Shown: piece after piece, positions 1 through 64,000 of the stretch
Position numbering within the stretch: position 1 is the first letter of the stretch
Layout of the letters: the number at the start of each line of letters is the position of its first letter
From: Gracilibacillus orientalis
Lineage (GTDB): Bacteria; Bacillota; Bacilli; Bacillales; Amphibacillaceae
Length of the DNA: 64,000 bases
Assembly: GCF_900114645.1 (NCBI RefSeq)
Contig: NZ_FOTR01000001.1
Coordinates: forward strand, 248,001 to 312,000
Direction of reading: 5' to 3'
The notes under the pieces: model-generated
Told to the model about the DNA's origin: nothing
The model's input: the letters and a program-made list of their open reading frames with translations, nothing else
Database searches by the model: none
Program-made: the position numbers and the translations under genes

Positions 1-47
1 TAAGCTGAGGCGCTTCCTCCGGCATATGGTAAACAAAATAATCTCAA
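1..47 (-). CDS. Type II thioesterase, N-terminal fragment (runs off the window)
   Basis: Reading leftward past the end of the sfp-like gene, a frame opens with TTG at 47 and encodes MRLFCLPYAGGSASA before the window ends. This is the characteristic beginning of external type II thioesterases of NRPS clusters (the SrfAD/GrsT kind, whose first strand reads FCxPYAGGSA). These enzymes clear misprimed or stalled 4'-phosphopantetheine arms of carrier proteins. A GGAGAAGGGG ribosome-binding stretch lies inside the last sfp codons, with its G-run ending about 8 bases before TTG, so translation is probably coupled to sfp. The active-site GxSxG lies outside the window. Identity rests on 15 residues plus context. 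Confidence 0.72.
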   Translation of the reverse strand, partial: MRLFCLPYAGGSASA

Positions 48-52
48 GATTA

Positions 53-787
53 TTACCCCTTCTCCTGTTGTAAATAAATATTATTAAAATGGCTAATTAA
101 TTCTTTTTGATCAACTGTTATAATATTTGGTTTTACAATATCCTTTCCAGAACAAACAGCAATTTTATATCCAGGTATTACATTATATTGAAACAGACTT
201 TTGTAGTAGTCATTCTGGTAGTTCCCATTAACTACAGAAATATTGCCTTCTAAAGATATATTTATAGAGAAATCTTTTAAGGAGAGCGATAATCCTAACC
301 CGCAACATTTAATATAACTCTCCTTCAAAGTCCATATTTCATAAAATTTATCTAATCTATTATTTGAATCACTATTAATATACTTACATTCTTCATTTGT
401 AAAAAAGGCAGTTGATATTTCTTCAACATTTAAAGGTTTAATCTCCTCAATATCACAACCAACATCATTATCATTAATTGCGCACATTACATAATTCCCG
501 GAATGGGAGATATTAAAATGAAAAGAAGGAAAGCCCTTAAGAGAAGGCTTTCCATACAGATTTTTTTCAAAATAAATTTCTTTATTTTCTATCCCTATTT
601 TTCCCATGATAAGATACCTGATGAGAACTTCTCCAACTGTTGTACGTAATTTGTCCTCAGATTTAATAAACCTTTGAACTCTTTTACTTTTTTCAGAGTC
701 CATTAGTGGATAAAGATTTGAAAGTTCCCCATCAGCTAAACTGGTGATTTTGACTAAGTATATATCCATAATGCTATTGAATAACAT
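53..787 (-). CDS. sfp: Sfp-type 4'-phosphopantetheinyl transferase
   Basis: A 244-residue enzyme, about the size of Sfp. It transfers 4'-phosphopantetheine from CoA to the conserved Ser of carrier-protein domains and so activates both NRPSs of this cluster. Visible family motifs are FNISHSG (about 91-97), GCDIEEI with Mg-binding Asp112 and Glu114, and WTLKESYIK with Lys155/Glu156. It starts only 2 bases after the hydrolase stop, so it belongs to the same leftward operon. Neither the first ATG nor the downstream ATG at 769 has a strong ribosome-binding site, so the exact start is uncertain and coupled translation is likely. Confidence 0.93.
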   Translation of the reverse strand: MLFNSIMDIYLVKITSLADGELSNLYPLMDSEKSKRVQRFIKSEDKLRTTVGEVLIRYLIMGKIGIENKEIYFEKNLYGKPSLKGFPSFHFNISHSGNYVMCAINDNDVGCDIEEIKPLNVEEISTAFFTNEECKYINSDSNNRLDKFYEIWTLKESYIKCCGLGLSLSLKDFSINISLEGNISVVNGNYQNDYYKSLFQYNVIPGYKIAVCSGKDIVKPNIITVDQKELISHFNNIYLQQEKG

Positions 788-789
788 TT

Positions 790-1614
790 TTATGAATTTT
801 TTGAGTTATCGAAAAAGAATTCCGAAATCATTTTAAAAAAAAGCTCTGGAGATTCCAGGTTAGCTAAATGTGCAGCATCAGGTATTGTAATCCTTTTAAC
901 AGAAGGAAGTTCTTTACTCATTAGCTCAGATATATCATGAAAATCTTGAACATCATACTTACCATTAATAATTAGTACAGGGACTCGAATATCTTTTATC
1001 TGTAAGATGTTATCTTCCGTTTCTATTTCTTCGCAAGGATGATCTGGTTCAGGCTTAGTTAAAGATTTTATCTGCATATCAATAACTAATTGTTTCACAT
1101 CTGAATTGATAAGTTCAGGGTCCCTATTTCTTAGTATCCATGTTTCATAGTTAAACTGTGCTGTTTCTTCTATTTTACCTTCTTGTAATAATTTTTCTTC
1201 TCCTTCTTCATATTCTTGGAGGTAAGACGAGTCTTCCCATCCACTTAAAGCTGGAGACAAAAGTGCTAAACTCAGACATTTTTCTGGGTTCTCTAGATAA
1301 AAATCAATAGCTATTTTCCCACCAAATGAAGCTGCTAAAATATGAGTATGGTTAATGTCTAGGTGTGTAAGAAGTTCATTAATAATATTACTATAAGAGT
1401 AATTTACTCCAGTGAAATCACTTGATCCATAGCCAGGAAGATCAAGCCTAACTACCCGATATTTTTCTGATAATAAGTGAAATTCTTTATCCCACATACG
1501 TGAATCTGCAATTCCAGCATGAAGTAATAATAAATTTTCACCAGTACCTTTTGAGTGAAAATAAATATTAGCTCCCGTAGCATTAAGAATCCCTTTTACT
1601 TCATTTGTTTGCAT
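790..1614 (-). CDS. Alpha/beta hydrolase of the NRPS cluster, candidate release enzyme
   Basis: A 274-residue alpha/beta-hydrolase fold protein. The nucleophile elbow is AASFGG with Ser96, so the first Gly of GxSxG is replaced by Ala. An oxyanion LLHAG loop lies at 30-34, the acid is in NGKYDV, and the histidine is in AAHLANLE near the C-terminus. It resembles the 3-oxoadipate enol-lactonase/MhpC type more than classical NRPS thioesterases. The upstream three-module NRPS ends in a carrier domain with no thioesterase, and this gene lies between it and sfp. A role in hydrolytic or cyclising release, or in tailoring, is inferred. A GGAGG site precedes the ATG by about 10 bases. Confidence 0.8.
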   Translation of the reverse strand: MQTNEVKGILNATGANIYFHSKGTGENLLLLHAGIADSRMWDKEFHLLSEKYRVVRLDLPGYGSSDFTGVNYSYSNIINELLTHLDINHTHILAASFGGKIAIDFYLENPEKCLSLALLSPALSGWEDSSYLQEYEEGEEKLLQEGKIEETAQFNYETWILRNRDPELINSDVKQLVIDMQIKSLTKPEPDHPCEEIETEDNILQIKDIRVPVLIINGKYDVQDFHDISELMSKELPSVKRITIPDAAHLANLESPELFFKMISEFFFDNSKNS

Positions 1615-1722
1615 AGTATACTAACCTCCACTTTATATTTATAAATAAATAATGAGCAATACTTAAAACATGAATAAGGTAAGGCTATCTCTATATAAGA
1701 AACGACCTCACATATAACTTGC

Positions 1723-4700
1723 TTATAATTTCAGTCTTTTTAATATACTCTCAGCACTTTCTCCCTTTTCCATCCTATTTAATAATTCAATAGCTTCATT
1801 TTCGTCTAACAATTCAATAGCAGCTATTAAATTATCCTTTGCTTCAATATCTTTCATAATAAACCTAGCTACTGACTCAACTGTTGGATTCTCAAAAAAG
1901 TCTCTAAATCCTAATGTGTAACTAAATTCTCTCTCAATTTCAATAATTAATTTATTAACAAGTAAAGAATGGCCACCTATATCAAAAAAGTTATTATTCA
2001 ATCCAACTTTGGATACCTCTAACAGTTTACCCATGATAGTAGATACTTGTTTTTCAATATCAGTTTTAGGTGCTACATATTCTAAATCCTGATTTAAATT
2101 ATCTATACTATCATTTGGTTTAGGTAATGCTGCACGATTAATTTTACCATTTGGAGTAAGAGGTAGTTTATCCATCCTTATAAAAAATGATGGAACCATA
2201 TAACTAGGTAACAGTTTCATAAGATAATCTTTAAATTGAATGTTTTCCATTTTTTCTTCGCTTACATAGTAACATACCAAACGATCTTGATTATTATGGT
2301 TGTTAGGAACCACCACACAATCACTAATGTTTTTATGTTTTCGTATTGCAAACTCAATTTCTGAAATTTCTATTCTAAATCCTCTTATTTTAACTTGATG
2401 ATCCAGTCTACCAAGGAACTGTATGCTTCCATCAGGTAAATATCTACATAAGTCACCAGATTTATAAAGCCTACCTCCTTTTTCACTAGAGAAAGGATCT
2501 GGTATAAATGACTTTGCTGTTTCTCGCGGATTATCAATGTATCCTCTGCCAACACTTATACCACCTATAAACAATTCACCTTTTACTCCGATTGGTACAG
2601 GTCTTAGAAAATCATCAAGAATATAAATTTTTATATTTGATAAGCGAAATCCTATTGGCAATGGAATAGGTTCTTGATCTATCCTTGTTGGAACAAAATA
2701 ATGTGTAACATCATCTGAACACTCTGTTGGCCCATATGCGTTAATAATAGGTATATGAGGAAAATTCTTATACCATTTTTCACAAATATCGTTAGGCAAG
2801 GCTTCCCCAGTAACTATTAAAAATCTTAAATTTGAAATCAAAACAGACTCATTTAAATCCAACACAGCTCTTAACAAAGAGGGAACCACTTCTAAAATGG
2901 TAGCATTAACTTTATTTGCTTCAGAGAATAAAGTTAATGGGTTCATTGCCACATCTTGGTTTACTATATGAACGTTTCCACCTGTTAAAAGACAAATAAG
3001 ATTTTGCCAAACAGAAATATCAAAAGATTGCGACGAATTTTGAATGATTGTATCCTTTTCAATATTTAGGTCTCTAATTTTAGCAAATAGATGATTTATC
3101 ATACCCTTTTGCTCAATCATAACTCCTTTTGGTTGGCCAGTAGAACCTGAAGTAAATATAACATAAGATAAGTCTGATTCTTTACCTAGATGGATTCTTT
3201 GTTCAACTAATGATGTATCAATACATTTAGTTTCTAACAAATCCTCAATATAAAGTATAGGTATTCCATTACTAATTTTTTCAACATCTTTAGCTAGAGA
3301 TTTTTCTGCAATAATAATGTCAGATTTACTTTGATCTAAAATCTGAGAAGCTCTAGCCTTAAGATAGTTAGGATCTATTGGTACATAAGCTGCTCTTGAA
3401 TGAAAGACACCAATCATAGACACTAAGAAATTTGTAGAGCGCTCTAAATATAAAGATACATGGCTTCCAACATTAATGTTATTTGCTATCAACTCAGCAG
3501 CTACTATACATGAGCGATTCCAAACTTCACTATAAGTTAGACTTTTTTCGTGATCGGACGCGCAAATTTTTTCTGAATGTTTAATAGCTGCGTTTTTAAG
3601 AAGTTGCGAGTATGTTTTGTCTGTAGGGAATTTATCTTCCGTTTGATTCCAATTCGTCACTACCTTTGCATAGGAGTTTCTATCCAACACGTCTATTTCA
3701 GATAATAATAAATTTTGATCGTAAGTAATGTCTTCTATAACTTTTTTGTAACTGTTGAAAAGGTTATTTATTGTACTTTCTTTATATAGACTGCTATCAA
3801 ATTCAATATTTACAACATAACCATCATCTCGTTCTTCTAATACAAACATCAAATCAAATTTGGCTGTATTGTTATGAATAGGCAGAGTCCTTACTTCCAC
3901 ATCAGGTAAGTCAATTTCTTTCATATTCATATTATTGAGAACAAACATAACCTGAAATAAAGGGTTTTGCTCCATATTTCTAACTGGGTGTAATGCTTCA
4001 ACAACCTTTTCAAACGGTACGTCTTGATTATTTAATGAATCTACAGTATCTTCTTTTACTCTTCTCAAAAACTCTTTAAAACTTGGGTTATCTCTGCCAT
4101 CTAGTTTCATAACCACCGTATTAACAAAATAACCAATTAATTCTTCGATAGCAGCATTCTTTCTTCCTAATACCGGTGAACCCACTGTTACAGCTTTCAT
4201 TCCTGAATACTTTTGAAGTAAAACACCAAAGGCACTTAACAGAAATACATATGGTGTCACACTATTTTCTTTACAAATTTCTTTAATAGTATCCTTAGAA
4301 ATCTCAGTCATTTTATAAGAAATATTCTTCCCTATATTTGACCAATCAAGCTTTCTTGGGAAATCACTTGGAATTTCTAGAGTCTCATTAAAGTCCTCTA
4401 GTTTTTCTTTCCAATAAGTTAACTGGTTGTTAAGCACCCCTGAACCAAGTAACCGTTTATGCCAATTGGCATAATCAGCAAATTGGAACTCTAATTTTGG
4501 AAGAGCATCCTGAGTCTTAAATGATTTATAATAGTAAGATACTTCTTCCATCAAAATTTTAATAGACCATTCATCTGAGATAATATGGTGCATAACAACC
4601 ATTAACTTGTAATGATTATCTGCCACTTCTAATAAAGTTAACTTAAATAAAGGCCCTTTATCAAAATTAAAACGCCTTCTTCCTTCTTCTAGCACTATAT

Positions 4701-7700
4701 CAGACCACGATTTATTCTCTACAATTTCTAAAGGGGTAGGTACTGAATTAAGTACCTTTTGATAGAATTCTCCTTCTTCTTCATAGAAAACGGTTCTAAG
4801 TACTTCATGTCTCGTTATGATTTGAGATATAGCACTTTGAAATGCCTCAATGTTTATGTTTCCGATAAACTCCATAGCACCAGAAACATTATAAGAATAA
4901 TCATCTGGCATGATTTTATTTATAAGTAATAGTTGCTGTTGTCCATAGGATGCTGGAATTCTCACGTTCCTATTAACCTTACTAATTTTAACCTGGGAAC
5001 TAGTACTATATTCATTTTTTATACTTTTTGCTAAATCTTTAATCGTAGGTTTCTCAAATATAATACGAATTGGAACAGAAAGATTTTTACATTGATTAAT
5101 TTTATTTATTACTTGAGTTGCAGTTAGCGAATAGCCCCCTATTTCAAAGAAATTAGATGTAGTACTTATATTATCAATATTAAGCACTTCACTTATAATT
5201 TTAGAAATCTCTATCTCTAATGGTGTAGTAGGAGCGACATATTTATCTGCTGTGTGAATAGTTGTTTTTGGATAAGGCAACAGCTTGTAGTCTATTTTCC
5301 CATTTAAAGACAAAGGTATCTTATCTATTTTTATGAAATTTGAAGGAACCATATAACCTGGTATTTTGTCACTTAGGATTGCTTTGAAATAATCTATATC
5401 TACCTCATTTTTTGATAGATAATAAGCAACTAGTCTTGTATGAGACTCTTGTTCATATGTCCAAACTACGCAATCATTTATCTCTTCCATTTGCATAATT
5501 GCCTGCTCAACCTCACCTAACTCAATTCGAAAACCACGAACCTTCACTTGCCTATCTTTTCGATTAATAAATTGATAAACACCGTTTCCAATATGACGAC
5601 ACAAATCTCCTGTTTTGTATAATCTCGAAGCGAGTCCATCAGAATATGAGTTTGGAATAAAACTAATTGCAGTCTGTTTAGGATTATTATAATATCCCCT
5701 ACCTACTCCCTCACCACTAATATAAAGTTCTCCAGGAACCCCATCAGGAACCAAATTAAGATGTTTATCCAATATATATATATTAGTATTTATTATTTTT
5801 TTACCAATAGGAACTGAAATTAAGTTCTCTGATTGATTTACAGGGACAAAATAATGAGTAACATCATCAGAACATTCCGTTGGACCATAAGCATTTACCA
5901 ATTTAACATCAGGGAATTTTCGATAAAATCTATTAGCTAAGTTAACAGGCAATACCTCTCCTGTTACAAGGAGATACTTTAATGCATTAGTATTAATACT
6001 AATATCCATATCTAATGCTACTCTTAGAAAAGAAGGTACAACTTCTAAAATATCGATCTCTTTATCAGCTTGATATTGAAACAATTTGATTGGGTTTGTA
6101 GATACCTCTTGATTAGTAATGTATACGCTTCCTCCTGTCAAAAGAGAAACTAAATTCTGCCATACAGAGATATCAAAACTTTGGGAAGCATTTTGTATAA
6201 TTTTATCGTCTTTTAATTCTAAATCTTCAATCTTAGAATAAAGATGATTTATCATGCCTTTTTGCTCCACCATAGCTCCTTTTGGTGTTCCTGTTGAACC
6301 AGAAGTAAATATAATATAGCTTAAATCCCTGGGTTTTCCTTCCTTAATAAACTGTAAAATCTCTAGATCAAATAACCCATCGGGTGTTGGAAGATCTTCA
6401 TAGTAAATTACTTTAATATCAGAATCAACTTGTTTGAAAATATCCGAAAACTTTCTTTCAGAAAGTACAACTTTGCATTTAATCTGACTTAATATATTGT
6501 TTATTCTACTTATAGGATAGTAAGGATCAATTGGGACGTATGCTCCACGTATATTGAAAGTACCTATTATTGAACTTAAAAAGCGACTTGACCTATCCAT
6601 AATAATGGGTAATATATCGCCTTGTTTTAGATCATTATCTAAAAGATATTTTGACACTTTTGCAGACTCATTCCATAAGTCTGTATATGTTAATATTCTT
6701 TCATCATCTTCAACTGCCATTTTATCTGCATGAATATTGGTTTTTTTGTAGAACAACTGAGAAAATGTTTGATCTAAAGGGATACTATCTAGTCTTGTGA
6801 AACTTTCCTGTAACAGGTATGATTTCTGTTTTTCAGGAATGACTGATATGGTATTAAGCTGATTATGTGGTTCTGATATACACGAATTAATGATTTGCTC
6901 AAAAACCTCAGACATTGATACGATGGTTTCTGTTTTAAATAAATTTGTATCATATTCAAAGTTTGCAATTAAGTTTCCATTTGCTTGTTCTTCTACAATA
7001 ACCATTAAATCAAACTTAGTAGAATAACTTTCTATATCTAAAGATTTAACCAATATATTTGGTAATTCTACTTCTTTAGTTGGTGTATTTTGTAGGACAA
7101 ACATTACCTGAAATAAACTACTATTATTGATATTTCTCTCGGGATTAATTGCTTGAACTACTTTCTCAAAAGGAACCTCTTGATTAGACATACTTTCGCT
7201 AATATCTTGTTTATTTTTTTCTAAATACTCATTAAAAGTTGGGTTATTTGAACCATCTAAAGAGATAGAAATGGTATTTACAAAATACCCAATTAAATCT
7301 TCAAGTGTAGATGCATTTCTATTAGCAACAGGAGTCCCAACTATAATTTTTTCATTCCCTGAGTATCGCTGTAACATTAGCCCAAAACAGGATATCAATA
7401 AAGAAAACATGGATGATTCTGATTTAAATGCATAGTCTTTCAATTTGGTAACAGTATCTTGATGTAAGGCAGTTATATGATGTAATCCCTTTCTATCTCT
7501 ACTAAACCCTCTAGGATAATCAGTAGGTAACTCCAGTGTTTTTGATGCTTTTTTAAATTTATTCACCCAGTATTTTATTTGATTATTGAATAGTTCACTG
7601 CTTTCTTGTTTCTTTTGCCATGCAGCATAGTCTCGATATTGAATATCCAAAGGTGCAAGACTATTTTTGTAGCTTTTTTCATCATACTGCTGATAATATT

Positions 7701-10700
7701 CAAGAAAATCTTTAATTAATAGGTGAACCGACCAGCCATCGAAAATAATATGGTGAATGACAAAGAGCAATCTATGTTTATTTTTATTTAACTTCACTAA
7801 CGAAATATGAAATAAAGGTGCAGTTTCTAAATTGAATATTCTATGTGTTTCAGTCTTACATATTTCTTCCCAGCCCTTGAGGGGATTTTCATCTTGAGAT
7901 AGGTCAATATACGTAAACGGCAACTCAATATCATCCGAAATTAATTGATAAGCAGAGTTATCTTCCTTTATAAACTGAGTTCTTAGAATTTCATGTCTAA
8001 GTATTACTTGTTCCCATGCTCTTTTCATTGCAAGAAGGTTAATATCTCCTATAAATTCAAAACCACCGGGTATATTGTATCCATGAGATTCTGGATTTAT
8101 TTCATTAATTAAAAGTATTTGATCTTGACCAAAAGAAGCTACTGCGGGATTATCACTAATTTTTGATATTAACTTGCTATTAGCAGTAGGCTCTAATGAA
8201 TCAATTGTCTCAGCTATATCTCTAATAGTAGGAGACTTAAGAAATGCTTTTAGTGAAAGATCTATAGAGAAAGATTCTTTTATTCTACTTATAACACTCA
8301 TTACCATTAGTGAATGACCACCATAATGGAAAAAACTTTTTTCTACATTAATTTTATTAATATTTAAGACATCGCAGAAAATATTTAATAGCTTTTTTTC
8401 TGTTTCAGTTTTTGGATAAGAATCGTCCTCTAAAATTTCCTGATTAAAATCAGGATAAGGTAACTTCTTTTTATCTAATTTGCCATTCGAAGTAAGAGGA
8501 ATACTATCAAGTTTTATAAATAAATTAGGAATCATATATTTAGGTAAAACATTCAAAAGTTTTTTATATATTTTTTCAGAACTTAACTCAGAATCCGAAG
8601 TGTAATAGCAGAGTAATTGGTTGTGATCTTTTGAAGCAATCACTGCAACCCTTTTTACTTCTTTAAATTGGATTTTTACTGTGTTTTCAACTTCTCCAGT
8701 TTCTATTCTGTATCCTCTAATTTTTACCTGCTCATCTTTTCTGCCAATATACTCAATTTTTCCATCGTAATTTAATCGGCATATATCCCCCGAACGATAA
8801 AGGCGTTTTGATGGAATGTCAGATAAGTGGTCAGGAATAAACAACTGAGAAGTGGTTTTAGGATTTTGATGATAACCGTTAGAAACGCTATCTCCTCCAA
8901 TATACAATTCACCTGGGAACCCTGGCGGTAAGACATTTAAGTTTTCATCGAGTATATACAACGAAACATTAGGAATTTCTCTGCCTATGGTTATATTTTT
9001 TTTATTAAAAGGGTACCGTATCTCCTCAATTGAACAACCTACTGTACTCTCTGTAGGACCATACTCATTGAATATAACCATATCCTGATTTTCTATCTTT
9101 TGAATATGATGATTATAAAGTTGTTCTCCGCCTACAATTAAGCAAGAAACATGATTATACCAAGAATTTAAATCCTGATTTATTATGTCTAAATGTGAAG
9201 GAGTCAGCTTAATGAATCGAAATTTATTCTTTGAACAAATAACTCTATTTAATTCATTTATCTCGTCATCTTTCTTAATTAATATAGTAAGGTTAGAGAA
9301 AAGTGGTAAAAACACGCTAGTAAGTGTTAAATCAAAAGAAATAGAAGAATGTAATAAAGCATATTCCCCTTCAAAAGGAATTATATATGTGTTTTCCGCA
9401 AAATTAAGATAGTTTAAAAACTGCCTTTGGTTGACAATAACACCTTTTGGTAACCCTGTAGATCCAGATGTATATATCATATAAAGAGGATTATTAATAT
9501 TCTCTTTTGGAATTAGAGATTCATCATACTCCATTTCTTTTATACCAGAAGTAATAATTATTTTACCTTTAAAATCAAAATCTAGGATTTCTTCTGTAAT
9601 TAAATAGCTTACATTATCTCTCTTTAACATTGACTCAACTCTTTGTTTTGGTAGACTTTTATCAAGTAAAATTGCACAAGCTCCAGCCTTAATTACAGAA
9701 AGAAATTGGATGATAAATTCAGAAGATCTAGACATATATATTCCTACAAAATCTCCTTCTTTTACTCCCTTATTTAGTAAATGGATTGTCGATTGATTAA
9801 CTTTATTACTTACAGTTAGATAATCTAAAGTTATCTCTCCATCTTCTATACAGGGTTTACTAGGATTTTGTATAACATTTTGTTCAAATCGCTTTATTAT
9901 TGATTCCATTGGGTATTCGATATTATTTTGTTCCTTACCAATACTATGGTTCGTGTGAAAATTACTATCGAATATATTAATATCAGACAAGAGGTTTTCA
10001 GGGTTCTTAATAAACTCACACAAAATTTTTGTGTATGCGTAAATCAAACTAGAAACTGTTTCAACATGCCATAGGTTTTTCTTATATTCAAAATTAATAT
10101 TAAGAATATCATTCTCCTCAGAAATAAACATAGTCATATCAAATTTGGCTTGCTTTGCATTAATTTCTGAGGCATTTATTTTCAGATCGTTCAAACTAAG
10201 TGAACTTTTTGGCATATTTTGCATAACAAACATAATGTTAGTTAGTGGATTGGCTTCGTATGTTCGTTCTGGAGCTATTGCTTTAACTATTTCACTAAAA
10301 GGTAAATTTTGATTAGTGAAACTTAATGAGATTTCATCTTTAGCTTCATTTATATAATTAGATACACTTGAATTTGAATCTATGTTGAACACTATTGGAA
10401 GTGTATTCACAAAATTTCCAATAACACCTTCAAGTTCTTTAAAAGGTCTATTTGCAACTGGTGTTCCTATAATAATATTACTTTTTCTTGAAAATTTATT
10501 TATAAGAAATGCAAAAGCTGACATTAAAAACATGTAAGGTGTAATTTGGTGTTTTTCACAAAAAATCCTTATGTTATTATACAATTGCCTATCAATAATA
10601 GAAGTCAAATTTCCAGATTCATCTGGGTTAATTGCGTCTGTTTTATAATCTTTTGGTAGATCAAGTCGCTCAATTGGCGCATTAAACTTTCCCTTCCAAT

Positions 10701-11295
10701 AAGAAATAGCTTGATCAAACTTATTTTTATGGAAATTTTGATCTTGCCATGCTGCATAATCTGCAAATTGAATATCTAATTCATCAAGGTTACTCTTGCC
10801 TTCAGTAAGTAAAGAATTATAGGCCTTTGTCAGATCATCAATTAGTACTTTTACTGACCAACCATCTGCAATAATATGGTGCATAACTATAATTAATCGA
10901 TGATGGTTATTACTAAATTTGACTAAAGTAAAATGTATGAGAGGTTCATTTTCTAAATCGAATACCTTTATTGATTCTTGATGAACTAACTTGTCCCATT
11001 CTTTCTCTGCCGGTTTGTTCATTTCTACATTGACAAAGTTTATAGGAACCTTAAGTTCAGAACGAATAATTTGTTGAATGGATCCCTCAATAAAATTAAG
11101 ATTAGTTCTTAGAGACTCATGTTTCTTTATAATTGCCTGTACACTTTCTTCTAGAATCGTTACATCTAAATTACCATCAAATTCTAGTACTCCTGCTATA
11201 TTATATGCATTTGATTCTTGTTTCATTTGATGTATTAGCCATAATCCCATTTGTTCTCGAGATGCTGGCATTTTGTACTTTTCGCTCATCTTCAT
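1723..11295 (-). CDS. Three-module nonribosomal peptide synthetase (C-A-T)x3, no thioesterase
   Basis: About 3190 residues. Condensation, adenylation and carrier domains repeat three times. Approximate landmarks: C1 HHIIADGW (138), A1 YTSGSTGLPKG (610), T1 GGHSL (992), C2 HHIIFDGWS (1183), A2 FTSGSTGTPKG (1672), T2 GGYSL (2052), C3 HHIISDEWS (2238), A3 FTSGSTGQPKG (2718), T3 GGHSL (3105). The protein stops after T3, with no release domain. Manual reading of the specificity pocket gives D-L-T-K-I-G-E-V-G for A1, which matches the known Asn pattern. A2 (D-I-W-E-L-T-A-D-D) and A3 (D-I-W-E-I-T-A-D-D) differ at one position and probably load the same residue, which I cannot name. In C3 the Gly of HHxxxDG is Glu. 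The start chosen is ATG 11295, preceded by GGAAAGGGTG; an ORF start at 11328 has no ribosome-binding site. Product unknown. Confidence 0.95.
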   Translation of the reverse strand: MKMSEKYKMPASREQMGLWLIHQMKQESNAYNIAGVLEFDGNLDVTILEESVQAIIKKHESLRTNLNFIEGSIQQIIRSELKVPINFVNVEMNKPAEKEWDKLVHQESIKVFDLENEPLIHFTLVKFSNNHHRLIIVMHHIIADGWSVKVLIDDLTKAYNSLLTEGKSNLDELDIQFADYAAWQDQNFHKNKFDQAISYWKGKFNAPIERLDLPKDYKTDAINPDESGNLTSIIDRQLYNNIRIFCEKHQITPYMFLMSAFAFLINKFSRKSNIIIGTPVANRPFKELEGVIGNFVNTLPIVFNIDSNSSVSNYINEAKDEISLSFTNQNLPFSEIVKAIAPERTYEANPLTNIMFVMQNMPKSSLSLNDLKINASEINAKQAKFDMTMFISEENDILNINFEYKKNLWHVETVSSLIYAYTKILCEFIKNPENLLSDINIFDSNFHTNHSIGKEQNNIEYPMESIIKRFEQNVIQNPSKPCIEDGEITLDYLTVSNKVNQSTIHLLNKGVKEGDFVGIYMSRSSEFIIQFLSVIKAGACAILLDKSLPKQRVESMLKRDNVSYLITEEILDFDFKGKIIITSGIKEMEYDESLIPKENINNPLYMIYTSGSTGLPKGVIVNQRQFLNYLNFAENTYIIPFEGEYALLHSSISFDLTLTSVFLPLFSNLTILIKKDDEINELNRVICSKNKFRFIKLTPSHLDIINQDLNSWYNHVSCLIVGGEQLYNHHIQKIENQDMVIFNEYGPTESTVGCSIEEIRYPFNKKNITIGREIPNVSLYILDENLNVLPPGFPGELYIGGDSVSNGYHQNPKTTSQLFIPDHLSDIPSKRLYRSGDICRLNYDGKIEYIGRKDEQVKIRGYRIETGEVENTVKIQFKEVKRVAVIASKDHNQLLCYYTSDSELSSEKIYKKLLNVLPKYMIPNLFIKLDSIPLTSNGKLDKKKLPYPDFNQEILEDDSYPKTETEKKLLNIFCDVLNINKINVEKSFFHYGGHSLMVMSVISRIKESFSIDLSLKAFLKSPTIRDIAETIDSLEPTANSKLISKISDNPAVASFGQDQILLINEINPESHGYNIPGGFEFIGDINLLAMKRAWEQVILRHEILRTQFIKEDNSAYQLISDDIELPFTYIDLSQDENPLKGWEEICKTETHRIFNLETAPLFHISLVKLNKNKHRLLFVIHHIIFDGWSVHLLIKDFLEYYQQYDEKSYKNSLAPLDIQYRDYAAWQKKQESSELFNNQIKYWVNKFKKASKTLELPTDYPRGFSRDRKGLHHITALHQDTVTKLKDYAFKSESSMFSLLISCFGLMLQRYSGNEKIIVGTPVANRNASTLEDLIGYFVNTISISLDGSNNPTFNEYLEKNKQDISESMSNQEVPFEKVVQAINPERNINNSSLFQVMFVLQNTPTKEVELPNILVKSLDIESYSTKFDLMVIVEEQANGNLIANFEYDTNLFKTETIVSMSEVFEQIINSCISEPHNQLNTISVIPEKQKSYLLQESFTRLDSIPLDQTFSQLFYKKTNIHADKMAVEDDERILTYTDLWNESAKVSKYLLDNDLKQGDILPIIMDRSSRFLSSIIGTFNIRGAYVPIDPYYPISRINNILSQIKCKVVLSERKFSDIFKQVDSDIKVIYYEDLPTPDGLFDLEILQFIKEGKPRDLSYIIFTSGSTGTPKGAMVEQKGMINHLYSKIEDLELKDDKIIQNASQSFDISVWQNLVSLLTGGSVYITNQEVSTNPIKLFQYQADKEIDILEVVPSFLRVALDMDISINTNALKYLLVTGEVLPVNLANRFYRKFPDVKLVNAYGPTECSDDVTHYFVPVNQSENLISVPIGKKIINTNIYILDKHLNLVPDGVPGELYISGEGVGRGYYNNPKQTAISFIPNSYSDGLASRLYKTGDLCRHIGNGVYQFINRKDRQVKVRGFRIELGEVEQAIMQMEEINDCVVWTYEQESHTRLVAYYLSKNEVDIDYFKAILSDKIPGYMVPSNFIKIDKIPLSLNGKIDYKLLPYPKTTIHTADKYVAPTTPLEIEISKIISEVLNIDNISTTSNFFEIGGYSLTATQVINKINQCKNLSVPIRIIFEKPTIKDLAKSIKNEYSTSSQVKISKVNRNVRIPASYGQQQLLLINKIMPDDYSYNVSGAMEFIGNINIEAFQSAISQIITRHEVLRTVFYEEEGEFYQKVLNSVPTPLEIVENKSWSDIVLEEGRRRFNFDKGPLFKLTLLEVADNHYKLMVVMHHIISDEWSIKILMEEVSYYYKSFKTQDALPKLEFQFADYANWHKRLLGSGVLNNQLTYWKEKLEDFNETLEIPSDFPRKLDWSNIGKNISYKMTEISKDTIKEICKENSVTPYVFLLSAFGVLLQKYSGMKAVTVGSPVLGRKNAAIEELIGYFVNTVVMKLDGRDNPSFKEFLRRVKEDTVDSLNNQDVPFEKVVEALHPVRNMEQNPLFQVMFVLNNMNMKEIDLPDVEVRTLPIHNNTAKFDLMFVLEERDDGYVVNIEFDSSLYKESTINNLFNSYKKVIEDITYDQNLLLSEIDVLDRNSYAKVVTNWNQTEDKFPTDKTYSQLLKNAAIKHSEKICASDHEKSLTYSEVWNRSCIVAAELIANNINVGSHVSLYLERSTNFLVSMIGVFHSRAAYVPIDPNYLKARASQILDQSKSDIIIAEKSLAKDVEKISNGIPILYIEDLLETKCIDTSLVEQRIHLGKESDLSYVIFTSGSTGQPKGVMIEQKGMINHLFAKIRDLNIEKDTIIQNSSQSFDISVWQNLICLLTGGNVHIVNQDVAMNPLTLFSEANKVNATILEVVPSLLRAVLDLNESVLISNLRFLIVTGEALPNDICEKWYKNFPHIPIINAYGPTECSDDVTHYFVPTRIDQEPIPLPIGFRLSNIKIYILDDFLRPVPIGVKGELFIGGISVGRGYIDNPRETAKSFIPDPFSSEKGGRLYKSGDLCRYLPDGSIQFLGRLDHQVKIRGFRIEISEIEFAIRKHKNISDCVVVPNNHNNQDRLVCYYVSEEKMENIQFKDYLMKLLPSYMVPSFFIRMDKLPLTPNGKINRAALPKPNDSIDNLNQDLEYVAPKTDIEKQVSTIMGKLLEVSKVGLNNNFFDIGGHSLLVNKLIIEIEREFSYTLGFRDFFENPTVESVARFIMKDIEAKDNLIAAIELLDENEAIELLNRMEKGESAESILKRLKL

Positions 11296-11415
11296 ATGTT
11301 TACACACCCTTTCCATAAAACAAATCATGTAAAAAAAACACTACTATTTCCCTTTCCTTACTTGTCTATAAGAACTTAGTTTTTTTCATAAAGTAAAAAT
11401 GTACAATATAAAAAC

Positions 11416-11438
11416 CACACCTACAAATTGTAGGTGTG
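11416..11438 (-). terminator. Intrinsic terminator between the two NRPS genes
   Basis: A perfect 10-bp stem (CACACCTACA / TGTAGGTGTG) with a 3-base loop is followed on the minus strand by GTTTTTAT, a typical rho-independent terminator. It is also flanked by a run usable in the opposite direction. It lies in the 174-base gap between NRPS-B (stop 11470) and NRPS-A (start 11295). Transcription from the mbtH-side promoter would have to cross it to reach NRPS-A, hydrolase and sfp, unless antiterminated or restarted. Confidence 0.85.
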
Positions 11439-11469
11439 ATTTTTATTTCTAATAGGAGCTCACTCTCTA

Positions 11470-14400
11470 TTAATTAGTCAAAGTAGTTAAGCACTTGTTA
11501 AGGGATTGAGAAAACTGCTCAAATACTTGGCGTATAGTATTTTCTGATAATTTATTTTCATACCAAGACATTATTATTTGAGTATTACCATCTAACCAAA
11601 TATCTACACGAAGCGGGAATTCAGTCTGAGCTATGCTTAAATTCATGTCCGCAAATGGATTGGAACTTATGAAATTATTATCATTCATAAGGTTAACACC
11701 TACTGGGTAATTATCAAATACGAGTATCGTATCATACAAGTCCTCTTTATTCTCTCTACCTATCATTCGTTTTATCTGATCTAAACCTACCTGTTCTCTT
11801 CCATCTGATTCTGTTAAATCATTACGTAGGCTATAAAATATCTCCTCTGTAGTTCTCTCTAGAGATAAGTCCATATAAATAGGTAATGTGTTAATAAACT
11901 GCCCTGGTACGTTTTCTAGATCAGCTAGCCCAAGGGACCTTCCTGACATTGTTACACCAAACATCACTTTATCTTCTTTATAGATGTCTTGCATTGTTTT
12001 TCCCCATGCAAATGAAATTAGTTCTGTTTTCGTTATACCTTCTTTACGAGAGAGTTCGGTTAGTTTTTCATTTATAGATTTATCCAACTGAAAAGATTCT
12101 TGTTTAAAACTTACTTTAGATGATACTTTTAATGACTTTTCCTCATTAAAAGTGTTCTTTCCAACAGTAGTTTTAATTTTCTCTTCCCAGTAATTTATTT
12201 TCTTATCTTTATCTAAATCGTTAATAATTTGGCAGCAATCTGAGAAACTTAAATCTTGGCATTTAACAGACAGTGGGCTACCTTCGCTAAAACTTTGATA
12301 TGCTCTAAAAAGTTCACGTCTGATTATATTCATAGACCATCCATCTAACAAAGCATAACAATTAAAGTGTAAAAATAATGTAAGTTCTTCGCTGATTTCT
12401 ATTAGGAAAATTCTCCAAATCGGTGCTTTACTTAGATCCATCTTTGAATGCCTGATCTCTTGAGACAATTTATTTATTTCTAATCTAATTCTGTGCTCAG
12501 AGTAATTACTCCAATCTAACTCAGATAGGGGCAGTTCTATTTCAGAGCGGAAGGATATTTTTATATTATTTTTATTCTTAGTGTTGAAATATGCTCTTAA
12601 AATTTCATATTTATCTATGAGATATGCATATGATTTAATAAAAGCTTCTTTGTTAAAATATCCTGGAATAAAGAACCCCGATTGGATATTATATAACCCA
12701 TTTAAAGGTTGCTCTTCCAATTGTTTAATTATGTGATTTTGCATTGGTAGTACAGGATATTCAATATCAGTTAGTGGCTCATTAAAGGTAGCTAGACTAT
12801 TCAAAATATCTGCTACTAATTTTTCATTTTTATCTTCATCTAAAACATAGAAACTTAATGTTGATGAAAGATCATCAGCATTTAATATTACAAATAGTTC
12901 AGGCTTCTCTTCTTTATTTAATTGTTCAAACTGCCCACGGCACCCTATTTTTAATGTTTTGTCGTTTTTATTACTTGTTCTATCTAAAAAAGATATATTC
13001 CAAGGTAGATTAGTATCATTAAAGAATTTACTTATCTTATTAACAGGTAGCTTTGTTTCTTGTTCAAATTTTATTCCCCGCTTAAAGTAACTAAATGTCT
13101 CCTTCTCATCGGGAGATTTTATATAACTTGCCCAATTAGCAAAGACCCTTTCGCTATTCTCTAGTACAAGAGTGTTACTTATATAACCTTCTATCAATTT
13201 CTTCATAGTAAACATAGAAGTTCGATCGGCTACCATTTGCGATATAGTTATATATAGCTTACTTTCTTCATTGTTGTTCTTAGAGCCGACATATAATGCA
13301 TGTACTGGAAATGGCTTATTTAAATTCATTAAGTCTTTTATATGTTGGAATTGTTCTTTTTCTGGTAAGGAAGCTTGTTCAGAAAAAACCAACTCTGCAG
13401 AGGTCTCATGATAGTACTGCGCAAAAAAGTTATCTTTCCTTATTATAAATAACTTAAATACATCCACTTTTGAAATGATTTCATTTAATATCTTCTTCAT
13501 TTTATCTTGACTCATAGAAGATGCTAATGGAACCTCAATAGTGTTTGTTGAATTCCATTGATTGGTTGCTAGTAAATATAATTGTTCTCCCGTAAATGAT
13601 ACGGAATTCACATTACTATTATCTACAATTACCTTAGCTAATTCATTAATTGTGGGATACTTAATAATATCTTTTAATTCTATTACAAATCTTGATCTCC
13701 TAAGTTCATTAACAACTTGAATGGCCTTGATAGAATCTCCACCCAATTCAAAGAAGCTTTTATTAACTTCTGCAACGTTACAATCCAATACTTCAGACCA
13801 TACATCACAAAGTAAAAACTCATTTTTTGTTTTTGGTGGAATGCTTAGTTCTTTATTCTCTTCCTTATTCACTACTAATGTAGGTAGACCTTTTCTATTA
13901 ACTTTGCCATTTGGAGATAATGGCATTTGTTCTAGCTCAACAAAGTACATTGGCACCATATAATATGGTAACTTATCTGCTAAATATCTTCTTAATTCAT
14001 TATTATTAATATCAGATTCTGAGGATTTCGTGTAATATGCTACAAGCTTTTGTTTTCCGTTTGGTTCTTTATAGACAGAAACGACTGCTGCATCTATCCC
14101 TGAAAATTGCTTTATTAAAGATTCAATCTCACCAGATTCGATTCTATATCCATCAATCTTAATTTGAAAATCCATTCTGCCTAATAATTCAAGAGTACCG
14201 TCTGAATTAAAACGAGCTAAATCACCTGTTCTATACATGCGAGCTCCAGGAATCCAATAAGGATCTGGAATAAATTTATCTGCCGTTAAAGCGGGTTGGT
14301 TTAAATACCCATATCCAACTCCTATTCCTCCGAGGCAAAGTTCTCCTGAAACTCCAACTGGTACAGGAAATCCATAATCGTCTATAATATATGCTCTTTG

Positions 14401-16863
14401 ATTTGCCATTGGTTTTCCATAAGGAATACTATTCCAATGACTTTCTGTTTTCTCTACTTCGTAAATAGTGGAATCCATAGAAACTTCAGTAGCTCCGCCT
14501 AAACTAATATATTGCATCTCCTTATTAAATTTACTTAATCTTTCTTGTAAATCTAATGGAATCCAATCTCCGCCTAGTAGGATTAATCTCATATTTAAAT
14601 GGATATTATCGCCACTTGATTCTAATTTTTCTATTAACAGTTTAAGTAACGCTGGGGCAGAATGCCATATAGAAATATTATATTTCTCGATGAGGTCAAG
14701 CCAAATTTCTGGATTTCTTTCCTCACTCTTACTTGGGAGTACGATTGCAGAACCAGCAGCTAGGACTCCAAATATATCAAATGCTGTCATATCAAAGCTA
14801 AGAGCAGAAATGGAAAGGAGTTTATCATTTTCGCCAATATTAAATTGATTAATAAAATCGAAAAAATTATTAATTCTTCCTCTATGATTTAAAATAACTC
14901 CTTTTGGTTTACCTGAAGTACCTGATGTATATATCACATAAAATAAATCATCTGGAGAAACATCTATAACTGGATTTTCAGTAGATAATTCCCAGGCAAA
15001 CTCATCTATATTTAATATTTGAGCATTTGTATTCTTAAATTTCTCTAAATACTCCGTAGAGGTAATGACAACTGGCACTTGAGAATCATTGATCATATAA
15101 TCTATCCTGTCATCTGGCAAAATAGGATCAATGGGTAGGTAAGCAGATCCAGATTTTACTATACCTAGTAAAGAACTAACCAAATTAACGGATCGATTTA
15201 AACAGACTCCTATTGGTTTTCTAGATAAATGCATATCTATTAACCACCAAGCAATTTGATTTGCTTTTTTCAAAAGCTCTGCACGAGAAACTTTTCCGTT
15301 ACTAAGTAAAATCGCATCAGCGTTTGGATCTTTCTTTACCCATTTCTCTATAAATTTATGAATTGGCCATTCTGACTTAGAAAAGTCAACTTCTGTTGTA
15401 TTCCAAAGAGTAGTAATTTTTGTTCTTTCTTCTTGCTCAAGGATATCAATATTACTTACTTTCTTATTTAGTAAGTTTTCTTCTGTAATGACATTTAAAT
15501 AACAGTTAAGGAAATTCTTAATTGTTTCTTTTTTAAATAGCTCAGTATCATATTCAAAAGAAATAATTAACTCATCCTGCGATTCAACAATAGAGATGTC
15601 TAAATCAAATTTGGAGGTTCCATTGTGGAATTCAAGAGGTGTTATCTCACCATCTCCAAATTGTAATGCTTCAAAATTAGAAACTTGATAAACTAACATA
15701 ACTTGAAAGAGCGGATTCAGACTAAGATTTCTTTTAAGTCCTTTCATCTCTACTATTTTTTCAAAAGGTACATTTTGATGAGTAAATGCATCAAGAACTG
15801 TCTCACTACTTCTTTGTACTAACTCACTAAAAGAATCATTCTCTTTAATTGGAGTTTTTAACACTACCGTATTTGCAAAATATCCAGCAATCTCATCAAA
15901 AACACTAAGTTTTCTATTTCCAACTTGAGTGCCAATAATAATTTCACTATTGCCAGTCAATTTATGAAGCAACAAATTCAAACAAGTATATAAAACCGCA
16001 AATTTTGTAGTTTTAAAATCACGAGCAATGTTATTAATACCTTTAAGACTTTCTGATGGAATAGTCTTTAAAACCCTATCTCCTATACGATTACTCTCGT
16101 TCTTTCTAGCGTAATCTTTAGGTAAATCGATAGGGTCTATCTCACCTTCCAATTGTTGTCTCCAATAGTTGAGTGAATTTTTATATTCTTCAGAAGCAAA
16201 ATAATCTGTCTCCCAAATAGCGAAATCAATATAGTTATATTCATCAGCAGTTTCCAGAGTGTACTCATTAGATTTCATTTCGTAAAGGTTTTTCAAATCA
16301 TTAATTAGTATTTCAGTCGTTCTTCCGTCAATCATAATATGATGCGAAATAAAAAGAAAAACATGTTTATCCTCACCACTCTTCAGAAGAAAAAAACGAA
16401 CTGGTGGCTTCTCTAGTTCTAGAGGCTTATGAGTCTCTTCAAGTATAAAATTAATTATCCTATTATCAACGTCATGCATATTTGTATCTTTGTTAAAATC
16501 CACATACTTGTAGTCAATTTCAGTTGACTTATTAATTCTTTGAATTAGTTTTGAGTCTTGTGTTTCGTGATAAGAAGTACGTAGTATTTTATGTTTGTTA
16601 ATCAGCAAATGTAAGCATGCTTCAAATCTTTGCGGATCAATCTTAGCATTAATTTCTATCGCAGTAGGAACATTATAAAAACCACTATTAGGATTAAGCT
16701 TTTGCATATAATATAATCTTTGCTGTGTTGAGGATAAAATTCCTTCACTTAAATTTTGGGGTTGGATATCATTAGAAACATTGTTATTTCTAGCTGATAG
16801 TTTCTTCAACAATGCCTCCTTTGCACTTGATAACCCCTTATTAGATACAATACTATTAGACAT
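11470..16863 (-). CDS. One-module nonribosomal peptide synthetase C-A-T with tandem degenerate C-like C-terminus
   Basis: 1797 residues, preceded by GGGAGGGA. An N-terminal condensation domain (HHIMIDGR near 173) suggests an acylated or otherwise supplied starter. The adenylation domain has YTSGTSGKPKG near 645 and the SLGGATE variant of the A5 motif. A carrier domain GGDSIKA lies near 1040. Manual pocket reading gives D-M-F-H-L-G-L-M-D, closest in feel to Ser-type codes but not assignable. After T come about 270 residues resembling the N-lobe of a C domain in which HHxxxDG reads SQMVADR, then a fuller C domain whose motif reads NCYALLDGWS. Both lack the catalytic second His. They may be structural, docking or epimerisation-like domains. 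It probably acts before the three-module NRPS. Confidence 0.94.
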   Translation of the reverse strand: MSNSIVSNKGLSSAKEALLKKLSARNNNVSNDIQPQNLSEGILSSTQQRLYYMQKLNPNSGFYNVPTAIEINAKIDPQRFEACLHLLINKHKILRTSYHETQDSKLIQRINKSTEIDYKYVDFNKDTNMHDVDNRIINFILEETHKPLELEKPPVRFFLLKSGEDKHVFLFISHHIMIDGRTTEILINDLKNLYEMKSNEYTLETADEYNYIDFAIWETDYFASEEYKNSLNYWRQQLEGEIDPIDLPKDYARKNESNRIGDRVLKTIPSESLKGINNIARDFKTTKFAVLYTCLNLLLHKLTGNSEIIIGTQVGNRKLSVFDEIAGYFANTVVLKTPIKENDSFSELVQRSSETVLDAFTHQNVPFEKIVEMKGLKRNLSLNPLFQVMLVYQVSNFEALQFGDGEITPLEFHNGTSKFDLDISIVESQDELIISFEYDTELFKKETIKNFLNCYLNVITEENLLNKKVSNIDILEQEERTKITTLWNTTEVDFSKSEWPIHKFIEKWVKKDPNADAILLSNGKVSRAELLKKANQIAWWLIDMHLSRKPIGVCLNRSVNLVSSLLGIVKSGSAYLPIDPILPDDRIDYMINDSQVPVVITSTEYLEKFKNTNAQILNIDEFAWELSTENPVIDVSPDDLFYVIYTSGTSGKPKGVILNHRGRINNFFDFINQFNIGENDKLLSISALSFDMTAFDIFGVLAAGSAIVLPSKSEERNPEIWLDLIEKYNISIWHSAPALLKLLIEKLESSGDNIHLNMRLILLGGDWIPLDLQERLSKFNKEMQYISLGGATEVSMDSTIYEVEKTESHWNSIPYGKPMANQRAYIIDDYGFPVPVGVSGELCLGGIGVGYGYLNQPALTADKFIPDPYWIPGARMYRTGDLARFNSDGTLELLGRMDFQIKIDGYRIESGEIESLIKQFSGIDAAVVSVYKEPNGKQKLVAYYTKSSESDINNNELRRYLADKLPYYMVPMYFVELEQMPLSPNGKVNRKGLPTLVVNKEENKELSIPPKTKNEFLLCDVWSEVLDCNVAEVNKSFFELGGDSIKAIQVVNELRRSRFVIELKDIIKYPTINELAKVIVDNSNVNSVSFTGEQLYLLATNQWNSTNTIEVPLASSMSQDKMKKILNEIISKVDVFKLFIIRKDNFFAQYYHETSAELVFSEQASLPEKEQFQHIKDLMNLNKPFPVHALYVGSKNNNEESKLYITISQMVADRTSMFTMKKLIEGYISNTLVLENSERVFANWASYIKSPDEKETFSYFKRGIKFEQETKLPVNKISKFFNDTNLPWNISFLDRTSNKNDKTLKIGCRGQFEQLNKEEKPELFVILNADDLSSTLSFYVLDEDKNEKLVADILNSLATFNEPLTDIEYPVLPMQNHIIKQLEEQPLNGLYNIQSGFFIPGYFNKEAFIKSYAYLIDKYEILRAYFNTKNKNNIKISFRSEIELPLSELDWSNYSEHRIRLEINKLSQEIRHSKMDLSKAPIWRIFLIEISEELTLFLHFNCYALLDGWSMNIIRRELFRAYQSFSEGSPLSVKCQDLSFSDCCQIINDLDKDKKINYWEEKIKTTVGKNTFNEEKSLKVSSKVSFKQESFQLDKSINEKLTELSRKEGITKTELISFAWGKTMQDIYKEDKVMFGVTMSGRSLGLADLENVPGQFINTLPIYMDLSLERTTEEIFYSLRNDLTESDGREQVGLDQIKRMIGRENKEDLYDTILVFDNYPVGVNLMNDNNFISSNPFADMNLSIAQTEFPLRVDIWLDGNTQIIMSWYENKLSENTIRQVFEQFSQSLNKCLTTLTN

Positions 16864-16876
16864 AAAAATCCCTCCC

Positions 16877-18208
16877 TTAGTACCCTGGTATAGGATGTTG
16901 AGCAGTCAATTCTCTTACTTCTTTTTTAATGGATTGAACAAAACTCTCTGAAATAGAGAACTCTTTTTCTGAAACCGGAATAATTTCATTGATTACTCTA
17001 TCAAAAATATCAATAATTTTTTCAATGTTATGTTCAGTAAATTGTCTATATGAAATAGTATTAGTTCCTAATCTTATTCCCCTTGATACAAATGCTGCTG
17101 TAGTATCACCTGGCACTCTATTTTTATTAACTATAATGTCACACCTTTCAAGAGCTTTTTCAGTTACATATCCTGACATCTTTTTATTAATTAAATCGAT
17201 TAAAACAATATGTGTATCGGTACCATCAGATACAACTTTATATCCTTTTTTCTTCAAACCATCAGCTAGAGTTCTTGCATTTCTTTGAATATTTGTAGCT
17301 AAATTTTTGAATTCTTCTGTACTATTAAACTTTAAAGAATGTGCCAATGCTGAAATTCTATTCATGACTGGAGCACCTTGGAAGTGAGGAAAAATTGCCC
17401 TTTGTATTAACCTTTCTAATGACATGTCGCCGTTTGGTGATTTAGCAGCCTCTGTCAACTTACCTCCTAAAATAAGTGCCCCACGTGGTCCATATAATTG
17501 TTTATGAGTACAAGTAGTTGTGAAATGTGCCAAATCAATTGGACTTGGATGTTTTCCAGCAATAATAAGACCTGCAATATGTGAAATATCCGCCAATAAA
17601 TATGCTCCTACTTCCATCGCAATCTCATTAAATTTCTCAAAATTAACTTGACGCGCATAAGCGGTAGTTCCACAAATAATTAATTTCGGTTTATGTTTTC
17701 TCGCTAAGGAAAAAACTTCTTCATAGTCAATTATTCCATCTGCATTAGTATGATAAGAAATGGAGTTATAGCCCTTTCCTGAAAATGAAGCTGGAGCTCC
17801 ATGAGTAAGATGGCCACCACTGCTTAAATCCATACCTAACAATGTATCTCCAGGCTGCAGAATAGCACTAATTAGGCTAAGATTAGCAGTTGATGCAGCA
17901 TGTGCTTGAACATTTGCAAAAGTTGCATTGAATACAGATTTTGCTCTTTCAATAGCAATTCTTTCAATTTTATCGACGTTGATACATCCAGCATGATATC
18001 TCGCTCCTGGATAGCCTTCGGCAGTTGTGTTAATAGCTGCTGTACATTGACTAAACAACACATTAGGATTAGCGACACTGGATGATGCTACTAGTACAAG
18101 TTGTTCTTTTTGTCTATTTTGTTCATTAAGAAGAGCACTAGCAAGTTCAGGATCATAATCCTCCATTAACTTTAAACCAGATTTTAAAACCGTTGACATA
18201 TTTTCCAT
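16877..18208 (-). CDS. SHMT-like PLP enzyme of the NRPS cluster (catalytic Glu replaced)
   Basis: 443 residues from ATG 18208, which follows AAAGAGAGTG; the frame is open to an earlier ATG at 18259 without a good site. The fold-type I PLP core of serine hydroxymethyltransferase is intact: GGHLTHG with His133, ADISHIAG with Asp207/His210, THKQLYGPRGA with PLP Lys236, and GIRLGT. The folate-chemistry signature LIASEN reads LVASSS, so the catalytic Glu is Ser43, and the YY pair is Tyr71-His72. Loss of that Glu in true SHMT abolishes THF-dependent transfer but leaves aldol chemistry. A specialised aldolase or transaldolase making a beta-hydroxy amino acid for the NRPS is inferred. The gene ends 13 bases before NRPS-B. 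Confidence 0.88.
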   Translation of the reverse strand: MENMSTVLKSGLKLMEDYDPELASALLNEQNRQKEQLVLVASSSVANPNVLFSQCTAAINTTAEGYPGARYHAGCINVDKIERIAIERAKSVFNATFANVQAHAASTANLSLISAILQPGDTLLGMDLSSGGHLTHGAPASFSGKGYNSISYHTNADGIIDYEEVFSLARKHKPKLIICGTTAYARQVNFEKFNEIAMEVGAYLLADISHIAGLIIAGKHPSPIDLAHFTTTCTHKQLYGPRGALILGGKLTEAAKSPNGDMSLERLIQRAIFPHFQGAPVMNRISALAHSLKFNSTEEFKNLATNIQRNARTLADGLKKKGYKVVSDGTDTHIVLIDLINKKMSGYVTEKALERCDIIVNKNRVPGDTTAAFVSRGIRLGTNTISYRQFTEHNIEKIIDIFDRVINEIIPVSEKEFSISESFVQSIKKEVRELTAQHPIPGY

Positions 18209-18775
18209 TGAAATCACTCTCTTTAAATTATTTAGTATTAACAAAATGCATAACATCATATACTTACATTACTTTATATAGCATGACGAATTATAATATT
18301 AAGTACACACCTGAAATTTTCCTAAATAGCCTTTAACGACATAGTATAAATTGTAGATAACCATATAAACACTACACAGAGAACGGGTATGAATTATAGT
18401 CATCTTTTCACATTGGAAAGAGCACAAAAGACGCTAGAGCGAACCGCTAGCTCCATGGAACATGCTATCAAAACGCTTATTAAGCAAGATACCAAAATAC
18501 TGACAGCAACGTGTATTTTATGAACCCTTATTCTTCTTGTCAACGTTGTAGCAACGAGAATGAGAATGACATTTTTAAAAAATCTTTCCTTAGAAAACGG
18601 ATTCAGGAAATGGTGAGTTAGAAGAAGCTCAATCATTTAATTAACAATAGACCAAAAAATGTTTAAATTGAAAAACTACACACGAAGCGTTTTAGGAAAA
18701 ACTAGTGATAATTTTTTTAAAAAACTAACCTTTATTAATAGCTAAAGAAATAATCACAGTTTTAATCTGCACCGC
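18209..18775. other. Intergenic stretch between SHMT-like gene and IS3 copy
   Basis: 567 bases with no convincing gene. On the minus strand a TATAAT-like -10 occurs around 18290-18296, which could give the SHMT/NRPS genes their own promoter, but no good -35 is paired with it. On the plus strand an ATG at 18389 opens 44 codons, then after one stop a further 30 codons in the same frame end at 18616. The two parts read like a decayed protein that I cannot identify. Confidence 0.4.
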
Positions 18776-18806
18776 CCCCTGTAAGTAGACAACTAAAAAA
18801 AGTAAT

Positions 18807-19607
18807 TTATGCTGCGGCTTTTTCCCGATATTCTGTCGGGGAAAGATCGCTATGTTTTTCCTGTAACCTTTCGGTGTTATAAAAATTGATGTATTTTTTA
18901 ATCATTCGTTCGGCTTGCTCATATGTTTTTGGGTGCTCCAAATACAGCTTCTCCGTTTTCAAATGAGAAAAGAAGCTCTCTATGCATGCATTGTCGTAAC
19001 AGTTGCCTCGTCTGGAATGGCTTCCGTTCAAACGCATTCTCTTCAAACGTTTCGCATAAGCGTTTGAAGTGTATTGAAATCCCTGGTCAGAGTGAAACAG
19101 GGTCCCCTTGTAAAGCGGTTGAGACGCCAAGTTTGCCAATGTATCCAGCACTAAATTCAGGTCGTTCCGTTCTGAAAGCTGCCAGGCCACAATTTCATTA
19201 TTATGCAGGTCCAAAACTGCAGAAAGATAGACAAACCGGTCATTTATGCGAACATACGTAATAGCGGTCACAAGCTTCTGATATATTTTTTCTACGTAGA
19301 AATTCTGTTTCAGTACGTTTTTGAAAAGTACAGATCCTCTTCTGCCGTAGAAAGGACGTTTCTTACGAATGACAGAACGAATCCCCAAATCTCGCATCAG
19401 TCTTCTTGTACGCTTATGATTCACAAGTAGCCCTTCTTTGCGCAAAACTCGTGTGACACGCTTGTACCCATAATACGGGCGCTCCTTATGAATTGCCAGA
19501 ATATGTTCTTTGAAGAGCGCTTCTTCCTGGCGCTGCACCTGTGGTGGACGGCACAGAATCCATTTATAGTAACCAGCTTTCGATACTTCCGCTATTTTAA
19601 ACAGCAA
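18807..19607 (-). CDS. IS3-family transposase OrfB, catalytic Asp lost
   Basis: 266 residues with an rve integrase core of the IS150 group. The expected first catalytic motif WxTDIT reads LVTAITYV, so the first Asp of the DDE triad is Ala115. The second Asp (HSDQGFQYTS, Asp174) and the Glu (ACIESFFSHLKTE, Glu210) are present. It would normally be made as an OrfAB fusion by frameshifting, but orfA is broken. The copy is predicted to be immobile on its own. Confidence 0.9.
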   Translation of the reverse strand: MLFKIAEVSKAGYYKWILCRPPQVQRQEEALFKEHILAIHKERPYYGYKRVTRVLRKEGLLVNHKRTRRLMRDLGIRSVIRKKRPFYGRRGSVLFKNVLKQNFYVEKIYQKLVTAITYVRINDRFVYLSAVLDLHNNEIVAWQLSERNDLNLVLDTLANLASQPLYKGTLFHSDQGFQYTSNAYAKRLKRMRLNGSHSRRGNCYDNACIESFFSHLKTEKLYLEHPKTYEQAERMIKKYINFYNTERLQEKHSDLSPTEYREKAAA

Positions 19608-19660
19608 TTTTAATGGATGTTTGGAACGGATTTGATGGATTAATTCGAACCTTTTGGTCT

Positions 19661-19964
19661 TTACGACTTCTCCTTCCCGTGAAGATTTGGATTTTGCTGT
19701 TTTAGATAATCCACCTGCGCTGTCAAATACGCGTTTTCTTCTTCCAGACTGGAGAATTTCTTTCGATTCCAGTGCCCTCGCTGATCCTCGAATGAAACTC
19801 CCGATTGCGCTTTTTTAATCCACTCCGCAATTTGTGCATCGCTTTTCACGCCGAATCTTTCTCAAAGTTGACTATATGATCAACCTTCTTCCAGTTTCCA
19901 ACCGAACAACTTCCCGTTTTAGTTCAGGTGTGTATTGTGTAAAATGTAGCCCTTTTTTTGCCAT
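19661..19964 (-). pseudogene. IS3 OrfA, frameshifted
   Basis: A good start (ATG 19964 after GGAGGGGA) gives MAKKGLHFTQYTPELKREVV and then hits stops. The downstream part (KSDAQIAEWIKKAQSG, then a leucine-zipper-like LEEENAYLTAQVDYLKQQN) is in another frame. This is the helix-turn-helix half of an IS150-type transposase, interrupted by at least one frameshift and one stop. Confidence 0.8.
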
Positions 19965-20091
19965 AGAAAAATCCCCTCCAAGTAAGACTGTTAAGAACAT
20001 CATAGCACGTTCTCTTTTTTTATCAGTCTACTTAAAGGGGATAATACCAATCTTTAAGAAGAGGTTTAGTTTTTAATATTGTTAATTAATT

Positions 20092-20271
20092 TTACCTAAT
20101 GCTCTTGGGGCGCATATCAACCCATTGCTCTTCAATATAATCTAAGCAATCGGCTTTATTTCCAGTAAAACTAGCACTTTTCCAACCTACTGGAATTTCC
20201 CTATTAATCGGCCAAATTGAATATTGTTCTTCATTATTAACAACCACGATAAATTCTAGTAATTCATTCAT
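20092..20271 (-). CDS. MbtH-like NRPS chaperone
   Basis: A 59-residue protein starting at ATG 20271, after AAGGATG and directly following an in-frame TAG. It carries the family pattern throughout: [31 protein letters not shown], including the Trp residues that pack against adenylation domains. MbtH-like proteins bind the A-domain N-terminal subdomain and stimulate or stabilise amino-acid activation. As the first gene after the divergent promoter region it would head the NRPS operon, now separated from the SHMT-like gene by the IS3 copy and about 570 extra bases. Confidence 0.95.
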
Positions 20272-20348
20272 CTAAACCATCCTTACTAAACTAATTTTTT
20301 TATTTATTCTTAACCATATAATCTTCCATATAAAATGCATCACTCTAT

Positions 20349-20372
20349 ACTCTCCTTCAATAGAAGCAGAGT
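20349..20372 (-). promoter_or_regulatory. Leader-RNA hairpin upstream of mbtH, candidate LoaP element
   Basis: On the minus strand the leader between the predicted promoter and mbtH contains ACTCT-G-CTTC / GAAG-G-AGAGT around a TATT loop: nine base pairs with one G-G internal mismatch. There is no following U-run, so it is not a terminator. LoaP-type NusG paralogues act through a hairpin in the leader of their target operon, so this is the best candidate, by position only. Confidence 0.45.
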
Positions 20373-20385
20373 TTAATATGTTTCT

Positions 20386-20401
20386 AACATATTAATATGT
20401 T
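20386..20401. promoter_or_regulatory. Perfect 16-bp palindrome in the NRPS leader, overlapping a second hairpin
   Basis: AACATATTAATATGTT is a perfect palindrome. Its left half also pairs with an upstream copy (TAATATG at 20374-20380 with CATATTA at 20388-20394, loop of 7), so two structures exclude each other. It lies about 90 bases downstream of the predicted start of the mbtH-NRPS transcript. It may be a dimeric repressor operator or an RNA switch; nothing in the sequence decides between these. Confidence 0.45.
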
Positions 20402-20482
20402 CCCAAAATCTAACTTAACGTGCCGAAACAACGATTAAGTATATTTGGTGCATGATTTTAGAATATTTTTACTATGTTAATT

Positions 20483-20511
20483 ATTGTAATATGATTTTTT
20501 TTGAAAAGCAA
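20483..20511 (-). promoter_or_regulatory. Sigma-A-type promoter for the mbtH/NRPS operon
   Basis: TTGCTT (20511-20506) and TACAAT (20488-20483) are separated by 17 bases on the minus strand. A start near 20476 would give a leader of about 205 bases before mbtH, unusually long and containing the hairpin and palindrome listed separately. Confidence 0.55.
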
Positions 20512-20524
20512 GTTTTTTAAATAT

Positions 20525-20552
20525 TTTACTATCCTTTAAAAAAATGTAATAA
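20525..20552 (+). promoter_or_regulatory. Possible promoter for the LoaP-type gene
   Basis: TTTACT (20525-20530), a 16-base spacer and TAATAA (20547-20552) lie about 70 bases before the loaP start. The region is very AT-rich, so chance matches are common. Confidence 0.3.
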
Positions 20553-20620
20553 TTTAGCATGTGAAACATCACTTATTACCAAAATATAAATTAATTTGTA
20601 AAAAAGGGTGGTTTTAATTA

Positions 20621-21148
20621 ATGACTTGGCATGCACTTTTTGTAGAAAGTGGTAAAGAAGAATTAGTACAAACATATTTAGAGCTTAACTTTAAAAAATC
20701 TAATTTATTGTCAATAATACCTAAAAGAAAGGTTCCTGAAAAAAAAGGTGGAGTTATAAAACATGTTAAAAAGAAGTTATTTCCTGGTTATATCCTCATT
20801 CAAACTAATATGGACAGATATACATATAATAAGATCCGTAACATACCAAAAATACATCGAGTATTAAATACTGGAGTTACTTATTCTACTCAACAAGGGT
20901 TTTATATTACTAAACTAGAAGATAATGAAATAAATTTTATTTCAGAACTTTTAAATGAGGATGGAATAATAGAATATTCACAAGTTTGCATAAATAACTC
21001 CATAGTAGATGTTATATCCGGTCCACTATTTGGTATGGAACATTTAATAAGAAAGGTGGATAAACGGAAAAACAGAGCAAAACTTCAATTTGATATTAGA
21101 GGAAAAGAGATGAAATTTGAAGTTGGGATAGAAATAAGTAATAATTAG
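20621..21148 (+). CDS. loaP: NusG paralogue, LoaP-type antiterminator
   Basis: 175 residues, start ATG after AAGGGTGG. The N-terminal NGN domain begins MTWHALFVESGKEE and includes FPGYILIQT. The C-terminal KOW domain has VDVISGPLFGMEHLIRKVD, then KNRAKLQF and VGIE. Housekeeping NusG is encoded beside secE and rplK, which are absent here. LoaP-family specialised NusG proteins are known from Bacillus, where they allow long antibiotic operons to be transcribed through terminators. This gene is divergent from a 20-kb NRPS operon that has a long structured leader and an internal terminator, so cluster-specific antitermination is the likely role. Family placement is by motif and context. Confidence 0.85.
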   Translation: MTWHALFVESGKEELVQTYLELNFKKSNLLSIIPKRKVPEKKGGVIKHVKKKLFPGYILIQTNMDRYTYNKIRNIPKIHRVLNTGVTYSTQQGFYITKLEDNEINFISELLNEDGIIEYSQVCINNSIVDVISGPLFGMEHLIRKVDKRKNRAKLQFDIRGKEMKFEVGIEISNN

Positions 21149-21383
21149 ATTTTCTGTAATTAAGGTAACTAGAATTAGTTTCCCTTCACTACTGTATATT
21201 TATTTATACAAAGAATAAAATCTAATATATGTTCGTAATTGTAACGTAATACTAAACTAATAGATGATTCCATCTATACAAAAAAGCACGTAACACCGAC
21301 AATATTTAATCTTTGTATTTTGCAAGTGAAAAGTTGAGAAGAATGCAAAGAAAAGTTTAGAACTTTGCCAGCCCTATTTTGCT

Positions 21384-22111
21384 TTATGATTGCTGATTTG
21401 ATAGTGCATGTTTCACACGGTAACAGTCTCCAGTAAAACTCAAGATATGGGTGTGATGAATCACACGGTCCACTAAGGCGGCTGTTAGCCGTGCATCTTC
21501 AAATATACGGTTCCATTGACTAAACTCTAAATTAGAAGTGATCATGAGGCTACACTGTTCATACCAATCAGAAATCAGTTGAAACAATAGTTCTGCTCCA
21601 TCCTTGCTAAAAGGCACATACCCCATTTCATCTAGGATAATCATATCTACCTTCTTAAACTTGTTGCGTAATGGTTTAAAGCGTCCTTCCCTCCACGATT
21701 TTTCAAGTAAATCTACTAAATCAGCCCCCGGTAGAAACGGACTTCATATCCATTTCGACAAGCTTTTCTACCTAATCAGGTTACGAGATGCGATTTACCG
21801 GTACCAGGAGCTCCTGTCAAAGTGACATTCTCTTTCTTTTCTATAAAATGAAGAGATTCGAGCCCTTGCCTATCAAGTTGTGGAGGAAATCGTATATGGT
21901 CACTCCAGTGATAATTGGTAAGTTTTTTTTCATTCATAAATTCAGCTTTCTTCATCAACCGTTCTCCTTTTGCAGCCTCTCTAAGCTCCAATTCCTGTCG
22001 GAATAATTCCGTTACATATTGCTCCGGGTTCTCAAAAGGAATCTTTTCGTAAATATCAGCGACATATGCTAAACGTAGCGATTTACATTTTTCTTTGATT
22101 AAATTAGACAT
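21384..22111 (-). pseudogene. IS21-family IstB ATPase, frameshifted
   Basis: The N-terminal part (start 22111) reaches the Walker A GAPGTGKSHLVT and stops. The C-terminal part resumes as DMIILDEMGYVPFSKDGAEL, with the DEMG Walker B, and ends SFTGDCYRVKHAL. Between them residues typical of IstB (GRKACRNGYEVRFYR, DLVDLLEKSWREGRFKPL) can be read only by changing frame at two points. The transposition helper is therefore broken. Confidence 0.88.
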
Positions 22112-22112
22112 T

Positions 22113-22449
22113 TTACACTTCCTCCTTTACTGGGGAAGCTTTTAAAGGCTGAAGCGAGTCGTAGATGTTCCAATTTACATCATAGGGGTGTTTGAAATGA
22201 TTCTCTTTCGGCTTTCTCCATCGGTAATAATTCATAAAACCGTTCATCTATTTCCTGGATATCATACTTTATAATGAGGTTTATTAACCATTGAACACGT
22301 TCTTTTCTTAACTTCAATGATTCAATATGCAAGTAATGGGCGATTCTACCAGGAAGATAAGGAAAATATCGAGAGTACACAATAGATCGCGGCTTCTTCA
22401 TCCAATTTTTTAATATTGATTGCCATGGAATTTCTCTCGTTTTATTCAT
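22113..22449 (-). pseudogene. IS21-family IstA, C-terminal remnant with a frameshift
   Basis: Directly upstream of istB, where istA belongs. An 89-codon frame is followed, after a one-base shift, by HPYDVNWNIYDSLQP and the tail KASPVKEEV ending at 22113, two bases before istB. The catalytic domain is missing entirely. Assignment rests mostly on position and the istA-istB junction. Confidence 0.6.
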
Positions 22450-22523
22450 ATAGGGCCTTGGGCCTTTTTAAAGGGTATTGAATACCGCTATAATATATTG
22501 GATGAATAAGTTATAATATACAA

Positions 22524-22555
22524 TGAACCATGCTTCATAAGCATGGTTCATTTTT
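22524..22555 (+). terminator. Intrinsic terminator-like hairpin
   Basis: A perfect 12-bp stem (TGAACCATGCTT / AAGCATGGTTCA) with a CAT loop is followed by TTTTT on the plus strand. It lies between the IS21 remnant and the GH13 gene. No intact plus-strand gene ends just before it, so it may be left over from a lost gene. Confidence 0.6.
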
Positions 22556-22658
22556 ACACTTCTTTAACGACTAGTCTACGCAATTATATCGCATTACATT
22601 TGCTATATGATTACAAGGTTTGTCCACCATATAGTTCCGCTCGGCTATACACTTTTCA

Positions 22659-24077
22659 TTATGCTTGCTGACGCATTTTACGATTCTTCACACCATTTGC
22701 CACAATAAACGCTATGAAACCACCAATAATTACGACAATCATGGTAATAAAGATCCAGTTAAATCCACTGTCTTCTTCTAAGATAAAAATATTGCTGGTT
22801 TCACGTTCTAAAATTACTTTATGTGTACCATCATCTTGTTTTCTAACAATGTTATCTTCCAGCAATCCATTCAGTTGCATATCCTCACTAATTCCTTCCA
22901 GCGAGGCAACCTGTGTTTCACTGTCATTATTAATTGCAATATACATTGTTTGATTTTGATCACTTCTTTTATAAACAGACATAGCACCTGTCTGAGAAAC
23001 TAATTCCATATCTCCCTGCTTTAATGCAGTTGAATCTTGACGGATAGTTGCTAGTTTTTCCAAATGCTGAGTAATTTCTTCGTCCTCTTTATTTAATTCA
23101 GCCATATTGTGATCTGGTTCATCTATACCATTATCCATTGGAACTTCTACTCCCTGATAAACAAAAGAAGATCCTGGTAGTGTATAAAGTAATGTAGATG
23201 CTAGTTTCCATCTTGTGACAGGATGAAATCCTTCCTTCACTGTTGCATGCGTAAAGCGTAGAGTGAGAGCAGATTCTAAGTAATGTACGCCACTCATCTC
23301 TTGTGTTAATAGTGGTTCAAGAGACTCTCCAGTTTGTTTCAGGATATCAACCGCTTCACTCTGAAAGTCGTGATCCATTGAATTCTCGTCTTCTATTCCA
23401 TCCACTATTAAAAACGCATCTTCCTTCTCGCCTTGTATACGTTGCCGTAGCTCTTCGATAAACGAAGAAGGTACTTGTTCATCTACATAAACATGAAATC
23501 CATCAATTCCCGCGGTCTTCATCCAATAAACCGCTGTTTCTAGAAAATATTGCTGTACGTCTTCATTTTCCAAATTGACTGTTGGCAACTCTTCGTTTAA
23601 TTGATTCACAGAAGGTTCAGAAACCCAATCAGACTGTTCATTTACCCAATTATGATCCTTCCCAACATGTGTTAGTGCAAAATCTAAAATAACATTCATA
23701 TCATTATCATCTGCTTCAGCTACTAGATTTTGCAATTCAGCTATATCCCCAAAGTGTGGATCAACACTTTGAGCATCTAAAAGATCAAATCCATGATAGG
23801 AAGCCGCCGTCATGACTGGGCTTAAATTGAGCGTGGTTATCCCTAATTTACTTAACTGAGGAATTTTATCGATAATGCCTTGCAAGTCGCCACCATGATA
23901 TGCCGAAGGATCATCAATATTAATCTCTAAATCATTGCTACTGTCACCATTTACAAATCTGTCTACTAAAATATAATAGATTCTCTCTCCTGTTTGTTCT
24001 TCTGCCATTACGGTTAAGGTCGGGAATAAACATAGGAATAGAACCATAATTAATAATACTTTTCTTATGTAGTGCAT
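22659..24077 (-). CDS. Membrane-anchored GH13 (alpha-amylase family) protein with degenerate active site
   Basis: 472 residues: a signal peptide (about 1-25), a GH13-type barrel (about 30-400), and a C-terminal membrane helix (about 443-465) with a basic tail. The fold is recognisable from IYYILVDRFVNGD, YHGGDLQGI and YWMKTAGIDGF. Catalytic motifs are lost. The nucleophile motif GFRxD reads GFHVY (Arg to His195, Asp to Tyr197), region I DxxxNH reads DFALTH, and no NHD motif precedes the TLPGSSFVYQGVE strand. It is unlikely to hydrolyse alpha-glucans by the usual mechanism. A surface carbohydrate-binding or scaffold role is possible. Confidence 0.82.
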   Translation of the reverse strand: MHYIRKVLLIMVLFLCLFPTLTVMAEEQTGERIYYILVDRFVNGDSSNDLEINIDDPSAYHGGDLQGIIDKIPQLSKLGITTLNLSPVMTAASYHGFDLLDAQSVDPHFGDIAELQNLVAEADDNDMNVILDFALTHVGKDHNWVNEQSDWVSEPSVNQLNEELPTVNLENEDVQQYFLETAVYWMKTAGIDGFHVYVDEQVPSSFIEELRQRIQGEKEDAFLIVDGIEDENSMDHDFQSEAVDILKQTGESLEPLLTQEMSGVHYLESALTLRFTHATVKEGFHPVTRWKLASTLLYTLPGSSFVYQGVEVPMDNGIDEPDHNMAELNKEDEEITQHLEKLATIRQDSTALKQGDMELVSQTGAMSVYKRSDQNQTMYIAINNDSETQVASLEGISEDMQLNGLLEDNIVRKQDDGTHKVILERETSNIFILEEDSGFNWIFITMIVVIIGGFIAFIVANGVKNRKMRQQA

Positions 24078-24387
24078 AATGGTCCCCTTTTCTTTAAATT
24101 ACTTCATCACCTATTATCCTAGACAATTATAGAAAGTCAAATCCCTAAATAGAAAATAAGATGAAACTTTTGTGACTAAAAAAACAAACAATCGCCTTAT
24201 TTATTATCTGATGCTAAGTAAGTAAAAACTGCGAACCAATGAAAATACTGTTTAGTGTAGCTTTCTTCCATTTTTCTGAAGTTGAGTGATTACGGCCTTA
24301 AGATTTCACCACCCTTGCCATGTTATTTACCAGTGATCGCCAAGGATTTTACCGCACGTTAAACCATTTACCAATGAACGCAAAAAA

Positions 24388-24428
24388 CCTACAGATTACT
24401 AGTTTCATAAACTGTAGGACTCTTTTTT
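24388..24428 (+). terminator. Possible terminator in a gene-free stretch
   Basis: CCTACAG / CTGTAGG (7-bp stem, 17-base loop) is followed by CTCTTTTTT. It lies in the roughly 390-base stretch between the GH13 gene and the istA fragment, in which I see no other support for a gene. Confidence 0.35.
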
Positions 24429-24465
24429 AATTATTAGTTAGTTGAATTGTTGTTATAGTAATCCA

Positions 24466-24640
24466 TGATTATTTTTCTTGTCCCTTCGGAATGTTTGTTC
24501 CACAAACAACTTATGATTATCAGGCATATGATCACGAATGGTAGATGGTTGACCAAATTTACGTATAATCGTTTTTGGGAAGCAACCCTCATATGATTAA
24601 AAAAGATCTCAACGAGAGCTTCTGTTAGTTTAACGCCCTA
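24466..24640 (-). pseudogene. IS21-family IstA internal fragment
   Basis: Two short minus-strand stretches in different frames read EIFFNHMRVASQKRLY and RKFGQPSTIRDHMPDNHK. They correspond to the conserved IstA stretch usually seen as VEIF...RIASH followed by TTIREHMPxxHQ. Stops and a frameshift break it. This is a second, separate IS21-type remnant, about 2 kb from the first. Confidence 0.6.
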
Positions 24641-24646
24641 ATATAG

Positions 24647-25594
24647 TTATCCTCCATTGATCAAAAGTACAGCCTTTCCTGAAAACTTCCGCTCTATTAA
24701 TTGTTGGGCGATCGTTCCGATATTCTCCCATGGTGCTTCTACTGCTATACGAGGTTTCAACTGACCCTTTGCAACCAAGTCTCCTAAAATCTTCAGACCT
24801 TCTTTTGGTGAAAAACGATTGACCTCTTCTCCTAGAAAAAACCTATACAAGCTTACTCCACCTACATATGCAAGCTTAGAAAGATCAAAGGTAGCAATTG
24901 GTGATGCAGAATAACCTACAGACACAATTACCCCTCCTGGTATCAGTTGAGATAGTAGAGGTGGCAATGTTTCACCACCTACCGAATCTACTACGAGATG
25001 ATACGGACCAAATTTTTCCACCGGTTTCGTAATGGATTCACCTATAATTACCTCATTGGCCCCTGCCTCTATTACCATGTTAGCTTTCTCTTCAGTTCGT
25101 GCTATACCAACATTGAATGCCCCACTCAGGGATGCAAGTTGATGAGCAAAAAGTCCAACCCCACCAGTCGAACCGGTTATAAGTATTCGTTTACCTAGAA
25201 GCATTCCACCTTTTCTAAGTGTATAAAGGGCTGACAAGCCTGCTACTGGCAAAGTTGCAGCTTGAGCATAGGACACTGTATCAGGAATTTCAGCTATGAA
25301 GCTTACAGGGACAGCAACTTTCTCTGCCCACGCGCCTGATGGTAAAAGTCCAACAACTCGACTTCCTTTTCGTGGGCCTTCTCCATTTCTTGCTTGTTCG
25401 ATAACAATACCGGTAAAATCCCATCCAGGTCTAATTTGTTCTTCCTGAGTCTTCGCATTGGTAATTTCTCCTCGATTAAGAGAAAATGCTCTAACTTCAA
25501 CAATCGCTTCCCATAGTTTGGCTTGAGGTGCAACAACCTTCTGTATTGTTAAGTGTCCTGAAGCAAATTTATCTGTTACAACTGCACGAATCAT
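24647..25594 (-). CDS. MDR-family NAD(P)-dependent quinone oxidoreductase-like protein
   Basis: 315 residues, a zinc-independent medium-chain dehydrogenase/reductase. The N-terminal GroES-like domain has VRAFSLNRGE, GWDFTGIV and GSRVVGLLPSGAWAEKV. The Rossmann domain has ILITGSTGGVGLFAHQLA, then GANEVI and DSVGGETL. Zinc-ligand cysteines are absent. Such enzymes reduce quinones or enones with NADPH. It is divergent from an MmyB-type regulator with 138 bases between, so it is a likely target of that regulator. Confidence 0.87.
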   Translation of the reverse strand: MIRAVVTDKFASGHLTIQKVVAPQAKLWEAIVEVRAFSLNRGEITNAKTQEEQIRPGWDFTGIVIEQARNGEGPRKGSRVVGLLPSGAWAEKVAVPVSFIAEIPDTVSYAQAATLPVAGLSALYTLRKGGMLLGKRILITGSTGGVGLFAHQLASLSGAFNVGIARTEEKANMVIEAGANEVIIGESITKPVEKFGPYHLVVDSVGGETLPPLLSQLIPGGVIVSVGYSASPIATFDLSKLAYVGGVSLYRFFLGEEVNRFSPKEGLKILGDLVAKGQLKPRIAVEAPWENIGTIAQQLIERKFSGKAVLLINGG

Positions 25595-25732
25595 ATTAAT
25601 ACCCCCTTAGCTTTATTTTAGCTATGATAATAAATGAAGTGATGTTTCCTAAAGTAGTATACTTGTTGATAATACTTTAACCAAGTGTATAACTACACCT
25701 AATCACTGAATAAAGGTCAGAAGGAGGATTCC

Positions 25733-26638
25733 ATGCAAGAAGAATTAAATGTTCAACATTACAAATTAAAAAAATTATTAGTTGAAATCGAAACGATTCG
25801 GATAAAGCGTCAGCAAGAATATTCTAATCCACAAACTCACCCGTTAATAAAACGGTTTACCCAACAGGAGCTTAACGATGTGGCTTATACGACATATAAA
25901 AATTTACTGGTCGGACGTTCCTCGAGAATGCCTAATCGTCAGGCCCTAATAAATATTGCTGACTATCTAGAATGTACTAATGTTGAGCGTAATGATCTCC
26001 TTATTACCGCGGCTTACCTACCAGTTCAAAATCACCTAGGAGAACAAACGCATGATTTTGCATTAGATCAAGCTCGTGAAATCATGAATACTATTCCTTT
26101 TCCGGGGATGATCGTAAATTACGACTTGGAAGTTAAAGCAATGAATAGGCCATTTCACTATTTATTTGACATCCCTCTAGACATTAATATTAACAGCAAG
26201 ATAAATATGGTAGACTTACATTTCAATCAAGAACTACCTATACGATCCCGATCTGCTTTTGATACAATATCCTATCATCAATGGGAGTTACATGCTATAT
26301 CTGGTATACAAGCATTTAAAATAAATAATATGCTATTTCACAATGACGACTGGTATCAGTCCTTAACTCAAGATTTTCGGCAAAATTATGATGTGAATAA
26401 ATATTGGAAAATGTCTACAAAAGACTTGGACAACAAAGCTATTAAAACAAGACAAATTTTAGCAAACACCGGAACATCAAGGGGTCTATTTCCTATTCGT
26501 TATCGAGAAATTCATATTGCTGTAAGTAATCGTAAGTACCCTGAAATCGTGGTTTACTTACCTGTCGATGCATCAGCTCGCCAGGCTTTCGAACATATAG
26601 GCTGTCCAACTGACTGTCTTTCACCAAATAATAACTAA
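25733..26638 (+). CDS. XRE-family regulator with MmyB-like ligand-binding domain
   Basis: 301 residues, preceded by GAAGGAGG. The N-terminus (about 10-100) is a helix-turn-helix region with TQQELNDVAYTTYKNLLVGRS and a second helical part PNRQALINIADYLE. The rest (about 110-290) matches the MLTR/MmyB ligand-binding architecture: PFPGMIVNYDLEVKAMNRPF, then WKMSTKDLDN and LFPIRYREIHIAV. Many such regulators sit divergent from a dehydrogenase that they control, as here. The ligand is unknown. Confidence 0.8.
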   Translation: MQEELNVQHYKLKKLLVEIETIRIKRQQEYSNPQTHPLIKRFTQQELNDVAYTTYKNLLVGRSSRMPNRQALINIADYLECTNVERNDLLITAAYLPVQNHLGEQTHDFALDQAREIMNTIPFPGMIVNYDLEVKAMNRPFHYLFDIPLDININSKINMVDLHFNQELPIRSRSAFDTISYHQWELHAISGIQAFKINNMLFHNDDWYQSLTQDFRQNYDVNKYWKMSTKDLDNKAIKTRQILANTGTSRGLFPIRYREIHIAVSNRKYPEIVVYLPVDASARQAFEHIGCPTDCLSPNNN

Positions 26639-26696
26639 TCTAAGCTATATTACCCCCCAAAAGTTAAATTTTTAGTCTAGCTTTTGGGGACAGTAC

Positions 26697-26815
26697 GTTA
26701 CGGCTATTGCGATTCTCGGTGAAATTGGTATAGATATGTCTGTGTTTCTTTCTCACAAATGGCAAAGGTGGTACATTTCAGTGGCTGTAATCAAGTTGAG
26801 TGGTAATTAGTCGCT
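26697..26815 (+). pseudogene. IS110-family transposase C-terminal fragment
   Basis: The plus strand reads TAIAILGEIGIDMSVFLSHK, like the helix-hairpin-helix part of IS110 transposases (usually TAAxIxxEIGxDMSxF), and then becomes unreadable through stops. Only about 40 codons remain. A CCCCAAAAG / CTTTTGGGG hairpin at 26655-26689 precedes it. Confidence 0.5.
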
Positions 26816-26954
26816 ACGGATATATACTCCCTTTCGCGTAAGTCCCCCCATGAGTTTCGCATTTTTCTGCAGCTTAGTGTGTATTTCTTATCAAGCAAGA
26901 AAAAATACATTGAACATAATTCCCATAAGTTCTCTTCTTTCGATAATCAGAACA

Positions 26955-27090
26955 CTGCGCTTAGCGTAGGCAAGATACGTAGACTCCTACGGGAACAGCG
27001 CGAGCCGAAGATCCCGCAAGAAAACGCACTTTGTTTTCTGAGGAAGCTAAGGCCGTGCCCGAGGAAAGCGCAGTATCTTGCCGTAGCGTT
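26955..27090. repeat. Dispersed structured intergenic repeat of the Bacillaceae type
   Basis: A GC-richer block starts and ends with inverted arms (GGCAAGATAC at 26969-26978 and GTATCTTGCC at 27073-27082). It contains the familiar Bacillaceae interspersed motifs CTCCTACGGGAACAGCG, GAGCCGAAGATCCCGC and GCCGTGCCCGAGGAAAGCG. The two arms would fold into one long hairpin. A 90-codon frame across it is a by-product of the repeat. The surrounding 530 bases hold no supported gene. Confidence 0.7.
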
Positions 27091-27154
27091 TCCAAACACT
27101 CATCAAAATGCAGAATGGAAGAAAACAAATCGCAAAAAAGTTTCCTACTAACGA

Positions 27155-27186
27155 TAAAAAACTCTCTATCTTATCTTGATAGAGAG
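27155..27186 (-). terminator. Intrinsic terminator overlapping the end of the 154-residue gene
   Basis: The minus strand has CTCTCTATC / GATAGAGAG (9 bp, 7-base loop) followed by TTTTTT. The upstream arm is the last coding part of the preceding gene, and its TAA stop lies in the loop. Confidence 0.85.
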
Positions 27187-27635
27187 GTTTGATAGTTTTT
27201 CTTCACTTTTTCTCGTATACGATAAATGATAATTAGTCCAGTTAAAAATAGGATTGGTGTCAGATAATAGATAATGTTGCGCCAGTGAAGAGGAACACGG
27301 TGGGTAAATTCTGCTTTAACATAAACACCTTGTTCTTCCACTGCAATTGCATCACCAATGTCTGTGTCTTCCATTTTAAAATACTCTGTGCCTACAGGAT
27401 AATGATTCGATGCATTGCCATAATACATGCCGGTATGGTCTTCTGCCTGAGTGGTTACTTTTCCAACCGATTGTCCGATATGAGATGAGTCGATTTGCTG
27501 ATCGGTTACCTCATATACACGGCCATCTAATCCAACAAACGGGTACACCTCAGAGAGTGCATCTAATGTGGTAGGAATAAGAAAAAGAAGCAACATACTG
27601 ATACATATTTTCTTCATAACCGTCACTACTTTCAT
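27171..27635 (-). CDS. Small exported membrane protein, unknown function
   Basis: 154 residues that I do not recognise. An N-terminal signal or anchor helix (about 7-26, ending near DALSEV) is followed by an extracytoplasmic domain of about 90 residues and one C-terminal membrane helix (about 120-142, YYLTPILFLTGLIIIY) with a basic cytoplasmic tail. An inner ATG at 27617 gives the more usual MKKICISMLL signal start. No Cys is placed for lipidation. It follows asnO by about 20 bases on the same strand and may be cotranscribed. It ends in its own terminator. Confidence 0.7.
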   Translation of the reverse strand: MKVVTVMKKICISMLLLFLIPTTLDALSEVYPFVGLDGRVYEVTDQQIDSSHIGQSVGKVTTQAEDHTGMYYGNASNHYPVGTEYFKMEDTDIGDAIAVEEQGVYVKAEFTHRVPLHWRNIIYYLTPILFLTGLIIIYRIREKVKKNYQTSLSR

Positions 27636-27655
27636 TCATTTTCGATACTATAGCA

Positions 27656-29503
27656 TCATATATCAATAATCACATTATTTTCTTGTAGCCAGTATTCAAT
27701 TTGTGCAATATGAGCCAACAACTGTGGTCCTGTCATTAATTGACCAAACCATGGTGTACTAATATTTGCCGCCTTTTGGTCGACCAGTTCTTTTACTTTT
27801 GTGCGATCTAATACTTCAAATATGCGCGCATCCTTGTCATTTATAATCTCATTCATCCAATTGATTACTGCTTGCGTATAAGCCGGGTGGTGTGTTTTTG
27901 GATACGGACTTTTCTTGCGGTAAAGAATTTCTTCTGGCAGGATTCCTTCTAACGCTTTTCTTAGAATACCTTTCTCATGATCGCCATATGTTTTTATTTC
28001 CCAGGGAATATTCCATACATACTCAACAAGATGATGATCACTGAATGGTACACGTGCTTCAAAGCTTGCACCCATACTCATGCGATCTTTACGGTCTAAC
28101 AATGTAGGCATAAACCACTGCATATTCAGATAAAACATTTGTCTTCTTGCTTTTGCTTCTTCTCCTTCGCCATCTAATATAGGAGCTTCCTTTATGGTAT
28201 CTTCATATCTTTTTTTCGTATATGCTTCCAAATTTAATTGTTGGCTGACATCTGACCGTAATAGATTTTGTCTAACTTCTGAAGAACGAATCCACGGAAA
28301 ACCTTCACGATTAAGATCATCCTCACGATAAAACCAAGGATAACCACCAAAAATTTCATCAGCACATTCACCGGACAGTGCTACCGTCACTTGTTTTTTT
28401 GTCTGTTCACAAAACCATAACAAAGAAGAATCGACATCGGCCATTCCTGGCAGATCACGGTATCGTACTGCATCTTTTAACAAATCTACTAATGTATGAT
28501 TATCAATCACATATGTGTGATGCTGAGTGTCCAGTGTCTGAACCATTTTTTCAATGTATGTTTTGTCCTGATTGGGCTGGAAGCTGCTTTTCTTAAAATA
28601 TTTGTCGTTATCCTCATAATCGATAGAAAAGGTTTGAAGAGCATCCTTTTGATTGTTTTCTAGATATTTTGCTGCTATAGCCGTGATTGCACTAGAATCT
28701 ACTCCCCCTGATAAAAAAGTGCCCAATGGAACATCAGATACAAGCTGTCTCTCTACGGCATCCACTAATAGGTTGCGAACTTTTTCAGCGGTTTCCTCTA
28801 CAGAATCTTCGTGTGGTTTACTTTCCACATTCCAATAACGTCTTGTTTTCCAACCATAGCGATTGAATATGCCAACATGTGCTGCACGTAGTTCCTTCAT
28901 TCCATCAAATACACCATGCCCTGGAGTACGTGATGGACCAAGCGCAAAAATTTCGGATAAACCTTCTTCTTTAATAACAGGATCTACAGCATCATGTGCA
29001 AGAAGAGCTTTTATCTCAGAGCCAAACAGTAGTCCATTTTGATGTTCCTTATAAAATAAAGGTTTCACACCGAGACGGTCGCGAGCGAGAAATAATTGCT
29101 GCTTTGATTGATCCCATATAGCATATGCAAAAATTCCGTTTAATTTCTCAACATGCGCCTCTCCCCACTCGATATAGCTTTTTAACAGGACTTCCGTATC
29201 CGAGTGAGAATTGAATCGCCATCCTCGTGTCAGCAATTCACTGCGAATATCTTCTGTATTATAAAGTTCACCATTATACACTAATACGTATCGATGTTGG
29301 TCTTCTGTATGGATCATTGGTTGCTTGCCACCAGCTGGGTCAACGACGATTAGACGCTGATGACCGAAGCCGACATGTGTCTCAAAATAAAAATCAGTTT
29401 CATCTGGTCCCCGATGGCTAATCTTATTTGCCATACGCTGTACTTGTTCTCGCTCATTCTCAATATTTCGGGTAAAGTCGATCCAACCTGTAATCCCACA
29501 CAT
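27656..29503 (-). CDS. asnO: Asparagine synthetase (glutamine-hydrolysing), AsnO type
   Basis: 615 residues from ATG 29503, chosen because class II glutaminases need Cys at position 2 (MCGITGW); a GTG at 29518 would bury it. The glutaminase domain (1-200) has SHRGPDE, YNGELYN and ARDRLGVKPLF. The synthetase domain has the ATP-binding SGGVDSS and ALSGECADEIFGGYPW. Size and the neighbouring yisL agree with B. subtilis AsnO, which is active around sporulation. It converts Asp and Gln to Asn and Glu in the cytoplasm. The cluster's A1 domain appears to use Asn, but this locus is a conserved core one. Confidence 0.93.
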   Translation of the reverse strand: MCGITGWIDFTRNIENEREQVQRMANKISHRGPDETDFYFETHVGFGHQRLIVVDPAGGKQPMIHTEDQHRYVLVYNGELYNTEDIRSELLTRGWRFNSHSDTEVLLKSYIEWGEAHVEKLNGIFAYAIWDQSKQQLFLARDRLGVKPLFYKEHQNGLLFGSEIKALLAHDAVDPVIKEEGLSEIFALGPSRTPGHGVFDGMKELRAAHVGIFNRYGWKTRRYWNVESKPHEDSVEETAEKVRNLLVDAVERQLVSDVPLGTFLSGGVDSSAITAIAAKYLENNQKDALQTFSIDYEDNDKYFKKSSFQPNQDKTYIEKMVQTLDTQHHTYVIDNHTLVDLLKDAVRYRDLPGMADVDSSLLWFCEQTKKQVTVALSGECADEIFGGYPWFYREDDLNREGFPWIRSSEVRQNLLRSDVSQQLNLEAYTKKRYEDTIKEAPILDGEGEEAKARRQMFYLNMQWFMPTLLDRKDRMSMGASFEARVPFSDHHLVEYVWNIPWEIKTYGDHEKGILRKALEGILPEEILYRKKSPYPKTHHPAYTQAVINWMNEIINDKDARIFEVLDRTKVKELVDQKAANISTPWFGQLMTGPQLLAHIAQIEYWLQENNVIIDI

Positions 29504-29662
29504 ACTGTATTGACACACCTTTCCCTATCATAGTAGCTTTTATTAATATATGCAGCAGTAGTGCGAAAATGAACAAGTGATTGGGTTTTATAGAAGTGAT
29601 CGTTATTTTAGAGATAAAGTGAGACTATGATCAGTGGGGATCTTACAAACGGTTAGTACCAT

Positions 29663-29695
29663 AAAAAAAAGGACACGGAACATTTGCCCGTGACC
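29663..29695 (-). terminator. Intrinsic terminator of yisL
   Basis: GGTCACGG / CCGTGTCC (one mismatch) with a 9-base loop is followed by eight T on the minus strand, just after the yisL stop. Confidence 0.8.
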
Positions 29696-29702
29696 CATTT
29701 TT

Positions 29703-30086
29703 TTAGCCGAAAAATTGAAATCCGATTGGTAGTCTTCCAAGTCCTAGAACTAGTGCGATTAGCAAGGCGATGATGAGTTGTGTCCAAGCACCTTTGGCTG
29801 GCTTGGATTTGCTTGTTTTTCCTAGCAACATTTCCATTGCTCCAACTACCCAGAACCCTGCAATCATTTTCACGATTACTTCTCCAAGTGTGCCTCCACC
29901 TGAGTTTGTGTAAGCAGCCAAATTGTTTATAAAGAGAATGACACCCGTGATAATAATAAATAAGTAGTCTAATCGTAAAATCATATGTACGATTTTACCT
30001 GCTTTACTTCCGTTTTTGTACATCGCATACGATACAAATAGTAGAATTAATCCCACTACCCATGCTGTTATGTGTAAATGAGTCAT
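29703..30086 (-). CDS. yisL: YisL-family (UPF0344) membrane protein
   Basis: 127 residues with four hydrophobic helices (about 5-22, 38-58, 70-88, 103-122), matching the UPF0344 family: MTHLHITAWVVGLILLFVSY, RLDYLFIIITG and AGFWVVGAMEMLL. A GGGGGTG site precedes the ATG. Function is unknown. In B. subtilis yisL lies in the same region as asnO and gerP, supporting the assignment. Confidence 0.88.
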   Translation of the reverse strand: MTHLHITAWVVGLILLFVSYAMYKNGSKAGKIVHMILRLDYLFIIITGVILFINNLAAYTNSGGGTLGEVIVKMIAGFWVVGAMEMLLGKTSKSKPAKGAWTQLIIALLIALVLGLGRLPIGFQFFG

Positions 30087-30177
30087 CTTTTGTGCACCCC
30101 CAATTGTTTTAAATTAATCATATCATGGATTATGATAGATTTCATTTTTTATCTATTTCTTACGTTATACGATTTTC

Positions 30178-31350
30178 CTACTCGCTCCGTCTGTTTGTCA
30201 GTTTCTTTTTATAGAGAAGACTTCTCCATAGCCATTCTATAGGTCCACGTTTATATTTTTTTAGCCACAAATAACTGAGAAAAATTTGCACTGGATATAC
30301 GATCAGTCCAACTAACATTATTTGAAAAGGCGTCAACTTACCATATAATCCAAACCCGATCGAATAGAATATCGTGACACCGATAATCGACTGCAAAATA
30401 TAATTAGATAGTGCCATTTTGCCGACATAACCAATAAGTCTGAATAATTGCTTCCCTTTACCATAAAGAAAGGCAATGGTTATCGTATAAAAAATGGCAG
30501 ACGAAATACCGCCAACAGCATCTTGTAAGTTTGAAAACCAAATTGGATTACCAAAAGCATAGGGTCCTGCCTTAAATAGCACAAACAAAATAAGTGATCC
30601 AACCCACCACTTCTGCAAAGTTTTTTTGTGTAATTGTAAGTCATGTAGCCATTTATTTTTGGCAAAAAGTAAACCAATTAAAAATATTGGCAAGATATTA
30701 AAGGTTGTAAAGACGAAGTTAATCAATTGATTACTGTTTAACCAGTCATTGGCATTTTGAGATAGGATATCACCCCAACTACCCGCCCCATAGTGCTGAT
30801 TGGCATTTTCAATAGCAGTCCTATTCGCTAGATTGCTAATATCATCTCTAATTATAAATAGTACTCCTGAATACAAAAGAGTTGGTATTAGTAAAATACA
30901 GATACTCCAAACAACTAATGTGACATTGTTACGATTTAAAAATAACAGTAACAAAAATCCAATAACTGCATATGTAATGAGAATATCACCATGCCAAATC
31001 AAAAAAGCGTGAATTAGTCCAAAACCAAGCAAAACCCATAATCGTCGCACCATCCATTTACGAGGGGCTTCCACATTTTTAGTGAGTAAATTTTTATAAA
31101 TAATTTGCATCCCGAATCCAAATAAAAAAGAAAATAACGAATAAAAACTAGCTTGAAAAAAAATATCAATGATCACTTGCCAAAATCCTGGTTCTCCTGT
31201 CCCCCAAAAGTTGGTACCATTACCATACATAAAATATGGCCCATGTAATGACAGTAAATTCACCATAAAAATTCCAAAAATCGCAAATCCTCGTGCGGTA
31301 TCAATCCATGGTAATCTTTTTGAATCTGCTAATGGTGAAGGATTATTCAC
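30178..31350 (-). CDS. DUF418-family integral membrane protein
   Basis: 390 residues with about ten membrane helices. The N-terminal signature RLPWIDTARGFAIFGIFMVN and the C-terminal block (GKMALSNYILQSIIG, then FQIMLVGL and FLSYLWLKKYKRGPIEWLWR) are those of DUF418 proteins (YeiB/YxaH type). Members are distantly related to membrane acyltransferases, but no activity is proven. It is divergent from gerPA. Confidence 0.88.
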   Translation of the reverse strand: MNNPSPLADSKRLPWIDTARGFAIFGIFMVNLLSLHGPYFMYGNGTNFWGTGEPGFWQVIIDIFFQASFYSLFSFLFGFGMQIIYKNLLTKNVEAPRKWMVRRLWVLLGFGLIHAFLIWHGDILITYAVIGFLLLLFLNRNNVTLVVWSICILLIPTLLYSGVLFIIRDDISNLANRTAIENANQHYGAGSWGDILSQNANDWLNSNQLINFVFTTFNILPIFLIGLLFAKNKWLHDLQLHKKTLQKWWVGSLILFVLFKAGPYAFGNPIWFSNLQDAVGGISSAIFYTITIAFLYGKGKQLFRLIGYVGKMALSNYILQSIIGVTIFYSIGFGLYGKLTPFQIMLVGLIVYPVQIFLSYLWLKKYKRGPIEWLWRSLLYKKKLTNRRSE

Positions 31351-31444
31351 AGTTTTTCACTCTCCCTAATCTTTATCTGCCTTCATTTTATCTTATTTAG
31401 TTGGTGGAAACTAGTATGATTAGGAAAACTCAGCACGCTATTTT

Positions 31445-31472
31445 CACAAACTTATGATGAATTCATAAAATA
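31445..31472 (+). promoter_or_regulatory. Sigma-K promoter of the gerP operon
   Basis: CATAAAATA (31464-31472) fits the sigma-K -10 CATANNNTA, with an AC-containing -35 (31446-31447) 16 bases upstream. gerP operons are transcribed late in the mother cell under sigma-K, so element and genes agree. The start would lie about 30 bases before gerPA. Confidence 0.65.
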
Positions 31473-31508
31473 AATATGGAATGATGTATCAACGTAAGGA
31501 TGATGTCT

Positions 31509-31727
31509 ATGCCAGCAATGGTTGGTGCTGTAAAAGTAATCAACATTGGTTCCTCCAGCGTTTTTCATATTGGTGATGTCTACAAAATACAGCCATATAC
31601 GCAAGCTAAAACTTTCGCTGGTGGCGGTTCCTTTAATACAGGGGATGGAATACGTGTACACCTGGAAAATGCGCAGACAACAATGGTCGACAATGACGAG
31701 TTTGATCAAAATTTAACTGGTATATAG
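31509..31727 (+). CDS. gerPA: Spore germination/coat protein GerPA
   Basis: 72 residues from ATG 31509 (MPAMVGAVKVINI). Two earlier in-frame ATGs at 31500 and 31503 overlap the AAGGA ribosome site and are rejected. The family pattern MPAMVG, IGDVYKIQP and GGGSFNTGDG is visible. GerPA and GerPF are paralogous small proteins. The GerP set is a spore-coat assembly that lets small germinants reach the inner-membrane receptors. Confidence 0.92.
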   Translation: MPAMVGAVKVINIGSSSVFHIGDVYKIQPYTQAKTFAGGGSFNTGDGIRVHLENAQTTMVDNDEFDQNLTGI

Positions 31728-31738
31728 TAGGTGATAGT

Positions 31739-31942
31739 GTGAATGTAACAATTAATCAATCGATCTACATTCATTTTTTAAAAGTCGGAGGTATCTCGAA
31801 TTCGTCCGTTTTACAAATTGGCAGTACAGGGAAAATGCAGGCAGTCTCTCAATTGTATAATACAGGGGAGTATGAAGCCCCAGCAGAAGAAGCCACACCA
31901 CAAGGCGGACCAGAACCATTAGTTCCTTTATCACCGTTTTAA
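31739..31942 (+). CDS. gerPB: Spore germination protein GerPB
   Basis: 67 residues, GTG start (MNVTINQSIYIHFLKVGG) preceded by TAGGTGAT. It matches GerPB in ISNSSVLQIGSTGKMQ and SQLYNTGEYEAP, with a Pro-rich end. It lies 11 bases after gerPA and is part of the coat permeability operon. Confidence 0.92.
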   Translation: MNVTINQSIYIHFLKVGGISNSSVLQIGSTGKMQAVSQLYNTGEYEAPAEEATPQGGPEPLVPLSPF

Positions 31943-31966
31943 CATTCTCATAAGGAGTGAGTTTTG

Positions 31967-32503
31967 ATGGATTATCAGATGATGGTTTATTATATTACCC
32001 AATTACAACAGCAAGTCCAACAACTATATAATCAAATCAACTCCTTAGAGAATCGTATTCAGCAACTAGAGCAACAACAACATGCACCTAAAACAACGAT
32101 TGAAAGTTTAGAGTATCATTTTGATCAATTAAAAATTCAACGATTAGATGGAACGCTTCATATCGGGGTTACACCCGAGGATTTGCAAACGATGGATGAA
32201 TTTTCTATACCTGATCAAAACGGCGGACCGTTACCTCCTGTACATCAAGCATTAGGACAGTATGTTGATCAAGAATTACCCGGCTATGTAGAATCCTTAG
32301 AACAGCAGTATCGTTTCCCACTAGATCCAGGTTACCGACAAACATTATTAGATGATGTCAAACAACAACTTCCAAGTAGAATTGCTCACTATCAACAAGC
32401 CAATATTCCACCTGAACAAATGAATCAGCATATCCTGTCTAATGTAAAAAAAGAATTACAGATAGGTCTTCAAAAATGGTTCGAAAAACAGCAAAAGGAG
32501 TAA
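31967..32503 (+). CDS. gerPC: Spore germination protein GerPC
   Basis: 178 residues from ATG 31967 after AAGGAGTGA; a TTG just before it is not needed. The first 50 residues form a Gln-rich coiled coil (YYITQLQQQVQQLYNQINSL), then a more globular part (LKIQRLDGTLHIGVTP and PEQMNQHILSNVKKEL). This is the largest GerP protein and the likely hub of the complex. It is slightly shorter than the B. subtilis protein (about 205). Confidence 0.92.
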   Translation: MDYQMMVYYITQLQQQVQQLYNQINSLENRIQQLEQQQHAPKTTIESLEYHFDQLKIQRLDGTLHIGVTPEDLQTMDEFSIPDQNGGPLPPVHQALGQYVDQELPGYVESLEQQYRFPLDPGYRQTLLDDVKQQLPSRIAHYQQANIPPEQMNQHILSNVKKELQIGLQKWFEKQQKE

Positions 32504-32509
32504 AATGTC

Positions 32510-32716
32510 ATGCATTATAAAGTAAATAATTGGAATTTAGGCGTTGGAAACATTTCAATTGCCGCTGTTTCAAGTTCCTCTCTTTTTATTGTCGGAGATA
32601 GTCATGAAATACGATTATCTTCATTATTTGATACACCACCTGAATCTTATATTGTTGGTGAAAACAGTACCTACAGAAATGATGAGCTGATCGATCATGA
32701 CTCCCAGAACGACTAG
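32510..32716 (+). CDS. gerPD: Spore germination protein GerPD
   Basis: 68 residues after AAAGGAG. It has the GerPD beginning (YKVNNWNLGVGNISIAAVSS) and SSLFIVGDSHEI. Its last 20 bases overlap the gerPE start, which suggests coupled translation. The C-terminal tail is somewhat longer than usual. Confidence 0.88.
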   Translation: MHYKVNNWNLGVGNISIAAVSSSSLFIVGDSHEIRLSSLFDTPPESYIVGENSTYRNDELIDHDSQND

Positions 32717-33080
32717 AGTGAAGCAAATAAAAATGGACAGTTTATCCTATAGTTCCTTATTTCAAATTGGCGATGCAAATGAAATAGAACCTAACGCAGA
32801 TGTTCTTGCGGTGCAAAAGGAGGGTGGTATCTCCTCTGACAAAGGATTTGAATTAAATCAATATCCAATCTTCAATAGAACAATTCAAACCATTCCTGAT
32901 ACCGAAGTTGTAGTGGGTGAGCATTGCCACCATGAAAAAAATATCTCTGTATCTACAATTGATATCATGGCAGTATCTACATCGTCTGTTGTTCAATTAG
33001 GTTGCAATAAAAAAATTGACTCGCTTGCTCGCCAAAAACATATTCGGATATTAAAAGATGAAGAGGAAGACAATAGATAG
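32697..33080 (+). CDS. gerPE: Spore germination protein GerPE
   Basis: 127 residues starting inside gerPD. Family features are RTTRVKQIKMDSLSYSS, LFQIGDANEIEP and a second VSTSSVVQLG block. It ends 53 bases before gerPF. Member of the gerP coat operon. Confidence 0.9.
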   Translation: MTPRTTRVKQIKMDSLSYSSLFQIGDANEIEPNADVLAVQKEGGISSDKGFELNQYPIFNRTIQTIPDTEVVVGEHCHHEKNISVSTIDIMAVSTSSVVQLGCNKKIDSLARQKHIRILKDEEEDNR

Positions 33081-33133
33081 CTGTATTTCATCAACTAAAG
33101 AATACAGCACTAAACAGAAAGGTTGTGATAGTT

Positions 33134-33352
33134 TTGCCTTCGATTGTAGGTCCAATCAAAATCAACAGTGTTGGTGGTGGAGTAATCAACTTTGGTGACA
33201 GCTTTTATTTATCACCAAAAAGTGCTTCTAAATCTGCATCTGGTGCAGGTGCCAATAATAATGGGGATTTCTCAAATACCAATACCGGCTTTAATATTAC
33301 CAATTCAGTTGACCCGGACGCTGTAGATCAAGTTGTAGGTGGAAATGCATAA
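33134..33352 (+). CDS. gerPF: Spore germination protein GerPF
   Basis: 72 residues. A TTG start at 33134 (MPSIVGPIKINSVGGGVINF) fits the family N-terminus (MPAIVGPI) and lies 11 bases after AAAGG. The GTG at 33125 is only 2 bases from that site. FGDSFYLSPKSASKSASGAG and the ending DPDAVDQVV are typical. It is the last gene of the operon, convergent with addA, and its stop codon lies in the shared hairpin. Confidence 0.92.
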   Translation: MPSIVGPIKINSVGGGVINFGDSFYLSPKSASKSASGAGANNNGDFSNTNTGFNITNSVDPDAVDQVVGGNA

Positions 33353-33373
33353 GGAGTATTCCACTCCTTATGC
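33347..33373. terminator. Hairpin shared by the convergent gerPF and addA ends
   Basis: A perfect 10-bp stem (GCATAAGGAG / CTCCTTATGC, 7-base loop) spans the gerPF stop and touches the addA stop. No T-run follows on either strand, so termination efficiency is doubtful. Confidence 0.5.
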
Positions 33374-36300
33374 TACACCTTCACAAGTAAACTTTTATCA
33401 AAGAAATATAAATATTTTTCCATGACCGGTTGCTTCCAAATTTGTTCTAATGCTTTAGCATAGAGATCCATTTGGACCTGATATCGGTTTTTTAACTTTT
33501 CCTCTGCTTCCTGACTTACTTCTTCTTCGATCTGATCCGTTTTATAATCCAATAACACCACACCTTGATCCGTTTTGATGACACAGTCAATGACACCCTG
33601 CAAGAAGATTCGTTCCTGATGATCTTCCTGCCACTTTGGATATACTTCCTGTGCCGGCAAGGTTAAACTAAACGGAATTTCCCGTTCTACTTGTTCTGCT
33701 TCGACTAACCGCCTACCGAAATTCGTTTCAAAAAAGGATAATATCGCCTGTATATCAATCACATTTGCTTCGTCAGCTGTGATCATTTCTTCTGCTTCTA
33801 ATTTGGCGATAAATTCTAGTAACGCTGCTTCATGCCAATCACTTGTCAGCGGTAAATGCTGCATGACCGTATGCATCGCCGTACCAATCTCGGCACGTGT
33901 CAGTTTTTGATCTGTTTGCATAAAACGAGGTCTTTTTCGAATGGGTGCACGAAAGGGTTCAATGATTTGCTGATCACTATAACTATCTTTCACTTCATGC
34001 TGCCGTTTCATTTCGGTAACGGTTTGTTTCGCTCGGTAAAAAATCGAATCTTGGTATGGATATTGATATTCTAATTGATCGGCTACTTTTTCTTTTAAGA
34101 CTTTATCCTCCAGCTCTATACCTTCCCACTGATAAATAGCTGTTTCTAATGCTTCTATCTGTTCACGATTACTTTCATCAATGGTTTGGTATTCACTTTG
34201 ATGGACGCGATCCACCTTCCAGACGGAAACATCTTCTGCTATTTCAATTGGGGTAGTTAACGGTTGATCTTCCTCTCTTAGAATCTCACCTTTTTGATGA
34301 CGAACTAAACTGGCACCAACCCAGTCTAAATAAGATAAAGATTCTAATCGATAATAAGAAGGAAGAACCCAATCTTGATGGGTAATAATACTTGCCCATT
34401 TCTTTTTCTTCTTTTCTAAAGATCCTACCGTACCAATTAAAACAACTTTTTCTTTCGCTCTCGTTAACGCAACATAAAGAACTCGCATCTCTTCTGCCAG
34501 CATTTCCCGTTGCATTTCTTTCTTAATACCGTGATAAATTAACGTTGGGTACATGATACGTTTGACAGGATCAATATATTTGGTAGCAAAGCCTAATTCT
34601 TTGTGCAACAAATATTTTGCCCGTAAATCTTGTTGGTTAAATTGCTTATTCATCGCACCTACAATCACTAATGGGAATTCCAGCCCCTTACTCTTATGAA
34701 TCGTCATGATCCGGACAACATCTTCCTGCTCTCCTAATGCTTTCGCCGCACCTAGATCATCACCTTTCTCTTCCATACGCTCAATAAAACGCAAGAAACG
34801 GAATAGCCCTCGGAAAGAAGTTGACTCATAGCTTTTAGCACGATCATATAACGCTCTTAAATTCGCTTGACGTTGGCGACCACCAGGAATACCACCCACA
34901 AAGTCATAATATCCTGTCTCCTGATAAATATCCCAGATCAAATGAGATAACGCACCTTGTCTGGCTTCTCTCCGCCATAGTTTCAATTGTTTCATAAAGT
35001 GATCGAGTGTCTCATTATCCGTTGTTTTAACATATTCTTTTAGGGCCTCATAATAGGTTGCCCCTTTTTTAGCTAGACGGATTTTTGCTAGTTGATCTTC
35101 GTTTAATCCGACAATTGGGGATTTTAATACCGAAGCAAGCGGAATATCTTGCCTTGGATTATCGATTACCTTGAGCAAGCTGGTCATCACTTGGATTTCA
35201 ATTGCGGCCAGGTAACCTGTTGAAAGCTCTGCATAAACTGGTATCCCCTGCTTCTTAAACTCTTCCATAATGGTTGGTGCCCAAGTCATCGACCTTAAAA
35301 GAATGACAATATCTCGATATTCCACTTTACGGGGCTGACCTGTTTTTTTATCCATAATTTCTGTAGGCTCATCGTCACCTAAACCAATCCACTGCTTGAT
35401 TTTTGTCGCATATGCACGAGCTTCAAGTTGAGCTTTCTCCAAATCTTCCTCATTCTCGATGTCTTCATCTGACTGGTCATTTTGATTGGTTTCCTGATCG
35501 ATGATGAGCAGTTCGGTATCAACGTCAGGGAAAGGAACATTTTCATAATCTTTGTTTCCATAGATTAATTCTGCATCCTCATCATAGTCAATATCTCCGA
35601 CTTTTTGATCAAATAACTGTCTAAAAATATAGTTCGCTGCCGTTAGTACCTGTTCACGACTACGGAAATTTCGCGCCAGGTCAATTCGGTAACCAGGATC
35701 GTCCTTTGCAGCAAATCGCTTATATTTTTCAATAAAGAGGGTTGGTTCAGCATGACGGAAGCGGTAAATACTTTGTTTCACGTCGCCAACCATAAACATA
35801 TTGCCACCGTCCTGTTGGTTCGACACCAGTGATAAAATCGTTTCCTGCACAATATTGGTATCTTGGTACTCATCTATCATTACCTCAGTGAATCTCCGCT
35901 GCATGTCTAACGCAATGGACGATGGCGATCCGCTTTCTTTATTGTCTAACAAAATATCTAAGACAAAATGTTCTAAGTCAGCAAAATCGACAAGACCTTT
36001 TTCTTTCTTCGCTTCCTGAAAAGCCACTTTAAATTGCTTAATCATGTTAGTTAATTGGACGATGGTTGGATGAATCTCTTGCATATCACGAATATGGTCG
36101 GCTAAACTTCTCGTAAACCAATCCTTCGCAATATTGCCCCACCTTTTCTTGATTTGATCACGTATTGCTTTGACCTTATCTTTTTTATCTTCTGCACATT
36201 CTACTTTTTTACGAGATAATGCTTTAAATTTCCCTTCCGCAAAAACGGTACGTGCTTCTTCCCAGGATATTTGAATGGCTCCTTTTGCCTGCTGGATCAT

Positions 36301-37077
36301 TTCCTTATCAATGTCGATCGCTTCTGCATAATGATAAGGGCCATCACTTTCCCTAGTTACATCAAGTGCTTCTTCTGCTAATGTTTCCATCACTTCCAGT
36401 TGATCGATTACTTCCTGTCTCAATAACTGTAGCCACGGAATCTCATCCTCCGCCATTTCTTTATCCACTTGGTAGATCGTAGCCATCTGATCGAGCCAAT
36501 AATCGGGATTCGGGTGCTGTATGGCGAATTCATACATTTTTAAGATTAAAGATTCTACTTCTAAATCATTACGATCATTACTGAAACGATCGACAACAGC
36601 GAAAAAAGCTTCCTGCTCTGTTTCGTTCTCATCTCCATACCATACTTCAAACAATTGCTCTAACACATCTTGGCGAATTAAATCCGCTTCAATACTGTCT
36701 GCGATCCGGAAATTCGGATCAATATCGATTTGATAAGCATATTTGCGTACTAATTCCATACAAAATGCGTGGAGAGTGGAAATCGACGCATTTTGTAATA
36801 ATGACAATTGCTTTTTCAGGTGATTAGAGGTTGGATTATTCTCTAATGCCGTTTCAATTGCTGCTCCAACCCGATTTCGCATTTCCTGTGCCGCTGCATT
36901 GGTAAAGGTTACGACAAGCAAGCTGTCGATATCGATTGGCTGTTCTTTATTTAATAATTTTTGAATGATTCGTTCGACAAGGACAGCAGTTTTACCTGAT
37001 CCTGCCGCTGCTGCAACTAGTATATTTTGACCTGATTGATAGATCGCTTCTTCCTGTTCTTTTGTCCATTGCGGCAT
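33373..37077 (-). CDS. addA: ATP-dependent helicase/nuclease subunit AddA
   Basis: 1234 residues. UvrD-type superfamily 1 helicase with Walker A AAAAGSGKTAVLVERI near 22, Walker B DEYQDTN, and motif VI VALTRAKEKVV. A RecB-type nuclease at the C-terminus has GVVLLDYKTDQIEEEV. AddAB resects double-strand breaks and responds to Chi in Firmicutes, acting like RecBCD in recombination. Its ATG overlaps the addB stop as TAATG, so translation is coupled. Length is normal. Confidence 0.96.
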   Translation of the reverse strand: MPQWTKEQEEAIYQSGQNILVAAAAGSGKTAVLVERIIQKLLNKEQPIDIDSLLVVTFTNAAAQEMRNRVGAAIETALENNPTSNHLKKQLSLLQNASISTLHAFCMELVRKYAYQIDIDPNFRIADSIEADLIRQDVLEQLFEVWYGDENETEQEAFFAVVDRFSNDRNDLEVESLILKMYEFAIQHPNPDYWLDQMATIYQVDKEMAEDEIPWLQLLRQEVIDQLEVMETLAEEALDVTRESDGPYHYAEAIDIDKEMIQQAKGAIQISWEEARTVFAEGKFKALSRKKVECAEDKKDKVKAIRDQIKKRWGNIAKDWFTRSLADHIRDMQEIHPTIVQLTNMIKQFKVAFQEAKKEKGLVDFADLEHFVLDILLDNKESGSPSSIALDMQRRFTEVMIDEYQDTNIVQETILSLVSNQQDGGNMFMVGDVKQSIYRFRHAEPTLFIEKYKRFAAKDDPGYRIDLARNFRSREQVLTAANYIFRQLFDQKVGDIDYDEDAELIYGNKDYENVPFPDVDTELLIIDQETNQNDQSDEDIENEEDLEKAQLEARAYATKIKQWIGLGDDEPTEIMDKKTGQPRKVEYRDIVILLRSMTWAPTIMEEFKKQGIPVYAELSTGYLAAIEIQVMTSLLKVIDNPRQDIPLASVLKSPIVGLNEDQLAKIRLAKKGATYYEALKEYVKTTDNETLDHFMKQLKLWRREARQGALSHLIWDIYQETGYYDFVGGIPGGRQRQANLRALYDRAKSYESTSFRGLFRFLRFIERMEEKGDDLGAAKALGEQEDVVRIMTIHKSKGLEFPLVIVGAMNKQFNQQDLRAKYLLHKELGFATKYIDPVKRIMYPTLIYHGIKKEMQREMLAEEMRVLYVALTRAKEKVVLIGTVGSLEKKKKKWASIITHQDWVLPSYYRLESLSYLDWVGASLVRHQKGEILREEDQPLTTPIEIAEDVSVWKVDRVHQSEYQTIDESNREQIEALETAIYQWEGIELEDKVLKEKVADQLEYQYPYQDSIFYRAKQTVTEMKRQHEVKDSYSDQQIIEPFRAPIRKRPRFMQTDQKLTRAEIGTAMHTVMQHLPLTSDWHEAALLEFIAKLEAEEMITADEANVIDIQAILSFFETNFGRRLVEAEQVEREIPFSLTLPAQEVYPKWQEDHQERIFLQGVIDCVIKTDQGVVLLDYKTDQIEEEVSQEAEEKLKNRYQVQMDLYAKALEQIWKQPVMEKYLYFFDKSLLVKV

Positions 37078-40000
37078 TATCCTTCACCCCGCTTGATTGC
37101 TTCGATTACTTCTTCATCTTTCATCTCTTTCAGTCTGCGATAATTATTTTCCGCCAACGTTGGATCAAATTGACAGACCGAACGGAATTCACAGAATGTA
37201 CAAGCAGTTGACTGTTGTTGCTGAAATGGATTGAGATCTACTTTTCCTTCTGTTATTGCTAACCCTGCGTTTTCCATTAATTGATGGATATATCCTTGCA
37301 GCTGGTCAAAAATTTCACGCTCGGCAACATTGGAGCCTTTATAGAAGGAACCACTTTTGCTAAATCCTGCTGGAATGATGTCACTTCTTCCCGACTCCAA
37401 CGAGGTATCCATCATCTGGACTACCTCTTCTTGATCAACAAGTAGGCCTTTCATTTTGAACTTTTTAAATATTTCCTGTTCAATTTTATCTTCTGTTAGA
37501 AAGTCACTCGCTGAGACCATTGGATTATGGACGTGGAAATATAGAACGCCAGCGGGTGATGCCTGCTGCCCGAGCCAGTTTTCCGCATTTTGCAGGACTA
37601 CATCTAAGTAAGCTAGCATTTGAAGTGCCAGTCCATAATAAACCTCTGTCAAGTTCAATCCTTTTGAGCTCGATTTATAATCAATAATTCGTAAATATAA
37701 TTGCTCGTTTTCGATTGCCTGATCGACACGGTCAATCCGTCCTCTTAACAATAATGTATAATCATTTGGTAAATGGACTTTCAATGATTCTAATTGATCC
37801 GGATAGCCAAATCCAACTTCTAAACCGACAGGCGCAAAATGTGTTTTTCGTGCCTGTTCACTTAAAACATACGTCGCCCTTGCAATGACATGTTCCAACT
37901 TTCGTTGAATGTATTGATAACGATTGGAACTATGCAAAATTTGATGCTGTAATACTGGTGCTAACTCTCCTACAGCACGATGGGCATACTTCTTCGCTTC
38001 TTGATCATAAATATCAGCAAACCCACGACCGTCTTTTTGAATCCATTCGGTAATTTGCTTTAACGCCTCGTGGAACAACTGGCCGATATCTGGTGCATCG
38101 AGTTTATAGGTCGGTCGATCCTGTAGCCCTAAGCTATATTTGGCAAAATGCTGATACGAGCAGCGATGATACATTTCCAGCCTTGAAACACTGGCTTGGA
38201 TTTCTTTCTGATATAACTCATCGACCGTCTCATTTGCTAAGTCTGTCGGCTTATTTTGATAAAAGAGACTCTTTAATACACGTTGGTTAATCTGTTGATG
38301 ATCGGATTTTTCAATATACCAGTTTAATACATATTCCCACATATCATCGATTGGATAACCTCTTAACTTTCGTGCTAATTGTGCTGTTAATGCACCTCTT
38401 GTCTTATTCGGAGTCGTCACAAAACGGCTCGCCTCTGTCATTTCTTCCGGGTCTTGTAAAAACAAGCTCTCTTCCTGCATCGGAAAGATTTCTTCCATCC
38501 TTTTGATTAAAGGGGAAGCAACTTTTTGTTTTCCTTCCTCATTACTGATCGGATAGCTCACCCATAAATAATCAGACGGCAGCGTAAAAGCTAAATACAC
38601 ATAAAACCAGTCATCCAGTAACTGACGTTTACTTCCCTCAGCTAATTGCAAACCATGTGTTTGCAATAGGGAACGTTCTTCTTCTGAGATCAAGCCATCT
38701 CCACCAGGCTTCATCGGCCAAGTTCCTTCATTCACCCCTAACAAAAAGGCAGCCTTAATACCATGCATCCGTGAACGATCGATGGAACCAACGACAACAT
38801 GGTCAATACTTGGCGGGACGTGTGAAAATCTTAGTGAATCAAAGCCAGACTCCAACACATTACGGAATGTCTTCAGGTCCATCCTTTCTTCGCCAGCAAC
38901 TTCCGTAATCTCTTCTAACAATTGAATGACCGCATCCCACACCTGGTCTTGCTCACGTCCTTTTTCGACTCGTCCTTCTTCATCATATAGTTCCCTCATT
39001 TGTTCCAATCGTCCAGGTGCTCCAATTGCCTCTAGCCATTCAAACAGGGCAATTGCTTTTTCTTTAATCGTCGGTAATTCCCGCAGTTGTTGATCAATAT
39101 CTGCAAGTGCTGCTGTTACTTTTTTCCGATAAGCATTAATCCGCTCTTGTGTTCCTAGTTCACGATCGGTTTGTGCCGACTGATCAAAGCCTTTAAAGCG
39201 TTGAAATATCCAAGGCTTATCGCTTAACCATCTACTTCTGCCACGCACTCCATATTCTAAAACATAATTTTCTAACTCATCGATTGCCTCTTGATCTAAG
39301 CGATGCTTTCCTTCCCCTTTAGGAATAAAGCCTGCCTTCAACAAGCGAAAGACTGCATCATAACGCCAGTTCCCTTCGAGGACATCCAGCAGTGACCTTA
39401 TCGTTTCAATCAATGGATGGTTTAACATGGTTCTTTTTTCGTCAACAAATGTTGGAATATGATAATCATCAAAAACAGTTGTAATCAAATCGTGATAGAC
39501 ATCCTGTTCACGAATAAGAATAGCGAGATCCCGATAGCGATACCCTTTATCTCTTACTAAACGAACAATCTCCTGTGCTGTTCCTTCGACCTCCGCACGT
39601 GGGTGCACCGCTTCTGCAATGCGAATCGGAGCTTGTTCCGGAAAGCTTTGAACAGGGCGACTGTCAAAATGCTGATCTAAATGAACAAAGGGTGCTATCG
39701 TATTTTCGTTTGCTGTTATTTGATTGATTTCTGTTTTAATCATCGTCTGTTCTGCTAATTGCTTTAATTGATAATAGGTTTCCTTTGTTTGATAGAACAG
39801 ATCTAACGGTACAACCTCAGGATCATATACATCATCAATTGTTAGTGTCACTGTTACATTTTTTGCTTTTTTCAGCATAGCACCGATGACTAACAATTCC
39901 TGTGGTGTGAATTGGTGAAAGCCATCTATGTAAACCGTTGTGTCTTCTAAAAAGTTAGACATTTCTAATTTTTCCACTAACTGCTGTAATTGATCCTCGC

Positions 40001-40559
40001 TATCCATATAGTGACCTTCTAAGCTACTTGTTAGCTGTTGATAAATATAGACTAAATCATCTAATTTACTTTGTAACGCTACTTCGCTAATGGTTTTGTG
40101 CTGGAATCGATTCATTTCTTCAAGCTGTGTGTTAATCAATTCCGGTGTGACACAATAGCGTTTGAATTCTGTGATCATTTCCTCCAGTTGTTCGATAAAT
40201 CCTTGCTTTTCGACTGCTTTCTGGAATACCTTCCACTCATCGGTTTTCTCTTCGACGATTTTGCGAAGCATCATTTGCATCCCTGTCGATGTAATGTGTT
40301 TCTTTGTTGCCCCGCCTGTCAGCTGCATCACACGCCACGCTAACCGGGAAAAACTGTAGACTTGTCCACGAATCGAACCATTGATATCAGGGTCATTTAA
40401 TAACGCATATTCTTGTTGGAAGGTCATTTGATCTGGAACTAAATATATAATCGGAGGCCCTTGAGGATTTTGTTGTAGTTCTTGTCTTATCTCTTGCAAG
40501 CATTGCTCGCTTTTATTCACCGTTGCACTTCCAGTTAAAAATCGCAACAAAGAAAACAC
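37077..40559 (-). CDS. addB: ATP-dependent nuclease subunit AddB, altered Walker A
   Basis: 1160 residues. Family features are YLVPDQMTFQQEYALL, FSFSRLAWRVMQLTGG, the nuclease motif LRIIDYKSS, and the iron-sulphur cysteines (MYHRCSYQHF, then CTFCEFRSVCQF). The N-terminal nucleotide loop, usually GRSGSGKT, reads GSATVNKS: the Gly before Lys is Asn. The annotated GTG overlaps the probable ribosome site AGGTG. TTG codons 4-5 (40550/40547) would give the more family-like start MRFLTGSA. It partners AddA, encoded next. Confidence 0.95.
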   Translation of the reverse strand: MFSLLRFLTGSATVNKSEQCLQEIRQELQQNPQGPPIIYLVPDQMTFQQEYALLNDPDINGSIRGQVYSFSRLAWRVMQLTGGATKKHITSTGMQMMLRKIVEEKTDEWKVFQKAVEKQGFIEQLEEMITEFKRYCVTPELINTQLEEMNRFQHKTISEVALQSKLDDLVYIYQQLTSSLEGHYMDSEDQLQQLVEKLEMSNFLEDTTVYIDGFHQFTPQELLVIGAMLKKAKNVTVTLTIDDVYDPEVVPLDLFYQTKETYYQLKQLAEQTMIKTEINQITANENTIAPFVHLDQHFDSRPVQSFPEQAPIRIAEAVHPRAEVEGTAQEIVRLVRDKGYRYRDLAILIREQDVYHDLITTVFDDYHIPTFVDEKRTMLNHPLIETIRSLLDVLEGNWRYDAVFRLLKAGFIPKGEGKHRLDQEAIDELENYVLEYGVRGRSRWLSDKPWIFQRFKGFDQSAQTDRELGTQERINAYRKKVTAALADIDQQLRELPTIKEKAIALFEWLEAIGAPGRLEQMRELYDEEGRVEKGREQDQVWDAVIQLLEEITEVAGEERMDLKTFRNVLESGFDSLRFSHVPPSIDHVVVGSIDRSRMHGIKAAFLLGVNEGTWPMKPGGDGLISEEERSLLQTHGLQLAEGSKRQLLDDWFYVYLAFTLPSDYLWVSYPISNEEGKQKVASPLIKRMEEIFPMQEESLFLQDPEEMTEASRFVTTPNKTRGALTAQLARKLRGYPIDDMWEYVLNWYIEKSDHQQINQRVLKSLFYQNKPTDLANETVDELYQKEIQASVSRLEMYHRCSYQHFAKYSLGLQDRPTYKLDAPDIGQLFHEALKQITEWIQKDGRGFADIYDQEAKKYAHRAVGELAPVLQHQILHSSNRYQYIQRKLEHVIARATYVLSEQARKTHFAPVGLEVGFGYPDQLESLKVHLPNDYTLLLRGRIDRVDQAIENEQLYLRIIDYKSSSKGLNLTEVYYGLALQMLAYLDVVLQNAENWLGQQASPAGVLYFHVHNPMVSASDFLTEDKIEQEIFKKFKMKGLLVDQEEVVQMMDTSLESGRSDIIPAGFSKSGSFYKGSNVAEREIFDQLQGYIHQLMENAGLAITEGKVDLNPFQQQQSTACTFCEFRSVCQFDPTLAENNYRRLKEMKDEEVIEAIKRGEG

Positions 40560-40663
40560 CTACTTTCTCTATCTTCACGTCTATTTTATCATACATTATA
40601 GCAAACGAATGTTCTGTGGTAAAGCTAGATGTTCCGACGATACGTTTTTATGTAAGTGAGACA

Positions 40664-40705
40664 TAAAAAAGAAAAGTGTACCCATTAATTAGGAATATAC
40701 TTTTC
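40664..40705 (-). terminator. Intrinsic terminator after the AraC-type gene
   Basis: GAAAAGTATA / TACACTTTTC (one G-T pair, about 15-base loop) is followed on the minus strand by TTTTTT. It lies 20 bases downstream of the regulator. Confidence 0.7.
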
Positions 40706-40726
40706 TTTAATCATTTCTCTCTCTTT

Positions 40727-41620
40727 TCATTGTATAATACGACGAAATTCTTTGTTATTTTTTCTATATTGGTTCGGAGTTATTCCTGTCCTCTCTTTGT
40801 ACCTCCTATTGAAACTGGATGCCGACATAAAACCAACATATTCCGCAATTTGATGAATCGGCATTTCCGTATCTGACAGTAGTTTATTAGCTTCAAATAA
40901 TCTCCTTTGCAATATATATTCTTGAATAGTCACACCGAATTCCTTTTTAAAAAAGTGCGATAAATAATACTTATTCATATGTAATCTTTTGGCGATGTTT
41001 TCTAGACTCCAACCTTTATTCCATACCTCATTAATTTCTTTAATGATTTTATCATGAACCACTACTGGCTTTGTTTGCTGCTGTTCAATCGTTAAATGAT
41101 GTCCTCAATTTTCATCCTTCATTTCTCGACAGATAAATAACAACAATTCTAACAGATATATCTCTAATGCTCCTTTTTGTTGCCAATTGTCTTCACTTTG
41201 ATCTTCAAGCAGTAAGTGATCCATAATCGTTTGCAGTTTATCTGTTTGCCACACAAATAAATCTAACATAAAATGCGGGAAAAGTAATTGATCTAGAAAA
41301 TCATAAAACGTCTTTGAAATAGGATGATCAAAAGGAAGAAAATCTTCTGTAAACATAACAACTATTCGCTCATAAGCTGCCTCTTCTCTTAAACTAACTC
41401 GATGAAATTCTGAACTTTTAAAAAGAAGTAGCGAGTTTTTTCTTAATCGATATACCTTCTCTTCAAAAACATACAATGCTTCTCCTTCCTTTAACCAAAC
41501 AATCTCATAGCCTAAGTGCCGATGAAAAATGGGCATCGGTGAGTGATCTTTCTTATAATGAATTAAAAAACCTGGTACATGTTCATCTTGAAATGCTACT
41601 TGATGATTCATTTCTTTCAT
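40727..41620 (-). pseudogene. AraC-family regulator interrupted by an in-frame TGA
   Basis: Two parts in one reading frame: an N-terminal cupin-like sensor domain (41620 to 41105, with HRHLGYEIVWLKEGEALYVF) and a C-terminal double helix-turn-helix (AKRLHMNKYYLSHFFKKEFG and GITPNQYRK). A single TGA codon at 41107-41105 separates them; the next codons continue in frame (GHHLTIEQQQTKP). Without it the protein would have 297 residues, normal for AraC regulators of sugar or pectin genes. A nonsense mutation or a sequence error is likely. The C-terminal part could restart at GTG 41062. Confidence 0.8.
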
Positions 41621-41644
41621 GGAAGATCACCCCCCCTTCCTTTA

Positions 41645-42553
41645 CTATCTTACACAACAGTTTCTCATATAGTTACGAAACGCTTCTGCTTCTACTGTTG
41701 ATAATTCTCTTCTGGTATCATGAACGATTGCACCAACACCTTGATTGCAATATTCATATAACCTTGCATCCATTGGTGAAAAACCGCCCATTTCTGTCCA
41801 GGCTTCAGGTTTAATATGTGCACCCATTTTACATTGATCAAATAGTACACTTGCCACTGCATTTGGATCTCCTCCAGGATGCCATGGTCTACCCAAATAA
41901 ACGGTTTCATTTTTCATGTCATCTACTTCTTTCAATAAGTTACAAGCTTCGAATAGATAACCATATGGTGTGTGTATTGACGTACTTGCTGCTGTGATAA
42001 AGCCATTATTAAAAGTGTCACCTCTATCTAATGAAATAATATCACACGCTTCAAAAACGGCTTGACCTGCACCAAAGATGAAGTCAACTGCCCCTTCGAT
42101 TATGCAGTCTTTAAAATAATGTGTCCCTTTATCTACAAGCAACGTGTCTTGATAACCTATGAAGCGACAGTTTTCTATTCTAGTCTGATCACTGTCGTCA
42201 GCAGTACGAAAGGCAACAGCTTGGATGTTCTTCATTCTAGTGAGATCATCCTCATCCTTCTTGTGTTCAGTCATATAGTCAAAACCGTTCTCAAATGTCA
42301 TATTAACAGCTGTGAAATTAGCATTTCTGACAATAACACTTGCACTATCAAAAGTACCGTATGTTGTGCCATCATTCTTCTTTGTTCCACTAGCTGCATT
42401 ATAAGTGATGACAGTATGATCTCTATCTTCTCCAATGAAGGTAATAGCTGGCCACTCAACTTCTAGCTTTTCGTAATAGGTTCCATTTGCAATAAAAACA
42501 GTGCCAGATTCCCCTTCCATACTGTCTAAAGCAGCTTGAACAGTAGGAAACAC
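41645..42553 (-). CDS. Pectinesterase (CE8) lacking its N-terminal strand and signal peptide
   Basis: 302 residues. Conserved pectin methylesterase elements: IQAVAFRTADD, GYQDTLLVDKGTHYF, GAVDFIFGAGQAVF with the catalytic Asp, and YLGRPWHPGGD. It removes methyl esters from homogalacturonan. It starts with GTG sharing one base with the solute-binding-protein TAG stop. Compared with the family it lacks the first strand (usually VAKDGSGDYxTVQ) and begins at FPTVQAAL, with no export signal. It could be a cytoplasmic enzyme for imported oligogalacturonides, or a gene fused to its neighbour by a deletion. Confidence 0.88.
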   Translation of the reverse strand: MFPTVQAALDSMEGESGTVFIANGTYYEKLEVEWPAITFIGEDRDHTVITYNAASGTKKNDGTTYGTFDSASVIVRNANFTAVNMTFENGFDYMTEHKKDEDDLTRMKNIQAVAFRTADDSDQTRIENCRFIGYQDTLLVDKGTHYFKDCIIEGAVDFIFGAGQAVFEACDIISLDRGDTFNNGFITAASTSIHTPYGYLFEACNLLKEVDDMKNETVYLGRPWHPGGDPNAVASVLFDQCKMGAHIKPEAWTEMGGFSPMDARLYEYCNQGVGAIVHDTRRELSTVEAEAFRNYMRNCCVR

Positions 42554-44043
42554 TATTGTTGGTATGCTGCATTATATTCTTCTATGACTTGCTCTCCTCC
42601 GTCTTCTTTCCACCTTTCTATTTCTTCGTGGTAGCCATCTAAGTCAAGATCACCAAGCATATAGTTAACTGTGGCATCATCAATGATTTGTTGAAGTGCT
42701 CCACCCCTATCACCAAAAGTCTCTGAATCTAGCGGAGCGGTTGGATCATTGATTAAAATATTATTATTATCCATGATTTGCTCATATTGCTTAGCATATA
42801 GTTCGTTTTTCGGATATGGCTGAAGGGCATCAACAGTTGATTCATCGCCAATAACAAGGCCAAGCACTGGACGAACTTCACGTTGAGAAAGATCAGATGC
42901 AGATTCTATAACCTTTGCTTTTCCCTCCACTACTTCATAGTGTGTTCCTTCTATCCCATAAGTTAACAAATTATAATTTTCTGGTTTCATTAATTCATTG
43001 AAAAAGGCTAATACTTTTCTCAAATCTTCTTCCGTTTCATTAGAAGATTTCGGAAATAACACAACAGCACCGTATCCTGAATTAGACCAATTACCAGGGC
43101 CATTATTAGGTCCTGAAATACGGTTTTGTACATCTAATGTTGCATCTGGATTATTTCTTTGTAATTGATCTTGCATACCTCCTGCACTACAAATACAACT
43201 AATCAATGCCCCTGCTTTACCCGTGAGTAACATATCATTTTGATCGCTTTGACTAGTAGCAGGGAAGTCTAAGTTAACATAGCCATTCTCCCTTAATTTT
43301 TTAAAGAAATTCATTGTGTCGGTGTAACCGTCAAACATGAATTCAGGTAATAATTCGCCATCTTTCTCTCCCCAGTTATTCGGTGTTACAAAATAAGAGC
43401 TAGTAAATTTAAACCCACCATACACTAGATCTGAGGCGGCCGCTACCCCGATTGTATCATCATCTCCACTTTCATTTGGATCATCTTCGGTAAAAGCTCT
43501 AAACATTTCAAACAATTCTTCCGTATTTGTTGGAGCTTCTAAACCGAGGTTTTCTGCCCAATCCTTCCGGTAAATTAAGCCCCAACGAGATGCGGGGCGT
43601 CCAGAATATAAAGAATATAACTTATCGTTTACTTTCGTATTATTCAGTACATCTGGATTGAGATTACTTAAATATTCGTAATCTTTGAGGTATGGCTCAA
43701 TGTTCCAGTATTGTTCTTCATTAATCGAATCTTTCATCTTTTTAAAGGAATCCTGATTTTTAACAAATAGAGCTTGTGGGGCAGTATCAGTTGCGATAAC
43801 AGCATTCATTTTCTCGTCATATACTTCATCCATTACCCATGTGATGTCTAATGTCGTATTTGTTGATTCTTCTATTTTTTCTATAATAGGATTATCAGAT
43901 GCTGGTGTTTGAGCTGATGTTAAATTTGCCATAATAGTAATTTCTTCCGATCCACCACCAGTACTCGAACTGCTTGAACAAGCAACACCTAGTATTAAAA
44001 GCAAACCAAACAGACCAGTTAACAAAAAATGATATTTATTCAT
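42553..44043 (-). CDS. Extracellular solute-binding lipoprotein (family 1, sugar type)
   Basis: 496 residues with a lipobox LGVACS (Cys22) after a hydrophobic leader, then a Ser/Gly linker. A bi-lobed binding protein of the kind feeding carbohydrate ABC importers (LplA/YtcQ-like). A GAGGAGG site precedes the ATG. The next gene is pectinesterase, so pectic oligosaccharides are a plausible ligand. No permease or ATPase gene lies beside it, which is unusual for this class. A CcpA-type operator is upstream. Confidence 0.88.
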   Translation of the reverse strand: MNKYHFLLTGLFGLLLILGVACSSSSSTGGGSEEITIMANLTSAQTPASDNPIIEKIEESTNTTLDITWVMDEVYDEKMNAVIATDTAPQALFVKNQDSFKKMKDSINEEQYWNIEPYLKDYEYLSNLNPDVLNNTKVNDKLYSLYSGRPASRWGLIYRKDWAENLGLEAPTNTEELFEMFRAFTEDDPNESGDDDTIGVAAASDLVYGGFKFTSSYFVTPNNWGEKDGELLPEFMFDGYTDTMNFFKKLRENGYVNLDFPATSQSDQNDMLLTGKAGALISCICSAGGMQDQLQRNNPDATLDVQNRISGPNNGPGNWSNSGYGAVVLFPKSSNETEEDLRKVLAFFNELMKPENYNLLTYGIEGTHYEVVEGKAKVIESASDLSQREVRPVLGLVIGDESTVDALQPYPKNELYAKQYEQIMDNNNILINDPTAPLDSETFGDRGGALQQIIDDATVNYMLGDLDLDGYHEEIERWKEDGGEQVIEEYNAAYQQ

Positions 44044-44162
44044 TCTGAACTCCTCCTCAAAATAATAATGCTCTGATAATGGAACCTTGAACGATAAACA
44101 CTTTCTGTTACACTCAATTATCGTTAATTATTCTATCTATACCAGTGATATAGACTCGTTTT

Positions 44163-44176
44163 GGTAAGCGCTTCCA
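44163..44176. promoter_or_regulatory. Catabolite-responsive element (cre) upstream of the solute-binding protein
   Basis: GGTAAGCGCTTCCA matches the near-palindromic CcpA site TGTAAGCGCTTACA at 12 of 14 positions, 120 bases before the solute-binding protein start. It implies glucose repression of the pectin-related unit. The rest of the 297-base gap to the acetyltransferase gene shows nothing definite. Confidence 0.65.
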
Positions 44177-44340
44177 ACAAGATTGTACCACATTCTTATA
44201 TGTATGCCATTAACTATCATTGTTAAAAAAGTTTACCGATATTGCTATTAGAGATTTTTTTATGATTGTTGTTTAGGAGGAGTAAACTTGGAGGATTACC
44301 GATTAGGTTTTTTAATAGAAATCCTTCATTATCAAAAGGA

Positions 44341-45225
44341 TTAGTAATGCCAGTAAAAATGAAAGTGTGAATGGTCGACAAAGCCTAATGATTTATAAAA
44401 GGATTGATCAGCAATAACATACGCCTTTTTGGCACCTAAGGTATAACACCTTTTTAACGCCTCTAATAACACCGCTTGACCAATACCCTTTTTACGATAT
44501 CCAGGAATTGTACAAACCGGTTCTACATAAGCATAATCGGTATTTGAATTAAACCAGCACCCACAGTAGGCCACATACTCACCATCTTCTTTTTCTGCAA
44601 CGATATGTATATATGAATTTAAATGAGGTGCAGAAAGCATTCTTTTTTGTTCATTTATCGTTTTTTCATCATCCGGTAGATCTCCATCATTTTCAAACCC
44701 TTCCCATAATACTTTTTGATGCTTATATAAATCGGTTTTAGTATTAAGACTTTTCGTTCGAATTCCTTTAGGAAGGGAATAATCAAAACTATTACTCTCT
44801 AAATTACTTTCTAAGATGTTTTCAGCATTGTCATTCATTACAAATCCATTACTAACTAAAAAGTCTATGGTGTGACTATCATAATCATTAACTGCAATGC
44901 CAAGTCCAGTCTCATTACTGAAATTGTTAAGTGCATATCCTAATATTTCTTTTTCAAGTTCTTCATAGCCTTTCTTGACAGCATAAAACGCCTCTCCGAA
45001 ATAATGATCAAAGGTCGTCATACCTACTAATTCATTACTAGTACTACTAAACCATAAACCTATTCTATCAGCTAAATTATTTTGAAACTCAGGATGAAAT
45101 ACCATCCATTCCCATCTTGCCCAGTTCCAGTTTATATGTGTGCGATTATCTTTTGATAAATTAATCAAAAAATAACAAACCATGTCATAATAAGAACTAT
45201 CATAAGTTCTGAATACTATTTTCAT
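44341..45225 (-). CDS. Tandem GNAT-family N-acetyltransferase
   Basis: 294 residues. The C-terminal half (about 155-290) is a clear GNAT domain with the acetyl-CoA loop PGYRKKGIGQAVLLEAL and the closing YKSLGFVD. The N-terminal half (about 1-140) looks like a degenerate second GNAT fold (TGLGIAVNDYDSHTIDFL, VSNGFVM). Substrate unknown. It stands alone with its own upstream gap. Confidence 0.82.
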   Translation of the reverse strand: MKIVFRTYDSSYYDMVCYFLINLSKDNRTHINWNWARWEWMVFHPEFQNNLADRIGLWFSSTSNELVGMTTFDHYFGEAFYAVKKGYEELEKEILGYALNNFSNETGLGIAVNDYDSHTIDFLVSNGFVMNDNAENILESNLESNSFDYSLPKGIRTKSLNTKTDLYKHQKVLWEGFENDGDLPDDEKTINEQKRMLSAPHLNSYIHIVAEKEDGEYVAYCGCWFNSNTDYAYVEPVCTIPGYRKKGIGQAVLLEALKRCYTLGAKKAYVIADQSFYKSLGFVDHSHFHFYWHY

Positions 45226-45277
45226 TAAAATCCTCCTACGATTGATACTGTTTAATACTTATAAAATCAAATCTACG

Positions 45278-45640
45278 TCATATTTCTTGTATCATCTCTA
45301 CCCGATTACCAAAAGGATCCCTGAACTCAAAACGTTTGAAGTTGGGTATTGGTACGGAATCAAATATTTCAATATGATTTTGTTCCAATACTTCCCTCCA
45401 ATAATCTATATCTTCCACTTGGTAAGCTATGTGTGCTTTTGTTTTTGTTCTATCAATACCATCTTCAGTTCCTACATGTACATCTCTATCACCAACACGT
45501 AACCAAAACCCTCCACGGCCTTTTAATGTTTCAGGCTTTTCCATTTCAGGTAATCCTAGTACATCACAGTAAAATTTTCTTCCCTCATCTTCTGCACCCT
45601 TTGGAATCGTTATTTGAGCATGATGTAAACCTAAAATCAT
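45278..45640 (-). CDS. VOC-superfamily (glyoxalase/bleomycin-resistance fold) protein
   Basis: 120 residues, one vicinal-oxygen-chelate domain: LHHAQITIPKG, FYCDVLGLPEMEKP, DVHVGTEDG, HIAYQVEDIDYW and FRDPFGNRVEMIQE. Metal ligands of the His/Glu type are visible (His6/7 and the terminal Glu). Could be a lyase, isomerase or resistance protein. It is 28 bases downstream of the four-helix membrane protein gene and probably cotranscribed. Confidence 0.85.
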   Translation of the reverse strand: MILGLHHAQITIPKGAEDEGRKFYCDVLGLPEMEKPETLKGRGGFWLRVGDRDVHVGTEDGIDRTKTKAHIAYQVEDIDYWREVLEQNHIEIFDSVPIPNFKRFEFRDPFGNRVEMIQEI

Positions 45641-45668
45641 ATTAATTCCTCCTCCATAGTTATCTAGA

Positions 45669-46160
45669 TCATTTAAACAACTCTATAATATTTTCTAATC
45701 CCATAAATACTATCCAAACTAAAATGGGTATTCCTAAGCTTTTTATCGCAACATTCCATTGATTAATGTTCTTTTTTCGTAATACATAATCAACTATAAA
45801 AAATAAAACAGCTACCAATAAACTATACCAAAGTAAGATTAAACCAAAAAGAATGTGTAAAACAAATGAGAAATAAAGTTTAAAATGTTCTCTAGTATAT
45901 TTCGCTATCAAACTAGCGACTATATCACTTATGATTGATGTAATCGTGCCATAGACTAGAATTATTGGAAAGCTGTACATCAAATAAATTGGTACAATAC
46001 CAATAAGAGCTTCAACATAATCTCCAACAGTTTGAATGTTACCACCAAGAGGAGTAGGTACAAATATGGTTAGAATGATCGCATATATTGATCCCGAAAT
46101 GGAAGCAGCAACCATTTTTCTAGCTATTTGTATTTCGTCTTTCCAATTCATATCAATCAT
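45669..46160 (-). CDS. Four-helix integral membrane protein, unknown
   Basis: 163 residues not matched to a family I know. Four membrane segments at about 17-35, 50-72, 93-118 and 137-158 are separated by short charged loops (MIDMNWKDEIQIARK before helix 1, VLRKKNINQWN between helices 3 and 4). No enzyme motif is visible. It probably forms an operon with the VOC protein. Confidence 0.65.
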   Translation of the reverse strand: MIDMNWKDEIQIARKMVAASISGSIYAIILTIFVPTPLGGNIQTVGDYVEALIGIVPIYLMYSFPIILVYGTITSIISDIVASLIAKYTREHFKLYFSFVLHILFGLILLWYSLLVAVLFFIVDYVLRKKNINQWNVAIKSLGIPILVWIVFMGLENIIELFK

Positions 46161-46497
46161 CCTTCTACTACCATTACTGATTCCATTCCTAGAAATAGTT
46201 CCTAACCTCTTATACTTCTAGTTTTACCTCTCTTATAGTAACATCTAGTATATCACCCTTCCTAATAATTGGAAACTAGATCTACTGAACTGATAAGTTT
46301 TCACTTCATTCCTGTTATCACAACTCTCCTTAAAAAAATATTAATTTTTTTGTTATTTATTGAAACTTTTTACAAATTCCATACGTTAAATATAAAGGAG
46401 GCGTCTGTTTAAAAATCACCAATAGAAATCTATGCTTCCGTTTTTTATTGGCAATTTTCTTCATCATTTTAAAAAATACAAGAACAGGGGGAACGAA
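46161..46497. other. Upstream region of the ABC transporter unit
   Basis: 337 bases without a gene. A strong AAAGGAGG at about 46396 is not followed by a start codon at usable distance. An inverted pair CCAATA / TATTGG spans about 46421-46452. TTGAAA near 46359 may be a -35, but its -10 is unclear. A leader-peptide or attenuator arrangement is possible but unproved. Confidence 0.3.
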
Positions 46498-47913
46498 ATG
46501 AATTTTTTAAAACGTGGTTTATTAAGTATTACCAGAAGAAAAGGAAAATCTCTAATTTTACTTGCTGTCCTATTTATCTTAGGGAATGTAATTGCTGGTG
46601 CCATCTCTATTTCACAGGCGACAGCTAACGTGGAAGAATCAATTAAAGATAAACTCGGAACGGCTGCAACCGTCGAGTTAGATTATGAAGAACTTGAAAG
46701 TATGGATGAATCTGAAATGATGAATTTTGAGATTCAAAATTTAGATGAAGAATTAATTAACCAAATTGGTGAGCTTCCTTATGTAAAATATTATGATTAT
46801 AATACTACGACCTACCTAGCTTCCGAAGAAATCGATAGCTACAATGGAATGGAAGAAGAAGACGGAGAATACATAGAGCAAGGCATGGGTATGGAGTTCC
46901 AACTCAAAGGAGTAAATTATGCTCCAGTACTTGATATTGAAGAAGGTAAAAGTAATCTAGTTGAGGGGCGTGTTTTCACCGAGGAAGAGATCGAAAACGG
47001 AACTCCTGTAGCGATTATTTCTAAGAAACTAGCTGAAAAAAATAACATCCAGGTTGGAGATACACTTTCATTAATGAACCAAATATATGAATTTAGTGAA
47101 TCTGGCGAGGAAGAAATTACAGATTCTCGGGATGTACCACTAGAAGTGGTTGGTATTTTTGAACCGCAAACTGTAAATACCGATTCTGAAAACCAAGAAC
47201 AAGCTGACTTCATGGATATGGAGTTACAAAATACGATCTATGTAGCAAACGAAATCGTTTCGCAAGAAATTAAATATTCTGTAGGCGATCAAGCAGAATA
47301 CGAGGATTATTTTATCCCAGCCTTTGTATTAAATAAGCCAGAAGATGCAGAAGCATTTGAAGAAGAAGTAACTCCATTACTACCTGAACTATTTATTGTT
47401 CGCCATGCAACTGATTCCTATGAATCTATTGCTGCACCGATCGAGTCAATGTCCACTCTATCTAAATATGTACTTATTGTTTCGATTATTACAACAATCC
47501 TTATTATTGGTTTAGTTGTCTTATTATTCCTTAGAGATCGAAAACATGAATTAGGTATTTATCTATCCCTAGGTGAATCTCGTATTCGAGTGATTGGACA
47601 AATCGTAACAGAAGTTTTAATAGTTTCTATTATTGGGATGACATTATCTTTATTTACCGGAAATTTATTAGCCCAAACAGTCTCTGATTCTATGATTGAT
47701 AATGACAATAATAATCAGAGAGAAGAACAGATGTATTACTCAGAAATGCAAACAGATCTAACAACAGATGACGTATTAGAAGCTTATGAAGTGAACTTAA
47801 CTGGAGAGTTCATTTTACTATTTTATGCTGTGGGAATTATCACTATCCTACTCTCAACATTAATTCCTTTAATTTATATTATTCGATTAAACCCAAAAAA
47901 AATTATGATGTAA
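46498..47913 (+). CDS. ABC transporter permease of the MacB/FtsX type
   Basis: 471 residues from ATG 46498 (MNFLKRGLLSITRRKGKSL) after GGGGGA; an open frame reaches back to 46432 without a ribosome site. One N-terminal membrane helix, a large extracytoplasmic MacB-PCD-like domain rich in Asp/Glu (about 40-310), then three helices (about 325-345, 375-400, 440-465). Such permeases move lipoproteins or peptides, or act as mechanotransducers, rather than importing solutes. It is first in a three-gene unit with its ATPase and a PASTA protein. Confidence 0.88.
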   Translation: MNFLKRGLLSITRRKGKSLILLAVLFILGNVIAGAISISQATANVEESIKDKLGTAATVELDYEELESMDESEMMNFEIQNLDEELINQIGELPYVKYYDYNTTTYLASEEIDSYNGMEEEDGEYIEQGMGMEFQLKGVNYAPVLDIEEGKSNLVEGRVFTEEEIENGTPVAIISKKLAEKNNIQVGDTLSLMNQIYEFSESGEEEITDSRDVPLEVVGIFEPQTVNTDSENQEQADFMDMELQNTIYVANEIVSQEIKYSVGDQAEYEDYFIPAFVLNKPEDAEAFEEEVTPLLPELFIVRHATDSYESIAAPIESMSTLSKYVLIVSIITTILIIGLVVLLFLRDRKHELGIYLSLGESRIRVIGQIVTEVLIVSIIGMTLSLFTGNLLAQTVSDSMIDNDNNNQREEQMYYSEMQTDLTTDDVLEAYEVNLTGEFILLFYAVGIITILLSTLIPLIYIIRLNPKKIMM

Positions 47914-47928
47914 GAGGAGGTTAAACGT

Positions 47929-48600
47929 ATGATCTTAGAAACTAAAGAGTTGAATTATTATTATCAAGATGGGGAAAGTCGTCGCTTTGTCTTAAAGGAT
48001 ACCAATGTTTCCTTTGATAAAGGGAAATTTTATACGATTTTAGGACAATCAGGGTCTGGAAAAACGACTTTGTTGTCCTTGCTTAGTGCAATGGATACAC
48101 CACACAACGGAGAAGTTGTTTTCGACGGGAAAAACATCCTAGAGATAGGCCATGATAATTATCGTAGAAATAAAGTTGGAATTATTTTTCAAAGCTATAA
48201 CCTGATACCAACTTTTACAGCAGTTGAAAATGTACTGGTTTCTATGTCCATTACAGAAAATGAATTACCTGATGATCATAAAACTGTTGCTTATAATTTG
48301 TTAGATTATATTGGCATTTCCCAAGACAAAGCAAATCGTACGGTTAATAAACTATCAGGGGGAGAGCAACAACGTGTGGCAATTGCGCGTGCCTTATCTA
48401 CCAACGTTGAACTGATTCTTGCCGATGAGCCTACTGGAAATTTGGATGAGGGAATGGAGCAGGAAATCATTGATATCTTCAAAAAATTAGCACACGAACA
48501 CAACAAATGTGTGATTATGGTTACCCATTCCAATGATATTGCAATGCAGTCTGAGCAAACATTTTATTTAAAGAAAGGCGTCTTGAATACGAATGAGTGA
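47929..48600 (+). CDS. ABC transporter ATPase (LolD/MacB type)
   Basis: 223 residues. Walker [15 protein letters not shown], the Q-loop in [13 protein letters not shown], signature [15 protein letters not shown], Walker [13 protein letters not shown] and H-loop MVTHSND are all intact. It follows the permease by 15 bases with an AGAGGAGG site, and its last 8 bases overlap the PASTA-protein gene. Confidence 0.92.
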
Positions 48601-50026
48601 TTTTCTTTCCAATTTTAACAAAGATAATTACGACAAACAGCCTAAAGACGAAAAAGAATCAGTAACTAGTAATCAAACATCTAGTCAGGAACAACCACCT
48701 AAGGAATCTTTTTCTCCGGAGCCAAAAAGCGAGAAAAAAGTCCCTAGTGACAGCAATGAACATATTGAAATTGATCCAAATTACCAACGAAAAAAACGCA
48801 AAAAATTAATTATTTATATTGCCCTTTCTATCGTTGCATTATTGTTAATTGTATTCTTATATTACAGCATTCGCTATGTGGATATGGAGAATTTTGTTGG
48901 CGAACCAGTTGCAGATGCAAGAACATGGGCAAATGAGAACAATATGGAGATAGAACTCTTGCAAGAACACAGTATGGAATACGATGCAAATCAAATTATG
49001 GAACAAGATATAGAGCAAGGAAAAAACGTCAAAAAAGGATCGACAATTAACCTGACCAGTAGTATAGGGCCAGATCCTGAAGAACCTATTGAATTACCTG
49101 ATTTTTCGGAGCTGACTGCAAGCGAAGCCGAGGTCTGGAAGAATGAAAACAAAGCAGAGAACTTACAAATTGTTACAGAATTTAGCGACGAGGTCGAAGA
49201 AGGGCAATTCACACGCTTTGTCATGAGTGATGAGGAAATAAGTAAAGAAGAGTATAAACGCCAGGATAACGCTAATGTATATTTTTCAAAAGGGGAAGAA
49301 GTTTTTGAAGAAGATATAGAAGTCCCTGATTTTGTTAATAAAAACAAAGAAGAAGTAGAACAATGGGCCGAAACCAATGAAATTGAAATATCTTACAAAG
49401 AAGAAGCTGCAAATGATATTGAAGCAGGATTGGTTAGCAAGCAAAACATTGATCCTGAATCTATGATTGCAAAAAACGATGAGATGGAAATCACTATGTC
49501 ACTTGGAAAAGCTGTCGAAGTACCAAATTTTGCTTCTTTTTCGATGGAAGAAGCCGCAAGCTATGAAGGTTTAACCGTAACAGTTAGACAGCGATTCCAT
49601 AATAACGTAAAGTATGGAAATATGATCGCTCAATCTATTGAACCAGGAACAGAATTAACTGATCAAGATAACAAAAGCATCACAATCACTTACTCAGAGG
49701 GCGAACCTTATTTAAGAGATTACCGTGGACAATTAGAAGGTGATCTACCACGTTTGTTCTATGAAGACTATCAATCAAAAGGAGCAGATATCTCCTACAT
49801 TGTTAAATATGTTGATGCTTCTGAAGTGAAGGGTACAGTTGTCGGGATGAGCAACTTTAATTCCTTCGTTTCCATGGATTACACAGTAGAAATTCACGTA
49901 AGCAATAATGAAGACGCTGATCCTGGATCGTTTGACACTCCTGAGGGAAATGAAGCACCTGAGGAAATCGAAGAGGAATTAAGTCCGGAAACAGAAGGAC
50001 CGGAAGAAGAACAGATCGAGAAATAA
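48593..50026 (+). CDS. Membrane-anchored PASTA-repeat protein linked to the ABC transporter
   Basis: 477 residues: a charged, low-complexity cytoplasmic stretch (about 1-65), one membrane helix (about 73-97, LIIYIALSIVALLLIVFLYY), then about four PASTA-like repeats outside (units starting near DMENFVGEPVADART, PDFSELTASEAEVW, PDFVNKNKEEVEQW and PNFASFSMEEAASYE), and an acidic Pro/Glu tail. PASTA repeats often bind peptidoglycan or muropeptides, usually in PrkC/StkP kinases; no kinase is present here. Translation is coupled to the ATPase by overlap, so it is probably an accessory subunit of that transporter. Confidence 0.82.
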   Translation: MSDFLSNFNKDNYDKQPKDEKESVTSNQTSSQEQPPKESFSPEPKSEKKVPSDSNEHIEIDPNYQRKKRKKLIIYIALSIVALLLIVFLYYSIRYVDMENFVGEPVADARTWANENNMEIELLQEHSMEYDANQIMEQDIEQGKNVKKGSTINLTSSIGPDPEEPIELPDFSELTASEAEVWKNENKAENLQIVTEFSDEVEEGQFTRFVMSDEEISKEEYKRQDNANVYFSKGEEVFEEDIEVPDFVNKNKEEVEQWAETNEIEISYKEEAANDIEAGLVSKQNIDPESMIAKNDEMEITMSLGKAVEVPNFASFSMEEAASYEGLTVTVRQRFHNNVKYGNMIAQSIEPGTELTDQDNKSITITYSEGEPYLRDYRGQLEGDLPRLFYEDYQSKGADISYIVKYVDASEVKGTVVGMSNFNSFVSMDYTVEIHVSNNEDADPGSFDTPEGNEAPEEIEEELSPETEGPEEEQIEK

Positions 50027-50031
50027 GAAAA

Positions 50032-50070
50032 ATATCCCAATAGTAGTGGGTTAAGCTACTATTGGGATAT
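50032..50070. terminator. Strong bidirectional terminator
   Basis: A perfect 15-bp stem (ATATCCCAATAGTAG / CTACTATTGGGATAT) with a 9-base loop has TTTTAT on the right and A-rich sequence on the left. It separates the PASTA gene from the convergent PfpI gene. Confidence 0.88.
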
Positions 50071-50095
50071 TTTATATGATTAATGATAAGATTCA

Positions 50096-50701
50096 CTAAG
50101 ATCTATCTTGGGAAAAGAAATCATATTCCATCCGCTTCGCAGTTTCTTCTGCAACTTTTTTTCCATAAATACGAGAGATAAGATGAAAAGACATATCAAT
50201 TCCTGCTGATATGCCTCCAGAGGTTATAACAGTACCCTCATCTACAAACTTTACATTACGCTGAACAACTACCAATGGAAACTCCTTTTCCAATCTGTCT
50301 TGATCCATCCAATGTGTGGTTGCATTCCTCCCATTTAATAATCCTGCTTTTGCCAAGAGTAATGCCCCTGTACATACAGATGTCATATATTCGACTTGTG
50401 AATTTTGCTGCTTAATCCACTCAATCAGGTCAGAATTATTCATTTCGATTTCTTCTGCACCATAACCTCCCGGAACAACAAGAATATCTAATGCAGGATG
50501 ATCATAAAAATTATAATCGGGTACCACCTTCAGACCATTTCTGGCTTTAATCATCTCTCCATCTTCTGAAATAGTGATCACGTTAAAAGCCTTTGTTTTT
50601 AAATCCGGTTTCGATGTTAATGAAAAAACTTCAAATGGCCCTGCAAAATCCAATACCTCTACTTCGTTAAATAGCAAAATGCCAACTGTACGTTGCGACA
50701 T
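50096..50701 (-). CDS. DJ-1/PfpI-family protein, isonitrile-hydratase-like
   Basis: 201 residues from ATG 50701 (MSQRTVGILLFNEVEVLDF) after GGGGAG; an upstream in-frame start lacks a site. The nucleophile elbow is SVCTGALLLAKAGLL with the conserved Cys, the acid lies in GPFEVF, and TTHW and VITSGGISAGIDM follow. These are features of the GATase1-like branch near isonitrile hydratase and AraC-associated DJ-1 domains. The actual substrate is unknown. Confidence 0.85.
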   Translation of the reverse strand: MSQRTVGILLFNEVEVLDFAGPFEVFSLTSKPDLKTKAFNVITISEDGEMIKARNGLKVVPDYNFYDHPALDILVVPGGYGAEEIEMNNSDLIEWIKQQNSQVEYMTSVCTGALLLAKAGLLNGRNATTHWMDQDRLEKEFPLVVVQRNVKFVDEGTVITSGGISAGIDMSFHLISRIYGKKVAEETAKRMEYDFFSQDRS

Positions 50702-50791
50702 ATTTTTCTCCCCTCTTTCCACATTTCCCTCTTTGATTATCTATATTACACCATAAAATTTCATTAAAATAGTGACTCCTGGTGAATTGAT

Positions 50792-51085
50792 CCGGTCTAA
50801 ACGACGGGAAGAGCTATAAAATGGCGGCTCCCGTCGAATAGAACCTGTCTAAACGACGAGGAGAGCTATAAAGATTAGTGCGCCCGTATAAAACAAGTGC
50901 GACTGGAGCGAATCAACTGAGATAAAGGAATCACGGGGAGTAAGTGACTCGATGATAACTTTCACCTAAAGGCATAAGTGCGACTAAGCCTCTGGTTTCA
51001 CCAATCGGCAAGTCTTCTTTATCGTAGAGCTATTCGTGAAGTCGCCTAGTTTTTGGCGCTTGGAGCTAGACATCTCCGTTTATGC
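50792..51085. repeat. Intergenic repeat block of Bacillaceae type, with a tandem 29-base unit
   Basis: CCGGTCTAAACGACGGGAAG at 50792 is repeated at 50844 as CCTGTCTAAACGACGAGGAG; each copy continues GAGCTATAAA, and the period is 52 bases. To the right AAGTGCGACT occurs twice (50895, 50976), followed by AAGTCGCCTAG and GGCGCTTGGAGCTAGACA, a sequence often scattered in Bacillaceae intergenic DNA. No gene is supported in the 460-base stretch. Confidence 0.6.
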
Positions 51086-51106
51086 TTTCTTGCTTCATTT
51101 AAAAAT

Positions 51107-51137
51107 CCCAATCCATCATAAACATTAGTGGATTGGG
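51107..51137 (-). terminator. Intrinsic terminator of the signal peptidase gene
   Basis: The minus strand has CCCAATCCA / TGGATTGGG (9 bp, 13-base loop) followed by ATTTTTAAA, about 27 bases after the stop. Confidence 0.8.
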
Positions 51138-51163
51138 TTTCTAATTAAAGCGCTTACCTTATT

Positions 51164-51709
51164 TTATTGTATAAATTGAAAGTTAAGCTCTGACATTGGC
51201 CAGTAACGGATATCGACTTTTCCTACCACTTTTTCCTCTTCTACGAAACCAATGGCTCTACTGTCATAGCTTTTCGTCCGGTTGTCACCTAATACAAACA
51301 GTTTTCCTTCTGGTATGACTTCTTCACCAGTTATTTCTTCTAATGTAAAGTCATCTGTGAGTATCTCATTTGGTTCCCGATATCGATCCAAATATGGCTC
51401 ATCAATCGCTTCTCCATTGATATACAACATATCATCTCGGTACTCAATATGATCCCCTGGTTTTCCAATTACTCTCTTTACATAATCTTCATTCTTATTC
51501 GCATGAAACACAATCACATCAAAACGATTGATATCCATTAAATCATATACCATTTTATTAACCATTAATAAATTTCCATCGTGTAGTGTTGGCTCCATCG
51601 ACTTACCATTCACTACATAACTCGCAAATAAATAAGATCGAAAAAACATAGCCAACACCAACGCAAAAACAACAATTCGCACAATTGACCAAATACGCTT
51701 CTTATCCAT
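51164..51709 (-). CDS. sipV: Type I signal peptidase
   Basis: 181 residues from ATG 51709 (MDKKRIWSIVRIVVFALVLA) after GGAGGGA. One N-terminal membrane helix; catalytic Ser37 in NGKSMEPTL and Lys78 in YVKRVIGKPGD; box E reads LGDNRTKSYDSRAIG. It cleaves signal peptides on the outer face of the membrane. The neighbours yhjE and yhjD match the B. subtilis sipV locus, so the symbol is by synteny; any Sip paralogue is possible. Confidence 0.92.
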   Translation of the reverse strand: MDKKRIWSIVRIVVFALVLAMFFRSYLFASYVVNGKSMEPTLHDGNLLMVNKMVYDLMDINRFDVIVFHANKNEDYVKRVIGKPGDHIEYRDDMLYINGEAIDEPYLDRYREPNEILTDDFTLEEITGEEVIPEGKLFVLGDNRTKSYDSRAIGFVEEEKVVGKVDIRYWPMSELNFQFIQ

Positions 51710-51766
51710 AGACTTTCCCTCCAAAGGGACTCTCTTTATTAACTAATTTACCCCATTTGGAAAATT

Positions 51767-52435
51767 TTAATCCTTTTTACCTCCATTTTTTTCCTCATCT
51801 CTTTTTTGCAGGCGCTTCTCTAAATATTTTCCTACTATCCAGAGAATGGAGATTCCTATTGCTAATACTATGGTTTTAACAGGGTTTTGTGCAAAGGAGA
51901 CAATACTATCTCCAATGAAGGACAAAGTTAAGATCATTACGCCTTTTCCTAATAATACAGCTAATACAAATTGGTAAAAGCCTACCCCTGAAATAGCAGC
52001 CACCAAATTAATCACTGCAGAAGGGGAAAATGGAAAACACAGCAAAAGGAATAAGGGTCCAAACCCATGACGCTCTAACCAATTGGTTACCTTTCTCACC
52101 TGTTTATTCCTGCTAATCCATTGCAGTAGCCGGATATGCTTGAAACGACGAACCAACATAAACACTGCAATTGCTCCGGAGCTCGCTCCTGTCCAGGACA
52201 AAATAAATCCTTCCAATAAACCATATGCCGCTGCATTTGTCATCACAAATACGATAACTGGCAAAAAAGGAAGAAACGCTTCAATAAAAGGAAGTAAAAA
52301 GCCTGGAATGGGACCTAAGCTTTCATAGCTTTGCAATAAGAAGTTCATTAACTGTCCAAATTCATTTGCTTCAACTAATTCTTTAATCTCTTCTACATCA
52401 ATATTCTCTAAGTTACTTATATTATATGTAATCAT
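51767..52435 (-). CDS. yhjE: TVP38/TMEM64-family membrane protein YhjE
   Basis: 222 residues with about five membrane segments and the SNARE-associated/DedA-like core: LEGFILSWTGASSGAIAVFM, then WLERHGFGPLFLLLCFPFSP and AISGVGFYQFVLAVLLGKG. The family may be lipid scramblases or transporters. It lies 57 bases upstream of the signal peptidase, on the same strand and probably in its operon, and divergent from yhjD as in B. subtilis. Confidence 0.88.
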   Translation of the reverse strand: MITYNISNLENIDVEEIKELVEANEFGQLMNFLLQSYESLGPIPGFLLPFIEAFLPFLPVIVFVMTNAAAYGLLEGFILSWTGASSGAIAVFMLVRRFKHIRLLQWISRNKQVRKVTNWLERHGFGPLFLLLCFPFSPSAVINLVAAISGVGFYQFVLAVLLGKGVMILTLSFIGDSIVSFAQNPVKTIVLAIGISILWIVGKYLEKRLQKRDEEKNGGKKD

Positions 52436-52559
52436 ACCTCGTTTAACTCCTTCAACTGACTAAAAAACATGAGTTATTTTTATTTTAATATTTTTTTCGC
52501 TGTTTGCCTAATCTTTTACATAAATCCATGATTTTCTATCTAACTTTTTTACAATTTTG

Positions 52560-52601
52560 TTGTATTTTTTGAGAATTAAGCATACAATAGAACAAACGTT
52601 C
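52560..52601 (+). promoter_or_regulatory. Promoter with LexA (SOS) box for yhjD copy 1
   Basis: TTGTAT (52560-52565), a 17-base spacer, TACAAT (52583-52588), then at once GAACAAACGTTC (52590-52601). The last fits the Bacillus LexA site GAACNNNNGTTC and would block the transcription start. B. subtilis yhjD is known as a LexA-regulated gene. Confidence 0.85.
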
Positions 52602-52623
52602 CTTGAAAAGGAGGAAATGGAAA

Positions 52624-53019
52624 ATGAGATATTTAAACGAGCAAGAGTGGAAATTAGCATCACGTTTTCTATTTTTATCAATGTCCCTAACGGTTATTAA
52701 ACATGATTTACAAAAAATGCAGCAACTATCCCCATTTAAAATAAATGAGCCATATATTGCGTTATTAGAGAAGATGGAGAAAAATGCAACAGAAGAGCGA
52801 AGACAGTTACGAAAACAAATGCATCAGGAGAAAATTAAAGTCGTCGCAGCAGAGAAAAATGATTCGTTCACTTCTTACTTATTCCTCTGCAAAGGTAAAG
52901 AAGAAAAGCGCAATTACTTTAATCCAGCCATTCGTAAAAAAGTCGAGTTGATTTTTGAGGAATTACTTACACATGCCCTTGATTCAGCCCCTTCTTCAAA
53001 AGAAGAAGTGAAACTGTGA
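52624..53019 (+). CDS. yhjD: YhjD-family SOS-induced protein, copy 1
   Basis: 131 residues from ATG 52624 (MRYLNEQEWKLASRFLFLSM) after AAAGGAGG; an earlier in-frame start at 52603 overlaps that site. Mainly helical, soluble and charged. Conserved blocks: FKINEPYIALLEKME, RKQMHQEKIKVV and KEEKRNYFNPAIRKKVELI. Function unknown. Identified by synteny (next to yhjE-sip), the SOS box, and a paralogue about 3 kb to the right with the same blocks. Confidence 0.82.
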   Translation: MRYLNEQEWKLASRFLFLSMSLTVIKHDLQKMQQLSPFKINEPYIALLEKMEKNATEERRQLRKQMHQEKIKVVAAEKNDSFTSYLFLCKGKEEKRNYFNPAIRKKVELIFEELLTHALDSAPSSKEEVKL

Positions 53020-53036
53020 TTTTTTTAAAAATGAAT

Positions 53037-53068
53037 AAAACCAATAAGACAAGTGCCTTATTGGTTTT
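53037..53068. terminator. Terminator after yhjD copy 1
   Basis: AAAACCAATAAG / CTTATTGGTTTT is a 12-bp stem with an 8-base loop. It is symmetrical, so it can serve both yhjD and the convergent ComK-like gene. Confidence 0.8.
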
Positions 53069-53084
53069 ATTCTACCACCATATC

Positions 53085-53354
53085 TTATCTCTTTTTATGC
53101 CATTTCGATTCTGCTATATGCTGGGAAGTCTCAAGAATGTCTTGCATTTTATTACTGAGTAGGTAGCGGTATTGAGCAGTGCGATACAATTGATTAATCA
53201 TCGTAGCATAAGATACTTCTAACACTAAATCACGGCCATTTTTAAAAACGACCCGTGTTAAGTGTTGTTCTATTTTTTCTATTTCGAGAACATGTGAATG
53301 GGCAATCCACGTACAAGTTTTTCGCAAGGGGGATTCCACTGGAAAAAAGTACAT
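53085..53354 (-). CDS. Short ComK-like protein (YhzC type)
   Basis: 89 residues matching only the C-terminal half of ComK: FFPVESPLRKTCTWIAHSHV, VVFKNGRDLVLEVSYATM and NQLYRTAQYRYLL. The ComK N-terminal domain is missing and cannot be found in any frame upstream. B. subtilis has a similar truncated ComK relative (YhzC). It might modulate competence or be a remnant. The ribosome site is weak (GTGCGGA directly before ATG). Confidence 0.72.
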   Translation of the reverse strand: MYFFPVESPLRKTCTWIAHSHVLEIEKIEQHLTRVVFKNGRDLVLEVSYATMINQLYRTAQYRYLLSNKMQDILETSQHIAESKWHKKR

Positions 53355-53486
53355 TCCGCACTTGCTAAAAACATAATTATAAAAATATAATAAAACGCCT
53401 ATATAACAGTATTTAAGGTGTTTGGTGAAAATTAGAATAAAACTATTTTTAGGTTAAAACTGTATCATTTACAGTATCACATAATT

Positions 53487-53515
53487 AAAGCACCTACTTA
53501 TTCGGTAGGTGCTTT
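53487..53515 (-). terminator. Terminator overlapping the end of a 57-residue ORF
   Basis: AAAGCACCTAC / GTAGGTGCTTT (11 bp, 7-base loop), with AATTAT following on the minus strand. The TAA of the small gene at 53498 falls at the loop, as in the terminator at 27155-27186. Confidence 0.65.
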
Positions 53516-53671
53516 GTCATATGCTCCATGTTGAATGAGATGCATCCTTTTACGTAAATGATGTTTAAGTGGGTGCAAGTCTCTGTTGGTTAAGTCCTCT
53601 ATTTCATCCTCATAATAAACGAAACTCTGTCCAATTTCTCTATCTAATATATGCATAGATCTTTGCTGCAT
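53498..53671 (-). CDS. Small hypothetical protein (57 residues), possibly truncated
   Basis: ATG 53671 after GAGGAAG opens 57 codons: MQQRSMHILDREIGQSFVYY, then an acidic stretch EDEIEDLTNRD and a basic HHLRKRMHLIQHG. The frame is open about 14 codons further upstream to a TAG (KKDRFKIHTVYEEE), so it may be the end of a longer, decayed gene. The composition looks coding and the stop sits in a terminator loop. No family recognised. Confidence 0.4.
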   Translation of the reverse strand: MQQRSMHILDREIGQSFVYYEDEIEDLTNRDLHPLKHHLRKRMHLIQHGAYDKAPTE

Positions 53672-54115
53672 TTCTTCCTCGTAAACTGTATGGATTTTAA
53701 AACGGTCTTTCTTCTAACTATCCAGCATAGTTATTCCGTCTCCCTTGGATCTTTTAATCTATAATTTCGACATAAATAGTGAATATCCCCCCATTTAATT
53801 TACGATTTGCATAAACTTAATGTTTTTAACTACAATTAAACCAAATTTTATAATTACTAAGAAATGAAGAGATTGAAAGGAGTGATTGATATGCCCAATA
53901 TCAACTTTCGCACACTGAAATAGACAGGTAAGCCTTGATGTAATTGGATAAGCCTGCAATCCAGTGTTGTAGTTGACAAAAAATTTTAAATATTACTACA
54001 GCTCTTCTAGCAATCCTGATTGGTAGATTAATAAACAATTTTAAAATTATGGTATATTTGTAATTTATTCTTAAATCTGGTAAACTATCATTAACAATAA
54101 AAGGAGGTCATAAGA
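53672..54115 (+). promoter_or_regulatory. Gene-poor stretch with a promoter for the secreted protein
   Basis: 444 bases. Near its right end TTGTAA (54058-54063), a 17-base spacer and TAAACT (54081-54086) make a fair sigma-A promoter for the following gene. At 53892 an ATG with an excellent GAAAGGAGTG site encodes only MPNINFRTLK before a stop, perhaps the start of a lost gene. Nothing else is supported. Confidence 0.5.
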
Positions 54116-54760
54116 ATGAAAAAACTATTATTATTTCTTATTGTAGGAATTATTGGGTCTCTTGTTTTCGGTTCAATAGTTTCTGCTGAAAGTAGAAGTG
54201 AAGAGGTGGATGTGCAAGTTAACGATGAGGACACTGAATTGAGTGAGGTCTTAACATTTGACGAAGTTGTTCAAAAGTTAGCAAAAGATGAGGATATTTC
54301 TATAGAGAAAGCCGAACAACGAATTATCGGTTCCAGTTCTTCAACTAAATTACTTCAACAGTCTAGAGAAGCAGAAATAGAGGCTAGGGCTGCTTCTTAC
54401 AGAACAATCACAAAAGAATTTAGAGTAAATAGTATTTATAAACCTTCCGTTAAATTTTATGTACGAGTTAACGTGCCTTTTGGGCAGTTTGCTGAGATTG
54501 AGGAAATTCTTAATGTTGGTATGAATCGAGATGACAGTGGTTATTCAAAGAAATTCAATGGAACTGTATATACTAATTTAGAAGATAAGCATACTATTCA
54601 CTTTATTGTTAACGGTGATTTTTATAATTATGGCACAACAGTAGTTGATGGTGGAGTAAGTATTGGTGTAGGCAAGGCTGCAACTGTAGAGTTTAATATT
54701 TCTCATGCATCTGATCACTATGAATACGTGTATACATCAGATACTTTTGAGTATAGATAA
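54116..54760 (+). CDS. Secreted protein, unknown function
   Basis: 214 residues after AAAGGAGG. A classical signal peptide (MKKLLLFLIVGIIGSLVFGS, cleavage near IVSAES) is followed by an acidic helical segment (about 30-95, FDEVVQKLAKDEDIS) and a C-terminal beta-rich domain (about 95-214) with alternating hydrophobic residues (FYVRVNVPFGQF, ISIGVGKAATVEFNI). No family or catalytic motif recognised. The N-terminal helix resembles the propeptide-like part of some small Bacillus exoproteins. It is followed by its own terminator. Confidence 0.7.
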   Translation: MKKLLLFLIVGIIGSLVFGSIVSAESRSEEVDVQVNDEDTELSEVLTFDEVVQKLAKDEDISIEKAEQRIIGSSSSTKLLQQSREAEIEARAASYRTITKEFRVNSIYKPSVKFYVRVNVPFGQFAEIEEILNVGMNRDDSGYSKKFNGTVYTNLEDKHTIHFIVNGDFYNYGTTVVDGGVSIGVGKAATVEFNISHASDHYEYVYTSDTFEYR

Positions 54761-54802
54761 GAGAACTATTTAATACCCTTACTAAAAAATAAGCAAGCAT
54801 TT

Positions 54803-54840
54803 AAATCCCCCTATGGAAGTTAATCCAGGGGGATTTTTAA
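54803..54840 (+). terminator. Terminator of the secreted-protein gene
   Basis: AAATCCCCCT / AGGGGGATTT (10 bp, 14-base loop) followed by TTAA. Confidence 0.8.
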
Positions 54841-54938
54841 ATTAGAGTTAGTCAGGTATTCTTGTGCTGGCAAGGGTAATTATGTGAAAATAGCCTTAAT
54901 ATTATAGAAAATAAAAATTTTTGAAAGGGGTAGTTATA

Positions 54939-55475
54939 GTGCTTGTAAAAAAGGTCTATTTTTTTAGTATTATTCTATTTGCTTTACTAATTGGATGTGA
55001 GGAAAAAGGTCCAGTCGAGCCTGAAACAAATATTTATCAAGGTGAACACCTTACTATAGGTGTTTTGGGTGAAACTCCCCCAATTAGAGAAGAGAATGTC
55101 ACTTTTCACAACATATCACTAGACCATCTTATAAACAACTCTACACCAGAATTAAATCATATAGATGGTATTTTTATAATAAAAAAATATTTTGAGGAAG
55201 TAAGTCAAGAAGAATATGTGGCTTTTTTTAGTGAAACAGAAATTCCTATAGTGTTCATAGAATCCGAAAAATCCTTTGTTCCTTTTATAGATAAAGATCT
55301 TAAATATTCAGATGCTCCAACATTTGAAGATCAAATGTATGCAGTTGGTATTAAGAATATAGGGAATATGAAATATGATACATGGGGAATTGGATTATAT
55401 AATGATACTAAGAATGCTTCCAATATTAAAAGAGCTTATTCAAATATATTTAGAAAAATAGAAAAAGTAAAATAG
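54939..55475 (+). CDS. Lipoprotein, unknown function
   Basis: 178 residues from GTG 54939, which lies 8 bases after AAAGGGG; an upstream TTG would overlap that site. A lipobox LLIGC (Cys20) after a short hydrophobic leader directs membrane anchoring. The mature part is about 158 residues with alternating strands and helices (LTIGVLGETPP, HIDGIFIIKKYF, IPIVFIESEKSF). The pattern suggests a small Rossmann-like sensor domain, but I recognise no family. Confidence 0.68.
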   Translation: MLVKKVYFFSIILFALLIGCEEKGPVEPETNIYQGEHLTIGVLGETPPIREENVTFHNISLDHLINNSTPELNHIDGIFIIKKYFEEVSQEEYVAFFSETEIPIVFIESEKSFVPFIDKDLKYSDAPTFEDQMYAVGIKNIGNMKYDTWGIGLYNDTKNASNIKRAYSNIFRKIEKVK

Positions 55476-55641
55476 AACAAAGTAAGCAGAACGGTATTTA
55501 TATTATCTTTCCAGGTGCTAGCATAATTTTTTATTTAATATTAAAAAGTTTGGAAATTGTTTTTACAAAAGCATTCGGTGAGGACATATCTAATACCATC
55601 CATTAGTTTCTATTTTTCTCTTTTGTATGAAGTTTAAATGA

Positions 55642-55667
55642 GACAGTCAAATGTTGGCTGTCTTTTT
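55642..55667 (+). terminator. Intrinsic terminator
   Basis: GACAGTCA / TGGCTGTC (8 bp with one G-T, 5-base loop) followed by TTTTT. It ends the lipoprotein transcript and precedes the second yhjD promoter. Confidence 0.78.
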
Positions 55668-55670
55668 CTA

Positions 55671-55714
55671 TTGCTTATTTTTAATGTCAGGGTATACAAT
55701 AGGAACAAGCGTTC
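55671..55714 (+). promoter_or_regulatory. Promoter with LexA (SOS) box for yhjD copy 2
   Basis: TTGCTT (55671-55676), an 18-base spacer, TACAAT (55695-55700), then GAACAAGCGTTC (55703-55714). The arrangement matches the first copy: a LexA half-site pair directly after the -10. Confidence 0.82.
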
Positions 55715-55735
55715 TTATTGATAGGGGTGGATCTG

Positions 55736-56110
55736 ATGAGGAATATAACTGATGAAGAATTCAAAATTGCAAACCGATATTTGTTTTTAAGTATGGCCAT
55801 TGAAGTGATCCAAAAGGATTTGAATACTGTTCGAACCAATAATATTTTTAAAATAAGCGAACCATACATTCATTTTTTAGAAGCTGTTGAAATGAAAGCT
55901 ATTGAAGAAAGACGAGAGCTTAAGCAGCAGATGCATAAGAATAGGTTAAGTGTATTACTAACCGATAAGTCAGATCAATTTACGGAATATACGTATTACG
56001 CTAAACGTAAAGAAGAAAAACGGAATTATTTTAATCCGGCTATAAGGAAGAAGGTTCTGTTGATTATTGAAGAATTGTTTGAATCGGTTAAGATGAAAGT
56101 GAGCAGCTAA
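55736..56110 (+). CDS. YhjD-family SOS-induced protein, copy 2
   Basis: 124 residues from ATG 55736 (MRNITDEEFKIANRYLFLSM) after AGGGGTGG; an upstream in-frame TTG overlaps the site. It shares the blocks of copy 1 (FKISEPYIHFLEAVE, KEEKRNYFNPAIRKKVLLI) and is about half identical by eye. A diverged tandem paralogue with its own LexA-controlled promoter. Confidence 0.8.
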   Translation: MRNITDEEFKIANRYLFLSMAIEVIQKDLNTVRTNNIFKISEPYIHFLEAVEMKAIEERRELKQQMHKNRLSVLLTDKSDQFTEYTYYAKRKEEKRNYFNPAIRKKVLLIIEELFESVKMKVSS

Positions 56111-56210
56111 GGCTCTAAGACTGGTTAGTTTTAATTGCACTTAAACATCATCATTAAGTATCAATTTTTAAATAGTTCAAAAAAGACTATAAATCTTTAC
56201 AAATTTCATA

Positions 56211-56239
56211 TTGACTATCGACATCTATAGGAGTAATGT
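56211..56239 (+). promoter_or_regulatory. Promoter of the ktrAB riboswitch transcript
   Basis: TTGACT (56211-56216), a 17-base spacer and TAATGT (56234-56239), about 40 bases before the aptamer. Confidence 0.6.
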
Positions 56240-56274
56240 ATAGTTATCAATTTCATAAAACTACCTTTTAAGCT

Positions 56275-56415
56275 TAATTATGTAATATAAGCGGGGGAAC
56301 CATTTTTGATAAACCATGTTTATCTTGGGGTGAATCTTAACAAACTATGTTAAGAAGGGATACTCTCATTCCCTAATCCGACAGCTAACCTCGTAAGCAC
56401 TTGTGAGAGAAGGGT
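56275..56415 (+). ncRNA. c-di-AMP (ydaO/yuaA) riboswitch
   Basis: The aptamer's invariant blocks appear in order: GCGGGGGAACC, TTGGGGTGAATC, GAAGGGATACTCT, CCGACAGCTAACCTCGTA, and the closing GAGAGAAGGG. This class binds c-di-AMP and switches expression off through a downstream terminator. The genes controlled, ktrAB, are its classic target (yuaA is ktrA), linking potassium uptake to the nucleotide signal. Confidence 0.92.
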
Positions 56416-56428
56416 TAATGAAACCATT

Positions 56429-56456
56429 GACCATTCTTATTAAGAGTGGTCTTTTT
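56429..56456 (+). terminator. Riboswitch expression-platform terminator
   Basis: GACCATTCTT / AAGAGTGGTC (10 bp with one G-T, 3-base loop) followed by TTTTT, 29 bases before the ktrA start. Confidence 0.88.
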
Positions 56457-56479
56457 CTGTTTAGAAAGGAAGATAAATA

Positions 56480-57136
56480 ATGAAGAAACAATACGCAGTA
56501 TTTGGATTAGGTCAATTTGGCGGAAGTTTAGTTAAATCGTTTGCTAAATTAGGTGAAGATGTAATGGCTATTGATGCTAATCCAAACAAAGTAAAAGAAT
56601 ACTCAAAAATTGCAACACATGCCGTCCACGCAAACGGAGTGGATGAAGATTCTTTAATAGAGATAGGCATAAGAAATTTTGACCATGCTTTTGTCTCTTT
56701 CGGAGAAAATATTGAATCTAGTATATTAACATCATTATTATTAAAGGACCTTGGAGTACCAAGGGTATGGTCGAAAGCACAAAATGAATACCATCATAAA
56801 GTATTAAGCAAGATTGGAGTCGACAGAGTTATCCATCCAGAACGAGAAATGGCAAAACGTATTGCTCATCATACTGTATCTGATAATATTATTGATTATG
56901 TAGAGCTATCCGAAGATTATAGTATGGTGGAAATTGTCGCCACACAAAAATTACATAATAAGTCATTAGCTGAATTAAGTGTTAGAGAAAAATATGGATG
57001 TACGATAGTAGGTATCCAAAGAGATAAAAAAATGCTCGTAAGTCCAGATGCTGAAGAAAAAGTATTAAAGGATGATATTTTAATTGTGATGGGTCATAAT
57101 GCTGATATTCATCGTTTTGAAAAAGTAGGGGTATAA
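56480..57136 (+). CDS. ktrA: Potassium uptake regulatory subunit KtrA
   Basis: 218 residues after AAAGGAAG. The RCK_N Rossmann domain has FGLGQFGGSLVKSF and AIDANPNKVKEY (nucleotide pocket). The RCK_C domain (about 140-218) can bind c-di-AMP. It forms the cytoplasmic octameric ring that gates KtrB. It is regulated by the riboswitch upstream and lies 4 bases before ktrB. Confidence 0.95.
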   Translation: MKKQYAVFGLGQFGGSLVKSFAKLGEDVMAIDANPNKVKEYSKIATHAVHANGVDEDSLIEIGIRNFDHAFVSFGENIESSILTSLLLKDLGVPRVWSKAQNEYHHKVLSKIGVDRVIHPEREMAKRIAHHTVSDNIIDYVELSEDYSMVEIVATQKLHNKSLAELSVREKYGCTIVGIQRDKKMLVSPDAEEKVLKDDILIVMGHNADIHRFEKVGV

Positions 57137-57140
57137 GCTG

Positions 57141-58463
57141 ATGCTGAAGAAATATATAAAGCTTAACCCATCTCAATTACTTCTTTTAGTATTTATTATA
57201 TCCATATCAATAGGAACATTGTTACTTAAATTACCCTTAGCCACTACCGAATCAATACGGTGGGTAGATGCATTATTCACTGCAACATCTGCTATGACGG
57301 TCACCGGATTAGTTGTAGTAGATACGGGGTCGGCTTTTACGCTTTTTGGCCAAATCGTAATTGTATCGCTCATACAATTAGGCGGTTTAGGAATCATGTC
57401 CTTTGCGGTCCTGATCTACATAATGCTGGGTAAAAGAATTGGAATAAAAGAAAGATTACTGGTTCAACAAGCCTTAAATCAAACGTCTATTGGCGGCGTG
57501 ATAAAATTAGTAAGAAACCTATTTTTCTTTTCATTAACAATAGAAATTATAGCCATGCTTTTTATTTCAATACGATGGGTCCCGGAGATGGGTTGGATAA
57601 AAGGTTTATATTTTAGTTTTTTTCACTCCATTTCTGCTTTTAATAATGCGGGGTTTTCTTTATGGTCGGATAGTTTAACAGGTTTTGTTGGAGATCCAAT
57701 CATTAACATTGTTATTTCATTTTTATTTATTATTGGTGGTATCGGCTTTACCGTTTTATCGGACTTATGGTATAAAAGGCGATTTAAAACACTGTCTCTA
57801 CATTCTAAAATGATGATCGTCGGTACATTTTTTATAAATATCATTGCAATAATTACTATTTTCACTTTAGAATACGGCAACCCTCATACACTTGGAAGCT
57901 TGCATTCATTGGGTGATAAACTTTGGGCTTCTTACTTTCAAGGTATCACTCCAAGGACTGCTGGATTTAACACTATAGATATTGGAAATTTAGAGGAAGC
58001 AACTATATTTTTCCTTCTTATATTAATGTTTATTGGCGCAGGTAGTGCTTCAACTGGAGGAGGTATCAAATTAACTACTTTCCTTGTCATTATCATGGCC
58101 GTAAATAGCTTTTTAAGGAGAAAAAAAGATATTACCATTGCTAGAAGGTCTATTAATCAATCGTTTATTTTAAAGTCCTTAGCCATATCAAGCATGGCCC
58201 TCTTTTTTATTTTTTTAGGTATCTTTATATTAAGCATCACAGAGGAACAGCCTTTCATTACTATACTGTTTGAGGTTGTTTCTGCATTTGGGACTGTGGG
58301 ATTATCAATGGGTATAACTGGTTCTTTAACTGTTATAGGAAAACTTGCAATAGTGATCATCATGTTTGTCGGAAAACTCGGACCACTTACACTTGCTTTT
58401 TCATTGGCACAACCAAAAGAAGAAAAAATCAGATATCCTTCAGAAGATATTTTAACTGGGTGA
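57141..58463 (+). CDS. ktrB: Potassium uptake membrane subunit KtrB
   Basis: 440 residues of the Trk/Ktr/HKT superfamily, with about eight membrane helices and four pore loops. The filter region of the first repeat is TATSAMTVTGLVVVDTG, and others lie in ISAFNNAGFSL, ITPRTAGFNT and EVVSAFGTVGLSMG. It carries Na-dependent K uptake with KtrA. Full length. Confidence 0.95.
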   Translation: MLKKYIKLNPSQLLLLVFIISISIGTLLLKLPLATTESIRWVDALFTATSAMTVTGLVVVDTGSAFTLFGQIVIVSLIQLGGLGIMSFAVLIYIMLGKRIGIKERLLVQQALNQTSIGGVIKLVRNLFFFSLTIEIIAMLFISIRWVPEMGWIKGLYFSFFHSISAFNNAGFSLWSDSLTGFVGDPIINIVISFLFIIGGIGFTVLSDLWYKRRFKTLSLHSKMMIVGTFFINIIAIITIFTLEYGNPHTLGSLHSLGDKLWASYFQGITPRTAGFNTIDIGNLEEATIFFLLILMFIGAGSASTGGGIKLTTFLVIIMAVNSFLRRKKDITIARRSINQSFILKSLAISSMALFFIFLGIFILSITEEQPFITILFEVVSAFGTVGLSMGITGSLTVIGKLAIVIIMFVGKLGPLTLAFSLAQPKEEKIRYPSEDILTG

Positions 58464-58480
58464 CATTAGGTAACAATAAT

Positions 58481-58598
58481 TGTACAGTATAAATTAAAAT
58501 TCTAAGCCCAGGTTTTCCACGCCGGTGCTTTTTACATATCATGTAGACTTATTAATATATGTGCTACACTTATTATTGATCGTGAATTTATGTACTTA
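58481..58598. repeat. Direct repeat copy 1 (left of cwlJ)
   Basis: A block of about 118 bases shares an ordered set of words with 59314-59433: TAAGCCCAGGTTTTCCACG, TGTGCTACA..TT, TATTRATYGTGAA, ATGTACT. It begins just after ktrB; its hairpin (AAGC...GCTT) is weaker than in copy 2. Confidence 0.5.
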
Positions 58599-58638
58599 AA
58601 GCACCGGGTGTCACCTCAATTGTGGGGGATTTTGTTTG

Positions 58639-59079
58639 TTAATATCTATAAGCACTTTCACATGTGTTAGCTATTGGTTCATAATAACAATGTTGTTTAT
58701 ATGGCCCTGCAAATGGTTGATCATACCATGTAGGAGGACATTCGCCATACGGATTGAAATACCAAAGAGAATACTTAGAAGGATGTTCTCTCCAATATTT
58801 CACAACTTGTCGTGCTAATTTTTTCTCTATCCCCCTTGCAGGGCGATAAAATAAATTACCTTTTTGTACTGCTTCAAAAGCATAATTTCCACCTTGAACT
58901 TGAAAGATTACATCTCGTATGGACCGTACATCCTTAAAATCTAAACAATCAGCTTTTGCTCGATTTATAATGACGTTTCCAACCATAAGCATCCCTAACC
59001 TTCCTTCACCCTCAGCTTCTGCCCTCATCATCCTTGCAATTAAATCAATATCACTTTGGGTATAAGCCACTCTCGTCAC
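58639..59079 (-). CDS. cwlJ: Spore cortex-lytic cell wall hydrolase CwlJ
   Basis: 146 residues, GTG start at 59079, 8 bases after GAGAGG (other in-frame GTGs lie nearby). A single Hydrolase_2 (SleB/CwlJ) domain: MMRAEAEGEGRLGMLMVGNV with the catalytic Glu, then INRAKADCLDF, FEAVQKGNLFYR, KYSLWYFNPYGECPPTW and FAGPYKQHCYYEP. There is no signal peptide, as expected for CwlJ, which is placed in the coat from the mother cell and degrades cortex at germination. No gerQ gene is adjacent. Confidence 0.92.
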   Translation of the reverse strand: MTRVAYTQSDIDLIARMMRAEAEGEGRLGMLMVGNVIINRAKADCLDFKDVRSIRDVIFQVQGGNYAFEAVQKGNLFYRPARGIEKKLARQVVKYWREHPSKYSLWYFNPYGECPPTWYDQPFAGPYKQHCYYEPIANTCESAYRY

Positions 59080-59098
59080 TATTATCACCTCTCAACGT

Positions 59099-59126
59099 AT
59101 TGTATGAAAAAAACATTGATAAATGA
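59099..59126 (-). promoter_or_regulatory. Sigma-E promoter of cwlJ
   Basis: On the minus strand CATACAAT (59106-59099) equals the sigma-E -10, with TCATTTA about 13-14 bases upstream as -35. B. subtilis cwlJ is a known sigma-E gene. Confidence 0.62.
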
Positions 59127-59313
59127 AAGCTTTTCGTAATTTATATCTAATTGACCATGTATTATTTTCACAAGATTCATTTCCAGGATAAAATTGGTTA
59201 ATTGTTCATACTAGGTAAGAACCTTAGGTAAAATAAGGTCATCTACAGCAAAAATTGAGTCAGGTTTTTAAATGTGTAAAGATGCACTTAAATTAACTAG
59301 GCCGTTTGTTGAA

Positions 59314-59433
59314 GTGGACAATATAAATATTACTAAAATTTTAAGCCCAGGTTTCCACGTCTGGGCTTTTGTTAACTACATTGAGGTTTACGAATTTGTG
59401 CTACAATTGCTATTAATTGTGAAAATGTGTACT
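59314..59433. repeat. Direct repeat copy 2 (right of cwlJ), with a terminator hairpin
   Basis: Counterpart of the block at 58481. Its AAGCCCAG / CTGGGCTT stem plus TTTT (59343-59370) is a good plus-strand terminator, though no plus-strand gene precedes it. The 360 bases between cwlJ and the next gene hold nothing else I can support. Confidence 0.5.
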
Positions 59434-59441
59434 CAAACAGA

Positions 59442-59870
59442 TTATTTTAGCTTTAGATGTAGTATGGGATATGGACGACCGGAAGAGTCTATCTCTGATT
59501 GGTTTAATATATGAAATCCATTCTTTATATAGAATTTAGTTGCATTTTCATTGTCTTTATTTACATCGACTGTCTTAATATTAAAGTCTTTAATTAAAGA
59601 ACTAATGATAGCCTGACCGTATCCTTTACCTATTTTATCTGGTTTTAAAAATAACATCTCCAAGTGATGTTCGTTTATTCCAGAGAAGCCAAGTAATTCA
59701 TCCTTTTCATACCACAATTGGATAGCAAGGTAATCAAAATACGAAGGTATTTCTCGTTTAATTTCTTCTCTATCTTTATCCTTTAAAAAATCATGAGTAG
59801 CTAAAACTGATGCTTCCCATATAGTTAAAATTTCATTATAATCTTTCTTATTAGCTTTTCTATAAAACAT
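59442..59870 (-). CDS. GNAT-family N-acetyltransferase
   Basis: 142 residues after GGAGAGA. Typical GNAT elements: YRKANKKDYNEILTIWEAS, then LEMLFLKPDKIGKGYGQAII with the acetyl-CoA loop, and VNKDNENATKFYIKNGFHIL. It resembles small YjaB-type acetyltransferases. Substrate unknown. Confidence 0.85.
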   Translation of the reverse strand: MFYRKANKKDYNEILTIWEASVLATHDFLKDKDREEIKREIPSYFDYLAIQLWYEKDELLGFSGINEHHLEMLFLKPDKIGKGYGQAIISSLIKDFNIKTVDVNKDNENATKFYIKNGFHILNQSEIDSSGRPYPILHLKLK

Positions 59871-59884
59871 GAATATCTCTCCTT

Positions 59885-59962
59885 TTATTTTGAATTATCA
59901 ACTCCCTTCCCTAAGTAATCTATAATTTTCATATTAATCATCCATGTTTTCGTATGGCTCAT
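59885..59962 (-). CDS. Possible 25-residue leader peptide before the acetyltransferase
   Basis: ATG 59962 is placed 8 bases after a perfect GGAGG and encodes MSHTKTWMINMKIIDYLGKG plus five residues, ending 14 bases before the acetyltransferase start. It could be a leader peptide or chance; only the strong ribosome site argues for it. Confidence 0.3.
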   Translation of the reverse strand: MSHTKTWMINMKIIDYLGKGVDNSK

Positions 59963-60017
59963 AATAAGTTCCTCCACTAAAGTTGATTAAGAAAATTATA
60001 TTATGTTTTAAAAACTT

Positions 60018-60074
60018 CTTCAACTAACGCCCAGTTAGTTGAAGTATAAGGAGCGCTTTTCCACTGCGCTCCTT
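60018..60074 (-). terminator. Tandem hairpins ending the prophage lysis operon
   Basis: Two perfect stems: AAGGAGCGC / GCGCTCCTT (60048-60074) and CTTCAACTAAC / GTTAGTTGAAG (60018-60044). On the minus strand the second is followed by AAGTTTTTAAAA, as expected for termination after the endolysin. They mark the approximate left limit of recognisable phage genes. Confidence 0.7.
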
Positions 60075-60085
60075 TTATTAACTAG

Positions 60086-60967
60086 TTAGAACGTCCCTTC
60101 ATTCAATCGACGTTGTAACTCTTTGACTACAATTGATGGCCTACTTAATTTCTTATCGTAAGTTGTGCCTAAATACTTCTGTAGAAGTCCGATTGTTTCG
60201 GGGCCTAGCAATCCATCTACTTTAGCACCGATCTTGCTCTGTAAATCTTTCACTGCCATGCTGCCTTTTTTACCACTGCCAAAGTCAATAGTCGTACCAT
60301 AAAAAGCATTTGTCACGTTATTACGTACTTGATCGCTTATAATACCATCTACTACAGTATCAAGATATTGTTGCAATGCTCTTGTAGTTGAATTACCCCA
60401 TTTTCCATCTACTTTTAGATTGGCTTTATTTTCTGTCGTAGCTGATTTCACTTTTGAGTCCGGCGCTTCGATAGCTTTACCTTTAACCATACTTAAGAAG
60501 TCATTCCAACTAATACTTCCCTTACCTGCTCGCAATTGTGCAGGGCAATTTTTTGGATACCAGTTATGGTGTTGCTTAACATCATTAATGGATAGGTTGT
60601 GCTTGTCCAATAAATGCTTTACTAACTCAGCACCATTTTCTAATGTCTTTTTATAATCACCATCTGAATTGATACATAACTCAATTGCGATTGAGTCAAG
60701 ATTACCTGGTCCACGTCCATCTGTTGCATGCCAACATTGCGCATCATCTTCAAATGATTGGATAACTTGAGTATCGTCCGCTTGATAATGCCAGGATGCT
60801 TCACGAGGGTTACCGTTTAATTGTATCTTGGCATGCGCTACAGCATTTGCACCTTTGTCGGTATTGCCTGTTTGGTGGATAGTTACTGTCTTTTTTCCGT
60901 TGTTATTTTCGTATGTTACTTTGTTGGCAATACCATTAGGCACAATCCATTTTTTTATGTTCACCAT
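60086..60967 (-). CDS. Phage endolysin: N-acetylmuramoyl-L-alanine amidase with peptidoglycan-binding repeats
   Basis: 293 residues. Amidase_2 domain (about 10-150) with zinc ligands His31 (TIHQTGN), His133/134 and Cys141 (KQHHNWYPKNCP). The C-terminus has two peptidoglycan-binding-like units (LKVDGKWGNSTTRALQQYL and DGLLGPETIGLLQKYLG) and a short end motif VVKELQRRLN. It cuts the amide between muramic acid and the stem peptide at lysis. Its ATG follows the holin TAG directly. Confidence 0.93.
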   Translation of the reverse strand: MVNIKKWIVPNGIANKVTYENNNGKKTVTIHQTGNTDKGANAVAHAKIQLNGNPREASWHYQADDTQVIQSFEDDAQCWHATDGRGPGNLDSIAIELCINSDGDYKKTLENGAELVKHLLDKHNLSINDVKQHHNWYPKNCPAQLRAGKGSISWNDFLSMVKGKAIEAPDSKVKSATTENKANLKVDGKWGNSTTRALQQYLDTVVDGIISDQVRNNVTNAFYGTTIDFGSGKKGSMAVKDLQSKIGAKVDGLLGPETIGLLQKYLGTTYDKKLSRPSIVVKELQRRLNEGTF

Positions 60968-61399
60968 CTATTTTTCCTCCTCATTATCGTTAAACTCTGA
61001 TCTAATCTCTTGGCTAATTCCTGTACTATTTTCTTTATCAATCGCTCTTAACTTGTCTGCTAAACCTTTAGGTACTAAAACACCAACCTCAGCCAAGTTT
61101 TCAATAATGCTTAAACCTTCATTGGCAATATAAAAAAGCACAGTCGCATAAGTGACTGCACCATTTAAACCTAATATTTGATCTACCACATTGGCCAAAA
61201 TAATTACTGCAAGTACGAGTAATTTTCTAGCATAACCAAACAATGACTTTCTGGACCACAGCTTTCCATTTTTAATCGCTTTGAATATCCCAGTTACAAC
61301 ATCCAATGCCATCAACAATAACAACAAATGAAGAAACTTAACGTCACCAAACAAATACATTTTTGCTGCTTCTAAATGTTCCAAGTTAAAACCACCCAT
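60968..61399 (-). CDS. Phage holin (toxin-secretion/phage-lysis family)
   Basis: 143 residues with three hydrophobic segments (about 18-35, 53-75, 80-95). It begins with KMYLFGDVKFLHLLLLLMAL, then DVVTGIFKAIKNGKLWSRKS and ANEGLSIIENLAEVG, the pattern of the phage_holin_4 family. The charged C-terminus follows holin rules. It makes membrane lesions that release the endolysin encoded next. Confidence 0.92.
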   Translation of the reverse strand: MGGFNLEHLEAAKMYLFGDVKFLHLLLLLMALDVVTGIFKAIKNGKLWSRKSLFGYARKLLVLAVIILANVVDQILGLNGAVTYATVLFYIANEGLSIIENLAEVGVLVPKGLADKLRAIDKENSTGISQEIRSEFNDNEEEK

Positions 61400-61460
61400 C
61401 TATTTTTCATCTCCTCATTTTTCATTTGTAAGACTCCCCTTCTATCTGTTATTGGGTATA

Positions 61461-61490
61461 AAAAAAGCACCTCATTAGAGATGCTTTTTT
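61461..61490. terminator. Hairpin between holin and the 130-residue gene
   Basis: AAAAAAGCA / TGCTTTTTT with an inner CTC/GAG and an ATTA loop. It works in either direction and ends the transcript of the 130-residue gene. Confidence 0.75.
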
Positions 61491-61882
61491 TAAGTAGATT
61501 TAACTACCTTAATAACATTATCTTTTGTTTTAATAAACTGGAATGTTTTATATAACGTCTCCGATTGATTATTATATAACTCAATATCACCTGTTCCTAA
61601 TTGTGTCTCCAAGTCACTAAAGTTTAACTTTTCTCTACTTAAAACTTCTTTAATTATGGTCTCTTTGTATGTCTGTAAATAATCCGTGAAGTAAGATAGT
61701 TCTTTTTCATTTAATTCACTTTTAACACTTTCATAATCAAATTCATATATTTGATTATTTATCTCTATTTCTTTCCTTTGTTTTTCGGACTCTTCTTTTC
61801 TCCTCTGTTCCTCACGATCACGCTGACTGACTATCGCTTGTTGTTGGCTTGATTTACCTCTCATGTCATATCTAAAACTCAT
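61490..61882 (-). CDS. Prophage hypothetical protein, 130 residues
   Basis: Unrecognised. The N-terminal 45 residues are highly charged and helical (RDREEQRRKEESEKQRKEIE), likely a coiled coil. The rest is a small alpha/beta domain (YFTDYLQTYKETIIKEVL, FQFIKTKDNVIKVV). A GGAGGGA site precedes the ATG. It lies between the tail genes and the lysis pair, where phages often put accessory or XkdX-like proteins. Confidence 0.65.
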   Translation of the reverse strand: MSFRYDMRGKSSQQQAIVSQRDREEQRRKEESEKQRKEIEINNQIYEFDYESVKSELNEKELSYFTDYLQTYKETIIKEVLSREKLNFSDLETQLGTGDIELYNNQSETLYKTFQFIKTKDNVIKVVKST

Positions 61883-62144
61883 TCATATCCCTCCTCCCTA
61901 TCAATATTCGACAAAAAGGAGGAAATTCCTGCATAAAAAATACGCCTTAGAATAGGTGCTTTCACTAGACTCATTCGTTGCTTTACACTTTATATACAAC
62001 GCACAACGCAAAATAAAAACAGTCACAAATGACCTGTTCGTAAAATAGATAATTTAAAGGTTTATTTTTTACAAATTATTACACATGCATTACAATTATA
62101 TAGATACTATAAGAATATCCCAGATTAAAAAGGAGTAATTTGAT

Positions 62145-62276
62145 TTGAAAACTACTAAATCTGACACTTACCTGAATTTAAAAAAACATTTTGAAACTTC
62201 TTTAAATCGAAAGCTGAGTACCAAAGAAAAAGATTTTCTTAGATGGCTTGCTTCTAAGGTACAAGGTTCAGATTAA
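62145..62276 (+). CDS. Small phage-region protein, 43 residues
   Basis: TTG start after AAAAGGAG. The product MKTTKSDTYLNLKKHFETSL continues NRKLSTKEKDFLRWLASK. Small helical proteins with a (GRKLT..E..FL.WL) pattern are common in Bacillus chromosomes and phages, function unknown. It is the only plus-strand gene in the prophage part, and its 3' end overlaps the sda-like gene by 23 bases, tail to tail. Confidence 0.6.
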   Translation: MKTTKSDTYLNLKKHFETSLNRKLSTKEKDFLRWLASKVQGSD

Positions 62277-62409
62277 TTCTCGATTCTATCCCTCTACTCC
62301 TGATCTCATCCAATAGTAATCCAATGAAATCACTTTCTAAATCCATTTTTACTGCTTGAAAATAAGAATCAATCAATAAATCATTACTTAAATGTTTTAA
62401 TCCACTCAT
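62254..62409 (-). CDS. sda: Sda-like sporulation inhibitor encoded in the prophage
   Basis: 51 residues from ATG 62409, preceded by AAAGGGATG. The sequence LSNDLLIDSYFQAVKMDLES then DFIGLLLDEIRSRGI follows the Sda pattern (LSDELLIESYxxAxxLxLxxDFIxLIxxEIxRR) along its whole helical hairpin. Sda binds the KinA autokinase dimerisation domain and blocks Spo0A activation when replication is stalled. The host gene lies elsewhere in known genomes; this copy sits among phage tail and lysis genes, so it may let the phage prevent sporulation during lytic growth. Confidence 0.82.
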   Translation of the reverse strand: MSGLKHLSNDLLIDSYFQAVKMDLESDFIGLLLDEIRSRGIESRINLNLVP

Positions 62410-62496
62410 TTTTTTCTACATCCCTTTGCTTTAATAAATCACACAATTATACAATCTACTATAAAAATAGGGATAAAGCAAGGGATAACATACGCC

Positions 62497-62709
62497 CTAA
62501 TCGGCGTTAATCTCATCCAATAAATGTTGTTGTGCTTTTGTTTCCAGTGCACCAATAGAACTGTTATCGTTGTATTCTGCCGCAGTCAATTCAAACACTC
62601 CGCTTACATTCACGCTTCTTGTCTCGTTTTTAGCTGAATAGGATATTTTCACGCCTGTAACCTCGCCATTATCGTACTTAGTGTTTACTGCTCTGATTTC
62701 AAAGTTCAT
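62497..62709 (-). CDS. Phage structural-module protein, 70 residues
   Basis: Unrecognised small protein with a beta-rich start (NFEIRAVNTKYDNGEVTGVK) and a helical end (SIGALETKAQQHLLDEI). The gap of 3 bases to the upstream 125-residue gene shows they are translated together. Likely a tail-region accessory. Confidence 0.65.
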   Translation of the reverse strand: MNFEIRAVNTKYDNGEVTGVKISYSAKNETRSVNVSGVFELTAAEYNDNSSIGALETKAQQHLLDEINAD

Positions 62710-62712
62710 TAT

Positions 62713-63090
62713 TTATTCTCCTCCTTCGTTTGATTCTATTAAAATAGTATGGATTAACCCTAACGTTTTAGGGGTTGCTTGGATGCTGCCTAGCTCGCTA
62801 ATTTCGATCTTTTCTACGTTAATTTTCACTTCTTGCCCTAGGAGCTCTTCTAGTTCTCTATTAAAATCCTCTAGCTCGTCTTCTTTCAGTTGAACTCTAC
62901 CGTTATCCAGGTCTTTCTCCTTGTATTTAGTAACCAGTTTTGAACGCATGTTTTGAGCTGTCTTATATTCTTCATTCACAACTCTTGTAATTCTTTGCAA
63001 TTTAAAAGCCACCCCAACGGGTAGCTCTTTGTTAACGATATGATTAAGGCCTTCATTCAAATTAAACACTTCTTTTACTGTTACTTGCAT
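62713..63090 (-). CDS. Phage protein of DUF1617 type, 125 residues
   Basis: MQVTVKEVFNLNEGLNHIVN, LPVGVAFKLQRITRVVNEEY and the ending EISELGSIQATPKTLGLIHT resemble DUF1617 phage proteins found after tail-fibre genes in Gram-positive phages. Mostly alpha-helical with a central acidic coiled region (KEDELEDFNRELEELLGQE). The ATG lies one base from the tail-fibre stop. Function unknown. Confidence 0.68.
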   Translation of the reverse strand: MQVTVKEVFNLNEGLNHIVNKELPVGVAFKLQRITRVVNEEYKTAQNMRSKLVTKYKEKDLDNGRVQLKEDELEDFNRELEELLGQEVKINVEKIEISELGSIQATPKTLGLIHTILIESNEGGE

Positions 63091-63091
63091 C

Positions 63092-64000
63092 TTAAACTGC
63101 CTCCTCTAATTTAGACAATCTGCTAATCAGCTGACTGTTTTCTTCTGTTAAATGAAAAACTTCCATTTCTAGCATGTCGATCCGTCGTTCATGTTCGTTT
63201 CGGTAAACCTCTAGCACTCCCCACCGTGGAATGAGACTCTGTACACCCGATAAGGCTACAACGCCCACACGGTCATAAGAAACACTTGCCGGGTTTCCTT
63301 CTGTGTCTCTTTCTGCGAGTAAGGGAATGTCGGAAGCCGCCACATCTTCCGCAACTAAACCGACATAATACCTTGCTTGAGCGCTCCCTTCCTCCTCGTA
63401 TTCTGCTTTATCTTGGAAGGTTACAGGCTGTAGTGATTGAATCTGATCAAGTGTGAACTCTACGTCCTGGATATCCTCTTTTATAGCTCGTCTTGAGCTT
63501 GATATCGCTATCCTTGAATATCCGCCGTTATCGCTTGTAAATATACGCATATTAGCCGATCCGGAAGTGGTGGTAAGATTGTCTCTGTCGACTCTCCAAG
63601 TTCCGTTTTCTCGCCACTGCATGGGGTAGCGGGTTCCCGTTGATCCGGCTACTTGTCTGATTTGAACGCCGCCCGATCCCACACCGTCACCAGGGTAGGA
63701 GTAAAACGTAAGCCTGTTGTTGTACGTTGAGATATAGTTACCGTTACCGTTATCTAAGTCGATTCTAGGTGACTTACCGGAGGCGTTAATCACTATGCTG
63801 CCGTTAGGCACTGTTAAATTTCCGTTTATTTCTTGATCCCCGTCAACTTGAACATTGCCCCAAAAATTAACATCGTTCATGAAAGTCGATCCGCTCGGAG
63901 CATCCACAACCATTTGATCGACGTAATAGTTAAGCGTGCCACTGTGTGCAATTCCGGACATCCCAAAGCCGGCAGCATCGGTATCGTCTGCAAATGCCAC
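63092..64000 (-). CDS. Phage tail fibre/tip protein with S74 intramolecular chaperone (partial)
   Basis: 302 residues in the window, probably continuing to the right. A Gly/Asn-rich beta-fibre part (GDQEINGNLTVPNGSIVINA) leads to a peptidase S74 domain beginning SSRRAIKEDIQDVEFTLDQI, with LQPVTFQDKAEYEEEG, YVGLVAEDVAASDIPLLAE and VGVVALSGVQSLI. It ends in a coiled coil (EMEVFHLTEENSQLISRLSK). S74 domains help trimerise the fibre and then cut themselves off by a Ser-Lys dyad; the Ser and Lys are present. GC content is higher than in neighbours, as in transferred tail genes. Confidence 0.85.
   Translation of the reverse strand: MAFADDTDAAGFGMSGIAHSGTLNYYVDQMVVDAPSGSTFMNDVNFWGNVQVDGDQEINGNLTVPNGSIVINASGKSPRIDLDNGNGNYISTYNNRLTFYSYPGDGVGSGGVQIRQVAGSTGTRYPMQWRENGTWRVDRDNLTTTSGSANMRIFTSDNGGYSRIAISSSRRAIKEDIQDVEFTLDQIQSLQPVTFQDKAEYEEEGSAQARYYVGLVAEDVAASDIPLLAERDTEGNPASVSYDRVGVVALSGVQSLIPRWGVLEVYRNEHERRIDMLEMEVFHLTEENSQLISRLSKLEEAV

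What the first reader, a model, noticed from the sequence alone, without database searches (positions are those of the whole stretch)
1..21148. Unrecognised four-module NRPS cluster with its own LoaP, MbtH, Sfp and SHMT-like enzyme
Sequence shows C-A-T(+C-like) followed by three C-A-T modules, no built-in thioesterase, a stand-alone hydrolase, a type II thioesterase start, MbtH, Sfp and a LoaP-type antiterminator. I know no described peptide pathway with this gene set and order. A tetrapeptide-like product with Asn at position 2 and two identical residues at positions 3 and 4 is inferred.
Basis: partly seen in the sequence, partly recalled or inferred. Interest (0 to 1): 0.85.

Follow-up and report, generated by a model that had tools for sequence, protein, structure and literature searches.

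The report
Self-protecting prodrug peptide antibiotic cluster
The window holds one half of a gene cluster that probably builds a small, positively charged peptide antibiotic in an inactive, lipid-capped form and uncaps it only during export; it is a new variant of a known type of pathway whose predicted product can be looked for directly.

Summary
On the same contig it continues for another 14.4 kb beyond window position 1. The whole unit has six modules, not four: NRPS3 (starter C-A[Asn]-T-E), NRPS4 (C-A-T), NRPS1 and NRPS2. It also holds a fused ClbP-like peptidase/ABC exporter and SbnA/SbnB/SbnI-like genes for 2,3-diaminopropionate (Dap). The fusion keeps the D-Asn-reading residues described for ClbP. 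The SHMT is not housekeeping: it carries the TAEG..RYH motif of PbzB/FmoH/AsmD-type enzymes that make alpha-substituted serines. Best reading: an N-acyl-D-Asn-capped precursor from which roughly Ile-(alpha-substituted Ser)-Asn-Dap-Dap is released on export. LoaP is genuine, and a UUCG hairpin, the published type of LoaP target, lies in the MbtH leader. The prodrug half (loader plus fusion) recurs in other Bacillota; its pairing with a PbzB-type SHMT was seen in none of 29 named prodrug loci, within flanks of up to 10 kb. The product is predicted, not shown. New variant of a known kind; interest 0.5.

The parts
1..47 (-). First 15-16 codons of the type II thioesterase (whole gene C14:247361-248047 = L011:7361-8047, 228 aa)
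   Evidence: PF00975, 145 bits
53..787 (-). Sfp-type 4'-phosphopantetheinyl transferase, 244 aa
   Evidence: PF01648
790..1614 (-). Stand-alone alpha/beta hydrolase, 274 aa; candidate product-releasing hydrolase (inferred)
   Evidence: PF00561
1723..11328 (-). NRPS2, 3201 aa: C(LCL)-A(Asn)-T-C(LCL)-A(Dap/Dab-type)-T-C(LCL)-A(Dap/Dab-type)-T
8593..9501 (-). NRPS2 A domain 1 core, pocket code DLTKIGEVGK (Asn; meaning of codes recalled)
5410..6336 (-). NRPS2 A domain 2 core, pocket code DIWELTADDK (Dap/Dab type)
2257..3183 (-). NRPS2 A domain 3 core, pocket code DIWEITADDK (Dap/Dab type)
11470..16863 (-). NRPS1, 1797 aa: C(LCL)-A-T(GGDS)-X-C(DCL-like, catalytic His lost)
13903..15348 (-). NRPS1 A domain, pocket code DMFHLGLMDK: the Ser-type H278/D331 are kept (recalled), and the GGATE/LLGGDW form is like that of A domains next to other BGC SHMTs
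12859..13611 (-). Domain X of NRPS1: weak, degenerate half condensation-type domain in the place where an E domain would sit; no relative found
11473..12849 (-). Terminal DCL-like C domain of NRPS1 with HHxxxDG changed to NCxxxDG
16877..18259 (-). PbzB/FmoH-type serine hydroxymethyltransferase, 460 aa (TAEG..RYH motif)
18807..20003 (-). IS3-family element (orfB 266 aa; orfA split over two short frames, by eye) inserted between MbtH and SHMT
20092..20271 (-). MbtH-like protein, 59 aa, first gene of the operon
20413..20440 (-). 11-bp hairpin with a UUCG loop in the MbtH leader; candidate LoaP binding site
   Evidence: the hairpin type is from PMC12691694
20621..21148 (+). LoaP antiterminator, 175 aa, divergent from the operon

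Best explanation
A LoaP-controlled NRPS pathway that makes a small cationic peptide as an N-acyl-D-asparagine prodrug. NRPS3 (starter C-A-T-E, outside the window) builds a fatty-acyl-D-Asn cap; NRPS4 adds a hydrophobic residue (Ile-like). NRPS1 adds an alpha-substituted serine (2-hydroxymethylserine or alpha-methylserine) made by the neighbouring PbzB-type SHMT. NRPS2 adds Asn and two diaminopropionates, the latter made by SbnI/SbnA/SbnB-like enzymes. The chain is freed in trans (alpha/beta hydrolase, with the type II thioesterase for repair). The fused ClbP-like peptidase/ABC exporter carries the inactive precursor out and cuts off acyl-D-Asn on the outer face of the membrane, so that the active peptide appears only outside the producer. 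Shown by sequence: domain order, domain types, Asn pockets, D-Asn peptidase residues, SbnA membership, SHMT subclass, LoaP membership. Inferred: order N3-N4-N1-N2, exact monomers, release step, antibiotic activity, LoaP acting on this operon.
For: Loader: NRPS3's first domain scores 571 bits with a starter-C profile built without it, against 227 for LCL; its last domain scores 507 with the E profile against at most 81 for the others; NRPS4's C domain scores 495 as DCL against 172 for LCL, as expected after a D residue. NRPS3's A domain code is DLTKVGEVGK. Peptidase: best PDB hits are full-length ClbP, aligned over both the catalytic and transmembrane parts. The equivalents of E92, S95, S/T188, H/N257, N331, W460 and W466 are all kept (roles from PMC9889268, passages; positions assigned by eye from the alignment), as are K98 and Y186 (roles recalled). 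The loader and the fusion stand side by side in named Bacillota: with Sfp and TEII in Anaeromonas (loader in two frames), a Tissierellales MAG and, with one gene between, Clostridium frigidicarnis; with SbnA and SbnB in Chengkuizengella. Dap: SbnA 383 bits over its cut-off of 350; SbnB 305, just under its cut-off of 327; SbnI-like 47, far under 350, with SbnI and free serine kinase as its best PDB hits. SHMT: TAEG..RYH motif, clade with five other SHMTs at support 1.000. In 4 of these 5 loci an NRPS frame is the direct neighbour; in the fifth one gene intervenes. LoaP.
Against: No product is known. NRPS1's tail (X and a C domain without the catalytic His) does not fit a clean assembly line. 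The SbnB-like protein is just under NCBI's cut-off and the SbnI-like one far under. The IS3 element lies inside the presumed operon and could stop expression from the LoaP leader. The LoaP hairpin was not found in the leaders of four relatives that also carry LoaP. The meaning of A-domain codes is recalled; DIWE-type codes are, to my memory, reported for both Dab and Dap. Stand-alone peptidases without an NRPS locus nearby also keep the D-Asn residues, so these alone do not prove the pathway.
Confidence: 0.8

Rival explanations
1. Same prodrug machinery, but NRPS1 is the last synthetase (order N3-N4-N2-N1) and its terminal C domain, or a polyamine partner, releases the chain as an amide, as terminal C domains do for putrescine-ended peptides.
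For: NRPS1 ends in a C domain, which is odd for an internal synthetase; neither NRPS1 nor NRPS2 has a thioesterase. A terminal-putrescine pathway is reported in PMC10587159 (search listing and start of abstract only).
Against: The terminal C domain has lost HHxxxDG (NCxxxDG); no polyamine gene was seen among the cluster genes scanned; gene order NRPS1-NRPS2 favours N1 before N2.
Confidence: 0.25
2. One reading: a free-standing four-module pathway (NRPS1 then NRPS2) making a tetrapeptide X-Asn-Y-Y; the upstream genes belong to another pathway.
For: NRPS1 and NRPS2 are adjacent and together hold four modules.
Against: Apart from the IS3 element, the genes from MbtH to SbnI-like are on one strand with short gaps; G+C is 0.30-0.31 against 0.35-0.38 in the flanks, and IS21 remnants lie outside both ends. 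NRPS1 starts with an LCL-type, not a starter-type, C domain (350 against 190 bits). In some relatives Sfp and TEII sit beside NRPS3. NRPS2's two Dap-type pockets fit the upstream Sbn-like genes.
Confidence: 0.08
3. A decayed or silent cluster: NRPS1's tail is eroding and the IS3 insertion cuts the operon, so no product is made.
For: Degenerate X and C domains; IS3 between MbtH and SHMT.
Against: All NRPS, peptidase, Sbn-like and SHMT frames are open; a promoter-like site (11 of 12) lies between the IS and SHMT at 18515-18543, though such matches are not above chance in number.
Confidence: 0.15

Closest known systems
N-acyl-D-Asn prodrug NRPS pathways with ClbP/ZmaM-type peptidases (edeine, zwittermicin, paenilamicin, amicoumacin, xenocoumacin, colibactin; list from PMC9889268, passages)
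   Same: Starter C-A(Asn)-T-E loader, membrane D-Asn peptidase with the same specificity residues, ABC domain fused as in the long form of such proteins; SbnA-like genes in 8 of 29 related loci.
   Different: Here combined with a PbzB-type SHMT and an NRPS1 with a degenerate X-C tail; the SHMT was in none of 29 named prodrug loci within the fetched flanks of up to 10 kb. I did not align the named antibiotics' own clusters.
PbzB / FmoH / AsmD-type SHMT pathways (benzobactins, JBIR-34/35, ashimides)
   Same: SHMT with TAEG..RYH instead of YAEG..RYY beside an NRPS; NRPS1's A domain has the GGATE form seen next to three of the other SHMTs, and the paper places PbzB's partner A domain in the Cys clade.
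   Different: No anthranilate or acyl-ligase genes here; NRPS1 starts with an ordinary C domain, and the pocket keeps the Ser-type H278 and D331.
Staphyloferrin B genes sbnA/sbnB/sbnI (L-Dap supply)
   Same: SbnA over NCBI's cut-off, best PDB hits SbnA; SbnB-like and SbnI-like neighbours.
   Different: Feeds an NRPS; no siderophore synthetase seen among the cluster genes scanned.
LoaP-controlled difficidin/macrolactin operons of Bacillus velezensis
   Same: LoaP gene beside a large biosynthetic operon; UNCG-type hairpin in the leader (PMC12691694, passages).
   Different: NRPS rather than PKS operon; no intrinsic terminator found in the leader or on the operon's strand between 1500 and 21400 by the simple scan.

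Membership tests
N-acyl-D-Asn prodrug NRPS pathway | Loading NRPS of starter-C, Asn-type A, T and E domains | tested here: met
   DLTKVGEVGK pocket; C typed starter and last domain typed E with leave-one-out profiles. The reading of the code and of the E motifs is recalled.
N-acyl-D-Asn prodrug NRPS pathway | ClbP-type peptidase with D-Asn determinants E92, S/T188, N331, W466 | tested here: met
   determinants from PMC9889268 (passages). Two other S12-family proteins in L063 and L066 lack them. But seven stand-alone peptidases keep them too; two of these neighbourhoods were read (G366, G182) and held no NRPS like ours, so the residues alone do not prove a pathway role.
N-acyl-D-Asn prodrug NRPS pathway | Acylated precursor accumulates when the peptidase is blocked | not testable with these tools
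   Needs LC-MS.
PbzB-type SHMT | TAEG..RYH in place of YAEG..RYY | tested here: met
   (TAEGYPGARYHAGC against YAEGYPGRRYYGGC in own GlyA); motif from PMC10098953 section 11.
PbzB-type SHMT | Makes an alpha-substituted serine in vitro | not testable with these tools
   Enzyme assay needed; I know no sequence mark that tells 2-hydroxymethylserine from alpha-methylserine.
SbnA/SbnB L-Dap pathway | SbnA-type synthase and SbnB-type dehydrogenase over NCBI cut-offs | tested here: inconclusive
   SbnA met (383.5 against 349.95); SbnB 305 against 326.9, just under. Adjacent genes; SbnI-like third gene far under its cut-off.
LoaP regulator | NF033641 over cut-off | tested here: met
   193.7 against 125 bits.
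LoaP target operon | UNCG hairpin in the 5' leader | tested here: met
   11-bp UUCG hairpin, 0 of 300 Markov resamplings of the leader; not compared with the dfn hairpin's own sequence, which I did not have; binding not tested; absent from seven leader stretches of four LoaP-bearing relatives by the same scan.
Edeine-type cluster | Edeine gene set (recalled) and high identity | not tested
   No annotated edeine cluster was fetched; edeine's EdeB has an SbnI-like domain (PMC9641203, passages), but I did not compare sequences.

The most novel reading that the evidence does not exclude
A new class of translation-targeting or otherwise cytotoxic cationic peptides that join an alpha,alpha-disubstituted serine to two diaminopropionates and are made as D-Asn prodrugs. 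In NRPS1 the E domain's place is taken by a shrunken domain X with no known relative, because the loaded monomer has no alpha-hydrogen and cannot be epimerised; X and the His-less C domain would then be remodelled parts with a new role, such as handing the quaternary residue to NRPS2.
Probability: 0.2. Interest if true: 0.75.

Novelty: new variant of a known kind. Interest (0 to 1): 0.5.

Why it matters
Prodrug NRPS pathways with D-Asn caps have yielded several antibiotics and a genotoxin. This cluster predicts a compact, checkable product (m/z 535.28 or 519.29 with a C14-acyl-Asn by-product at 343.26) that pairs two rare monomer supplies. It also suggests that in NRPS loci with the TAEG..RYH type of SHMT, the A domain beside it is tuned to quaternary serines, which would help predict such residues from sequence.

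Tried and rejected
Considered and rejected: housekeeping role of the SHMT (own GlyA sits elsewhere at C23, 44% identical, and lacks the TAEG..RYH motif). Composite transposon (the two IS21 remnants share no DNA similarity at E 1e-3). Free-standing tetrapeptide pathway. S. epidermidis plasmid cluster as a relative of this one: it shares the SHMT type, and with anthranilate synthase and phenylacetate-CoA ligase genes it looks benzobactin-like. SHMT as an L-threonine transaldolase: NCBIfam fluorothreonine transaldolase scores only 73 bits against a cut-off of 650.

Led nowhere: genome-contig scan with NRPS1's tail; plasmid scans with the X region, with window 1-21148 DNA and with the IS3 stretch, and with the fusion protein, which gave only partial matches, the 15 listed to the ABC half; phylum search with the NRPS1 tail, 7 of 398 genomes incl. 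own at E 1e-25, matches only to the C-domain part at 22-26% identity, two candidates scored per genome; AlphaFold on the tail without alignment, mean pLDDT 33, not used; literature for A-domain codes, one unrelated paper; literature search with the PDB code 7QCW, none; PMC9040887 for SHMT, none. A first version of the code script took pocket columns 299/301 one off and was corrected. I took one SbnB hit in G817 for the L049 locus; it lies on another contig, and of what I fetched there L086 and L087 were not analysed. Profile-profile comparison gave X no sure fold: 11% at best, with the starter-C profile.
Full report
What is there. The window is C14:248001-312000 of a 4.6-Mb genome. The window edge falls inside the operon. 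On the same strand it continues with the thioesterase (C14:247361-248047), NRPS3 of 1494 aa (C-A-T-E), a 1028-aa protein with a beta-lactamase-family domain and an ABC exporter domain, NRPS4 of 1087 aa (C-A-T), and genes for SbnA-like, SbnB-like and SbnI-like proteins down to C14:233609. The genome has nine condensation-domain matches, eight over Pfam's cut-off; all nine lie in this cluster. G+C is 0.31 (window 1-18259) and 0.30 (upstream part), against 0.35 and 0.38 in the flanks. IS21-family remnants lie outside both ends, but are not similar in DNA.

The prodrug half. Profiles of condensation subtypes were built from relatives and scored leaving out the tested sequence. NRPS3 begins with a starter-type C domain (571 bits against 227 for LCL), ends with an E domain (507 against at most 81), and NRPS4 begins with a DCL domain (495 against 172). 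The loader's pocket code is DLTKVGEVGK, read as Asn (code meanings are recalled). The next gene product hits full-length ClbP best, over catalytic and membrane parts. PMC9889268 (passages) treats S95A as the inactive mutant, S188, H257 and N331 as D-Asn contacts, E92 as the residue that orients N331, and W466 as essential; position 188 is Ser or Thr and 257 His or Asn in prodrug peptidases. Our protein has E92, S95, T188, N257, N331, W460 and W466 by alignment, positions assigned by eye. Of 29 named loci found by a scan of genome contigs with the fusion's membrane part, 23 show the full set in one frame, one has Asn at 188 (L069), L046 has it in two pieces, L051 has only the membrane part in frame, and L062, L067 and L068 gave no row. 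An Asn-type loader lies in the fetched flank of 13 of the 29, SbnA in 8 and LoaP in 4. Sfp-TEII-NRPS3-fusion stand in a row in Anaeromonas gelatinilytica (NRPS3 in two frames) and a Tissierellales MAG, and with one gene between TEII and NRPS3 in Clostridium frigidicarnis. So this half is a known kind of module.

Diaminopropionate. SbnA is over NCBI's cut-off (383 against 350); SbnB is a little under (305 against 327); the SbnI-like protein scores 47 against 350 but has SbnI and free serine kinases as best PDB matches. Two of NRPS2's pockets are DIWELTADDK and DIWEITADDK, which I recall as Dab/Dap codes. A related code, DVWEINADDK, stands in the Polycladospora coralii cluster, which has SbnA, SbnB and an SbnI-like gene; but the same code also occurs in five named loci (L057, L058, L059, L061, L071) without SbnA within the fetched flanks. 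No Dab synthesis gene was seen among the cluster genes scanned. Dap at both places is the better reading, not proven.

The SHMT. It is 44% identical to the genome's own GlyA, and none of 60 relatives has a second close copy. PMC10098953 (abstract, passages and sections 10-11) describes PbzB, FmoH and AsmD type enzymes with TAEG..RYH in place of GlyA's YAEG..RYY; PbzB makes 2-hydroxymethylserine, and the paper cites such enzymes for alpha-methylserine. The window's SHMT reads TAEGYPGARYH. Of the plasmid matches (251 records) I read six loci: H1, H3, H4, H5, H6 and H9. The first five (L084, L014, L013, L085, L095) join our SHMT in one clade (support 1.000) apart from six GlyA-type ones, H9 among them; four of the five read TAEG..RYH, L014 reads RYY. 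An NRPS frame is the direct neighbour in L014, L084, L085 and L095 (the last two are unannotated, frames read by script); in L013 one gene intervenes. In 397 genomes of the order only the own genome and G172 had a match at E 1e-112; G172 resembles the S. epidermidis locus. In 398 phylum genomes the two further matches are GlyA-type by their motifs. Up to four candidates per genome were scored in these two searches. The best PDB match is 7qcw, perhaps PbzB; the paper prints 7QWZ, so I do not equate them. NRPS1's pocket, DMFHLGLMDK, keeps H278 and D331 of Ser pockets (recalled) with W239F and S301G, which fits a larger serine.

NRPS1's tail. After the T domain (GGDS, the form recalled for T domains that precede E domains) come domain X (about 250 aa) and a C domain. 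X has one weak condensation match in Pfam, 20.7 bits against a cut-off of 30.6; it scores 9-11 bits with starter, E and LCL profiles and under 1 with DCL, and profile-profile comparison gave 11% probability at best, so its origin is not certain. The last C domain scores 200 as DCL and 104 as LCL, and has NCxxxDG in place of HHxxxDG. X found no relative in the fetched loci, plasmids or, at the strict limit of 1e-25 and with two candidates scored per genome, in 398 phylum genomes. I read T-X-C as a former T-E-C. A quaternary serine cannot be epimerised, which would explain the loss; this is inference. The structure model was too poor to use.

Regulation. LoaP is over its cut-off. PMC12691694 (passages) reports that LoaP binds a UNCG hairpin in its target leaders. 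The 349-base leader between LoaP and MbtH holds an 11-bp UUCG hairpin at 20413-20440 (-): 0 of 300 first-order Markov resamplings had one as good by the set limits, but seven leader stretches from L047, L064, L049 and L051 had none. In the whole window, both strands, the scan gave five such hairpins, this one among them. The dfn hairpin's own letters were not available for comparison.

Verdict. Six modules, D-Asn prodrug logic, Dap and a quaternary serine: a new variant of a known kind. No paper with this combination turned up in the listings of searches, in a library that lacks most subscription journals.

Noticed in passing
G366:C1:1834345-1835910 (L023), also L025-L031: Stand-alone ClbP-like peptidases in 7 of 397 genomes of the order (two candidates scored per genome) keep the D-Asn determinants (7 complete rows, an eighth in two pieces). 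The G366 copy is 82% identical to the peptidase half of our fusion, stops where the ABC part begins, follows a gene that looks ArsR-like by eye, and has no frame like our NRPSs in the 80 kb read.
   Followed up: partly
G819:C28:29068-31155 and 62788-64344 (Polycladospora coralii; L051, L092): A cluster with an Asn-type loader, LoaP, SbnA, SbnB and an SbnI-like gene, in which the exporter's frame lacks the peptidase half while a separate 518-aa peptidase lies about 32 kb on: the two halves of the fusion seem to be split here.
   Followed up: partly
L013:4698-23408 (S. epidermidis plasmid NZ_CP070059.1) and G172:C1:2515-2545 kb: Benzobactin-like cluster (PbzB-type SHMT near an NRPS with the same second pocket code in both; in L013 also a YcaQ-type glycosylase, anthranilate synthase and phenylacetate-CoA ligase genes) on a staphylococcal plasmid and in a chromosome of the window's order.
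   Followed up: partly
window 18807-20003: IS3-family element between MbtH and SHMT; orfB is open, orfA lies in two short frames.
   Followed up: partly
L009:13649-14922 and window 21384-22449: Two sets of IS21-family remnants outside both ends of the cluster, not alike in DNA.
   Followed up: partly
L009:9202-10110 (-): APH-family phosphotransferase gene about 5.5 kb beyond the last Sbn-like gene, past the IS21 remnants; could be unrelated.
   Followed up: no
L046, Clostridium punense 7934-11926: Peptidase/exporter gene in two frames in this record.
   Followed up: no
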